The notes beneath the pieces were generated by a model. The model was not told the origin of the DNA, did not search any database, and was given only the letters and a program-made list of their open reading frames with translations. The position numbers and the translations under genes were made by a program. 64,000 nt of DNA from Xestospongia bergquistia (taxonomy: Eukaryota > Porifera > Demospongiae > Haplosclerida > Petrosiidae). This document shows positions 1-64,000 of this stretch, in pieces (the stretch's first letter is position 1; each line of letters opens with the position of its first letter). Location: the NCBI GenBank assembly GCA_963965975.1, contig OZ014416.1:744001-808000 (forward strand), in the 5' to 3' direction.

Positions 1-80
1 ATCACGCAGATTTTTAAGTGTGTGTCACGCAGACTATTGTTACGTAATAGCGAGTTTTTGTTGTGTTGAGTGGGTACGGT

Positions 81-1118
81 TTACTGCTCCTGGTTGGGAT
101 CATCCTCGAAGGTTTGCTCGGTAGAAGCATCTTCACCAGTCTGGGTCTATCAAAGAAAACAGACTTAATAACAAGTTGTTCATCAAACTTTGTATATCCA
201 TATTTCATGTATTATGTAATCAAGAATGGAACTCGACTAACCTGTCCTTGAGAATCTTGGTCTCTATCTCTAGGAGGACCACGGCGACGATAAGGCTAAA
301 AATATAAAGATCAACAAACAAGCTTTAACATCTAAATTCTTTTACCCTGCCACGAGGACGATAGATACGGGAGCGTGAATAATTGCCTCCACCACCCTCT
401 CGGGGCTCATTAGGAGGACCACGAGGTGGTCGACGGCCTGGTGGACCACGGCGATATTGCTAACAAAAAAAATATTTATTTTTCAAAAATATTATCATTC
501 TTACTGCAGGAGGTCCATCTTGAGGTGGTCCACGAGGAGGTCTACGAGGGGGCCCACGAGACCTTCGAGGAGGTCCATAATATGACTGTTGATAGTTTCG
601 TCTGGGAGGACCACGAGGACGACGTCGTTGGACTTGTTGTGGGCTGTCCTCATTGTCTGCTGAGAAAAATATTACAAGGAGAAGTACCATAAGTAATTTA
701 CCATCGGAAGGTCCTCTCTCTTCTCCTTGGCTATCTTGTCCAGATTGTGCTTTCCTACGAGGACGTCCACCCCGTCTTCCATAATTATTACGATCAGCTA
801 CAGAAAATTACAAAACATTAAACAAAAATTTTATGTTAAAAAAAGATTATATTGTAAAAATTGTCTGTACTACTATTGCTATAAAGGACTGCACTTTACC
901 AAATCTAAAACTGGAGAGTTAAAAGATATTGTATAATTTTAAAGACTACTTTTATTTCAGTCACTTGTGGTAGCACTAATTAAATTCATTGTTTGCAAAG
1001 TGCATCAACAAGTTACTTAATAAGGTTTTGATTTCAGTCATTAGCTTTAAAAAAAGTCACAACAATATAATAAAATGATGCAAGCGGACATACAAGTAAA
1101 CACATACATACATACATA

Positions 1119-1167
<49 letters not shown>

Positions 1168-2135
1168 TGTGTGTGTATATATATGCAGTTACATAACTAT
1201 GATCCAAAACAATGTTAGGAGAGTCCCTTGTATTGACAAGTGGCAGGTGTAAAATTTAAACTATGTTATTTCTAATTCGACATATTAACACTCACGGGCA
1301 TATTTGCTGCCTTGTACATGGCTACCATTTGGACCAGTCACTTGGGCTGCTTCGGGTCCTTTTGCTCCCTGGATCACAATGAATTCGACAACTTCTCCAT
1401 CTCCAACACTGCGTAGGTATTTACGAGGGTTGTTCTTGATGATGGCTGTTTGGTGGACAAAAATGTCTTCACCATTATCATCACTAAAGAGAAAGAGGAG
1501 GAAGTTGACAGTTGTACCACCTTCAGTGGGTGTTACATAGAATGATGTGCTTATATAGGGTGTTCCACAACAAGGAAAGGCGTGCCTTGTATAATAAGGG
1601 GTGTTTTTAAGTAGGTATAACAAAGTAAATATTCATTGTTTACAATAATGCTTACATACTGCTAACAAAGCAGTAAACACTACACAGACAGTTGGCAATG
1701 AAGACAGTGAATGTTAAAGTCACAAATGTGTCACTATGTTAATTATTTGTTCTGACTGCATATGAATGCCTTTAACAAACCGTTTGATGAACCCATATCC
1801 ACTTCTGACATTGAACCATTTCACAGTACCAGAAATAATGTTGGCTAAAAGGAGAAAGAGAGAAAGAGAGATCATCTATATTTCATATCACGAATTCTTT
1901 CACTATGCTCTTTTAGAATACAAACACCTATCACACCTATGAATGATATATCTATCACTACTTAGAAAATAGATTTTAGAACTGGATGTGGCTTTTAAAG
2001 CGGGTAAAAGTATAATCCTTAAAAAATATTGGAGATAGAATACACTATATGTGCTACAATACAAGATAAAATGAAGAGAAGCTCACTTGTAACTGTGCGG
2101 CTTTGGTCTGATAGTTGTCCTTCTCCGTCACTCAT
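81..2135 (-). CDS. ybx1: Y-box / cold-shock domain RNA-binding protein (YBX1-like)
   Basis: Binds mRNA and single-stranded nucleic acid in cytoplasmic mRNPs; the role follows from the Y-box family. Eight coding exons join in phase: 2087-2135, 1781-1844, 1296-1483, 702-797, 505-659, 346-459, 242-295 and 81-146, giving 261 residues. The cold-shock domain (about residues 20-95) contains [13 protein letters not shown], the RNP1-type aromatic motif, then DIFVHQTAI and [15 protein letters not shown], which are near-identical to vertebrate Y-box proteins. The rest is basic, rich in RRGPPR-like repeats as in the YBX1 tail, and ends in an acidic stretch ([17 protein letters not shown]). The start is the first ATG, at the head of [12 protein letters not shown]. 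It is divergent from the gene at 2470, so the 5' ends share about 335 bases. Family assignment is secure; the exact orthologue within the family is inferred. Confidence 0.95.
1122..1176. repeat. (GT)n microsatellite
   Basis: A nearly pure GT dinucleotide run ending in a short AT run. It lies in the intron between the third and fourth coding exons of the Y-box gene and has no visible coding effect. Confidence 0.95.
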
Positions 2136-2469
2136 TCTGGAATCTTCTCAAATGATGGTGAAGAGATGGCTAGTTGAGTTGGCGGTGTGGTAGATGGCGA
2201 TTGAGTGAGGGGCTTCTAAGATCTTTCTCTCCCCTTTGGTGTGCGTCTAAGGATGTTGCTGTGGACCTTTTATATATACCGTAAAGGTATGAACAGCGTG
2301 GTCATTTCTAATTATTCGTAACACTAGTATATTACTTTCTGATGACAAAAGTCAAAAGGTATTATAGGAATCTTATTATTATTTTTATTATAAAATAATA
2401 CTTTTCATTACAGCTCGATAAACCATAATTTGGTAACCTGAAGTGAGGAGAAAAATATAAATTAATTGT
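2136..2469. promoter_or_regulatory. Divergent intergenic region (shared promoter candidate)
   Basis: About 330 bases separate the start codons of the Y-box gene (minus) and the nuclease-like gene (plus). A TTTTATATATACC stretch near 2268-2280 is TATA-like. Shared promoter use is inferred from the spacing only. Confidence 0.45.
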
Positions 2470-3255
2470 ATGTATATTAATGCTATAAGATTAATACATT
2501 ATACTATGGCCATGTCATTGCGAAAGCGTTCAACAAAGGAAGACTTAACACTGGCACCTAAGCTGCCAAGACTGTCTTCTAATAAAGGGAGTTCTTCCAG
2601 CACTACCAGTAGATTGAGAGATGATACAACTTCAGACCTCCCCCAAAACAAAATGTCTGATACCAAGACTAATAAAAAACATATCAGTTCATCAGAAATT
2701 AGAAGTGAAGACAACTCAGAAAGCGAAGAGGAAGAAGTTGATATGCTTTCAATAACATGGCCAGTTGATACAAGCATGAAAGAGAGTCGTCGTAGAGATA
2801 GGATATTGAGACCTTACATTGAAAAACGTAATTGGCATCCATCACTTGAGTTTCAACTGATAAGAAAACTTCTTATCAAACCCATACCAACATGGTGGAG
2901 CTCTTATGCTAAAGAATTTCCACTACTCTTTGATTATGAATGGCGCAATCCACTTGGTTTGGGAGATCTAATATTCACTGATGGACATAACAATTTCCTT
3001 ATTGCAGAAGTGAAGACTTTAGAAACTGAAGTTGGTATTCGTATAGGAAAAAGAAACCGGGAAAGAATCAGGAGAAAACGTCGACATGTTGAAGAGCAGA
3101 CTGAATGTTACAGTAGAAAATGGCATGAACTGAATCCTCAAGCAAAGAAAACTGTTGGTGTGTGTGTAACTGAACGTGGGGTTGATGAAGTAATACAACT
3201 GACTGAACGATTAAAACATGTCATTAATGAAGAAGAGGATGTCAGTAAGCCATGA
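2470..3255 (+). CDS. Single-exon protein with PD-(D/E)xK nuclease-like motif
   Basis: The protein is 261 residues, uninterrupted by introns, which is unusual among its neighbours. Residues 1-90 are low-complexity and Ser/Lys/acid-rich, suggesting a disordered, possibly nuclear region. Residues 98-182 form a folded part with aromatic motifs (NWHPSLEFQL, TWWSSYAKEF). It contains GLGDLIFTDG and then FLIAEVKTLE, giving D166, E180 and K182: the D...ExK spacing of the PD-(D/E)xK nuclease superfamily. A very basic helix follows (KRNRERIRRKRRH, about 194-206), plausible for nucleic-acid contact. I do not recognise a named family. Similar GxGDL...EVK proteins of unknown function exist in some eukaryotes, from memory. 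Nuclease activity is an inference. In-frame alternative starts lie at 2506 and 2512. A polyadenylation hexamer follows at 3414. Confidence 0.75.
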   Translation: MYINAIRLIHYTMAMSLRKRSTKEDLTLAPKLPRLSSNKGSSSSTTSRLRDDTTSDLPQNKMSDTKTNKKHISSSEIRSEDNSESEEEEVDMLSITWPVDTSMKESRRRDRILRPYIEKRNWHPSLEFQLIRKLLIKPIPTWWSSYAKEFPLLFDYEWRNPLGLGDLIFTDGHNNFLIAEVKTLETEVGIRIGKRNRERIRRKRRHVEEQTECYSRKWHELNPQAKKTVGVCVTERGVDEVIQLTERLKHVINEEEDVSKP

Positions 3256-3789
3256 CACAAGTTACATTGTCGGTGTGTTTGTGTGTAGTGGTATCATTGT
3301 ATGATATAAAAATATGTAAATTTAGTTTATTTTAAACTTGACATTCAGTTCATAATTATGAAGTGTATATATTTTTATGCAATCATCAAGTTATTATTGT
3401 CAAGTATCTTAGAAATAAACGTTGTCACTGTAGTTTGTACATCTAGTATGGAAGAGTTCCACTAAGTTTAGAGTAATCATAGCTTAAACTAGCCAGGTCC
3501 ATACATTATGGGAGTCTGGCTACAACCACTAAGTAAAAACCATGACAAAATGTACTTCGACGTACCAGTCTCTTAAACTAAGAAACCATCATTTGTATAT
3601 TAAATTGAGACTTGACTGAAGATTATCATTATAGATCTTTCTCTCTTCTAACTAAGTAGTTCTGAATAATTCTTACTTTGATCAAAGTGTATTAACCAAC
3701 GCCTTCAACAGGTGTAACTATTAATTGTTATTAAAATTATTTATGAGGAGGACTTTTGTCTCTACCTAGCGGCGTTGCGCGTATTAGCC
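3256..3789. other. Intergenic, no gene seen
   Basis: Contains the putative 3' end of the preceding gene (AATAAA at 3414-3419). Beyond that I see only AT-rich sequence with no coding pattern on either strand. Confidence 0.6.
3414..3419 (+). terminator. Polyadenylation signal AATAAA
   Basis: A canonical AATAAA about 160 bases after the stop codon of the nuclease-like gene, in a T-rich stretch. This is a motif match only. Confidence 0.5.
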
Positions 3790-4160
3790 ACACACTCAAA
3801 GACTTGCAGCAGGAGTGACGACAACAACAACATCTGTGTTACCAAGGGCATCTCTGTGTTCCAAGAGCAATAGAAAGTGTTGTGTCTGTCGACATCGTTG
3901 GGGGTGAGTAATTATACAGTAAACATATAATAAGTTGACTGAATGGCATTGGTAGTTCAAGTAGTATATTATTGGATTATATAAGTTCATTTAATTTATA
4001 ATTATAAAGCTATAAAGCTAGAGGAGAGAGAACTACTGTACTGATCAATATATATCCTTTTTGCATTATGGGTGCTAGTCACAATGTATTTAATATAGTT
4101 CTTTAACTTTTAATACTAATTGTCTTTAGTGATAGTGTATCTGACATTTATCTCCAGGTC
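3790..4160 (+). other. Putative 5' UTR exon and first intron of the Ig/vWA gene
   Basis: A GC-richer stretch at about 3770-3901 ends in a strong donor (GGGGTGAGTA at 3900-3909). The next good acceptor is CTCCAG at 4152-4157, three bases before the ATG at 4161. This suggests a non-coding first exon and a roughly 255-base intron. The transcription start is not determinable from sequence. Confidence 0.45.
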
Positions 4161-7100
4161 ATGATGCAACATGTAATGAAATTGAAAAGACCTCCTCATT
4201 CATTGATGGTCTTAGTTCTTGTTCTATCATTAAATTGGGTTTTAGTATCACATGGACAAGTACGTTTGACCATTATAATCAAACCTACACCACTATTATA
4301 CATCAAGCTATGGAGGCTGTTAGTAATTCCTCTGCATTCTTTCCTTATGTTTTATTTCCACACAAATTAATATCAAATGCTTTGTTTTGGAGGGGTGTAG
4401 TACATTCAAAGCAGCTAGGAGGTATCTTCCATAGCAACAATCTTTAAATGAAGAGAGAAAAATTTCACATTATTTAAATGATGATGATAGTCAGCTGCAA
4501 TCAGATACTTCTCTCGTGGTGTGTGATAGTTGTAATGTTTGTTGTGGTGTGCCAAAGGTGTGGAAGATCAGTATTTTAATACAAATGACAGCAATGTGTG
4601 CATGTTTGTAAGTGTGTGTGATTTCTATGTCACTTAGTCCATGTACTATAGTAAATTTAGTTGTGCATAAATTTTGACTTAAATATAAAACTGTTATAAA
4701 TTAATGTTTTATATTTATAAGTGTTGTTTAAATCACATAGTGATTATTTTTTATGTAACTGTGTTATAAATAGTCCATTGATTTGTTTCTCTCTCTCTTT
4801 CTTTCTCTCTCCCTCCCTCCCTCTCTCTCTCTCCCTTTCTCTCTTCTCTCTCTTTTCAGAACCAACCTGGTAAGTTAATTTCAGTCAATACACAAACTCT
4901 TATTCACTTCAGCATTAATGTTTGTACACAAAATATAAATAAACACTTTGTATAATAGATCATTAATTCCTCCTTAACTCTAGGTACATAAGCTTACCAA
5001 TTTTGCATTTAATATTTCACACTTTTCAGCCCACTACAGCATAACTCCATTCAAAGATCAAAGACAATGTCAGACATTCTTTTAAGCCTTGATCTAACCA
5101 TGTATTACATGCACTCTTGATCTCTTTGATCTGGTAATAAGATACACCAAATGATTAATATGTCCACTATGATTTTATAGTTACCTTTTCTATTGTAGTA
5201 TGTTTGAAGGATGAGTTCAATTGTCTTGATGGTACTTGTATTTCTGATAGACAGCTGTGTGATGGCAATAATGACTGTGCTAATGGTAAGTGATGTATGA
5301 AGATGATAAGATTGTTCTATCTTATACTTTCATAGTTTCGTAGTTTAGTAATATATGTATACATTGTCTGTTGATATGTTTTATTATAATCCTATTTTTT
5401 TGAAAACTGTCAGTTTCTATATTTCACTGATAAATTATGTTAATGTTTATTTCAATATCCAACACTTCTTGTGTGAACACACAGTATTGCTGTGAAGTTG
5501 CTGTGTTTTTTGTTGTTTAGGATTGGATGAGTTAGTGTGTATTATACCACCCTTATCTGGATGTCCTCCCCATTTGAGACAATGCGGCAACAGAAGAGAT
5601 GTTTGTGTGGATCTATATAGAATCTGTGATGGCATAAATGACTGTCCAGTTGGAGAAGATGAGGCCAACTGCCGTGAGTATAGATATCATTATAAATAAA
5701 TGATTTCTCTCTCTCTCTCTCATACAGCAAGGCGAGCTAATTCATCTTGCCTCGTTTCACAGATAGAATGTCCATTAAATACAACTCTTCTCCCAGCTAA
5801 TCGGCTCGTACCTTCTCCGCAGTGCATACCATTGGCACGTGTATGTGACTGTAGCCTTGATTGCTATAGTGCTCAAGATGAAATGGGATGTAGTAAGTAA
5901 ACTAATTCTTATAGTTACATTTGCTGTGTCCACTTAATGTACCAATCTATTTCTTTCCATTGCAGCTGAACCAACTATTAAGACTCCACCAGTATCTCAA
6001 CTTATGGTCTTTGCTGGTTCTATTGCTACTCTATTGTGCACTGCTGAGGGTTACCCAACTCCGACAATAACATGGCTTAGAAATTTGAGAGAAATTGAAG
6101 TCAATCCTCGATATCTTATTACGTCTAATAACGGAATGGGAGTACTTTATATTAATAATGTTACTGTGTTTGATGAAGGAGAATATTCTTGTGTTGTAAC
6201 ACAGTCTCTAAAGACTACTATTGTGCTACAATCTACTAATTTAACTGTTATTGACTGTAAATGAATGATGGATGGTCAGATGGATGAATAAATAGATATA
6301 TGGATGGATGGACAGACAGACAGATGGACAGATGGATGAATAAATGGATATATGGATGGATGGACAGATATATGGATGATGAATTGACAACAAGTAAGAT
6401 TTGCTTTCTCTTTCTCTCATCAGCTGATCCTTTTATTTGCAAAGACTACAAAGGAGCAGAATACCAAGAGGGACAACAATATTACAACATTGTTAAAATG
6501 ATCTCAGGACAGGCACTATTTGAAGCAGCTGATGTTGTATTCATTGTAGACGAATCAGGATCGATGACAGATGCACACGAATGGATAAGAGTGGTAGTTC
6601 CCCTCCTGGACTCCTCCCTAAATGATGCTGGTATAGGAGTAGGGAACAGATCCAATATGTATGGTCTAGTTGGGTTTGGTAGGGATGCTGACCCAGGTCG
6701 TGGTGGTATTGTCCTAACCCAGTTAACATCAGTTGAAGGATTTCTCAATGCCACTCATAATCTGCTTCTAAATGGTTTGTTTGAAGATGGTTATAGTGCT
6801 ATTGAAGTTGCTTTAAATCAAGTCCCTCTTCGTGTTAATGCATCTCATATCTTTGTCTTGGTAACCAATGAAGCTAGACAGCCTCTGCGTGGCAAGGAGA
6901 CGCTCACTCGAGATATCATTGAAGAGAGAATGAAAGAAAAAGGAATCATTCTTAATTCTGTGGTCAGACAAGGATTCCTCTATGATGCTAATGATACCAA
7001 TTCTTTTGCATTCGGACTCAATTTCAATGGAACTGCCTTCTCATTTGATCCAACATCTCCTAACAACTACACTACTTTTCCTAACGGTGTACGTAATCCC

Positions 7101-10100
7101 GACCCTGCATTTAACGAGGGAACAACATACGAGGACTATGTTGTACTTGCTTTCAATCTTAGTGGTGCTGCATGGCATATTGATCAAGTCAGACAAGCTC
7201 AACTGTCTAAACCATTTTCAGAAGCTTTTGTTTCTGCCAAAATTGATGAAGTCAAAGGAGTTGTCGAACAATGCCTTCGCTGTTTGTGTATTCAACCTCG
7301 TGAGCAATGCCAAGGTGATCAGTCGACATCTTTGGAGGATTGTGAAGGAATAGCTCCAGATATCAGTGAGTAATTTTGTAGTAATTTCAGAATCTCCTTA
7401 TCTATGTAATCTATGTTCTCTTCCAGAATCAATATCAGTCCAACTGGTCCCCTCAAAATCTAAGGTCTTAAAGGGAGAAGATTTAACACTCACTTGTGTA
7501 ATTCATACCGTCCCACCCAATCTCGTAACAACTATCACATGGGGGCTTGATATCTGCTCCTCTAGAGCTAATTGTACTGACAATAAAGCCTTTATTAATA
7601 ACTTTGACGTGATGGATAGTCGAACTTATTTTTGTTCTGTGGTTCATGATGTAAATACTAATGGGTTTGCTGTTGCTACCATTGAAATGATCAGTATGTA
7701 ACACAACCATCCATTCATTCTTCTATCCATTCATCTAGGCCTTCCTATGGTTAACATTACCGAGGCTCCTGTGAATGGCATCATTAAATTGGGAAAACCC
7801 CTGGAGTTAACATGTACAGCAAGTGGAGTTCCAACACCTGCTATTGTATGGAAAAAACTTGATGATGGAGCTAGTCCTAATCCTAATATCATAATAGTAA
7901 GGGCCAATAAGAATTGTATTGTACATTTGAATGTGTATTGTATTAGATTGAAGATACTACTCCAGGAATGTCTAAGTTGATCATTGATCCTGCGTCAACT
8001 GACCATTCTGGACAGTATCAATGTATTGGTGTAAATTGTGCAGGACAAGATAATGTAACAATTGACATCAAGAGTATGTTAAATATTTCCCTACCTACCT
8101 CCTTTATCTCTCTCTTCTAGCTGACTGCATTCTACCTGATGGATCTTCTTTATCTCAAGGTCAACAAAGAATCTTTCTCCATACCCTCACACTTGGAGCA
8201 GACGTAGTACTCATAGTAGATGAATCAGGGTCTATGGACATGGAACACCAATGGATTGGAAACATGACAAAGATGTTGGATGCTATGTTGAAGAACTTGA
8301 ATATTGGAGTACAAGATCCAAACCTGTTTGGAGTTTTAGGATTTGGATCAAGTTATGAAGGAGATGAACTGAGTCGTGTTTTAACACACAATGGGAACAG
8401 ATTTGTCAATTCCAGTGATATCACTCACTTGACTGATCAACTAGTTATAGGTGGTCGACATGAAGATGGATATGCTGCAATACAATATGCTTTTGAACAG
8501 TATCAGTTTAGAAATGGAGCCAAACAGTTCATACTGATTTCAGATGAAGAACGAGATATTCGACATCCAAGTATTAACAAAAACACCATTTTGACTCTTT
8601 TCAAGAATCAAAATACTGTTTTAAATGCTGCCATCTCTCAATCCTTTCAGAGTGGGAAAGGCATTCGTGCTTTTGGGATCGATGATTTGAATAAAACCTA
8701 TATTTATGATCCTCTCTCAGTTAATTTATTCCACGTGAGTACTCAAGGAGGTCCAGTTAAAGACTCTGCCTATGGCACCACTTATTCTGATTATACTCAT
8801 CTTGCATTTGCTAGTGGAGGTGCAGCCTGGGACCTGAACCTCCTAAGACAAGGAGGAGATGTAGCGACTGGATTTACTAAGGCATTTGTGCTAGTAAAGG
8901 CAAATGAGATATTTCGACAAGTGTCAGACTGTTTGAATTGTAGCTGTAGTGATAATGGTTTGCGTTGCTCTATTCTCAGTTTAACTGAAGACACTCCAGA
9001 ATGTAATCTTACAAAAGGTCAGTTAACAAGAAGAGAGTAAGTATTAATATTAAGGTTTCTTTTAATAAAGGCATGCTCTTAGATCCCTTCTTCACATAAG
9101 AGTAGTTACTTTATGATGGTTTGTTAAAAAAGCTTACAGATAACAGGGATCCTCTAGAGTTTTCATTTATTGTCTGTAAATCAACTACATGGATGTTGGT
9201 TTCCTCTAGAGTTTTCATTTATTGTCTGTAAATCAACTACATGGATGTTGGTTTCCTCTAGAGTTTTCAACTATATGGACATGAGTTTCTGGTCCATACA
9301 GTTGATAATGTAACTATAAAAATGCAGCTGTATTTGAATAGTTTCCACTGTAGTTTTTTGTTTGTTTAGTTAGTTTTTCTCCTTTTATTATATTCAGCAT
9401 TCATGTTTTTAACAGTGGACACACCAGATGACACCATTGTCGTGACAGTCGAGCCCAAAGACCCAGTTCATATTGATGGTATCAGTGATGTCACATTAAC
9501 TTGTACAATAAAGGGTGGACAAGGAGAAATTGAGTGGACTTTTAATGGAGGGTATTTACCCAGAGAAGCAATTGTCGTCACTATGGCAACTACTTCTACA
9601 TTAACATTTTCTCCTGTCAGGACATTTCATAAAGGTTTCTATACATGTATTGTACGAAGTTCTGATAAGAAACGACTCGGAGCTGACAGTACCTTTGTGC
9701 AAGTAATGGGTGAGTTGCATGTCCAAACTGAAATGGACACATATAGTGATGATGGATGCATATTGTCTATAAATGGATATATTAGGCAATAAATGATGTT
9801 AACTCTCCTTGTTAATTGTAGGTAAATTTCTATATGGACTTATAGTAGATCCACCTACTTCCTCTGTCTTTACCAGCCAGAATTTAACTTTAAAATGTAA
9901 CATAACAGAAGTAGGAGGGACTTTGACGTGGGAATTCAACTACGGTCCCCTTCCTGATAACACTGTCATATCAGGTGACAATATGATGACATCATATTTG
10001 ACTATTATTGGAGCTAATGATATTTATAATAAAGGAAGATATACTTGTATTGTAAAAGTGAACACTTCAACATTAACAACTTCAGCTGATGGTATTGTTC

Positions 10101-13100
10101 ATGTAGAAGGTATCAATAGAGGGATGGATAGATGAATGGATGGATGGATGGACAGATAGATGAGCATAAGAATTATTAATATGTAATTTTTTATTATTGT
10201 TAGATGAACCACTAAAAGTAACTGTTATTAACAGACGTGTTTTTGCTTCTACTGGTACAACAGTTCGTCTTATTTGTTTATTAAACTGTTGTCCTGGAGC
10301 TACTTTGACCTGGAGTAGAATTAACAGACTCTCCCTACCTAACAATGCTATGGTATAGAGTACTTACAATCATATACACACTATGTATCCATCTCTTTTC
10401 AGGTGTTTCCAGCAGATAATGGCAAGAGACTCATATTGGAGTTTACTAATGTACAGGTGGATCAATGTGATTTATATATTTGTACAGCAGAGTTAAGAGG
10501 GCACTCAACAGCTACAAGTGCTGAATTACGTGTGTCTGGTAAGATCCAAAAATCACCTATGCATCCATTTAGAGTTCTATGCATCCATATGTTTCCATTA
10601 TATGTCCATTTAGAGTTTTATGCATCCATTAATTCTCTATTATATGTCCATTTAGATCCATTTCAAGTAATGCTGTCTGTTAATTCAACTATCCAGCTGG
10701 ACTATGGAACTGATCTAACTATAATTTGTGATACTAAAAACAATGAGAAAGTTTCTAACTGGCAATGGACATTTAATGGCAGGAATGTTTTACCTCCTGG
10801 AAGTCGATACCATGTCCTTTCAGAGACAAGATCAGTTTTGCTTATTTGTGATATAACGTTAGCCAATGTTGGAACATACACATGTACTGCTAACAATGAC
10901 AGAGGAGGTACTGCTTCTGATGAAACAATTCTATCAGTCAGTAAGTTATCATAATAATACATATCTCTATTAATTCATTATGATCATTATTAGCACTATC
11001 ACCCTCTATGACTTCATCAACACCGCTCCTTGTGATATCATCAGTACCACCCCCTGTGACCTCGTTGGTAACGCCCCTTGTGACTTCCTTGATACAACTC
11101 CCTGTGACCTCATCACTACTATCTCTCAACATGACATCATTATCACTCTCCGTGACATTGGGACCATCCCCCATGACATCATCAGCTCCACCCACTATGT
11201 CATCATTAGTACAATCTTCAGTAGTATCATCAGCTCCACCCACTATGTCATTAATACAATCCTCAGTAGCATCATCAGCTCCACCCACTATGTCATCATT
11301 AGTACAATCCTCAGTAGCATCATCAGCTCCACCCACTATGTCATCATTAGTACAATCTTCAGTAGTATCATCAGCTCCACCCACTATGTCATTAATACAA
11401 TCCTCAGTAGCATCATCAGCTCCACCCACTATGTCATCATTAGTACAATCCTCAGTAGCATCATCAGCTCCACCCACTATGTCATTAATACAATCCTCAG
11501 TAGCATCATCAGCTCCACCCACTATGTCATCATTAGTACAATCCTCAGTAGCAACATCAGCTCCACCCACTGTACCACTTATCTCTACCTCAGAACCAAC
11601 CACTGCAACACCATTAGTACAACCTTCAATATCACTACCTATGACATCATCAGTCCCACTCGTAACTACCTCAACACCACTGATAGGTAATTAAATTATT
11701 GTTTAATGGTTCAAAATTTTAATTATAATCAGGAAAACTTTTCATAGAAATTATAATATAATGTTCAGTTAATCATAAATTTATCATGTCAATCAAAAAA
11801 TTATATTAGATCATTAAAATTTGAATTTTATATTACTTACATGTTCTTTCATTTTAGCCACACCTACTCCAACCCCTATACTCAGTATAACTCTAGACTT
11901 AGGTGATCGTATTTATGTTGATCCTAGAACCAATGTCAATGTCACATGTCGTACAAATACAGCTGCTACAATTACTTGGCAATACAAAGATACAAACACA
12001 CTTCCTACTGGTGTTGAATCTCGCAAAATAAACAATCAGGCTTCCGTTTTAATCATCAAAGAATTTGATCCCAAAACACAAGAGGGATTGTATCATTGTA
12101 GAGCTGTTATTGTTATGGGTGGTGATAATGTTGATATTAAAGATTCAAAATCTATTGATATACGAGGTCAGTGTACTGTGTGTAATTCTATCTCCATTCA
12201 ATAGCTTTTTCAATAGATGGAACGCTATCAGTATCTGTTGAATCTGAGGATTACACTTTCGATCTTGGAGCTAACATTAGTATTCCATGCAATACCAGTG
12301 TACCCTCAACAATTGTATGGATCTACTCCCCACTTGGTAACCGACTACCTCCTAATTCCATATCCAATCAGATAGATGAAACGTCAGCTGTTCTTTTGAT
12401 AACTAGATTTATAGGTAGCAACCAAGGTACTTACCAGTGTAACGCTAACACTGGTACAATGACTGATTCAAAACAAATTCAAATTAATGAGAGAGGTATG
12501 TTTGTTTCTATGTTTGTCTCTCTAGCTCTATTCCTCCATTCATTTGTCTATCTCTGTTAATCTATCCATCTTAATATTATATATATATTATATCTTTTCT
12601 CTGTCATTTGTTTGATTTTCATTTTAATTTTATACAGAAATTCTTAAGTTTGCAGTCGGACCTCCTTCCATTATTCAAGCAATGTCAGATGTAACATCAG
12701 AGCGACCAATCAAATTCACTTGCAATGTCACATGCAAATGTGGCGGAGCTAAAGTCAACTGGACAACCGACAATGGTCGCCCTTTCCCAGCTGGAACAAT
12801 CATTAATACTGGGTTCACAGGTCGAGAGGCAAGTTTGAGATTTTCTTCCAGTAAAAACATTAATGGCGGTTATACTTGTGTGATCACTCATCCAACACTG
12901 GGTAGATTGTCTCGTAATGTGTCGGTTTTAATATTACCAGATCCAATGATAACAGTTACCCCAGAGGAGGCAACAGTACCAAGAGAATCAAATTTTACGT
13001 TTGTTTGTGAGGCTAATCGTCCAGTGAGGACATTTATATGGACTCGGGGACCCTCTGGATCATTACCTGTTAGTGTTATTGTGACAACTATAAGTGATAC

Positions 13101-13620
13101 TGTGTCACATTTGACTGTTATAAGTGTTATTGATGATGTCAACACTGGTGTTTATTATTGTCGTGCTATGTTTGATATTGGTAGTACACAGACTGATACT
13201 GGAAATTTAGCTCAACAACGTAGGTTGATGGATGGATGAATAGTTGGTTAATGATAGATGAATGGATGGATAGATAAATAGATTAATGGACAGATATTTT
13301 GAGTGTTGACATTTTTCTTTAAATTTATAGCTTACTTGGGCGTCGTATTCACTCCAGATTCACCTTTGATAGTTAACCAAGGAGAACAAATTAATATTGA
13401 GTGTACCTTTGAATGTGAACCTATGTGTGGTGGCTATCAATCTAAATGGGATGAAACAAATCTTCCTACTGGCTTGACAGCAAGAATGGACTTTACTAGA
13501 CGAAGGGCTTTTTTAGAAGCTACCTCAGCTACCAGTGAGATGTCTGGATTTTATACATGTAACATAATACGTAATAGTATGACAGAAACCTCTGGTCGTT
13601 ACGAAATTAAAGTGTCTTGA
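4161..13620 (+). CDS. Secreted multidomain protein: LDLa x3, vWA x2, about 12 Ig domains, mucin-like segment
   Basis: Twenty-one coding exons join in one frame (6501 coding bases, 2166 residues), almost all with phase-1 junctions. Order by residue: signal peptide 1-32; three Cys-rich LDL-receptor class A type repeats 37-171 (for example CDGNNDCANG); Ig 172-268; vWA 269-582 with the MIDAS motif DESGSM; two Ig 583-766; second vWA 767-1065, again DESGSM; four Ig 1066-1449; Ser/Thr/Pro mucin-like repeats 1450-1680; five Ig 1681-2166. No membrane helix or GPI-like tail follows the last Ig; the protein ends at TGA, so it is probably secreted or matrix-associated. A metal-dependent adhesion role is inferred from MIDAS and Ig content. 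It converges on the Eph-type receptor array, and its 3' third is duplicated at 17714-19293. I know of no exact orthologue. Confidence 0.88.
4787..4857 (+). repeat. Long CT-rich tract used as polypyrimidine tract
   Basis: About 70 bases of almost pure C/T lie directly before the acceptor of the 10-base microexon. Confidence 0.8.
4860..4869 (+). other. 10-base microexon
   Basis: The ten bases AACCAACCTG lie between a pyrimidine-rich acceptor (TTTTCAG) and a consensus donor (GTAAGT). Including them joins the phase-0 signal exon (4161-4259) to the phase-1 LDLa exon at 5199; skipping them would break the frame. Confidence 0.8.
6260..6400 (+). repeat. Degenerate GGAT/GACA tetranucleotide repeat in intron
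   Basis: Irregular ATGGATGG, ACAGACAG and AATGGATA units fill the intron before the first vWA exon. Similar stretches recur in introns at about 10118-10160, 13225-13290, 18885-18960, 42440-42560, 46155-46200, 48745-48830, 49430-49560 and 62580-62640. Confidence 0.8.
9151..9269 (+). repeat. 52-base tandem repeat in intron
   Basis: Two near-identical 52-base copies (9151-9202 and 9203-9254), each starting CCTCTAGAGTTTTCA, are followed by a partial third. They lie in the intron between the second vWA exon and the following Ig exon. Confidence 0.9.
11179..11553 (+). repeat. Coding minisatellite of 48/45-base units (mucin-like)
   Basis: Eight in-frame units encode SSAPPTMSSLVQSSVA (48 bases) or the one-residue-shorter SSAPPTMSLIQSSVA (45 bases). 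They lie inside the exon at 10994-11686 of the Ig/vWA gene. Both lengths are multiples of three, so copy-number change keeps the frame. The Ser/Thr/Pro composition suggests an O-glycosylated spacer. Confidence 0.92.
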
Positions 13621-14477
13621 TGTTATTAAATGGACATTGCTATTTTTCTATTCTTTCTCTGATGGTCACTCCCTTCCTCTCCCTCTTTCACAATTTTAAC
13701 ATTAGTTGCATCATAATAATAGCAGGTAGACATTGTTTTATTAAAAATTGAGTTTTTTCTACTTTTATAAATCATTAACTTCTCTTTCTTATTCATGTAA
13801 TGAGTTAAAAGTGAAATACAACAGCTTTTGTCTAAGAATTTCATTTGGTAATTATAAAAAATACAAGGTTGGTCTCATATTAGAATATGTGTATTATCTT
13901 AACAAGTTTAATTTTGTTCATGAAGAGGACCTGCTGCAGTAGTCTCTACTACATCTGCTGTAATGTTGTTTTAGTAAAGAATTTGTATATAATGTCTTGT
14001 TCAGCTTGTATAATGTTAGTTATAATAATAAATAATGAAAACGTGAGCTTTAAATTTAGTTATAGTTAACATTGAATACAATAATTCTGTGATATAATTT
14101 ATTATAGTAATCTATTTGCACTATGTTTATCATGTCACAAACTATGGCTCCCTGTAAAGCATAAATGTCACAAACTATGGCTCCCTGTAAAGCATAAACG
14201 TCACAAACTATGGCTCCCTGTAAAGCATTATGTCACAAACTATATCTTCATGTAAAGCATTATGTCACAAACTATGTCTAGTGATAAGAATGCAATGTCA
14301 TCAAATGTTAATGTTAGTTGAAACAAAACAAAACATTATTTACAATATTAATACAATGGCTGTCTTTCACAAGTTTGATGTTCAAAGGTTAGTTAATTGA
14401 AATTCTTTTAGTTGTATTTGACTATATTTAAAAGAGGCCTTTATTAAATTAACTTCAGTTTTTATTAAACATAAACA
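13621..14477. other. Convergent 3' region between Ig gene and EphL-1
   Basis: No exon was recognised. It carries the 33-base repeats at 14133-14280 and probably the 3' UTRs of both facing genes. The counterpart in the duplicate is 19294-20149. Confidence 0.6.
14133..14280. repeat. 33-base tandem repeat, five units
   Basis: Units begin TGTCACAAACTATG and are spaced 32 to 33 bases (14133, 14166, 14199, 14231, 14263). They lie in the 3' region shared by two convergent genes. Confidence 0.9.
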
Positions 14478-17412
14478 CTAAATCTTTGTTTCCAATGGTA
14501 TGTACTTCTCTTTATAGCTTAACTTCTTTTTTCTTCTCTTCAACAATTTATGAACTATACATATAAAAATGATAGCAACAAGTAAGAGAAGACAAATGGA
14601 AACAACAAGACCCAAAGAAACAGATAGTGCTCTATTTGAAGAGGTTTGTGGCTCTAAAATTAAACATTTAAATAATATATTAAGTAATTATACATGTACC
14701 TTCACAAAATCCATTGTTACTTAATTCATAACCAGGATTACAAGTACAATTAGTTGCACCAGATATAGTGGAGGTACTGTTACCAGGACACTTCTTACAT
14801 GAGTCATTACCTTGAGATAACTTGAAGTAACCTTTTAAACAAGCTATATGTGCATAAGATATAACATACTAAAGATTGAAATATATCATACTTACCATCA
14901 CAAAAGCCATTGTTACTTAATTCATAACCAGGATTACAAGTACAATTAGTTGCACCAGATGTAGTGGAGGTGCTGTTATCAGGACACTTCTTACATGAGT
15001 CATTACCTTGAGATAACTTGAAGTAACCTTTTAAACAAGCTATATGTGCATAAGATATAACATACTAAAGATTGAAATATATCATACTTACCATCACAAA
15101 AGCCATTGTTACTTAATTCATAACCAGGATTACAAGTACAATTAGTTGCACCAGATGTAGTGGAGGTGCTGTTATCAGGACACTTCTTACATGAGTCATT
15201 ACCTTGAGATAACTTGAAGTAACCTTTTAAACAAGCTATATGTGCATAAGATATAACATACTAAAGATTGAAATATATCATACTTACCATCACAAAAGCC
15301 ATTGTTACTTAATTCATAACCAGGATTACAAGTACAATTAGTTGCACCAGATGTAGTGGAGGTGCTGTTATCAGGACACTTCTTACATAAATTATTACCT
15401 TGAAATGACTTAAAGTAACCTTCTAAACAAGCTATTGTGTATAAGATATAACATACTGAACATTGAAATATATCATACTTACCATCACAAGAGATAGTGT
15501 TACTTAATTCATAACCAGAATTACAAGAACATGAGACAGCTACATTATCCCAAACTCCATTTAGTCCACATGTTAACTGAAGATTAGCTGACACTAGACT
15601 AGCATTATCTACACAGCTACCAACAGTGTCAATGTCTTGAGAGTAGCCTAATGTTTGTGGATAAATGACCAAGTTTTTCACTTGAGATAGACATTCGTTA
15701 GGAGTAGTGACAGTAATACTGACAGTCCTGTTAACATCATTGACAGAGTCTTGATCAGATACTCCATTTCCTGCTCTAACACTCACAGTATAAGTTGTAG
15801 AAAGATTTAATCCAGCGAAAGTATATTGTGTATCAGTTATATTAACTGTTTTATTAATAGATCTACCAGTAATAGTTACAATATAGAAGATATCTGTACG
15901 ACCTCCTGTATCACTGGGTGCAGTCCAAGTTATGTTGAATGAGGTACCTGTTGTGCTAGTATTATGAAGACCCAAAGGAGAAGTAGGAGGAGCTAAGATA
16001 ATGGAAGGAGAAAGTGAAAATATTAAATTGTTTCAGAAATTGAATGAAAACAAAGTAGTTATGAAACAATGCAATGATTTGTGTATAATTGAAAAAGTCA
16101 TACTAATATTATATAACATTTTATCACTTGACACTATATCTAATTAACTAATAAGGACAGATCATGAGTACAATAATCACAATAAAAGGTTATATTCAAT
16201 TAGGACTACACACCCACATACTGTTAGTTTAAGTTGAGTAACAATTTGCTCTATTAAATACTCACCAGTACAAGCTGTAGTAACATTTTCATATCTACTT
16301 CGATAATAACCTGTTAAACAGGTACAGTTAATAGCACCAGATGTAGTGGAGGTACTGTTATCAGGACACACCTTACATGAGTCATTACCTTGAAATGACT
16401 TAAAGTAACCTTCTAAACAAGCTATTGTGTATAAGATATAACATATTGAACATTGAAATATATCATACTTACCATCACAAGAGATAGTGTTATTTAATTC
16501 ATAACCAGGATTACAAGTACATGAGACATCTACATTATCCCAAACTCCATTTAGTTCACAAGTTAACTGAACATTAGCTGACAATGGACTAGCATTCTCT
16601 GCACAACTACCAATAATGTCTATGTCTTGAGAGAAACTAATACTAGGAGCAACTGTTTGTGGATAAATGATCAGGTTTTTCACTTGATAAGGACATATGT
16701 CATAGTACACTACAAGACGTTGTATTGCTGTACAAGATCCTTTATCTATTATTGCTAGATATAGACCAGTAGAAGTGACTTTAAATCTGCCCTGACGAAA
16801 GGAGAATCTATCTTGTCCAGCAGTGTGAATAAGTCGTACTCCTGTATCATAATAGGCACTACTATTATTACGAAATGTTTCATTGATCTCATTAGTTTGA
16901 AAGGCTGAAACTGAGTATGACTGTTGACAGTTAGTACAAGTGCTATCAGTAGCAAATGTCACATTAATGGTCAGTTCTTTAACTCCAACATCAGTGATAT
17001 TGATATATTGAGTTATTAACCAATTGTCTTGTCCTGATTGATCAGTGCCACAAGCTAAAAGATAATGCTTACATTCAATGCCTTGATTATTGTCATACCA
17101 CTGTAAGTAGAAACATATATATGTTATTGTATTATAGTATGTACAACTTACTCTTCGATAGAAAGTACTATTAGGTTCATCAAAATCAACAGATAACCAG
17201 ATACCATTACCTCCTGTAGCAGTCACTAGAGCACCAGATCTATAATTCTGTGTATCCACCAATATATGTTCAGTATTAGAGGTAGGTATTCTACCACTCT
17301 GATCTAGACAATAGTTATCAGCATCACCAGGAGCCACTGACTGAGTAACTACCACTGTAGTAACATATATGGACAACAAGAGAGACAGATAATAACTAGT
17401 AACACCCTTCAT
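14478..17412 (-). CDS. EphL-1: kinase-less Eph-type receptor with repeated EGF exons
   Basis: Ten exons join in phase (768 residues): 17152-17412, 16473-17100, 16266-16421, 15483-15992, four EGF exons of 144 bases (15288-15431, 15092-15235, 14896-15039, 14700-14843) and 14478-14653. Order: signal peptide; ephrin-receptor ligand-binding domain (DNWLITQYI, GLYLAIIDKGSC and RLVVYYDICP match Eph hallmarks); sushi-like and EGF-like Cys-rich region (to about 348); one FN3 (349-446); a second sushi-like module fused within the same exon; four EGF-like modules (519-710); membrane helix (about 720-743). The basic tail is about 25 residues, ending KYIPLETKI. No kinase or SAM domain follows; TAG is at 14478-14480. 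The domain order differs from all other members, indicating exon shuffling. Ligand and signalling role are unknown. Confidence 0.85.
14699..15481 (-). repeat. Tandem exon-intron repeat, 196-base period
   Basis: A 144-base EGF exon plus a 52-base intron is repeated at 196-base spacing (copy edges at about 14699, 14894, 15090, 15286). The copies are nearly identical. Every exon is symmetrical (phase 1 to phase 1), so each insertion keeps the receptor frame. Confidence 0.93.
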
Positions 17413-17423
17413 TACTGTGCTGG

Positions 17424-17431
17424 TTACGTAA
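17424..17431. promoter_or_regulatory. TTACGTAA palindrome, 12 bases 5' of EphL-1 start
   Basis: Palindromic bZIP-like octamer at a fixed position before the ATG. The same distance is seen in three other members. Function is inferred from motif and spacing. Confidence 0.4.
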
Positions 17432-17527
17432 TAATAATTATTAATATTCATAAAATAATTCTTAAAATTAATTATTACTACAAAAATAAACTAAGAAATA
17501 TAATTTTTCCAAAAGTTTCCTGCAAAT

Positions 17528-17713
17528 TTATATAATTATTAAATATATGACTTTCTCTTTTTGTTTTTTCAAAGAGACATCATTTTGTTTGTCATCAACA
17601 GATTCATAAGAAGGACCAGTATTTATGGCAGCTGTAGAAGTCTCCTCTACTTTAGTTTTAATGTAGTCACGGTGACCATCTTGTCTTTGTAGGAAAATAT
17701 CTTGAGTTTTGTG
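17528..17713 (-). pseudogene. Orphan receptor tail fragment
   Basis: Encodes SHKTQDIFLQRQDGHRDY through PSYESV to the stop, matching the end of the type-2 cytoplasmic tails at 27375 and 32765. Everything upstream of it (membrane helix and ectodomain) is missing. The sequence is cut at 17713/17714 by the duplicated Ig cassette on the other strand. Confidence 0.85.
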
Positions 17714-19293
17714 AGAATTTGATCCCAAAACACAAGAGGGACTGTATCATTGTAGAGCTGTTGTTAAAATGGGTGGTGATGATGTTGATATGAAAGATTC
17801 AAAATCTATTGATATACGAGGTCAGTGTACTGTGTCTAATTCTATCTCCATTCAATAACTTTTTCAATAGATGGAACGCTATCAGTATCTGTTGAATCTG
17901 AGGATTACACTTTTGATCTTGGAGCTAACATTAGCATTCCATGCAATACCAGTGTACCTCAACAATTGTATGGATCTACTCCCCACTTAGTAACCGACTA
18001 CCTCCTAATGGCATATCCAATCAGATAGATGAAACGTCAGCTGTTCTTTTGATAACTAGATTTATAGGTAGCAACCAAGGTACTTACCAGTGTAGCGCTA
18101 ACACTGGTACAATGACTGATTCAAAACAAATTCAAATTAATGAGAGAGGTATGTTTGTTTCTATGTTTGTCTCTCTAGCTCTATTCCTCCATTCATTTGT
18201 CTATCTCTGTTAATCTATCCATCTTAATATTATATATATTATATCTTTTCTCTGTCATGTGTTTGATTTTCATTTTAATTTTATACAGAAATTCTTAAGT
18301 TTGCAGTCGGACCTCCTTCCATTATTCAAGCAATGTCAGATGTAACATCAGAGCGACCAATCAAATTCACTTGCAATGTCACATGCAAATGTGGCGGAGC
18401 TAAAGTCAACTGGACAACCGACAATGGTCGCCCTTTCCCAGCTGGAACAATCATTAATACTGGGTTCACAGGTCGAGAGGCAAGTTTGAGATTTTCTTCC
18501 AGTAAAAACATTAATGGCGGTTATACTTGTGTGATCACTCATCCAACACTGGGTAGATTGTCTCGTAATGTGTCAGTTTTAATATTACCAGATCCAATGA
18601 TAACAGTTACCCCAGAGGAGGCAACAGTACCAAGAGAATCAAATTTTACGTTTGTTTGTGAGGCTAATTGTCCAGTGAGGACATTTATATGGACTCGGGG
18701 ACCCTCTGGATCATTACCTGTTAGTGTTATTGTGACAACTATAAGTGATACTGTGTCACATTTGACTGTTATAAGTGTTATTGATGATGTCAACACTGGT
18801 GTTTATTATTGTCGTGCTATGTTTGATATAGGTAGTACACAGACTGATACTGGAAATTTAGCTCAACAACGTAAGTTGATGGATGAATGGTTTGATGGAT
18901 GGATGAATAGTTGGTTAATGATAGATGAATGGATGGATAGATAAATGGATTAATGGACAGATATTTTGAGTGTTGACAATTTTTTTAAAATTTATAGCTT
19001 ACTTGGGCATCGTATTCGATCCAGATTCACCTTTGATAGTCAACCAAGGAGAACAAATTAAAGTTGAGTGCACCTTTGAATGTGAACCTAGGTGTGGTGG
19101 CTATCAATCTAAATGGGATGAAACAAACCTTCCTACTGGCTTGACAGCAAGTATGGATTTCACTGGACGAATGGCTTCTTTAACAGCTACCTCAGCTACC
19201 AGTGAGATGTCTGGATTTTATACATGTAATATAGTACTTACAGCTAATAGTATGACAGAAACCTCTGGTCGTTACGAAATTAGAGTGACTTGA
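17714..19293 (+). pseudogene. Truncated copy of the 3' third of the Ig/vWA gene
   Basis: Homologous to 12060-13620, with the same four exons and splice sites. It begins inside an Ig exon with no start codon, signal peptide or promoter. One C is missing near 17957 (ACCCTC in the original, ACCTC here), which shifts the frame in the second Ig exon. The later two exons (18289-18870 and 18998-19293) remain open and end at TGA. It has few other changes, so it is young. It could still be transcribed from a neighbour, but a functional product is unlikely. Confidence 0.85.
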
Positions 19294-19802
19294 TATTATT
19301 AAATGGACACTTTTCTGTTCTGTCTGTGATGGTCACTCTCTTCCTCTCCCATCTTTCACAATTTTAACATTAGTTGTATCATAATAATAGCAGGTAGACA
19401 TTGTTTTATTAAAAATTGAGTTTTTTTCTACTTTTATAAATCATTAACTTCTCTTTCTTATTCATGTAATGAGTTAAAAGTGAAATACAACAGCTTTTGT
19501 CTAAGAATTTCATTTGGTAATTATAAAAAATACAAGGTTGGTCTCATATTAGAATATGTGTATTTATCTTAACAAGTTTAATTTTGTTCATGAGGAGGAC
19601 CTGTTGCAGTAGTTTCTACTACATCTGCTGTAATGTTGTTTTAGTAAAGAATTTGTATATAATGTCTTGTTCAGTTTGTATAATGTTAGTTATAATAATA
19701 AATAATGAAAACGTGAGCTTTAAATTTAGTTATAGTTAACATTGAATACAATAATTCTGTGATATAATTTATTATAGTAATCTATTTGCACTACATTTAT
19801 CA

Positions 19803-19950
19803 TGTCACAAACTATGGCTCCCTCTAAAGCATAAATGTCACAAACTATGGCTCCCTGTAAACCATAAATGTCACAAACTATGGCTCCCTGTAAACCATAA
19901 ATGTCACAAACTATATCTTCCTGTAAAGCATAAATGTCACAAACTATGTC
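19803..19950. repeat. 33-base tandem repeat, second copy of the array
   Basis: TGTCACAAACTATG-led units at 19803, 19836, 19869, 19902 and 19934; the duplicate of 14133-14280 with slightly different unit sequences. Confidence 0.9.
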
Positions 19951-20149
19951 TAGTGATAAGAATGCAATGTCATCAAATGTTAATGTTAGTTGAAACAAAA
20001 CAAAACATTATTTACAATATTAATACAATGGCTGTCTTTCACAAGTTTGATGTTCAAAGGTTAGTTAATTGAAATTCTTTTAGTTGTATTTGACTATATT
20101 TAAAAGAGGCCTTTATTAAATTAACTTCAGTTTGTATTAAACATAAACA

Positions 20150-22891
20150 CTAAATCTTTGTTTCCAATGGTATGTAGTGCTCTCTATAGCTTAACTTCCT
20201 TTTTCTTCTCTTCAACAATTTATGAACTATACATATAAAAATGATAGCAACAAGTAAGAGAAGACAAATAGAAATAACAAGACCCAAAGAAACAGATAGT
20301 GCTCTATTTGAAGAGGTTTGTGGCTCTAAAATTAAACATTTAAATAATATATTAAGTAATTATACATGTACCTTCAGTGCGGACATATATCTGAGAACTA
20401 GACACTTCACCTGGACCATATTGATTAATAGCTCGAATCTATAGTACATTAATATTACATACAATTATTAGATTTAATACTACTTACCCAGATATAATAT
20501 GTCTCTGGTTGGATATCAAGATTATCTAAATCATATCTAGTTGCTGTATTGGGTAATGTAATTGCCACTCTAGCCTCAGCACTATTGTTAACAATGTTAA
20601 TGAGTATATGATATCCCTGTAGAGTCCCATATATATTAGCAGGTGCTGTCCATGTTAAAATAGAGGCAACTCCAGTAACCTGTGATGTCATCAAGTTAAC
20701 ATCCAGAGGTTTTGTTGGACCAGGGTTAGCAGTAGTGACAGTAATACTGACAGTCCTGTTAACATCATTACTAGAGTCTTGATCAGATACTCCATTTCCT
20801 GCTCTAACACTTACAGTATAAGTTGTAGAATAATTTAATCCAGTGAAAGTATATTGTGTATCAGTTATATTAACTGTTTCATTAATATATCCACCAGTAA
20901 TAGTTACAATATAGAAGATATCTGTACGACCTCCTGTATCACTGGGTACAGTCCAAGTTATGTTGAATGAGGTAATCAATGTACTAGTGTTATGAAGACC
21001 CATAGGAGAAGTAGGAGGAGCTAAGGTAAGGGAAGTAAAAATATTAAATTGTTTCAGAAATTACAAAGTAGTTATGAAACAATGCAATGATTTATGTATA
21101 ATTGAAAAATCATATTAATGTCATCATGACTCCTGTTATAAAAACGTGATAAGAACTTTTCATGAATTAATTTTTGCATAGTACAAGTGAGTAATGGTTT
21201 ATGAAACTACAATAAAACCATACTTTGACAATTAACTACATCATGGATTTACCACAGTAGTTTACATAAAATGGTGTTTGTGGTCCAAATTAAAATATAA
21301 TATTAAGTATGGAGATAATATACACAATGCTGACACTTACCAGTACAATTTGTAGTAACATCTTCATATCCACTTCGATAATAACCTGTTATACAGGTAC
21401 AGTTAGTTGCACCAGATGTAGTGGAGTTACTGTTATCAGGACACACCTTACATAAGTCATTACCTTGAAATGACTTAAAGTGACCTTCTAAACAAGCTAT
21501 TGTGTATAAGATATAACATATTGAACATAGAAATATATCATACTTACCATCACAAAATCCATTGTTACTTAATTCATAACCAGGATTACAAGTACAATTA
21601 GTTGCACCAGATGTAGTGGAGTTACTGTTATCAGGACACAGCTTACATGAGTCATTACCTTGAAATGACTTAAAATGACCTTTTAAACAAGCTATTATGT
21701 AGAAGATATAACATATTGAACATAGAAATATATCATACTTACCATCACAAAATCCATTGTTACTTAATTCATAACCAGGATTACAAGTACAATTAGTTGC
21801 ACCAGATATAGTGGAGTTACTGTTATTAGGACACAGCTTACATGAGTCATTACCTTGAAATGACTTGAAATAACCTTCTGAACAAGCTATTGTGTATATA
21901 AGATATAATATATTGAACATTGAAATATATCATACTTACCACCACAAGAGATAGTGTTATTTAATTCATAGCCAGGATTACAAGAACATGAGACATTTAC
22001 GTCATCCCAAACTCCATTTAGTTCACAAATTAACTGAAGATTAGCTGACACTGGACTAGCATTCTCTACACAGCTACCATTAATGTCTATGTCCTGAGAA
22101 AAACTAATACTAGGAGCAACTGTTTGTGGATAAATGATCAGGTTTTTCACTTGATAAGGACATATGTCATAGTACACTACAAGACGTTTTATTACTATAC
22201 AAGAACCTTTATCTGTTACTGCTAAATATAGACCAGTAGAAGTGACATTAAATCTGCCCTGAACAGAAGAAAGGTTGCTTTGTCTGGCAGGGTGAACGAG
22301 TTGCACTCCTGTGTCATAATAGACATTACTATTATTACGAGATGTCTCATTGATCTCATTAGTTTGAAAGGTTGAAATTGAATATGACTGTGAGCAGTTA
22401 GTACAAGTACTATCAGTAGCAAATGTTACATTAATGGTCAGTTCTTCAACTCCAACATCAGTGATATTGATATATTGAGTTATTAGCCAATTATCTTGTC
22501 CTGATTGATCAGTGCCAAAAACTGTAAGATTATGTTCACAATGATTACCTTGATTATTATCATACCAACCCTGTAAAAAGAAATTTAAAATGTGAGACAA
22601 TAAAAAGAATAAAAGTTAATTTACTATTTGATGAGAAAGATTGGTATTACTTGGTTCATCAAAATCAACAGATAACCAGATACCATTACCTCCTGTAGCA
22701 GTCACTAGAGCACCAGATCTATAATTCTGTGTATCCACCAATATATGTTCAGTATTAGAGGTAGGTACTCTACCAATCTGATTTAGACAATATCTATCAG
22801 CATCACCAGGAGTCACTGACTGAGTAACTACCACTGTAGTAACATATATGGACAACAAGAGAGACAGATAATAACTAGTAACACCCTCCAT
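20150..22891 (-). CDS. EphL-2: kinase-less Eph-type receptor, three EGF and two FN3 domains
   Basis: Eight exons join in phase (705 residues): 22625-22891, 21940-22570, 21743-21886, 21548-21691, 21341-21496, 20488-21020, 20372-20438 and 20150-20325. Order: signal peptide; ephrin-receptor ligand-binding domain (GTDQSGQDNWLITQY, paired Cys in STCTNCSQSY) and sushi-like module to about 299; three EGF-like modules to 447; two FN3 domains (448-647); membrane helix about 657-680; basic tail ending HYIPLETKI. The first intron differs from the other members (about 54 bases, different sequence), and the ligand-binding domain has NHCEHNLTVFG in place of ECKHYLLACG, so this is a divergent allele type. 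The last two exons lie inside the duplicated cassette, so its tail is nearly identical to that of EphL-1. No kinase domain is present. Confidence 0.87.
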
Positions 22892-22902
22892 TACCGTGCT
22901 AG

Positions 22903-22910
22903 TTACGTAA
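22903..22910. promoter_or_regulatory. TTACGTAA palindrome, 12 bases 5' of EphL-2 start
   Basis: Same octamer and spacing as upstream of EphL-1, EphL-4 and the pseudogene starting at 27250. Confidence 0.4.
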
Positions 22911-23054
22911 AAGACATAAGAACAATATTATTGTCTTGTAATAATTAATATTAATAACTATTAATATTATTATATAATTATTAATAATTATTATTACTAC
23001 AAAAATTTGCTAAGAAATATTTTTTCCAGAAGTCCCTGCAAATTTATATAATTT

Positions 23055-23664
23055 TTATATATGTAACTTTCTCCTTTTGTATTTTAAAAGAGACATCATA
23101 TTGTTTTCATTAACAGATCCAGAAGAAGGAGCAGTGTTCGTGGCAGTTGTAGAAGTCTCCTCTACTTTAATTTTAATGTAACCATAGCAACCATCTTGTC
23201 TTTGCAGAGATTTCTTGAGTTTTGTGTGATGATGAGTAGATCCGTATGATTGTTGAGGGTACACTGGTGTTACATACATTAGCTCCAAGATCAAAAGTAT
23301 ATAATCTTCAGATTCAAGGGAAGCTAGTGAATGGAGATAGAATTTCACACAGTATACTAACCTTGTATATCAATATGTTTGATTCCTCAATCTCAACAAC
23401 ATCACCACCCTTTTCAACAACAGATCTACAATGTAAAGTGCCTCTTAACCAGATACCATTACCTCCTGTAGCATTCACTAGAGCACCAGATCTATAATTC
23501 AGTGTATCCACCAATATCTGTTCAGTATTAGAGGTAGGTACTCTACCACTCTGATCTAGACAATAGCTATCAGCATCACCAAGAGCCACTGACTGAGTAA
23601 CTACCACTGTAGTAACATATATGGACAATAAGAGAGACAGATAACAACTAGTAACTCTCTCCAT
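23055..23664 (-). pseudogene. Chimeric receptor fragment with inverted Ig-gene insert
   Basis: Read on the minus strand, it starts with the signal peptide and first exon of a receptor (MERVTSCYLSLLL, from 23664). It breaks off after GGNGIWL and continues at 23446 into a 211-base piece (23236-23446) homologous to 12081-12327 of the Ig/vWA gene. It then re-enters a type-2 receptor tail (23055-23235), which carries frame damage. The membrane helix, FN3 and most of the ligand-binding domain are gone. The first exon is fused at its 5' side directly to the EGF exon of the next copy. Confidence 0.82.
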
Positions 23665-25447
23665 AATATGACACACCTTACATGAGTCATTACCTTGAAA
23701 TGACTTAAAGTAACCTTCTAAACAAGCTATTGTGTATAAGATATAACATATTGAACATTGAAATATATCATATTTACCATCACAAGAGATAGTGTTATTT
23801 AATTCATAACCAGGATTACAAGAACATGAAACATTTACATCATCCCAAACTCCATTTAGTTCACAAGTTAACTGAATATTAGCTGACACTGGACTAGCAT
23901 TCTCTACACAGCTACCAACAATGTCTATGTCCTGAGAAAAACTAATACTAGGAGCAACTGTTCGCGGATAAATGACCAGGTTTTTCACTTGATAAGGACA
24001 TATGTCATAGTACACTACAAGACGTTGTATTCCTGTACAAGAACCTTTGTCTGTTACTGCTAAATATAGACCAGTAGAAGTGACATTAAATATGCCCTGA
24101 GCAGAAGAAATTTTGCTTTGTCTGGCAGGGTGAACGAGTCGCACTCCTGTGTCATAATAGGCACTACTATTAGCATGAAATGTCTCATTGATCTCATTAG
24201 TTTGAAAGGTTGAAATTGAGTATGACTGAGAGCAGTTAGTAGTACAAGTACTATCAGTAGCAAATGTTACATTAATGGTCAGTTCTTCAACTTCAACATC
24301 AGTGATATTGATATATTGAGTTATTAGCCAATTGTCTTGTCCTGATTGATCAGTGCCAAAAACTGTAAGATTATGTTCACAATGATTACCTTGATTATTA
24401 TCATACCAACCCAGTAAAAAGAAATTTAAAATGTGAGACAATAAAAAGAATGAAAATTAATTTACTATTTGATGAGAAAGATTAGTATCATTAGGTTCAA
24501 CAGATAACCAGATACTATTACCTCCTGTAGCATTCACTAGACCACCAGATCTATAATTCTATGCATCCACCAATATCTGTTCAGTATTAGAGGTAGGTAC
24601 TCTACCACTCCAGTGGAGTAGGAACTATATTTACTTTATGGGAGCAAAATTTTTAATGTACATACTATAATATTGTATATAATATAATCAAAAAGATCCA
24701 AAATATACAGTATGGCTGCTGCATATTTTAGATAAATTGAGATGTAATGTCCTTAGTGTCAATACTATCAGTTCTATCTATGTGTATATGTAAAAGCATG
24801 CAGTGATTCAGTCTAGATTGTGTCATTGAGTTTCTTAAGTATGTCTTGATGCATTTAAGTGCTGAAAAGTTGCGTTCATATGTCTTCAGAAGTAGTACCA
24901 ATTTCTTCCAAGGTTTCCTCACGAGAGATATTATCTTCGTCAAAATCAGAAAGTGGTTCTTCTTGACCATTAGAATTACAAGTGTCTACAAGATCAGCGG
25001 AGGATATCAGACTAGGTGATATATTACAATTATTTACCTTCTTGAATGACATCATTTGATTCACAAGTATGATCATCATTAATTCAGCAGAAGATTGAGA
25101 TAGTTGAGGCTGATTCACAAAGTATGTTTCAATTCTTGGTGTTTGACTACATCTAACTACTTTTCTCTTTTTACAAGGTTGACTCATGATATCAAGAATA
25201 ATCTCCAGTCCAGGCGTTCTTCCACCATATAAAATAATGACACTGTCTAGTCGTGTGCTTTTTTAGCACCTGGCCTTAGTGTTAATTGTATGCATGATTA
25301 ACCAGCTTTCCAAGCCTCTACTTCATTGTTTTATTGCATCATATAGAGGCACATACACACTGACAGAGCCACTGACTGAGTAACTACCACTGTAGTAACA
25401 TATATGGACAATAAGAGAGACAGATAATAACTAGTAACTCTCTCCAT
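23665..25447 (-). pseudogene. Receptor copy interrupted by a transposon remnant
   Basis: The signal-peptide exon starts at 25447, runs to about 25367, is interrupted by 24611-25366, and resumes at 24610 with RVPTSNTEQILVD-like coding that has its own stop and losses. The ligand-binding domain and sushi-like exon (about 23783-24416) is largely open. The EGF exon is cut after NDSCKVC at 23669, where another copy begins. FN3, membrane helix and tail are absent. Confidence 0.82.
24611..25366 (-). mobile_element. hAT-family transposon remnant (ZMYM1-like transposase ends)
   Basis: Inserted in a receptor signal exon. The minus strand encodes an N-terminal piece (KKRKVVRCSQTPRIETYF, from 25187) typical of the lead of ZMYM1/TTF-type hAT proteins. 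In another frame it encodes a C-terminal piece containing NFSALKCIKTYLRNSMTQ, matching the hAT dimerisation region. The central catalytic part is deleted and the pieces are frame-shifted, so the element is not autonomous. The left end begins CAGTGGAGTAGGAAC, similar to hAT terminal repeats. The right end ends CACTG but is otherwise not a clear inverted copy. About 33 bases of receptor sequence are missing at the insertion point. Confidence 0.75.
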
Positions 25448-25643
25448 AATATGGTACCTACAGTATATGAAAACATCAATGAATATTACTATAATGAAAT
25501 AATATTAATATAATTAATTATATTATCTAGTCAAAATTGAAAGAGAAAGTAAAAACATCTTATTTAAAAAAACATTGAGTATAATTAATAAAAATATGTA
25601 AATCTTGGACTAATTACTACAGAATCCTTTAAAGGTTTATCTG

Positions 25644-27250
25644 TTACATAATTTTCAAATATTCCTGTTCATTTTTCAAAGTACTATCACTTTGTTTATC
25701 ACAAACTGGCTTATAAACAGGACCAGTGTTAGTAGTGGCAGCTGTACAAGTCCTTTGTTCTTTGCAGAACTAGGAAGAGCTATAAAAAGGGAAGAAAGAG
25801 AGTGAGAGAAAAAAATGGAATATTATGTAATAGAAAACAATTTGTATTAAAATACTAATATGAATATATAATAACAACAATAGTAATATTGTTATTTTAA
25901 ATTAAATATACATAACAAATGTTTACTTAGTCTCATATATTATATAACATTCTATCACTTGACACTACATCTAATCAACTAATAAGGACAGCGATCATGA
26001 GTACAATAATCACAATAAAAGGTTGTATTCAATTAGGACTACACACCCATACATTATTTTTTAGTTTAAGATTAGTAGTAATTTGCTCTATTAAATACTC
26101 ACCAGTACAAGCTGTAGTAACATCATCATATCTACTTCGATAATAACCTGTTATACAGGTACAATTAGTTGCACCAGATATAGTGGAGTTACTGTTATCA
26201 GGACACTTCTTACATAAGTCATTGCCTTGAGATGACTTGAAATAGCCTTCTGAACATGCTATGTGTGTATAAGATATAACATATTGAACATTAAAATATA
26301 TCATACTTACCATCACAAGAGATAGTGTTACTTAATTCATAACCAGGATTACAAGAACATGAGACAGCTACATCATCCCAAACTCCATTTAGTTCACAAG
26401 TTAACTGAAGATTAACTGACAATGGACTAGCATTATCTACACAGCTACCAACAATGTCTATGTCTTGAGGGAAACTAATGCTAGGAGCAACTGTTTGTGG
26501 ATAAATGAGCAGGTTTTTTACTTGATAAGGACATACGTTGTAGTACACTACAAGATGTTGTATTGCCGTACAAGATCCTTTGTCTACTACTGCTAAATAT
26601 AGACCAGTAGAAGATACTGTAAATCTCTCCTGACGAAAGGAGTATCTATTTTGTCCAGCAGTGTGAATAAGTCATACTCCTGTATCATAATAAGCACTAC
26701 TATTAGCACGAAATGTTTCGTTTATCTCATTAGTTTGAAAGGCTGAAATTGAGTATGACTGTAGACAGTTAGTACAAGTACTATCAGTAGCAAATGTCAT
26801 ATTAATGGTCAGTTCTTTAACTCCAACATCAGTGATATTGATATATTGAGTTATTAACCAATTGTCTTGTCCTGATTGATCAGTGCCACAAGCTAAAAGA
26901 TAATGCTTACATTCAGTGCCTCCATTATTGTCATACCACTGTAAGTAGAAACATATATATGTCATTGTATTATAGTATGTACAACTTACTCTTCGATAGA
27001 AAGTACTGTTTGGTTCATCAAAATCAACAGATAACCAGATACCATTACCTCCTGTAGCAGTCACTAGAGCACCAGATCTATAATTCTGTGTATCCACCAA
27101 TATATGTTCAGTATTAGAGGTAGGTATTCTACCACTCTGATTTAGACAATAGTTATCAGCATCACCAGGAGCCACTGACTGAGTAACTACCACTGTAGTA
27201 ACATATATGGACAACAAGAGAGACAGATAATAACTAGTAACACCCTTCAT
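25644..27250 (-). pseudogene. Receptor copy with nonsense codon and internal deletion
   Basis: The signal exon (26990-27250) and most of the ligand-binding domain match the intact members. At 26672-26674 an Arg codon (CGA elsewhere) is TGA. The sushi-like and EGF exons follow (about 26093-26549), but both FN3 domains, the membrane helix and the juxtamembrane part are deleted. A type-1 tail remnant (25644-25775) is joined directly to what is FN3 acceptor sequence in intact copies. It carries the TTACGTAA motif before its start, so it may be transcribed. Confidence 0.85.
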
Positions 27251-27261
27251 TACTGTGCTGG

Positions 27262-27269
27262 TTACGTAA
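27262..27269. promoter_or_regulatory. TTACGTAA palindrome, 12 bases 5' of a receptor pseudogene
   Basis: Same octamer and spacing as before EphL-1, EphL-2 and EphL-4. Confidence 0.35.
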
Positions 27270-27374
27270 AAGACACAATAATAATTATTAATATTCATAA
27301 AATAATTCTTAAAATTAATTATTACTACAAAAATAAGCTAAGAAATATAATTTTTCCAAAAGTTTCCTGCAAAT

Positions 27375-29735
27375 TTATATAATTTTTAAATATATGACTT
27401 TCTCCTTTTGTATTTTCAAAGAGACATCATTTTGTTTGTCATCAACAGATTCATAAGAAGGACCAGTATTAGTGGCAGCTGTAGAAGTATCCTCTATTTT
27501 AGTTTTAATGTAGTCACGGTGACCATCTTGTCTTTGTAGGGAAATATCTTGAGTTTTGTGTGATGATGAGTCAGTGTATATTGGTTTCCTTGGAGGAAAG
27601 CTTGCAATCTCATCAATGTGTATATATCTGTGATTTCTTTTTTCCATTACATGATAGTTAGACCTAATGTTGTGTGATATGTCAAACTCCATTAGTGTGT
27701 CCTGGACTGTGGACCTTAATGATTGCTGTGTTAGTGATGATTCCTTTTTTTTCCATAATCTGTAAATTATACACACAGTACTAGAGACAATGATCAGTAA
27801 AAAAAGAGAGACAACTAAACAAATGATTGTCAAAGAGACTGATAGCATGGAGCTTGAAGATGCTTGTTCTGAAAATAATAACAAATAATAATAAATATAA
27901 CAAAATATAATAAATATAACAAATATAACAAATATAATAAATAAAATAAAAATAAATATATTAGTTATATACCTTCCAAAGTAGTGACATTAATACTAAC
28001 AGTCCTGTTAACATCATTACTAGAGTCTTGATCAGATACTCCATTTCCTGCTCTAACACTTACAGTATAAGTTGTAGAGGGATTTAATCCAGCGAAAGTA
28101 TATTGTGTATCAGTTATATTAACTGTTTTATTAATAGATCTACCAGTAATAGTTACAATATAGAAGATATCTGTATGACCTCCTGTATCACTGGGTGGAG
28201 TCCAAGTGACATTGAATGAGGTACTCAATGTGCTAGTGTTATGAAAACCCAAAGGAGAAGTAGGGGGAGCTAAGAGGGTGAAAGAAGATAAACAGCAAGT
28301 ATTTTGACAAAATACTATAAATTTGGGACCTTGAATATAACAACTGGTATAATATTCCAATTTGTAATTCCCAGGAGATAGAGTGATAGACAAATACTTT
28401 ACTGTATTACTGAATTTATAGTCTGAAAAGTTTATTAAACAATTTACACAACAACACAAAAAGACTTCACAAATTTATAAATAGTTAAATTAAACATCCT
28501 TTTGTCTATAGTATCTTCTAGTATTATATATTATTTACAGTTGTTAATTGCTATTCCTTTGACATTAATATGATATATAAATTAAAATACTCACCAGTAC
28601 AAGCTGTAGTAACATCTTCATATCTACTTCGATAATAACCTGTTAAACAGGTACAATTAGATGCACCAGATGTAGTGGAGTTACTGTTATCAGGACACTT
28701 CTTACATAAGTCATTCCTTTGAGATGGCTTGAAATAACCTTCCAAACAAGCTACATAAAGAAATACATGACAGTTATAACAAAATGTTTATTTACCATCA
28801 CATGATATGTTGTTACTTAATTCATAACCAGGATTACAAGAACATGAGACATCTACATTATCCCAAACTCCATTTAGTTCACAAGTTAACTGAACATTAG
28901 CTGACAATGGACTAGCATTCTCTGCACAACTACCAACAATGTCTATGTCTTGAGAGAAACTAATACTAGGAGCAACTGTTTGTGGATAAATGATCAGGTT
29001 TTTCACTTGATAAGGACATATGTCATAGTACACTACAAGACGTTGTATTGCTGTACAAGATCCTTTATCTATTATTGCTAGATAGACACCAGTAGAAGTG
29101 ACTTTAAATCTGCCCTGACGAAAGGAAAATCTATCTTGTCCAGCAGTGTGAATAAGTCGTACTCCTGTATCATAATAGCCATTACTATTATCACGAAATG
29201 TCTCATTGATCTCATTAGTTTGAAAGGCTGAAATTGAGTATGACTGTGAGCAGTTAGTACAAGTACTATCAGTAGCAAATGTCACATTAATGGTCAGTTC
29301 CTTAACTCCAACATCAGTGATATTGATATATTGAGTTATTAACCAATTGTTTTGTCTTGATTGATCAGTGCCACAAGCTAAAAGATAATGCTTACATTCA
29401 ATGCCTCCATTATTGTCATACCACTATAAGTAGAAGCATATATATGTCATTGTATTATAGTATGTACAACTTACTCTTCGATGGAAAGGACTATTTGGTT
29501 CATCAAAATCAACAGATAACCAGATACCATTACCTCCTGTATTAGTCACTAGAGCACCAGATCTATAATTCTGTGTATCCACCAATATATGTTCAGTATT
29601 AGAGGTAGGTATTCTACCACTCTGATCTAGACAATAGCTATCAGCATCACCAGGAGCCACTGACTGAGTAACTACCACTGTAGTAACATATATGGACAAC
29701 AAGAGAGACAGATAACAACTAGTAACTCTCTCCAT
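27375..29735 (-). CDS. EphL-3: kinase-less Eph-type receptor, type 2 (one FN3)
   Basis: Five exons join in phase (611 residues): 29475-29735, 28796-29423, 28595-28750, 27973-28269 and 27375-27868. Signal peptide and ephrin-receptor ligand-binding domain with sushi-like module to about 296, EGF-like module to 348, a single FN3 (349-447), membrane helix about 455-480, then a tail of about 125 residues. Tail tyrosines sit in NYHVM (YxxM), RYIHIDEI, PSYESV and VIYLKII, plausible SH2 or sorting sites. There is no kinase or SAM domain. The 51-base first intron here contains an in-frame TAG, so unlike in other members its retention would truncate the protein. The ligand-binding domain reads SRQNNWL where others have SGQDNWL. 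Confidence 0.87.
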
Positions 29736-29942
29736 AATATGGTACCTACAGTATATGAAAACATCAATGAGTATTACTATAATGAAATAACATTAATATA
29801 ATTAATTATATTATCTAGTCAAAATTGAAAGAGGAAGTAAAAACATCTTATTTAAAAAACATTGAGTATAATTAATGAAATAAGTAGAGTATAAATTTTG
29901 AACTGTAATTACTACACAATTCTTTAATTATTTTTTTGTCTG

Positions 29943-32653
29943 TTACATAATTTTCAAATATTCCTCTTCATCTTTTGAAATATTATCATTTTGTTCATCA
30001 CCAACTGGTTCATAAACAGGACCAGTGTTAGTAGTGACATCTGTACAAGTCCTTTGTACTTTACAGTCAATATCATCAATATATAAGTATTCATAATGAC
30101 TAGTTAATGGATTAATAGATGTTGGTGTCTTTTGAGGAAAACTTGCAATCTCATCAATATAATAATAGCCATGATCTTTTTCTTGTCTTAAATGATAGTT
30201 AGGTCTAACATTGTATGAAATATTTGATTCCATTGGTGTGTCTTGAGCTGTAGACCTTTGTTTTGATGACAAGGACTCTCTTCTCTTAAACAATCTATAA
30301 ATTAAACATATGAAGATGATAGTAACAATTAAGAGAAGACAAATGAAACCAACAAGACTGAATGAAATAGATAGTACTATGTTCAGAAAAGTTTGTGGTT
30401 CTAAATAAAAAATCAATTATAGATCATGTGATTATGTTATCATATTATACCTTCTGTTCGATGATATTTGAATGAGGTAGAGAGTTCCCCTGGACCATAT
30501 TCATTGATAGCTTGAATCTATAGTGCATTAATATTACATATAATTATTATATTTAATGTTACTTACCCAGATATAATATGTCCCTGGTTGGATATCAAGA
30601 TTATCCAAATCATATCTAGTTGCTGTATTGGGTAATGTAATTACCACTCTAGCCTCAGCACTATTGTTAACAGTGTTAATGAGTATATGATATTCCTGTA
30701 GAGTTCCATATATATTAGCAGGTGCTGTCCATGTTAAAATAGAGACAACTCCAGTAACTTGTGATGTTCCCAAGTTAACATCCAGAGGTTTTGTTGGACC
30801 AGAGTTAGGAGTAGTGACAGTAATACTGACCAGCTTGTTAACATCATTACTAGAGTCTTGATCAGATACTCCATTTCCTGCTCTAACACTCACAGTATAA
30901 GTTGTAGAAGGATTTAATCCAGTGAAAGTATATTGTGTATCAGTTATATTAACTGTTATATTAATAGATCTACCAGTAATAGTTACAATATAGAAGATAT
31001 CTGTACGACCTCCTGTATCACTGGGTACAGTCCAAGTTATGTTGAACGAGGTACTCAATGTGGTAGTGTTATGAAGATTAATAGGAGAACTAGGAGGAGC
31101 TAAGGAAGAGAGAGGGAAAGAGAGAGAGAAATATGGATCATGGTGCAATAATAAAAAAAATATTAAAACATTTTTGTGAACATAATAATAATAGTTATAT
31201 TGTTATTTTAAAGTAAAATGTACACAACAAATGTTAGTCTCACTCCTTATAATAAACAAGAGATATATGTATGTGAACATTTTATCACTTAACACTACAT
31301 CTAATCAACTAATAAGGACATGTTAAAATGAGTGGTTGTGAATATCACAAATATCATAGTAATAGCAGTAATGATTATAGTGTAAACTTTATATTCAATT
31401 CAATGGCTAGTTAATACTATATTATAGTACAAGTTAGTACATTCAATTTGGCACCCACATACTGTTAGTTTAAGATGAGTAGTAATTTGCTCTATTAAAT
31501 ACTCACCAGTACAAGCTGTAGTAACATCTTCATATCTACTTTGATAATAACCTGTTAAACAGGTACAACTAGTTGTACCAGATGTAGTGGAGTTACTGTT
31601 ATCAGGACACTTCTTACATAAGTCATTACCTTGAGATGACTTGAAATAGCCTTCTAAACAAGCTATGTGTGTATAAGATTAACATACTGAACATTGAAAT
31701 ATATCATACTTACCATCACAAGAGATAGTGTTTTTTAATTCATAACCAGGATTACAAGAACATGAGACATCTACATCATCCCAAACTCCATTTAGTTCAC
31801 AAGTTAACTGAACATTTGCTGACACTGGACTAGCATTCTCTACACAGCTACCAATAATGTCTATGTCTTGAGAGTAACTAATACTAGGGGCAACTGTTCG
31901 CGGATAAATGACCAGGTTTTTCACTTGATAAGGACATATGTCATAGTACACTACAAGACGTTGTATTGCTGTACAAGATCCTTTGTCTACTACTGCTAGA
32001 TATAGACCAGTAGAAGTGATTTTAAATCTGCCCTGACGAAAGGAGAATCTATCTTGTCCAGCAGTGTGAAAAAGTCGTACTCCTGTGTCATAATAGGCAC
32101 TACTATTAGCACGAAATGTCTCATTGATCTCATTAGTTTGAAAGGCTGAAATTGAGTATGACTGTTGACAGTTAGTACAAGTGCTATCAGTAGCAAATGT
32201 CACATTAATGGTCAGTTCTTTAACTCCAACATTAGTGATATTGATATATTGAGTTATTAACCAATTGTCTTGTCCTGATTGATCAATGCCACAAACTAAA
32301 AGATAATGCTTACATTCAATGCCTTGATTATTGTCATACCACTGTAAGTAGAAACATATATATGTCATTGTATTATAGTATGTACAACTTACTCTTCGAT
32401 AGAAAGTACTGTTTGGTTCATCAAAATCAACAGATAACCAGATACCATTACCTCCTACATAATTCAGTAGAGCACCAGATCTATAATTCTGTGTATCCAC
32501 CAATATATGTTCAGTATTAGAGGTAGGTACTCTACCACTCTGATTTAGACAATAGCTATCAACATCACCAGGAGCCACTGACTGAGTAACTACCACTGTA
32601 GTAACATATATGGACAACAAGAGAGACAGATAATAACTAGTAACACCCTCCAT
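29943..32653 (-). CDS. EphL-4: kinase-less Eph-type receptor, type 1 (two FN3)
   Basis: Six exons join in phase (700 residues): 32393-32653, 31714-32341, 31507-31662, 30567-31099, 30451-30517 and 29943-30400. Signal peptide; ephrin-receptor ligand-binding domain and sushi-like module to 296; EGF-like to 348; two FN3 domains (349-548; SFNITWTVPSDTGGRTD resembles Eph FN3-1); membrane helix about 555-580; tail of about 118 residues. Tail tyrosine motifs: HGYYYIDEI, YEYLYIDDI, GPVYEPV and EEYLKIM. The YYYIDEI region sits where Eph receptors have their juxtamembrane tyrosines, so the tail looks like a receptor cut just before the kinase. Paralogue of EphL-6 with the same exon sizes. Confidence 0.88.
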
Positions 32654-32664
32654 TACCGTGCTAG

Positions 32665-32672
32665 TTACGTAA
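32665..32672. promoter_or_regulatory. TTACGTAA palindrome, 12 bases 5' of EphL-4 start
   Basis: Same octamer and spacing as before EphL-1 and EphL-2. It is absent before EphL-3, EphL-5 and EphL-6, which have a different conserved 5' flank (CCATAATATGGTACC at the start of EphL-3 and EphL-5). Confidence 0.4.
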
Positions 32673-32764
32673 AAGACACAATAATTATTATTAATATTTA
32701 TAAATTATTAAAATTAATTATTACTACAAAAATAAGGTAATTTTTCCAAAAGTTTCCTGCAAAT

Positions 32765-35145
32765 TTATATAATTTTTAAATATATGACTTTCTCCTTTTG
32801 TTTTTTCAAAGAGACATCATTTTGTTTGTCATCAACAGATTCATAAGAAGGACCAGTATTAGTGGCAGCTGTAGAAGTATCCTCTATTTTAGTTTTAATG
32901 TAGTCACGGTGACCATCTTGTCTTTGTAGGGAAATATCTTGAGTTTTGTGTGATGATGAGTCAGTGTATATTGGTTTCCTTGGAGGAAAGCTTGCAATCT
33001 CATCAATGTGTATATATCTATGATTTCTTTTTTGCATTACATGATAGTTAGACCTAATGTTGTGTGGTATGTCAAACTCCATTAGTGTGTCCTGGACTGT
33101 GGACCTTAGTGATTGCTGTGTTAGTGATGATTCCTTTCTTTTCCGTAATCTGTAAATTATACACACAGTACTAGAGACAGTGATCAGTAAAAAAAGAGAG
33201 ACAACTAAACAAATGATTGTCAAAGAGACTGATAGCATGGAGCTTGAAGATGCTTGTTCTGAAAATAATAACAAATAATAATAAATATAACAAAATATAA
33301 CAAATATAACAAATATAATAAATATAACAAATATAACAAATATAATAAATAAAATAAAAATAAATATATTAGTTATATACCTTCCAAAGTAGTGACAGTA
33401 ATACTGACAGTTCTGTTAACATCATTACTAGAGTCTTGATCAGATACTCCATTTCCTGCTCTAACACTTACAGTATAAGTTGTAGAGGGATTTAATCCAG
33501 CGAAAGTATATTGTGTATCAGTTATATTAACTGTTATATTAATAGATCTACCAGTAATAGTTACAATATAGAAGATATCTGTACGACCTCCTGTATCACT
33601 GGGTGGAGTCCAAGTTATGTTGAATGAGGTACTCAATGTACTAGTGTTATGAAAACCCAAAGGAGAAGTAGGGGGAGCTAAGAGAACGATGATGAATATA
33701 TAGCAAGTATTTTGACAAAATACTATAAATTTGGGGCCTGGAGTATAACAACTGGTATAATATTCCAATTTGTAATTCCCAGGAGATAGAGTGATAGACG
33801 GATACTTTACTGTATTACTAGAATTTATAGTCTGAAAAGTTTATTAAACAATTTACACAACAACACAAAAAGATTTCACAAATTTATAAATAGTTAAATT
33901 AAACATCCTTTTGTCTATAGTATCTTCTAGTATTATATATCATTTACAGTTGTTAATTGCTATTCCTTTGACATTAATATGATATATAAATTAAAAATAC
34001 TCACCAGTACAAGCTGTAGTAACATCTTCATATCTACTTCGATAATAACCTGTTAAACAGGTACAGTTAGATGCACCAGATGTAGTGGAGTTACTGTTAT
34101 CAGGACACTTCTTACATAAGTCATTCCTTTGAGATGGCTTGAAATAACCTTCCAAACAAGCTACATAAAGAAATACATGACAGTTATAACAAAATGTTTA
34201 TTTACCATCACATGATATGTTGTTACTTAATTCATAACCAGGATTACAAGAACATGAGACATCTACATTATCCCAAACTCCATTTAGTTCACAAGTTAAT
34301 TGAACATTAGCTGACAATGGACTAGCATTCTCTGCACAACTACCAACAATGTCTATGTCTTGAGAGAAACTAATACTAGGAGCAACTGTTTGTGGATAAA
34401 TGATCAGGTTTTTCACTTGATAAGGACATATGTCATAGTACATTACAAGACGTTGTATTGCTGTACAAGATCCTTTATCTATTATTGCTAGATATAGACC
34501 AGTAGAAGTGACTTTAAATCTGCCCTGACGAAAGGAGAATCTATCTTGTCCAGCAGTGTGAATAAGTCGTACTCCTGTATCATAATAGGCACTACTATTA
34601 GCACGAAATGTCTCATTGATCTCATTAGTTTGAAAGGCTGAAATTGAGTATGACTGTGAGCAGTTAGTACAAGTACTATCAGTAGCAAATGTCACATTAA
34701 TGGTCAGTTCTTTAACTCCAACATCAGTGATATTGATATATTGAGTTATTAACCAATTGTCTTGTCCTGATTGATCAGTGCCACAAGCTAAAAGAAAATG
34801 CTTACATTCAATACCTTGATTATTGTCATACCACTGTAAGTAGAAACATATATATGTCATTGTATTATAGTATGTACAACTTACTTTTCGATGGAAAGGA
34901 CTATTTGGTTCATCAAAATCAACAGATAACCAGATACCATTACCTCCTGTAGCAGTCACTAGAGCACCAGATCTATAATTCTGTGTATCCACCAATATCT
35001 GTTCAGTATTAGAGGTAGGTACTCTACCACTCTGATCTAGACAATAGCTATCAGCATCACCAGGAGCCACTGACTGAGTAACTACCACTGTAGTAACATA
35101 TATGGACAATAAGAGAGACAGATAACAACTAGTAGCTCTCTCCAT
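32765..35145 (-). CDS. EphL-5: kinase-less Eph-type receptor, type 2 (one FN3)
   Basis: Five exons join in phase (611 residues): 34885-35145, 34206-34833, 34005-34160, 33381-33677 and 32765-33258. Domain order and exon sizes equal EphL-3: signal peptide, ephrin-receptor ligand-binding domain, sushi-like, EGF-like, one FN3, membrane helix, roughly 125-residue tail with NYHVM, RYIHIDEI, PSYESV and VIYLKII. Between the EGF and FN3 exons an intron segment (about 33680-33840) matches 28270-28450. It is partly open in EphL-3 but frame-shifted here, so it is probably not coding. Close paralogue of EphL-3; the two lie in equivalent positions of a duplicated two-gene block. Confidence 0.88.
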
Positions 35146-35352
35146 AATATGGTACCTACAGTATATGAAAACATCAATGAATATTACTATAATGAAATAA
35201 TATTAATATAATTAATTATATTATCTAGTCAAAATTGAAAGAGGAAGTAAAATCATCTTATTTAAAAAACATTGAGTATAATTAATGAAATTAGAAGAGT
35301 ATAAATTTTGAACTGTAATTACTACACAATTCTTTAATTATTTTTTTGTCTG

Positions 35353-36693
35353 TTACATAATTTTCAAATATTCCTCTTCATCTTTTAAAGTATTATCATT
35401 TTGTTCATCACCAACTGGTTCATAAACAGGACCAGTGTTAGTAGTGACATCTGTACAAGTCCTTTGTACTTTGCAGTCAATATCATCAATATATAAGTAT
35501 TCATAATGACTAGTTAATGGATTAATAGATGTTGGTGTCTTTTGAGGAAAACTTGCAATCTCATCAATATAATAATAGCCATGATCTTTTTCTTGTCTTA
35601 AATGATAGTTAGGTCTAACATTGTATGAAATATTTGATTCCATTGGTGTGTCTTGAGCTGTAGACCTTTGTTTTGATGACAAGGACTCTCTTCTTTTAAA
35701 CAATCTATAAAATAAACATATGAAGATGATAGTAACAATTAAGAGAAGACAAATGAAACCAACAAGACTGAATGAAATAGATAGTACTATGTTCAGAAAA
35801 GTTTGTGGTTCTAAATAAAAAATCAATTATAGATCATGTGATTATGTTATCATATTATACCTTCAGTTTGATGATATTTGAATGAGGTAGAGAGTTCCCC
35901 TGGACCATATTCATTGATAGCTTGAATCTATAGTACATTAATATTACATACAATTATTAGATTTAATACAAATTACCCAGATATAATATGTCCCTGGCTG
36001 GATATTAAGATTATCCAAATCATATCTAGTTGTTGTATTGGGTAATGTAATTACCACTCTAGCCTCAGCACTATTGTTAACAGTGTTAATGAGTATATGA
36101 TATCCCTGTAGAGTCCCATATATATTAGCAGGTGCTGTCCATGTTAAAATAGAGGCAACTCCAGTAACCTGTGATGTCATCAAGTTAACATCCAGAGGTT
36201 TTGTTGGACCCGAGTTAGCAGTAGTGACATTAATACTGACAGTCCTGTTAACATCATTACTAGAGTCTTGATCAGATACTCCATTTCCTGCTCTAACACT
36301 TACAGTATAAGTTGTAGAAGGATTTAATCCAGTGAAAGTATATTGTGTATCAGTTATATTAACTGTTTTATTAATAGATCTACCAGTAATAGTTACAATA
36401 TAGAAGATATCTGTACGACCTCCTGTATCACTTGGTGTAGTCCAAGTTATGTTGAATGAGGTAATCAATGTGCTAGTGTTATGAAGGCCCATAGGAGAAC
36501 TAGGAGGAGCTAAGAGATGAAAGGGAAGAGAGAGAGAAAAGAGAAGGTGAGAGTGAGAGAGAAATGTGGAACATTGTATAATAGAATACAATTTGTATTA
36601 AAACACTAACATGAATGTATATGAACAACAATAGTGATATTATTATTTTAAACTAAATGTACACAACAAATGTTAGTAACATCCCCCATAATA

Positions 36694-36747
<54 letters not shown>

Positions 36748-38343
36748 TTATATTACTTGACTCTACATCTAATTAACTAATAAGGACATGTTAAACTGAG
36801 TGGTTGTGAATATCACAAATATCATAGTAATAGTAGTAATGGTTATAGTGTAAACTTTACATTCAAATGATTACTATACAAGTTTGTACATTCAATTAAG
36901 AACTACATACATTAAAGTTTAAGATGAGAAGTTATTTGCTCTATTAAATACTCACCATTGCAAGCTGTAGTAACATCATCATATCTACTTCGATAATAAC
37001 CTGTTAAACAGGTACAATTAGTTGCACCAGATGTAGTGGAGTTACTGTTATCAGGACACTCCTTACATAGGTCATTACTTTGAGATGACTTGAAGTAACC
37101 TTCTGAACAAGCTATAAAGAAATTAGTAAAAAATTAAAGTATTAAAGCAAATATAATACAATTAAAAAATAAGAAAATTTTGTTTGTTTTAAAGGTATGA
37201 TCTGTTTTGAAATAGTGACATAAATGTTGCTTTTTAGAAGTAGCTATACTGATTACATAAATGTATATTACATGATCAGTAACTACAACAGTTATAAATT
37301 AACTAAATATATTAAATTGTGCAGTCAACTAGGTCTATGAACTAAAGCCATTATGTTCAAATCAATTAAGTATTAATACTGTAATAGCTAGCATTTTATT
37401 TACCATCACAGGTAATATTGTTACTTAATTCATAACCAGGATTACAAGAACATGAGACATCTACATCATCCCAAACTCCATTTAGTTCACAAGTTAACTG
37501 AACATTAGCTGACAATGGACTAGCATTCTCTATACAGCTACCAACAATGTCTATGTCTTGAGAGAAACTAATACTAGGAGCAACTGTTCGTGGATAAATG
37601 ACCAGATTTTTCACTTGATAAGGACATATGTCATAGTACACTACAAGACGTTGTATTGCTGTACAAGATCCTTTATCTACTACTGCTAAATATAAACCAG
37701 TAAAAGATACTGTAAATCTCTCCTGACGAAAGGAGAATCTATCTTGTCCAGCAGTGTGAATAAGTCGTACTCCTGTATCATAATAAGCACTACTATTAGC
37801 ACGAAATATTTCATTGATCTCATTAGTTTGAAAGACTGAAATTGAGTATGACTGTTGACAGTTAGTACAAGTACTATCAGTAGCAAATGTCACATTAATG
37901 GTCAGTTCTTTAACTCCAACATCAGTGATATTGATATATTGAGTTATTAACCAATTGTCTTGTCCTGGTTGATCAGTGCCACAAGCTAAAAGATAATGCT
38001 TACATTCAATGCCTTGATTACTGTCATACCACTGTAAGTAGAAACATATATATGTCATTGTATTATAGTATGTACAACTTACTCTTTGATAGAAAGTACC
38101 ATTAGGTTCATCAAAATCTACAGATAACCAGATACCATTACCTCCTGTAGCAGTCACTAGAGCACCAGATCTATAATTCTGTGTATCTACCAATATATGT
38201 TCAGTATTAGAGGTAGGTAATCTACCACTCTGATCTAGACAAAAGCTATCAGCATCACCAGGAGCCACTGACTGAGTAACTACCACTGTAGTAACATATA
38301 TGGACAACAAGAGAGACAGATAACAACTAGTAACTCTTTCCAT
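35353..38343 (-). CDS. EphL-6: kinase-less Eph-type receptor, type 1 (two FN3)
   Basis: Six exons join in phase (700 residues): 38083-38343, 37404-38031, 36956-37111, 35977-36509, 35861-35927 and 35353-35810. Domain order and exon lengths are the same as EphL-4, including the tail with HGYYYIDEI, YEYLYIDDI, GPVYEPV and EEYLKIM. The start chosen is MERVTSCYL; an upstream in-frame ATG at 38361 would only add six residues before the signal peptide. Its 5' half resembles the MERV-type starts of type-2 genes, so it may be a recombinant of the two types. It is the last array member; Spen follows at 38600. Confidence 0.88.
36696..36740. repeat. (AT)n microsatellite
   Basis: About 45 bases of perfect AT repeat in the intron between the EGF and FN3 exons of EphL-6. 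Confidence 0.95.
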
Positions 38344-38599
38344 AATATGCTGACAAGACAAGTATGATAGTTAGGCCACAACAAATACAAAAATTTGTTC
38401 CTCTAATCTGGTTGTTTATAAATTTGGACAAAAAATGACTACCTTCATTAATATTTGATAATGTACAATTGCACGCAAACAGACCAAACTAAATAAACAA
38501 TACATTATGACAAACATTTTGAAGTACAAAAACAATCATACAATATTTACAATACAAACAAGATACTTAATGATTAATAAATTAAATATAAAGTTATAT

Positions 38600-41500
38600 T
38601 CAAATTGTTGCTAACACCATCATTAGATGACAATTCTCTGATGCACTACTAAGAAGATCAGGAGCAACATGAGAGAGATAAGATTGTGAAAAAGGACAAG
38701 GTGGAAAAATATGAAGGACCTGCTGAGTACCCTGGGGAGAGAGAGAGAGAGAGAGTATTACAATCACTATGTCCATCTGATCATTGTACTCACCTGAGTA
38801 GTTGGTAAGTTGATAATGCCAGCTGCCTGTTTTTGCAGTAAGTAAGTGATAATACTATTTTTAAGAGTATTTGTTTGTTTTTGTACATCAGATGCATCCA
38901 ATCCACATGGTAATCCCAACAACAGACAATGGTCGTTAGTATTTTGAATACGTTTCTCAACACCTTCTAACTGTGTCTGTTCTAGTCTCATTCTTTGAGA
39001 AATTCGAAGATTAGGCATCTGTCCTTCGGGTACTTGAGGTAGACCAATTACAGCTAAATTATCATTACCTATCAATAAAATTAATATTCAATTATATGTA
39101 CTACAAAACAAATGGATTAATGGGTTTAAGAGGATAGATAAATGAACAGATATTAGATAGTGACCTTGTCACATACCAGAAAGAAAATGTAATTGTATAG
39201 CTGCTAGTTCATTCTTTAACATGAGATGTCCCTGCCACATAACAGGATAACGACGTAATAAGTCCATTAAATCTGCTTGTGGAGGCTGTGTAGGTTATAA
39301 ATAGTTATGAATAGTTATTAATAACAATAAATAACATACTTCATTTTCATTAGACTGTGGGGGCAGTGGTGGTGGGTGTGGCTTAGCTTGTTCCTGTGTT
39401 GTTGATTGGGACTGCTGGATTGGAGGAGGAGGTGGTTGTTGTAATGATTGAGAAGTAGGTGGAGCTTCTGACTGAAGTTCTGATGTCTGTGTTGATGGAG
39501 GAGGAGAACCAGGTGGAGTTCTGGGACGAGAATAGTGACCATCTTTGTCTCGTTCATCATATCGCCTTCTCTTTGAGTCAAGAGGATCAATTGGACGAGT
39601 TGTCCTCCGGCGAGATGGAGAGGGTGTACGACTATGAGGAAGATATCGATTTGAATGAGAAGGTGGACTCTCACGTCGCGGTCTATCAGGGCCCCGCCCA
39701 CCAGGACTGCGGTCACGGAAATGTCTTGAACGTGAGTGTGATGGTGGTGGAGAGGGTGAGTGATGTCGATAGTGATGATAAGGAGAGGTGTGTCCATGAC
39801 GATTCCCACGGGAAGAACTGGCATCAAATGGAGGACTAGAATGCCGATAACGTCCTGATTTTGGAGGTCTTTGAATTGGAGTACGAGGACGACCATGTCC
39901 TCGAGAAGTAGGAGAGAGAGGGGAGCGTGGACGAGGGGGGGATTGACGATAAGGTGCTGAGGGTGACAGTTGGCGTCGACGAGGATGATGTCGATCATGT
40001 TCAGAAGGAGGATGTCGATGATAACGATCATGACCAGAAGGAGAGAATTGATAAGAATCACGAGTATGACGTTCTCTTGAATCTTTTCTACGTTCCTCTT
40101 CATAACGATGGGGTAACCTCCTGTGACGTTCTTCATCTCCGCTACCTTTGTTGTCCATTTCATCCTCTGCTTCTCCAACACCAGATCGATGAGTGTCCCT
40201 CTTTTTTTCGCTAATACCACTTTGTTCCTGTCTCTTCTCATTACCTTCACTGCTGGCATCAGAGGACAAAGTATCACGACATTTTGCAACAGGCACAAAA
40301 TGAGTTTCTTCTTTTTCTTTGAGTTTGGTTTGCAAAGTAGACTTGTCTTCTTTAAATACTTCATCATCACCATGTTCTTTCTTTTTCTCTTTGAAAGTGT
40401 TCTCATCAACCTTATCTTCTATAATCTCTTCCATTATTATCTCTGTCTTTATTTCATCTTCAACATGATTAAACTCATCTCCACTGCTAAAATCACTCTC
40501 AATACGGTTCTTTTCCTCAAGATCTAGTGCCAAGAGTCCCTCAAGTTTCAATGGTTTCTCACGCTCTTTCCATGCTATAGAAATCTTGGGACGTTCGGAA
40601 GACTGTAACATATCAACCTCATTATCAGGAAGTGGCACTTCCTCTTCCTATTAACAAAAGCAAAACAATTAATACTAATTAACAATGTGGGTGGCTAATA
40701 CAATTAGAGTAAAAATTCATATGACCCTTACTGTTAGTTTGTTAGTAACCTCTAGTTCTGTTTCTCTCTGTGTCTCTGTTTCCTCCATAATCTCTCTATT
40801 CGGTAACAGTTCACTACTATCATTGGACTCCTTCTTCTGTAGTTCCTCCATTACTATAGGTTCTGGCTTCACTTCAATTGTATTTTCTTTCTTGTCATCA
40901 TTTCTATCATCATCATTGTCATCAATATCTTCATCGTAAGTAATAACAACTTTAGGTTTGTCTCTTGTTATTTGTTCAACTTTCTCTTCTTTTCTTTCCT
41001 TTGTTTTTCTGTCCTTGTCTTTTACAAGTTTGTCCACATCCTCATTGACTGTTTTCACTTCCTCTCCATCTTTCTCCTTCTTGGTTTCTTTTTTCCTGTC
41101 GTAACTATCCTCCCTTGTCTCTCTCTCTGCTCCCTTTTCTTCTCTGGGACTCCCTTTAGATTTGGTAACATGTTGATCTCCTTTCTTATCTTTGTCACGA
41201 TCATCTTTCTTATCATCTCTCCTGCTCTCATGATGACTCCTGTGTTTAGAGCGTTGTCTATCATGATGTTCTTTAGACTTAGTTGTCCCTTTTCCTCGTA
41301 CATCTTCCCCACTTTGATCATTATTGTCAGACATTTTGTCACCTCGTTTCTCTCGCCTACTATCATCACTTCGTCTTTTCTTATCTCTCTCTCTTGATTT
41401 TTTAGAACTCTCATGAGTGTCATCGCTCCTGCTACTAGTGGACCGTCTTCTTTTCCTTTTTGACTTGGTCTTGGAACTTTGTTTATCATTATCACTATCA

Positions 41501-44500
41501 GATACATCACTGTCGCTGGAACTGATGTCTCTTGAACCTTTTCGTCGTTTCCGTTTCTCATTCTCCTTGTCTTTTCGTCTCTCTCTTTCACGTCTTCGTC
41601 TGAATTCCTTCAGATCATCTTCGTAGTCTCCAACGTATCCACGAGAGTCATAAGGATGAGGATAATGTCGCATTGGACCAGGAGGAGGATAGGGTGAGTA
41701 CCCATAGTAATCTGTCTCCATGTAATGGTAACCATAGTAATCAACAGGAGGACCATGAGGTGGCATAGGACTCATTCCAGGTATCATTGGTATGGGTCTG
41801 GGACTGTACATAGAGGGATGTCCCATTGAGTGATCAGGATACATAGGTCCTGGACCTGGAAAAGGACGAGCTGGACCACTTGGATTTTCCAGACGAGTAA
41901 AGAAAGCAGCTTTGGCATCTCTATTAGCAAAATCTGCCTACAGAGATTTATAAGACACACCTTTTAATAACTTAATTTAACCCTCAAAACTCATGTCCTC
42001 TAATTAATTAACTATTAATTAATAATTACCATGATTTTGGAGTGATTGTTTCCAATAATACTTCCTTTGACTCCGCCCAAAGCTTCTTTTGCTTCCTCCA
42101 TTGTTTCAAACTGTACCATAGCTGTGTATGTCTGTCTATCTACTCCAAGTCTGACAACTTTACCATATTTGGAAAAATACTTTTCCAATTGAGTCTCTGA
42201 AAGTGAAGGGTCAATCCCATCCACCCAGAGCACCTTACTGGGTGTTCCCTTACCAAAGCCAACCTATTATAAGAGGGTGGGGTCATAGAGAGTGCTATCA
42301 TGTCTTATCTCACTCTAATCTTGTTCCCTCCTATTTGTGCGCCATCCATGTGTCTTTTAGCGGAGACAGCATTGAGTAAATCATAAAAGAGTATGAAACC
42401 ATATGTTGCATTGCCAGACATCTTTTTAATCTCCACATCCTATGGATGGATGAATAGATAACTGGATGAATGGGTAGATAATGAATGGATCAATGAATAG
42501 AATAAATGGACAGATACATTAAATGGATGGATTATAGAGTGAATGGACGGACAAACAGATGCACAAACAGTACTTACCAATATTGTTCCATATCGTTGGA
42601 ATACGTCCCTCAATTCATAAATACTAATATTTTTAGGAATATTTCCAACAAACAAAGACCTTGTTGCATTGGGGTCAATATCCTCAGTGGTAAGAAAAGG
42701 GTTAACACCTCGACCAAATCCCATGGGATGTCCCTGTGACATGGATTGATGAGGAGGATAGGGAAGATCACGACCTCCGCTAGGAAATTCTGGAAACGAG
42801 GAGAACAGATAAGTACCAATAGTAATTATAGTAAATAGTTTAAAATAGACAGTGTGATGGTCTAAATTTTGACATTGGTATATAGGATATTAAGGATAGT
42901 GGACTATAAGAGAGTATTTTTACAAAAAGGTTTTACTAAATGTTATGTTTTTAGTACTGAGCATTAACAAACATTGTATTAATTCTGGTATCATTCTTAC
43001 CATCTTTGCTAAATGGAGATAATTTCAATTTCAATCCAAACAAACTCATTCCTTGAGTACCTTTTAAAGCAGCCTTACTCTCACTATTACTATATTAATT
43101 TGTGATAAATACTCATATCAACAAACAAAATATGCACTTTTTAAACTTTACTAATGCATAGTATTTCTCTCCTTCAGCATAAAGACGAACTTCAGGTCTA
43201 GTACTGTAATTGTAAAACTCATAGTAAAGAGCTTCATGTACAGATAGCTCTGAGAGGAGGAGGAAAGAGAGGAGGGGATTTTAACTTTCATCAATACCAC
43301 ACGTTGGTATTTACCTGGTCGTTGTTGAGACAGATTTGTAACTTTCAGAATCACACCAACTCTTTCCTTGTCTTTTTTCTTCTTTGTTTTTTCTCCATCT
43401 CCTTCTCCCTCAGAATCAGAGGTACTCGTTGAACTAGAACTCTCTCCATTACTATCACTTGAACTGCTGTCAGCGTCACTCGAGGAACTAGAAAGACTAA
43501 CAGTTTAACATGTTTACTATTTTATACACAAGTAAGACACCACAGTCTGGTGTCACATCTTTTGTATCATAAAAATAATAATACTCTTATTCATGTCATT
43601 TAAACCTCCTATTACATAGACAATGCTACCAATACCTCATCTTATAGATATTATAGTTATAAGATACTTTCAAATGATAGTGTCAAACATATACAATCAG
43701 ACTGTGCATATAGGAGCCAGTCTTCTCCAGCTTTAAAAACACTCCTTGAGTTCAGTCTCATTATAACTATACTACTAGTTGGAATGTATGGGAATGGGAC
43801 TATGTGAGAGAGTATAGGACTGAGGATATACAACTCACCTTATCCAGTTCTAAACTAACATAAGATACAGACAAGCACAGAACAATAACTATTAATCAAT
43901 ACAATATACAATAGATGAACAAAAAGATGGAAAAGAGAAAAGTCATAATCAATCAACGATGTCCTCAGGGCATTCTTGTCCACATCAATACTGTGATTGT
44001 CAATTAGTGTAGAAGATAGCAGGGGTGTCCTCTTAAAAATTCCTTACAATAGTCACCACCATGAATAATGTGTGATTATTAATTAGTGTGTAAACAGCAG
44101 GGGTGTCCTCATAAAATTCCTTACAATAGTCACCACCATAATCACTGTGATTTGTGATTATTAATTAGTATGTAAACAACAGGAGTGTCCTCAGAACGTC
44201 CTCATCAATATTCTGATTATCAATTAATACATTAACAGCAAGGACATCCTCATTCTCATACAATCACGACCAAACACATTATGTTAACCTACAGCTTCCT
44301 CTTCTCAAAAGTTGTTGCACAAAATAATAAACATGTCCCCACGATCTTCACACAAATAGACAAATACAATGATACAAACAATTAACAGGAGGATATCCCC
44401 ACAACAATCATCATCAAAACTGCCAGCAAAAATCACACGTTGTACCAGTAAAAATCACAGCTGTCAAATACTAGAACACACGTGTACAAAACACACACAG

Positions 44501-45604
44501 ACAACTAACGCAATAATCAAATAATCTCAGATTTCACTTTCTCCTCGCTGGAAACAAAATATGATATTACTGCTCTTTCACATATGTCTAATAGTTACCA
44601 TGGTAACAAAATCACCAAGGTAACTATATCAACAGGATCAATTCAAGTGTTTCCATGATACAAAATGCAAAAAAGTAATAGCATTTAAAACAGATTGGAA
44701 ATGGTCTTGAAAATTTTCTCAAACTCAAAAGCACCGACATGACAGTGATATACAGAAGGACTCATCACCTGGTTAGCAATGAGTGTATCTTGTAAGGTAC
44801 CAGCCAATGAAGTAACAATCTCAAAGTCTCAATACTAAATTGATCTTGATCTATGCTTTACAAAAGCCACACACACACACACACACACATACACACTAAT
44901 ACACTATAAGGACAACATTAACACTTTATAGCTACACAATAAAAAGGGGAGGAATAAACTATAACTGACAAACAATCTATTTATTAATGATACACATAAT
45001 ATATATATACAGTTTCAATATGTAGTTACTTTAGGGGTAGGATCTTACCTGTTGTTTTTCTTGGTATCTTTCTCTGGTCTTTCAGGACTACTGTAATAAC
45101 GACGAGAATTTTCCGCTTTGTCACGAACAGACTTATAATTTGTCCTAATTTCACATCCCTAAATGAGAGAGAGAGAGTACAATAACTAACATTAGGCTCA
45201 ATGGCCATAATTTACCTTGATTTTAATATCTGCATTTCGTGCTTCAACTGCAGATTCCAACTCATGAAAATCGATGAATGCAGCCAAGCCCATGTTCGGA
45301 TGACGTTGTGGGAGGAGCTTCACCCCATCAACCTTACCATATCTGCTAATGAAAGGTATAGTCAATTAATCATAAATACAAGACCTATCATTATGTATTT
45401 TAAAATTATTAACCAATATGGTTAATTAAATATTAAACTATTAAAAGGCAGCAATTTTTAAATAGATATCTCTTCAATTTACTTGGAAAAGTATTCTTTA
45501 ATATCTTGCTCTGTCATGTCTTCAGGTAGACCACCAACCCAAAGATGTCGAGAGCTAGTAGAAGAGTTACCTGCAGACGACGTGTTACTACCTCCAGTGG
45601 CCAT
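38600..45604 (-). CDS. spen: Spen-family RRM/SPOC transcriptional co-regulator
   Basis: Nuclear RNA-binding scaffold linking RNA to transcription repression, by family knowledge. The start (45604) opens with a Ser/Gly-rich lead and RHLWVGGLPEDMTEQDI, the first RRM, completed in the exon at 45216-45345 (GVKLLPQRHPNMGLAAF). Further RRMs are encoded at about 42594-42705 (SLFVGNIPKNISIYELRDVF) and 42020-42260 (VLWVDGIDPSLSETQLEKYF). The middle (39340-41850) encodes a long Lys/Arg/Ser/Glu-rich disordered region with SR-like and Pro-rich parts. The C-terminal SPOC domain spans 38600-39290, with QRMRLEQTQLEGVEKRI, LLLGLPCG and the end ASENCHLMMVLATI, close to vertebrate SPEN. One exon near 43315-43485 is hard to keep in frame. 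The intron at about 43490-45048 is the longest. Confidence 0.9.
43960..44255. repeat. About 80-base degenerate tandem repeat in Spen intron
   Basis: Three to four units containing CAGGGGTGTCCTC and GATTATTAATTAGT, with starts near 44017, 44096 and 44178. They lie in the largest Spen intron. I see no coding in this intron apart from possible microexons. Confidence 0.75.
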
Positions 45605-45747
45605 TTTCTCAGTTGTAGTATACGGAAATAAACGGAGCACAACAGCTCATATCGTTATTGCAAAAAATCAACAATAAATTTAAAATTGAGATTAAATAAA
45701 AAAAATTTGATTGCTGAGGGGAGTAATTAATTAATAAAAATAATTAA

Positions 45748-48126
45748 TTATGATGTATCATGATTGTGGGTATCAGATTTGTCCTCAATAAAATTATTGT
45801 AATACAAAATTTTCAATCTCTCTAGAAATATGAATATCAACACTGTATGAGGACCTAGTCGAGCATAATAAGGTGTGAAACCTTTCCACAGACTAAAGAA
45901 CCCTTCATTTCGTATTATTTTGAAAAGAACATCCAAGACTCCTCTGTATTCAGGAACACCGTTAATTACTTTCATGTTCTGGATTCTAACATAAGTAATA
46001 ATACATTTTTACATGTACATTTAATAGATGTACCTAGTCTTAGTGATATCGACTGGCATTGAGCTAGCTGTTGTTACAAATCCACTGATCATACTGGCAG
46101 CAAAATGCAGTTTAATATCATCAACGAAATAGGCTAAGAAAGGAGATGGGAAGCAATGAATGATGGACGAATGGATGGATGGATAAATGGTTAAATGAAT
46201 TTACATGTTGATAACAGGAACTGTTTAGCCTGTGAATAGGTAGCTAGCTGAGCAGCATTGACAACCATAGCTCTGACAACAGTAGGAGTACAACCCTGTA
46301 ATTAAAGCAATCAAAACATACAACCACATACACACATTTGGCAAACATACCCTCCACAAAGTCAGGACACCCTCCTCTCGAGCAATTCTAAACATAGCAT
46401 CAAAAACATTCCTGTAACCTCGTTTTAATTCAGCTGGTAGACTAAAAAAGAACGCATAATTTTATAAGAATATAATAGATTATGGCAACCACCTACCGTC
46501 CATCCAGTGTCATTCTTACTAATGATACTTCTGTGGGGTTACCAAGAACAGCTGCAGAACCACCAGCTGTCATTCCTACCAAAAGGAGGAACAAATAAAT
46601 GTTTACAACAAAGGTATGTACAGCAAGTATTACAATAAAACTTACTACAATAATAATAATACAGGTGCTATGTACATATAATAATTAACCCAAATGTAGT
46701 AGTAATTAACAGTTAACAGTTATTCTAACAGTTGCTCAACAGAACACTTTGAAATGTGAAACAAATCAAGCCTTATATACATAGTATGTCATCATAATAT
46801 TACATAGTGTAGTATTACATGTTTACTACAAGTGTCTTAATATAACTTAGTATCTATAAACTATTATTATAGGATTCAAATATGTGTATACTGCATATAT
46901 TTGTTGTAAATTTTAAACAACATTGCTGACAAAATACCTACCTAATAACAGCTTCATTATAATGCCAGGTGGTGTACCATCAGCACTAGAAAAAGAAAAA
47001 AAAAGCATTAGTTTATATATTATTGTTAGTCTTCAATGCTAGGTTTGAATTTTACTTCAGCATGTCAGAGCTATCAGTGATGGAGACATCGTGTCATAGA
47101 ATTCAATATGGCTTTCTTATGTTTACAAAATACTGGTGCTATGGTAACATGATAGCCATCAAATAGAGACAGGCAACCTGAACCATGTTTTTAAAATATG
47201 ACTGCTAATAAAATCATCACACTGACAGACACAATATAATATGTGACCATTATATGCGAAAAGAGCACCAAAGTTGGGATTTGTATATTTTTAGTTTTTG
47301 TATAGGCTGTAATCCGTTGTCTTGGCTACTGAATGGCGTTTGTCCCGTATGAATTGGACTTAGCATTTTGAAGTTACGCTATGTCAAAGTCGGTCACTAA
47401 GAGATATAGATTTTTAGCCTGTACTAAAAATTACATAATAGTGACTTTGGTGCTTTTTTGTATCTACAGTCACTTATGTTAATCATTACTTACATTACTC
47501 AAAAGATCAGTTTTTATTTAACTTACCCAGAAAATTGATCAAACAAAGCTTGATAAATTCCTAGACGGCAAGTACTGTAGGTAGCCTGTCTCAAGACACC
47601 AGCTGATAATCTAGAAAACAAATATAATATATTTGTATTACTAATATCTACTGTAGGGGCTTACCCATTGTAAATACCAAAGAACCCTTCATTTCTGAGT
47701 ACCCTTCCAATTGCATGTAAAGATGTTTTGTGCTCACGAAGTTTGCCTCCTTCACCTAAAAATGTTGCAAGATAACTCTATAGCAGATGCATATGTAAAT
47801 AAATTTAATTCAGTAGAAGGAGTTCTGTATTTAATGGCAGCTAGACTTACCACTCATTTGCATACGATTTTTCACAAGATCCAAAGGCTGAGTGAAAAAT
47901 ACTGCTCCAACACTAGAGAGTAAAAAGTCAGTCAGTATTACATTTAATAAACATAAGTGCTGTCATTCTCTTTAATTTAAAAGGAGCTCTGTCTCCACTC
48001 TTACCCTGCCATTCCTCCAAGAAGGAAGTTGACTGACTTAGGAATAACTCCAGGTGGAACATGGCTTTTGGGAGAAGCTGCAGTTATTCGTTGCTGATCT
48101 GAACTCTGTACGAGTTTAGCAGACAT
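45748..48126 (-). CDS. slc25a11: Mitochondrial 2-oxoglutarate/malate carrier, copy A
   Basis: Inner-membrane antiporter of the SLC25 family, exchanging 2-oxoglutarate for malate. The start at 48126 encodes MSAKLVQSS, then PKSVNFLLGGMAG, as in SLC25A11. Exons follow through 47520-47930 (first carrier repeat), 46320-46580 (second repeat), 46010-46300 (SSMPVDITKTR, a Px(D/E)xx(K/R)-type carrier signature) and 45748-45985, ending in GFTPYYARLGPHTVL, a strong SLC25A11 match. The protein is about the usual size (roughly 310 residues); exons were recognised but not all summed. Spen's start lies only 144 bases past the stop, on the same strand. Intron 4 holds a MITE-like element. Confidence 0.9.
47258..47459. 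mobile_element. MITE-like element with inverted repeats
   Basis: Left end GAAAAGAGCACCAAAGT and right end ACTTTGGTGCTTTTTT are inverted copies (GCACCAAAGT perfect, flanks imperfect) about 200 bases apart. Nothing coding lies between them. A TA pair flanks each side (near 47253 and 47461), compatible with a TA target duplication but not proof. It lies in an intron of the first SLC25A11-type gene. Confidence 0.55.
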
Positions 48127-48590
48127 CTTTCTGTACTAAAAAAAGTGTAGTACTATGAGCTATGGCCAACAAGTGAAGTGTAGATAGACCTTGTGGTACG
48201 AAGCTGCAGGAAGTTTAGTACAACCCAGTTTAGGAAACGCATGATAGATAGTACATATACGGCGTGTTTTAGGGTGTATTGAAGGTGTGTATTATCATGT
48301 GATGGAGATATCTTAGCCAAAACAAAATAATTTACACGTTGCAAATAACTCGTGATACTAGTTAAATTAGAGATCAGTTGATCTTCTGTTAATACTTAAT
48401 TAATTCTACAGCTGGCAAAACTCTACTTGCTCTCAGTCAAGCCAACAACTTTACCTATGTTCCTCATATAGTCATATTTGACCTTTGTCACTTTTTTTTG
48501 ATGCATAATAGTTATTAAATAGTAGAAAAAACTGACAATATATATAATATTGTCGTAATGTGAGGATATTATACTCCTAATCTGACTGCC

Positions 48591-50339
48591 TCATCTCTGA
48601 CTATAAGTATAATACATAAGTCGGAACTGCTCTAGAAATATAAATGTCAATACTGTATGAGGACCCAGTCGAGCGTAATAGGGTGTGAAACCTTTCCATA
48701 GACTAAAGAACCCTTCATTACGTATTAATTTGAAAAGAACATCCTAATGGATAGATAGATGGGTAGAAAAATGAATGAATGGATAGAGAAATGGACACAG
48801 ATCAATGATGAGATGGGTGAATGGACGGACATCTTAACAATATGTACATAACATTATATTTACCAATGCTCCTTTATATTCTGGAACACCATTAACAATT
48901 TTCATATTCTGTATCCTATAAATGATGCACACACAACATAGCAACCATATAGCAACCATATAGCAACCACATAGCAACCATATACATATTAACTATGAAC
49001 TAATATGGGCATTTCAATACCACTATGATCTAATCAATCTGGTGACTGGTCTGATAAATCAGCTGCACCTTGCAATAAATATATAGTTAATACTAGTATA
49101 TTACATATACTCTATATAAAATAGAGCATCTATATAGCAACATCTACTATATAATATGACCTCACATGACATGCTTGGCTGATGACAAAACATTATAAAC
49201 AATCTCCATATATGGGTATGACAATAAAGGTCAAATTCAGACTAATGAACAAGTGATTAAAGCATTTGTTTAGTTGTTTCTATGGTAACTAATTGGCTTA
49301 CAGTTACTGAATTACCTGGTCTTTGTGATATCTACTGGCATTGAAGCTATTGTAGTCACTAATCCACTGATCATACTGGCAGTAAAATGACACTTAATAT
49401 TGTCATAAAAATAAGCTAGCCAAGAAAAATGGATGAATAAATAACTGAACAGATAATAGAATGGATACATAGATAGTAGAATGGATACATAGATAATAGA
49501 ATGGATACATAGATAGTAGAATGGATACATAGATAGTAGAATGGATAAACTAATATAGAGCCATTACATGTTGATAATAGTAATTGTTTAGCCTGTGAAT
49601 AAGTAGCTAGCTGAGCAGCATTGACAACCATAGCTCTGACAACAGTAGGAGTACAACCCTGTAATTAAAATAATTAATTGAATATATCAATTGATAATGG
49701 AAACTCTACCCTCCATAATGTCATGATCCCTTCTTCTCTTGTAATGCGAAACAAAGCATCAAAAACATTTTTGTATCCTCTTCGTTGTTCTGGTGGTAAC
49801 CTCCCATCAGAGGTCATTCTAATAAGAGATATTTCGGCTGGTGTACCTACTACAGCACCACACCCCCCAGCAATAATCCCTAGGAGAAAAAGGGAGAGCA
49901 ATAGATAGACAAGGAAGGTACCCACCATCATACCAAATAAAATCTTATTAAATAGTCCTGGTGGAGTTCCAGTGGAACTAACAGGAGTGGACAAAAGTAG
50001 TCATTTTAAATAAACTTTCAACAATAAATCAAAATTCACCTTACATGTCTGTCGGATAATGTTTGAAATACTCCTAAACGTGTTGTACTATATGTTGCTT
50101 GTCGAAAAAGACCAGCTGATAATCTTGAGAGAGAGAGAGACAAAGAGATGATGTATGTCATTAGTTCTTTACTTACCCAGTATATATACCAAAAAATCCT
50201 TCATTTCTAAAAATCCTTGCTATAGCATGTAAGGAAGTTTTGTGATCTTTACTAACACCTCCTTCACCTATAATAATAATAATAATAATATTAATAATAA
50301 TAATAATAATCACCCAGTAATTAATTATTAATGAGCTCC

Positions 50340-50394
<55 letters not shown>

Positions 50395-51046
50395 CATAAT
50401 AATAATATATATTATAATAGAAACAAAATTACAACTGTAATTGTTTTAATGTTGGTTTAGTAAAGAAGTGTGGTTAAGGATCTGACAGGTTAGCAGATTT
50501 TGGTGGTACGATGGAAAATGAAAAGACCATTTTGTTTACATCCAACATCTTAGCATTTGCATTAGGTCAAAATAAAATTCATTGGTTGTTAATGTGTTAG
50601 AAGTAACTACATCACTGAAAGCTTGATAAGTTGTAGCAACAATTAATACAAAGTGGACACAACCATGTACACAAGAACTGTCCAAAATCTTAGTCTAGCA
50701 TCCAAATAAATTATTATCCCCAACTCATATTTCAAATAATTTCAGACCCATCTTCCAAATAATTCTAGACCCATATACTAGAACATTACTATATGACTGG
50801 TACACTTACCACTAAGTTGCATTCTATTCTTAACCAGATCCAATGGCTGAACAAAGACAGTGGCAGTCATTCTATTCAAATAACAAGACAAATGATGATA
50901 GAAATAACACTCGTCACTACTCACCCTGCTAATCCTCCCAGAACAAAATTCACTCTTCTTGGAATAGCTCCTGGAGGTATTCTGCTCTTTGGAGATGCAG
51001 CTGATAAAACCCTAGCATCACAAGTACCATTGTTCCTACCCTCCAT
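48591..51046 (-). CDS. Mitochondrial 2-oxoglutarate/malate carrier, copy B
   Basis: Tandem paralogue of the gene at 45748, same strand and same exon order. The start at 51046 encodes MEGRNNGTCDARVLS, then IPRRVNFVLGGLAG. Later exons encode GTPAEISLIRMTSDGRLPPE (49790-49870), AAQLATYSQAKQLLLS (about 49570-49625), SMPVDITKTR (about 49320) and the final GFTPYYARLGPHTVLTFIFL with the stop at 48591. The N-terminal lead differs fully from copy A while the carrier core is conserved. All recognised exons are open, so it is probably functional. Substrate is inferred to be as in SLC25A11. Confidence 0.87.
50270..50405. repeat. (TAA)n microsatellite, two blocks
   Basis: Two ATA/TAA trinucleotide blocks (about 50270-50310 and 50341-50405) in an intron of the second carrier gene. 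The minus strand reads as polyleucine, but this is intronic. Confidence 0.93.
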
Positions 51047-51588
51047 CTTTGTACACGCCTCCTTCTAGCACTTAATACGGTAATGAAAAAACTAATGAAT
51101 TATCATTAATTTATTAATTAATAATATCCAATTAATATTATTTCTTAGCTTGATGTACTAACCTCTATTACTTATTATGGTTTCATGAACCAGATAATGA
51201 TTTCTTTTTGCAAGGTTCTAATTCATATGTAACTATAACTTGAGACTACTTGTATTAAATGAACAAAATATGTAGATAAAGCTGAAAAACAGGCAGTAGT
51301 AGCAGTAGTAGTAGTATGTGCTCAGAAATAACAAAAAACAAACTCAAATCTTCAACCATTGCAGTTGGAAATCTGACAACTTGGTGTAAACAAAACAATT
51401 CTTAAATTGATCATTAGTTGAAAACATATGCAAGTTCTGCAACAAATTATGAATACAGGTAAATATCAAAAGTATATTGTTAACTAAATTATTACTATGA
51501 CTTCATACATACAACATTTGTGTTCAGATAACTTATAAATGCTAAATGAATTGTTGTATTGTAATGTTTTTATTTTTCTGTAGAGTCT
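51047..51588. other. Intergenic, no gene seen
   Basis: AT-rich, with a short AGTAGT run at about 51296-51315. It holds the 5' flank of the carrier and the 3' flank of the Calx-beta gene. No exon was recognised. Confidence 0.6.
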
Positions 51589-53750
51589 TCAGTAGGTTTT
51601 ATTCCAACGTCGTAATCGTGGTAACAAACCATCTTTACAAACACGAACAAGATCATCCTCACTGCTTGCCTTTCCTCTGAGATAATCACATGCTATACCT
51701 TTGATGAGCTCCTTACAGAAGGGACCACCTGTCTGTGGACAGGGAGCTGTGTATGTGAGAGAAAGAGAGAGAGAGAGAGAAAGAGAGAGGATTTGCAAAA
51801 CATGGGCAGGTATAGTACAGTAGTAATATCTCTTCTTTTGTAATATAATTTTATTAGTGGAAACAATTTTCTTAAATACAAGAATGTTAAACTTGATGTA
51901 TGAAACCATAGATACCTGTAAGTTACAGATATTAATGAGAGACACAAACCTACTAGTCTCTGTTACTTACGTTCTTCATCATCTAGAATAGTTACAGTAA
52001 TTACATCTTGGCCTTCAGCAATGGCAGTGTTAAAGAGCCCGTTTTCAGGGAGGTACGGACGAGGATTACCATTTCGGTCTACAAATCCACCTCTACATCT
52101 ACATGTTCCATTTGGTGGTGGGAATGGATCGGGAGTGAAAGGATGCAGTTTTATTGTAAATTGTTCGTTGCCTTCAAATTCATTGTCATCTTCAGTATGA
52201 AAATGAAAACAGGTATAATTATAGCCTTCCTCAATGTAATAGTATCCTCCATATTGATCAAATGATGGATACGTCTCATGATCGTATTTGAGATCGTAGT
52301 GAACTATAATTATTATATGAAATAAATAACTTTAATTTAAAATGTTATAGAGTATGCGTAACAAGATGTAATGTTTGTTACTTTAACTTCTGGTAGTAGA
52401 TGTCAGTATAATATATTTACTTTATTGTGTAGTGCGCTTATCACAAGATGAACTTACTGTCAGCTGTGCCATCTTCAAAGTCAGCAAAAAATAGTGCATC
52501 GGTATCTCGAGCTTCTTGATCAGATGTGACACAGATGTATTCATAGTCACCTTCATGAACTTCAATTTTTGTTGTGTTTGGGGTAATTATGAGAACTGTG
52601 TAGGTATGTTAACTTTACTTTAATTATATGAAATGACTTAGTTAATACACAGACACTATTTGAAAAATCACAATTTAACAAATATTGGCACACCCTCCCT
52701 TCTTAGGTCATACATTGCCATGACAACATTTAGCTAAGTAGCCATGACAACAAAAAAGTGGCTTTGAAGTGCTTGACATGTTTGTAACAATAATTATAAT
52801 AATAATTAATTTACAATTTCAAAGAATTGTGGCTACTTTGGTAGCCAATTTTTGTAAAAGCTGAAGGAAAACACATAACCAGTGCCTCTAAAACCATCTT
52901 AATTACATACCATCATTGTCTTCAATAGGTACGAGAGAGTAACTATAGGACGTTCCATTAATGTCGTAATAGTAATCATAAAAGACAATATTATCATCAA
53001 ATGAGGCCCATTTAACTTCAAATGCCTCCAAATCCTCTTCTCCGGCAATATCATCATCATAGATATCAAGCTCAATGCATTTCCTTGTCTCTCCAGGTTG
53101 AAATACTAAATAATTATCTAAGTAGTTATAATCTGAGTGAGTGAGTGAGTGAGAGAAAGAAAGAGAAAGAGAGAGATGCTTTATAACTTACAGTTACTCA
53201 TAACAAATTAACACTTATATTGCACAATAACTGTATGTCTCATAATTTCATATATATATTTTACTTAGTACAATAATCATATTTGCAGTTATATCGTGTG
53301 AACAGACCTTCATTAACTTCAGTTGTATAATAATAAGAATAATAATACAAATAGAATGGGTCAGTTTGAGGTTCACTGAGATTAGCACACAAGTGTATAG
53401 TATCTCCTTCTGCTGCCCTCATATAGTAGTCATGATAAATGTAGGTATAATTGTTGTTCAGTGTACGATTGCGATGTCTGGCATCTGTGTGGAAGAATAA
53501 GTGACATGAAATTTATTCTCATTTTGTATAAAGAACTGTTTTTGTTGCAACAACATGCATTGCAAACTACACAGACATAATATATAAACTGAACTATATA
53601 TAGCAGATAGCTCAGTTAGCTCTCATATAACAATGTTATTATAACAATAATAACATCTGAAAGTTCTTTAGACTTACGCACTAATCCTTGAGAGAAGAGG
53701 ACAGTCAGCACAAACAGGACAATACATGCTTTAACAACTACCATTGCCAT
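51589..53750 (-). CDS. Small secreted protein with two Calx-beta domains
   Basis: Six exons join in phase. Signal peptide MAMVVVKACIVLFVLTVLFS from 53750. The first Calx-beta-like domain has the hallmark second half FQPGETRKCIELDIYDDD ... EAFEVKW and ends PIEDND. The second domain, encoded around 52000-52580, has FHTEDDNEFEGNEQFTIKL and ends VTILDDEE. Both have the acidic Ca-binding loops of the fold. A final exon (51589-51747) adds a Cys-containing basic C-terminus (CPQTGGPFCKEL ... RRWNKTY). No membrane helix follows, so it is extracellular; about 370 residues. Tyr-rich stretches (YYYSYYYTTE) are unusual. Calx-beta repeats also occur in sponge aggregation factors, but this protein lacks their other domains as far as I can see. 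A Ca-dependent adhesion or matrix role is inferred. Confidence 0.82.
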
Positions 53751-54241
53751 CTCATTCCAGCACTAAGCCTGGAGAAGACTCTGCAGAGTCAATATAAGGA
53801 TTCTGTGCACATAATTTTTGCAAATTACATATTTTAAAACATTCACATCCAACAACTGTTTCTTTGAATCTTTCGTAGTACATACTAGACATATGACATG
53901 TACATAAATTCACAGTAAATGTTGATTCATATACTACCTACTAAGAAATGTATACCTTTAAATAATACTTAATAATAATACCATAGATGATAACATCATT
54001 ACGTATGTGAGGTCATTTATAATCCTTTAGGTACATTGTCATGTATTTAACACTGTTAGTAGTAATTGTGTAGATTCAAAAAGATATTAAGTTTATAAGG
54101 GAGAAAAACAAGGGAAAATATTGTATTTAAACTAACTAACAAAAGTAACCAAAGAAACAGAATACAATGTTAACAATATATGCACTACTAGAAACAGCTG
54201 TTGTAGTTATTCTTCTAAAAGTGGGTGTGTCCAGCTCTCAG
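53751..54241. other. Intergenic, no gene seen
   Basis: The 5' flank of the Calx-beta gene and 3' flank of the exchanger. AT-rich with no coding pattern recognised. Confidence 0.6.
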
Positions 54242-57200
54242 CTACTTCCAGCCCAGGAAGTGTTCCAACATCCATACCAATAAAATGGATCCAAAGTAGA
54301 TGGAAAATACAGGAAAGATGAGAAGCAGCTACAAAAAAGGTGAAGAATAACTGACAAAACTCAAAATCACAACAAATATTAGGTGTAAATATGATAACAA
54401 ATCTCTTTAACAAAAATAACAATAACAAAGACGACAACAGGTTGTCTCATATATAGTATTCTCAACTCATCAATCTATGTAATATGTCACATTTTTCTCA
54501 TAATGATGTTACTTAAGTCTCAATCTATTTGTATTAAGTATAATATTCTAGAATAACAAACTAGTAAGGTCTTCTTCCCTAAAACCCACTCTGCAAGGAA
54601 AGGACACCTGACAAATGTAGTTAGCATTAAGGGTTGTTATTTCACATGTTAAAAATGTAAACAATAAAGACTATAGCTGAAGCAATTCAAAGGAAGCTAT
54701 CTTTAATAATAATTGCAATGCTGCAATTTGATTGGCTACATACAGTAATGCTATAAAAATTGACAACAGATACCTTTAAAAGACAGAGTGGGTGGGTATC
54801 TAGGAACAAAACAATATGTTATAAAACATCTGATATTTGATACATCTACGCTTTAAAGATTACCATATAAGTATGTTTGTACAAGAAACCATAGGATAAA
54901 GCAATGACACCCATGATGACTTCAACTAGAAGAATGACTGTCACCTCGGCAGAATATTGCCAAGTGAGACCACGAAAAGCAACAAGAGCAGCAAAAATAC
55001 CAAGGCATAATGTGTTGTTCATTGTAGCTGCTCCGTAGAGCTATTAAGAAGATATTGTAAATTGTGTTTATTCAATGTTAGCCATACCTGAGAGAAGGTC
55101 ATTGAGGAATTTATTTTCTTTTTTTTGGAGGCAAATATGAGTGAGGAGACCAGCTCACTAGCATTAGAGCATATCGGTGTGACCACAAAAGAGAGATAAA
55201 ATACTACACAAAAAGAAAACAACAAAGTAATTTTTGTAAGAGAGATAATACTCTATAAGACATATATGTAATTGAAAGCTCCTATCCTATGTGTAAATTA
55301 TTACTAGAGAGAACAATTGATTTTAGTAAAAAAAGTCAATTTTGACAAACTTCAAAATTTAATATGATTATTTTAACCACCTGGTATTGGTATATGTTGT
55401 CCATAATGTCTGTTACCATCTTTCTCGTGAAAATATTTTGAGTTATCAGGTTCAACAAGGTTTGTAAGAGCATCTACCATAGGGTCTGAAAATATTGTTA
55501 CCTATACAACAAAATATTGAATAGTTACCAGAACGCTTAAGGTATTCCTTACCAGTCCAACTCCGACAATCAAATAGACAGCAGATTTCAAAGCAATTTT
55601 CCATTTAGGATCCTCAACCTACATGTGAATATCATGTGAGTATCATGTGATTAGCATGAGAGTAGTTATTGTTTTGTTACAGCTGGCATCTGTGCTATTG
55701 GCTTGAAGCTTGAGCTATATATGTATAGTTTGAAAACATGCTTAGCCAACCTCCTTCTCCCCAGACTCAGACGAATGAGACTCTGTCATTTTCTTCTCTA
55801 CCTTACTCTCTTGTATTGATTCTTCTTCATCTGTTGATGGTTCAGGTGCCTTCTTGTGGACCTTCCAGGCACTAAAGTACTTCTTCTGTAAACCAGTCTG
55901 ACCTGAAATGCATTTCAAATATAACTGTTATTTTAGCAACAGTTAAAATCATAGCTTATGATTGATGTATTTTTTATCTATCTATATTTTTAAGAACTAC
56001 TAATAATTATCAATTATTATTAATAATTAATAATTAATTATTAATAATTACCCAAAAGAGGTTTTGTCTCCCCTCCTTCAGTTTCATCTTTGTCCCTTGA
56101 TCGGTTTGATGGCTGGAGACTCAATAGCATCTGTTTTATAACTTTACGTTTTATTCTATAAAATAAACAAAGTGTAATTATAAATGTTTTCACATGTCAG
56201 ATGCCTTCCACCTTTCTTGACGACGAAGTTCATCTTTTCGTTTAGAAGCCACACTAAAGATGACCAAGTAAACAAGATATAAAACAAAGAAAATCATGCA
56301 AATAACAAAAGTTGCAATAGCTGAGTTTTTTATGTATGCTGGGGGCACGTTTTGAGTTAAATCTTGTTTACGATCGGGTCCATAATACCAGTCTGCACCT
56401 TGTACTATTCTAATGTGTGAGGAGAGCATGAGAGATATTTAAAAGACTATATTGGGAGGTTAAACGTACAGATAAGGTAGAGCAGTGATAAGCATGACAA
56501 TAGAACTGTAAGTGACATCAGGAGTAACAGAAACACCCTGCAAAGAGAAGACCAACTTAATAACTTTATAATAACTATTAAAATTTTAACTCTTTCTGTA
56601 TAAATCAAGTGACCGTAGCATCTTATTTAGAGCATAATTTGAATGTTCGAAATTTCAAAAAAATATAGTCAAGTCTTTGATTATATTAGAATATACAAAT
56701 TGTGACCAGCTGGACCCTTAATCAAAATCATTTAAATAGTTTGTATACCTGCTTCCATAGACTAGAAGGTCTCAGTTTGGAACACTTTTCATCAACTCCT
56801 TGACCTCTCTCAATGTCAACACGCCCAAGAATGAGACCACCTACCCAAGGAATGGTCAACAACATGATTGTACTGCCAGCAAGTGTGCTACAGAGAGAGA
56901 GAGAGAGAGAGAGAGAATAAGATTATAAGCATTGATTATATAACAAATCACTAAACAAGTATATAAAGGTTGCTTTCTATTGTGTAAAGATTCACTGCTC
57001 ATAAATAGGTTATCCATGTATCAGTTGCTTAGATACCAATACTACAATTATAAATAATTATATAACATGACTTTAATATATGTAGCATCTGTTTATATTT
57101 TAGGTAGTTAACAATTAGTCACTTATTACTCACATTAGCAGCTGCCAAATGTATTATTAAAACAATTAGTATTATTGCATGTAAAAGGCTTAAAAACTAA

Positions 57201-57822
57201 TTACTTCCTCCCCTTGTCTCCTCCTCTTACCCCATGCCAACTGCTATCTGTTTGTCAGCTGTTTCTGGACTTCCAGAACTTCCAGATGCTATAATCATAG
57301 CTGAGTCAGGAACAGCTCCCAAAAGAGGAAGAACTATACCACCTGAATTAAAAGATTAACAGATTAATGCAAATGGATCAACATTTATACTAATGAGATA
57401 GTTGAATCAACATTTATATTAACGATGCACTCTATATTTACCTATAATTGTAGGAGGTAGACCAAGATCTAATAACATTTCTGCACCATCTAATTAGAGG
57501 ATGAACACACATTAACTGAAATCCAAGTTTAATTATATAGAACATTTAGTACATGAAATAGTGGCCATTCTAATTACAATATTCATAGCATGTATTGCAA
57601 GTACCACCCACTCTTACAATTAATTAATAGTTAATTAACCTGAGATAATTTTTGCAGAGACTCCCAGTATTATACCAAAGAATAAAATAAGTTGTATGTT
57701 GCCTATTATCTATAAAATCAAATAATACACTTAGCAGCTGTGTTAAACTATAACTTACAGAGATTGAACAAGGTTCTAAACCAAAGACACAAGTCTAGAG
57801 AGCAAAGAGAGAGAGAGAGAGG

Positions 57823-57853
<31 letters not shown>

Positions 57854-59176
57854 TAAACAATAAAGATTTACTTTTTTTAAATTAACAGTTCCTATATATA
57901 CACATAAATGATAAACAATATCATCAAGAGTTTATGAATTACTATATAAACACTCTTACAACATAAGAGCACTAAATTACATACAAATCTATAAATACTT
58001 CATTCAGTTCTACTATCACAATACAAAATACAACGAGGCGCTAATTATTACACAATACTTCCAAATTCATGAAATAGTTAATACTTATTGAGCATGATCT
58101 TTTAGAGTATGTGGGTCTTCAGTTATTGTATGATGATCTAAGTGAATTGTTCCTCTTAACTAGCCAAATTTATAATAGTATTACAGCAACAAACTAATAT
58201 ATGATATTACATGTATTATATACAAAGAGTATTTTCATTGTACTAACAGTTATTATTGTTAAGTAGTTTGTTATAAATTTTGATCAATGTAGGCTGAAAT
58301 TATAGCATGTGCTATAATAATTATGATTGTAAAAAATGATAACGACATTGTCAAAGAGCAACTGTAGCAAGATTCTTTAAGTGTTAACATTCACACATAT
58401 ACATGTCAACTTTTTCTACCCATTATATTTAAGCGTGATCTTTCAAGAAATTTTATATTCCTCCCTTCCCATCCACTCTTAAGATATTACATGTGTACAG
58501 TATATCATGAAGTTTATCATAACAGGACTTTACAGTGTGGCTATCATAATGTCATTACAATAAAATGAAAACTTCCTTTCTTTACATGATCAAAAAAGGT
58601 TTAGAGTTTAATATGACATCATAGTATGGTCTATTACTAACAAAACAGATTCTTTACAGTTCAAACAAAGATAGGATTATTGTAACATACTAATTTAAGA
58701 ATATAGTCAACTAATTTTTTCCTCATTTCAACTTCCTACAAACACCTTGTCATAACACGTTATCTTAATTAATTGAATGTATTCATTTTAACAATTTAGC
58801 AATTACTTTAATAATAACCAAAATTAATATACAATAACAATTAATGAAATTAAGCAAATAAAACAATCATTGCTATTGTTATAAGTCACTAGAGAATTGT
58901 ATATTAATTTTAACTTATTCACAGACTATATGAATTGATATACCCACTAACTAGTTAAATGTAACTTATAATGGATACTAGTTAGCCATCAGGACTTACC
59001 AATCCATCTGTCATATTATAGAAACTCCTATTTTCATATTCATCACCAAAGTCACCATAATCTTCTGAGAAATCAAAATCGCGCCCAGCAGTCTCACCAC
59101 TGCGAACTGCATACGGGAAAGCAACTGCAACGAGTGCAACTACCAACAACGGCGACAAGCCTTTCTTTTTTCCCAT
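54242..59176 (-). CDS. Sodium/calcium exchanger-like membrane protein (NCL type)
   Basis: Cation antiporter of the CaCA superfamily. The start at 59176 gives signal peptide MGKKKGLSPLLVVALVAVAF and an acidic lumenal segment (DFSEDYGDFGDEYE). First alpha repeat: GAVPDSAMIIASGSSGS, then VGMGTLAGSTIMLLTIPW (about 57190-57360). A Lys/Glu-rich loop with no clear EF-hand follows (55750-56130). Second alpha repeat: TPICSNASELVSSLIFASKKK and TMNNTLCLGIFAALVAFRGL (54950-55200). The last exon (54242-54328) encodes a helix ending VWMLEHFLGWK and joins in phase to the exon ending near 54867. The pattern matches plant and protist NCL exchangers more than NCX or CAX. Transport specificity is inferred. The intron at about 57794-58982 is the longest and shows no gene. 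Divergent from SF3B4. Confidence 0.8.
57794..58995 (-). other. Long exchanger intron, nothing coding seen
   Basis: Lies between the signal exon and the second exon. Its 3' end in transcript sense is a CT microsatellite (57802-57852 as GA on the plus strand), just before the acceptor. The rest is AT-rich filler. Confidence 0.65.
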
Positions 59177-59410
59177 AGCTAACTGACAGACAGCAAAGAG
59201 AACGAAAATATGGGGTGAAAGTCAAATTTAATTTTTTTTCCGCTATCAGCTCCTCCTATACAATAGAGAGTACAGACACTTAATACATGTATGCCTGTAC
59301 TGTATCGCGCGTATACGTATCTAATTTTTGCGCAATCACCTCCTCCTATATTGTGGGTGTGCCTGGGTCCACCCATTCTTCATGTTCTTACCACGTGTTG
59401 AACTCCTGAG
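59177..59410. promoter_or_regulatory. Divergent promoter region, exchanger / SF3B4
   Basis: Only 234 bases separate the two start codons. It contains a GC-containing core (ATCGCGCGTATACG near 59302) and two similar CTCCTCCTATA blocks (59249 and 59340). A shared bidirectional promoter is inferred. Confidence 0.5.
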
Positions 59411-61736
59411 ATGGCTGGTGGTCCTGTACAGGAACGGAATCAAGGTCATTAACTTAAAACTATAGGCATAAAAATCATACTCTTAAATAGAGCATGTCAG
59501 ACTATAATACAGCAACACAGCTAATGTCACTAGTGCTTCTTTAATTTACCATTAATTGTACTCATAAAGATGCTACCATCTACGTGGGTGGATTAGATGA
59601 GAAAGTTTCAGAAGCCATACTATGGGAGCTGTTTCTACAAGCTGGACCTGTTGGTAAGGGATGTTATAGCTAATTGACGGAGTGACATATAATTCTATTT
59701 AATGCCCTACAGTCAATGTCCATATACCACGTGATCGGATCACACAGACACATCAAGGTTATGGATTTGTTGAGTTTATGAGTGAAGAAGATGCTGATTA
59801 TGCAATAAAAATTATGAACATGATTAAGTTATATGGAAAACCAATACGTGTCAACAAGGTACCATAATATTTCTAATTATGAGTAGTTATAATTTCAACC
59901 ACATTTCGGTTATATACTATGTCACCTTAAATGTGTTATTTTATCCTATAAGGAAACTCCACCCCTAAACCTTCCAAAGCCTGATGGATAAATATACTAA
60001 AAGTATTATATCTTAATGTACACTACTCTGAGTTTGAAATTATCTTAATTTATGTCTCAATAATATTCCACTCTAAGAAAAAATTTTACATTCCATTAAT
60101 TAGAATTATTATGGTATTTTTCCTTTACTCGTTAGGCAGCTTCAAATATGAAAAGTCTAGATATCGGAGCTAATTTGTTTATTGGCAATCTAGATCCTGA
60201 GATTGATGAAAAAATGTTGTACGATATTTTTAGTGCCTTTGGCGTAATCTTACAAGCTCCTAAGGTACTATGTAATAGATCTTACTAGATACATGATAAG
60301 TTTTCATGATAGATTATGCGTGATTCAGAAGGGGGTGGATCAAAAGGTTATGCATTTATAAATTTTGCTAGTTTTGATGCAAGTGACGCTGCTATCGAAG
60401 CGATGAACTCGCAGTACTTGTGTAACAGACAGGTCTCTGTCTCTTATGCTTTTAAGAAAGAGTCTAAAGGAGAAAGACATGGAACATGGGAAGGTAAGTG
60501 AAATGATTAGACAATGTGCAGGTGTGGTGTTTGAATGGAGATGCTATCTTTTTTTTTAGAGCGTTATCTTGCTAAACAAAATCCACTCTTGCAAACTGAC
60601 AGACCTCATCAACTCTTTGCAGATGCTCCACCCAAACCTCCTGGTTAGCCACACCCATTTAGTAACAAAACTACAAAATATGTCTTTTATTAGTACCTAT
60701 AGCTGCTGCTTTTCCAATGGCTGCCAATGTTCCTATGGCACCTGCTCCTCTCTTTCCTCCGATGGCAAATCCGATATCTATCCCGTCTCTCTTTCAAGGT
60801 GGTCCTCCTAATCAATCGTTTGCACCTCCTCCTCATCAAGGTGTTTTTCCACCTCGTCAGCCATTTCCTCCTCCTCCACAAATGATGCACGTAAGATATA
60901 AAGCAATCGTAACCATAGTGATTAATAAATGAGTAGATTATGGATGGATGGACAAATAAATGGACAGACAATTTTGAAAGATAAAAATGATTTTTTTCTC
61001 TTAGTCTTTTCATGGACCTCATGGAGCTCTGCCTCCTCGACTTCCTAATAATATGAGACCCCCTCCTCCTCCTCCTCCAATGCATGGTGATCCTTTATTT
61101 AACTTGTCCATCACTTTTGTTAATTTTTTTAGATCAAATGCATCCTCCATTCCAAGGTCATCCTCCTCCTCCTCCTCAACATCCTCCTGAAGGTCTATTA
61201 CCTCCTCCAGGTCCTCCCCCTCCTCCACAGTATGTAATTATGAACCAATAGTCACATGATAGTCACATGATATTATTATACTTTCCTATAGTGATCAAAT
61301 GCATCCTCCACCACCTGGAATCCTGCCACACCATGGACCTCCAGGACCTCCCATGCACAGAGCCCCACCCCCTCTAGGACCTCCGCCACCTCCTGGAGTT
61401 CCACCTCCTCCAGGTGCTCCGCCTCCTCCAGGAGCTCCACCTCCTCCTCCACCACCTGGTCCACCTTCAAGTGAGTTTAAAAAATTTATTTTGTGAGCTT
61501 AATTTTTTATCTCTTATTTGAATATATTTTAACAATATGTACTTTAAAAAAAGTCTTGTCTCTTAGCCATCAAGTAGAAACAATTAATAGTTGTTGCACA
61601 TAATGAAATTGATATTATAATAAATGAGTTTATATTTTAACTACTCCTAATATTGAACCTATTATGATAAAGGATCTAAATAGGATATGATATGACATGA
61701 TATCTATGTTTCCTATTAGGATATCCTCCTCCATAG
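59411..61736 (+). CDS. sf3b4: Splicing factor 3B subunit 4
   Basis: Component of the U2 snRNP SF3b complex that helps anchor U2 near the branch site. The start encodes [12 protein letters not shown] (human: similar lead). Exon 1 ends at 59444 and exon 2 begins at 59570, joining in phase. RRM1: [44 protein letters not shown]2: [54 protein letters not shown]. Then [15 protein letters not shown] and a long Pro-rich tail (60700-61480, many PPPPPG runs, HDQMHPP twice), ending SRYPPP with TAG at 61734-61736. All parts are typical of SF3B4. Confidence 0.95.
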
Positions 61737-61835
61737 CTCATTTCCTGTTGCTTATTATTACATCTTTATTGAGAACTCATTGAACATTATTTGTTAATTA
61801 TAACATTCTTTTTGATTGCAATAATATTCGTTTGT

Positions 61836-61841
61836 AATAAA
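61836..61841 (+). terminator. Polyadenylation signal AATAAA
   Basis: Canonical hexamer 100 bases after the SF3B4 stop codon; motif match only. Confidence 0.5.
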
Positions 61842-61915
61842 ACTATCATTTTGGAAAATAATTTATGGTTCAAGCAATCAACAAATTCACCAAGGGTTCA
61901 TAGAGAATTTTTTCT

Positions 61916-61938
61916 GGGGGTGGGGGGTGGGGTTTGGG
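61916..61938 (+). other. G-quadruplex-type G-run
   Basis: Four G tracts of 5, 6, 4 and 3 with loops T, T and TTT, isolated in AT-rich sequence downstream of SF3B4. Confidence 0.7.
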
Positions 61939-62342
61939 CCAGTAGAGTTACACATGTAACCTACTATGATGACACTATTTAAAATTTAAAATTTAAAATT
62001 AACAATTCAATTAACTAATTGACACTTTCTCAGTGCACGAAATATTTGACCAATCAAATAACACTTCACTGAACTGAGTGAGCACAGGAATGGAATATCT
62101 CATTAGATCCATGATTTTATGTTGAAGAATTAAGTACATGTATTTCAATTATATAGTTATTGTAGTACATGCATTTGGAATGATAGATGATGACCAATGA
62201 AATGCTTCAAATATTACACAACAAAGTAAAGATGATTCAAAGAGAATTATATTATAATAATCTAATTACTTGAGGAAGGAATTAACATAAGAAAGAGTCA
62301 TAATGTCTAATTAACTGTTATATTATATTTATTAGAAGGGGA

Positions 62343-63680
62343 CTACCTCTGTTCAAGAACTGATGTAGAATTAGATAACGAGATAAGAGGATAACGGTTG
62401 CTATCAGTAACATTCTGGGAATCACATGACTTTAGTTCCTTGTTGAATGGATACACAACAAATGTAATGAGATTATACAATGAACTCACTTTTGTGAATT
62501 TCTCCAAAACAATTTCTTTAATGTCTCTTGGCCAGAGAGGACCTTGTACAGATCCATCACGTCTTATGAACATCTATGGATGTATGAATGGATAGATAGA
62601 TGGATGGATGAAAAACAACTTGATAGATAGATAAATAGATTTTAAATCCATGTCATTATAATATGTACTACTTACCTTGTCTTCTCTGTCAACGTAAATC
62701 TCATTATCGGCACCAGATCTTATATGTAGTTCTAAGACAAACTTGTCGTGTTCATTTGTAGGTACAAAGTGGATTCTATACAATGACAATACAAGGTCAA
62801 AGTTCAAATTATTATTGACTTTGTTGTCATTGTTAAGTGGATGTTTTTGTTTAATAAGTTAATAAATGTACATTAATTATTGTGTATACTAACTATTAAC
62901 AATAATAATACCAATTAAATACGAATAATAATCATAAAAGAATGGGTGTGGCTCAAAAATTGTAAAATATTTAGCACCTGCTAAATTCGAGCTGTTTAAA
63001 TCATCAAAATAACTTGATACTATTAATAGTCTAGTCCTGAAATATGACATTCACAGGTGCCATTAATATTTAGAAGTGGGGTTACTACTGTACTGATATT
63101 ATCTCTTACTCGTAGAACTCTTCCGATACCGAAGGTTTGAAGGCCTTAAATTCTTGCTTAATAGTTCTCTTTATTGAATTCTGGACGTGGTCTGGTGCAC
63201 GTATTCCCACTACAGACCCTAGGGGAAATAGTATATTGTTCTATTTTTAGAAGTTAGATGATGTAATTGTTGTTACTATAACTGACCATTGTCCATCACT
63301 CCCAATAGAAGTGTCCCACCACCAGAGTTCAAGAAAGCTGATCCATACTTTCTGACATGCTAAATACAGAAAGCACATTTGCATGCACTTAATTAGTTTT
63401 ATAACAATTAATTACCAAGTCTAAATTTTTGATTGCATAACCACCTGTCTTGTATTCAATGTGACGTGTCTCCGTTGACGACAGAACTGAACCAACAATG
63501 TACTTATAACTAAATGAGAATATATATCACATGACTCATCACATGATAGATCATATCTCATGAATGTAGAAGCTAATAATGTCATGTGACTTACTTATTT
63601 CTGGCCAAAGTGGGAGAGAAGGTAACTTGAGGGGTCAGAGTATAAACTAAAGACTCATCATGAGATGGCTTGGTAGCCAT
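62343..63680 (-). CDS. Schlafen-like AlbA_2 domain protein (SLFNL1-like)
   Basis: The start at 63680 encodes MATKPSHDE. Exons at about 63598-63680, 63413-63511, 63287-63359, 63114-63220, about 62676-62777 and the last exon join in phase. The AlbA_2/Schlafen core reads RHIEYKTGGYAI, KYGSAFLNSGGGTLLLGVMD, VVGIRAPDHV, then FIRRDGSVQGPLWPRDIKEI, which matches SLFNL1 closely (RRDGS.QGPL). Such domains bind nucleic acid, and some Schlafens cut tRNA. Here only the stand-alone domain is present, with no helicase. The end is uncertain: a strong donor (GTGAGT) follows EKFTK, so either the frame runs to the stop at 62343 or another short exon is used. Confidence 0.85.
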
Positions 63681-64000
63681 AACTACCACATTAATTAGTG
63701 GTTATGAATATTTAATTAGAACATCACAACTACAATTTATCTTAATTTTAAAATAACAATAAAAGATTTATTTTGTGTCCAAATGCAAACTTCTAAATTC
63801 AAAGAAAATTATCAAAAACTAATTTTAATATAATAATATCAATAATTTTAGAATGAATGGATAGGAAAGATTTAAAAAACTAGGAGTGCAAACTTTGCAC
63901 ATAAAAGAAATGATTTTAAATTTCTTGAAAGAAGAAAAGCTATAGATAAAAAGTACTCAAAGGTAATCACATAAATCGTTACGAAAAAGATCACAGGGTC
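63681..64000. other. 5' flank of the Schlafen-like gene
   Basis: Very AT-rich; no exon or known signal recognised up to the window edge. Confidence 0.6.

Follow-up and report, generated by a model that had tools for sequence, protein, structure and literature searches.

The array and its gene models

Positions 14478-38343 of the window (the whole 64-kb stretch of DNA analysed) carry an array of six intact minus-strand genes and two further copies that are broken. Models of the six genes were rebuilt from the raw sequence, from ATG to stop, with splice sites predicted by the GT-AG rule, reading frame and likeness between copies. In all six, introns are GT-AG, phases match and there are no internal stops; the outer limits are identical to the base with those of the initial annotation, which had also reported six intact genes with exons joined in phase. 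Each of the six encodes a signal peptide, an Eph ligand-binding domain (LBD), a cysteine-rich/EGF region, FN3, one membrane helix (TM) and a tail. FN3 domains number two in G1, G3, and G7 and one in G2, G4, and G8; in G8 the FN3 is followed by another CRD and a further four EGF-like repeats. Tails of 24 (tail C), 118 (tail A), and about 129 residues (tail B) are each found in two genes; tails ending in an in-frame stop had been described previously, and their range of 25 to 125 residues is corrected to these sizes. The features, all on the minus strand, are as follows.

35353..38343, minus: G1, kinase-less Eph, 700 aa, 6 exons, two FN3, long tail A (rebuilt model, PDB and Pfam matches)
38032..38082, minus: G1 intron inside the LBD, 51 bp, reads open; position common to all six genes (rebuilt model, Amphimedon Eph comparison)
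35353..35810, minus: G1 TM and tail A exon (rebuilt model)
32765..35145, minus: G2, kinase-less Eph, 611 aa, 5 exons, one FN3, long tail B (rebuilt model)
32765..33258, minus: G2 TM and tail B exon (rebuilt model)
29943..32653, minus: G3, kinase-less Eph, 700 aa, 6 exons, two FN3, tail A (rebuilt model)
27375..29735, minus: G4, kinase-less Eph, 611 aa, 5 exons, one FN3, tail B (rebuilt model, Pfam)
25640..27250, minus: G5, broken copy with a TGA in the LBD; FN3 lost, FN3 exon merged into a tail remnant
23058..25447, minus: G6, scrambled copy with two signal-peptide pieces, one G7-type LBD and a tail B remnant
20150..22891, minus: G7, kinase-less Eph, 705 aa, 8 exons, three EGF-like repeats, two FN3, diverged LBD, short tail C (rebuilt model, Pfam)
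20150..20325, minus: G7 TM and short tail C exon, 24 tail residues (rebuilt model)
17531..17746, minus: orphan tail-like exon between G7 and G8 (weak tail A match; tail B likeness by eye)
14478..17412, minus: G8, kinase-less Eph, 768 aa, 9 exons, short tail C (rebuilt model)

Between exons 1 and 2 lies an intron of 51 bp (54 in G7), free of stops in most copies; the Amphimedon Eph protein lacks the 17 residues it would encode, which supports the intron call. G4 was considered as a pseudogene and rejected, since its in-frame stop, the only one in any intact copy, is the TAG acceptor (at about 29424) of this intron (29474-29424, 51 bp). The match of the orphan exon to tail A (C6:761552-761668) is weak (E 0.013).

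The ectodomains had been described as Eph-type, and profile searches bear this out. Ephrin_lbd (PF01404, 27-bit cut-off) was above cut-off in 3/3 whole proteins scanned (G1, 39.5; G4, 37.3; G7, 35.1) and, in a genome profile scan, at 10/10 places, eight of them in the window. The fn3 profile was likewise above cut-off in the scanned proteins (G1, G4, and G7), and Ephrin_CRD and Ephrin_rec_like were above cut-off in G7 and below it in G1 and G4. The PDB EphA4 ectodomain matched G1 with an E-value of 7e-44, in an alignment that spans the cysteine-rich/EGF region, and the best protein match was an Amphimedon queenslandica ephrin type-B receptor 1-B-like protein (P0001; 46% identity over the ectodomain), a match on which the probable assignment of this genome to the sponges is based.

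With regard to catalytic and SAM domains, the initial annotation had reported neither, and searches with working positive controls agree. No place in the window was among the tyrosine kinase profile matches listed (129 of 1201 candidates scored); in tblastn searches, the best window matches to the Amphimedon Eph kinase and SAM queries had E-values of 4.8 and 0.66, respectively, as compared to 6e-58 and 2e-29 at a kinase-bearing Eph elsewhere in the same genome. The juxtamembrane motif YxDPxTY, present in P0001 and in the kinase-bearing Eph, was absent by eye from the array tails. A kinase hidden in the gaps between genes was ruled out, given that no kinase match fell in the window and that only 111-207 bp separate each stop from the next gene's ATG in G1-G4.

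The kinase-bearing Eph of the same genome

About 225 kb from the array, the contig also has a classical Eph that retains both the kinase and the SAM domain; read exon by exon, it carries VAVK, an intron-split HRD, DFG, SAM and JM. This gene is outside the window and was beyond the view of the initial annotation; it makes a co-receptor reading concrete. The kinase Eph and the array genes have their ectodomain exons, exon order and phases in common, including an exon preceding the TM that ends in phase 1, and the array tails are unrelated to the kinase Eph. LBD/CRD identity to the kinase Eph is 87-89% for five of the six genes and 76% for the sixth; because of this identity, the five and the kinase Eph probably bind a common ligand, which lends indirect support to the decoy or co-receptor roles proposed earlier.

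We favour, with confidence about evenly balanced by doubt, a reading along the lines of paired receptors: the array genes would be Eph paralogues without a kinase that recognise the kinase Eph's ligand and weaken or divert the signal of that receptor. Since exon order, phases and sequence are held in common, the array would have arisen from the kinase-bearing Eph through copying of its ectodomain exons and their joining to other membrane/tail exons, with both the direction and the lineage-specificity of this event being putative. The resulting receptors would offer a ligand-binding surface almost identical to that of the kinase Eph, presumably to the same ligand, and at cell contacts could bind the same membrane ephrin and join Eph clusters. 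There, receptors with the short basic tails C may lower kinase signalling by acting as decoys or dominant-negative partners; tails A and B, long and rich in tyrosine, may be trans-phosphorylated and attract SH2/PTB or endocytic adaptors, leading to another output. KIR and LILR are paired immune receptors, and the array shows their trait of gene clusters in which the ectodomains resemble one another and the tails do not; the whole would be a paired-receptor layout on an Eph scaffold. Counting against this reading, no ephrin was matched with PF00812 in the unspliced genome, a scan that does not show absence; an ephrin was found with this profile in the Spongilla proteome (PMC10176882, in part).

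Tails, ectodomain divergence and alternative readings

The two long tail types are, as judged from their substitutions, constrained protein parts (A versus B: synonymous 40.8/70.7, nonsynonymous 74.2/280.3; p = 1.8e-6), and they are therefore not read-through. Tail A has 11 Tyr among its 118 residues in G1, and YxxPhi motifs number six in tail A (2.1 in shuffles; P = 0.007) and four in tail B (1.6 in shuffles; P = 0.05); tail C has the YxxPhi motif YIPL. ITIM-like strings, short and weak, are found in A (SHYEYL) and B (VIYLKI) and not in C. Against a signalling role of the tyrosines, these were not conserved between A and B beyond other residues (5/13 Tyr columns keep Tyr; overall identity 58/117). 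None of 29 candidates from a protein collection reached an E-value of 1 with tail A. Tail A also has weak matches on contig C12 (best E 0.013), for which homology is not claimed. The YxxPhi motifs in all three tail types, together with the absence of a catalytic domain, would also be consistent with scavengers or adhesion molecules that bind and internalise, or tether, ephrin-bearing cells without signalling; we consider this unlikely, as constraint over the whole of the long tails suggests more than one endocytic motif.

The array had also been characterized as fast-changing, which holds in part: G7 is strongly diverged, but five members are near-uniform, and the 21 LBD/CRD pairs among seven sequences, including the kinase Eph, all have a dN/dS between 0.44 and 0.92. 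Values above 1 occurred outside the LBD/CRD, with small counts (EGF exon G7-G8, 2.5, and TM/tail G7-G8, 1.5, each with one synonymous change; FN3 G2-G7, 1.3). Related array-type LBDs are known from other sources (P0014, with 12 member sequences, and P0015), and strong LBD divergence was seen only in G7 and, of these two relatives, mainly in P0015, with the changes concentrated in ephrin-contact segments. Segment mapping used a partly presumed human EphA2 sequence; the alignments support the third contact segment and the C70-W80 spacing, and the first segment is the least certain. Contact segments were EphA2 35-41, 52-70, and 151-168, mapped via anchors W43, W52, C70, W80, N164, and Y179, with ranges and anchors as given in part of PMC6485061.

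Ephrin-contact positions were more often variable than the rest of the LBD, both among the six genes (22/42 versus 41/162; Fisher p = 0.0013; 3/204 label shifts as good) and among nine sequences (27/42 versus 57/162; p = 8e-4; 8/204 label shifts as good). Along with the tandem layout, the broken copies and the related P0014 and P0015 LBDs, this excess would fit a polymorphic recognition array serving allorecognition or immunity, in which diversified binding loops meet variable self ligands or microbes and the tails signal via other kinases. The excess, however, depends on G7 and P0015 (without both, 15/42 versus 43/162, p = 0.25; window genes and kinase Eph without G7, 10/42 versus 35/162, p = 0.83); dS of G7 is raised to 0.38-0.43 in its contact segments, which would be expected from an exchange of segments and not from selection; and LBD/CRD dN/dS is below 1 throughout. 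Positive selection on the LBD may have acted. Self/non-self or microbe recognition, which had also been proposed earlier, is neither directly supported nor refuted by these results, and we regard such a recognition array as distinctly unlikely. Distinctly doubtful, too, is its extended form, in which self/non-self or symbiont contact would be decided by kinase-less Eph receptors from a polymorphic array undergoing gene conversion, some with long tails that bear tyrosine motifs and others with short tails, as opposed to a single kinase Eph; if true, such a paired/allorecognition array would give an early-branching animal a non-immunoglobulin equivalent of the KIR/CD300-type clusters. A literature search joining allorecognition, sponge, Eph and Amphimedon found nothing.

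Exon 2 likeness is 0.93-0.98 (pairs without G7) and FN3 exon likeness 0.91-0.97 (pairs without G8), but intron 3 is within 0.04 of the shuffled control in 6/15 array pairs (e.g., G2-G8: exon 2, 0.97; intron 3, 0.70; shuffled, 0.71) and alike (0.82-0.97) in 5/15; pairs with the kinase Eph, whose intron 3 is 2107 bp, were uninformative. Because coding exons are alike where introns are often unlike, we infer that gene conversion keeps the ectodomain exons alike; intron replacement could explain part of this contrast. Synonymous changes between G1 and G3 differed between tail and LBD/CRD (p = 0.016); the LBD tree was unresolved and too shallow for tail discordance, with tail groupings not rejected (p = 0.11 and 0.31).

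It is very unlikely that the array genes are by-products of ectodomain duplication that drift with little or no transcription and no distinct function: two of the eight copies are broken and some LBD/CRD pairs approach a dN/dS of 1 (e.g., G3-G8, 0.92), but six frames of 611-768 codons are intact, the long tails are constrained and every LBD/CRD pair, those with the kinase Eph included, falls below 1. That the tails are splice alternatives, with transcripts joining array ectodomains to kinase exons elsewhere, is extremely improbable, as the compatible phase 1 junctions are set against the short distance from each stop to the next ATG in G1-G4, the lack of a kinase match within the window and the kinase Eph's own ectodomain exons.

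Relation to known receptors

As compared to the classical sponge Eph (P0001), the array receptors are alike in signal peptide, LBD, CRD/EGF, FN3 and one TM, and differ in lacking kinase and SAM, in their unrelated tails, in tandem arrangement and in varying numbers of EGF-like and FN3 domains. Kinase-less Eph beside a full-length form is also described for EphA7-T1, which binds EphA7-FL and reduces its phosphorylation (PMC7717530, in part); EphA7-T1 is, however, an isoform of EphA7, whereas the array consists of separate genes with their own constrained tails. EphA10 and EphB6 are likewise Eph members without catalytic output, but, according to the part of PMC6993872 consulted, keep an altered, inactive kinase domain, of which the array has none. 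In CD300A/C, according to the part of PMC12447643 consulted, ectodomains are homogenized by gene conversion and signalling is different. The array resembles paired immune receptors of this kind in similar ectodomains, which may likewise undergo conversion, in dissimilar signalling parts and in broken copies; it differs in its Eph rather than Ig ectodomain. A literature search joining kinase-less, Eph, genome and ligand-binding domain found nothing, and 46 pattern matches of P0013 among GTDB contigs included no relative. An unrelated RTK array on C12 likewise mixes kinase and kinase-less copies, which suggests a general habit.

Sponge and choanoflagellate surveys have reported Eph-LBD proteins without kinase (PMC6485061); among 100 sponge Eph-LBD sequences, 15 had both LBD and kinase, and demosponges showed three LBD clades as opposed to one kinase clade, a mismatch attributed there to selection acting differently on domains. 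In the portion of that survey consulted, domain-lacking sequences are described as fragmentary or partial models; here the genes are complete in the genome, which indicates that kinase-less Eph-LBD receptors can be real. Complete kinase-less genes offer another account of the three LBD clades, and many such sequences may be real receptors rather than fragments. Under the favoured paired-receptor reading, the array may let this probable sponge weaken or redirect cell-contact signals, and, if the ligand is shared with the kinase Eph, an early-branching animal would have used dedicated partner genes without a kinase to tune its Eph signalling.

Architecture and setting of the array

The kinase-less architecture reported in the initial annotation is well supported. 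Gene models rebuilt from genomic sequence spliced cleanly in 6/6 intact minus-strand genes. The array runs from high to low coordinate as G1 (tail type A), G2 (B), G3 (A), G4 (B), G5, G6, G7 (C), and G8 (C), with G5 a broken and G6 a scrambled copy between G4 and G7. In every intact protein, hydrophobic segments occur at two sites, the N-terminus and just before the tail, and the Eph ectodomain was confirmed by Pfam and PDB matches. The array genes are Eph-derived, yet by definition not Eph receptor tyrosine kinases (RTKs), since searches for kinase and SAM domains found neither.

A Pfam scan of the genome (146 Mb in 21 contigs) for the ligand-binding domain (LBD) identified 10 places, all on the contig of the array (C6), i.e., eight in the window (C6:744001-808000), C6:1012586, and a diverged match at C6:827360. 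A search with exon 2 gave 12 matches: the eight window LBDs, the classical kinase-bearing Eph, a pair at C6:827 kb, and the second cysteine-rich domain (CRD) of G8. In the diverged Eph-like gene (C6:826-830 kb, + strand), the LBD and an FN3-like region are followed by a membrane helix with a short tail; a kinase query against the 10 kb around it gave no match. Among sequences of named organisms outside this genome, the nearest is the Amphimedon queenslandica Eph (46% identical), which has kinase and SAM domains; the host is accordingly a probable demosponge. Among related database sequences, P0013 is identical to the unspliced G3 frame of the window, and two entries from ENA sources have LBDs of the array type, namely P0014 (12 sequences in its cluster; 80% identical to G1) and P0015 (75% identical to G1).

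With gaps of 207, 111, and 207 bp (G1-G2, G2-G3, and G3-G4) and transmembrane (TM)/tail identities of 98% between the A copies and 96% between the B copies, G1+G2 and G3+G4 look like one duplicated pair. From stop to next ATG, just 111-207 bp separate G1-G4 (window 35353-29735), which may be operon-like or reflect very compact promoters. The same 33-bp tandem repeat lies 3' of G8 (window 14132-14276) and of G7 (19802-19948), which makes it probable that duplication included the 3' flanks of both genes. Non-array sequence interrupting the broken G6 (window 24600-25340) holds a 128-aa open frame, for which a Pfam search found no match. The neighbouring features are:

Window 5938-13617, + strand: gene encoding Ig and VWA-like domains (the VWA match falls slightly below the Pfam cut-off), adjoining the array
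Window 18542-18802 and 12891-13151: two reading frames of almost the same sequence
Window 38770-39087: SPOC domain of a Spen-like gene, adjoining G1

A piece of the Ig gene thus appears to have been copied into the G7-G8 interval (window 18542-18802).

The kinase-bearing Eph and divergence of exons and introns

A classical Eph is located at C6:1.006-1.013 Mb, on the same strand as the array. Its 3' half, read exon by exon and not as a complete gene model, includes a juxtamembrane YVDPRTY, kinase exons with VAVK, an intron-split HR/D and DFG, and then SAM. Its ectodomain exons and phases are those of the array, while signal peptide and TM differ; LBD/CRD identity is 87-89% to G1-G4 and G8 and 76% to G7, and the likeness ends at the TM exon.

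Exon 2 similarity is 0.93-0.98 in pairs without G7 and 0.86-0.89 in pairs with G7, and FN3 exon similarity is 0.91-0.97 in pairs without G8. For intron 3, 6 of the 15 pairs within the array (three involving G7) fall within 0.04 of the shuffled control, four are in between, and five are alike (0.82-0.97). G2 and G8, for example, score 0.97 in exon 2 and 0.94 in the FN3 exon, but 0.70 in intron 3 (shuffled, 0.71). Across 279 aligned bases, intron 2 of the kinase-bearing Eph and that of G1 have a similarity of 0.93, compared with 0.70 after shuffling. The simplest reading of these sequence comparisons is that exon stretches were exchanged repeatedly, partly with the kinase-bearing Eph approximately 225 kb away; replacement of introns is a rival account of the same contrast between exons and introns. 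Synonymous divergence was 0.022 in the TM/tail exon vs 0.109 in LBD/CRD for G1-G3 (Fisher p 0.016), and 0.026 vs 0.159 for G7-G8 (p 0.059). The LBD tree is near star-shaped and did not reject the tail groupings, so it gives no evidence of discordance with the tails.

Selection on ligand-binding domains and tails

LBD/CRD dN/dS was 0.44-0.92 across all 21 pairs; values >1 occurred in a few pairs, on very small counts, when the EGF exon, the FN3 exon, or the short tails were compared. Cytoplasmic tails A and B share 58 of 117 aligned residues and are under clear constraint. Tyrosine makes up 11/118 residues of tail A and 7/129 of tail B, but of the 13 alignment columns with a tyrosine only 5 have it in both tails. 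YxxPhi motifs are more frequent than in shuffled sequence in tail A (P 0.007) and marginally so in tail B (P 0.05).

In the ephrin-contact segments (ranges of PMC6485061, mapped approximately by EphA2 anchor residues), 22/42 positions vary among the six genes vs 41/162 in the rest of the LBD (p 0.0013; 3/204 label shifts), and 27/42 vs 57/162 when the set is extended by P0014, P0015, and the kinase-bearing Eph (p 8e-4; 8/204 shifts). This excess is carried by G7 and P0015 (without both, 15/42 vs 43/162, p 0.25; window genes and kinase-bearing Eph without G7, 10/42 vs 35/162, p 0.83), and synonymous changes in G7 are also raised in these segments.

Kinase-less receptors elsewhere and a paired-receptor reading

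A tandem RTK array with an ectodomain other than Eph, at C12:1.14-1.20 Mb, has kinase-bearing and kinase-less copies side by side. The four 10-kb pieces examined contained three sets of kinase exons. In at least five other cases the ectodomain leads into a membrane helix and then a tail with tyrosines, and the sequence up to the following copy gave no kinase match; kinase-bearing members of this family are also found at C1:10.26 Mb and C12:0.66 Mb. The genome scan also gave tandem tyrosine-kinase matches at C11:5.92-6.07 Mb (at least 14) and C6:1.62-1.70 Mb (at least 10).

In the retrieved sections of published work, 100 sponge Eph-LBD sequences were counted, 15 of them full-length and the others termed fragmentary or partial, and demosponges had three LBD clades vs one kinase clade (PMC6485061); kinase-dead Ephs were traced to jawed vertebrates, with mention of invertebrate Eph isoforms with altered kinase activity (PMC6993872); Spongilla had multiple ephrin receptors, with an ephrin expressed in pinacocytes (PMC10176882); and Eph kinases were dated to Cnidaria (PMC8662651). 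The sections retrieved from PMC8662651 and PMC8242945 contained nothing on kinase-less Ephs, and a tandem array of kinase-less Eph genes was not found described in the literature searched, partly in excerpt (published papers, mainly open-access and few by subscription). Mechanistic and evolutionary parallels to the array are found in the retrieved parts of PMC7717530 and PMC12447643. The best reading of the array is a paired-receptor mechanism, to which we give about an even chance of being correct.
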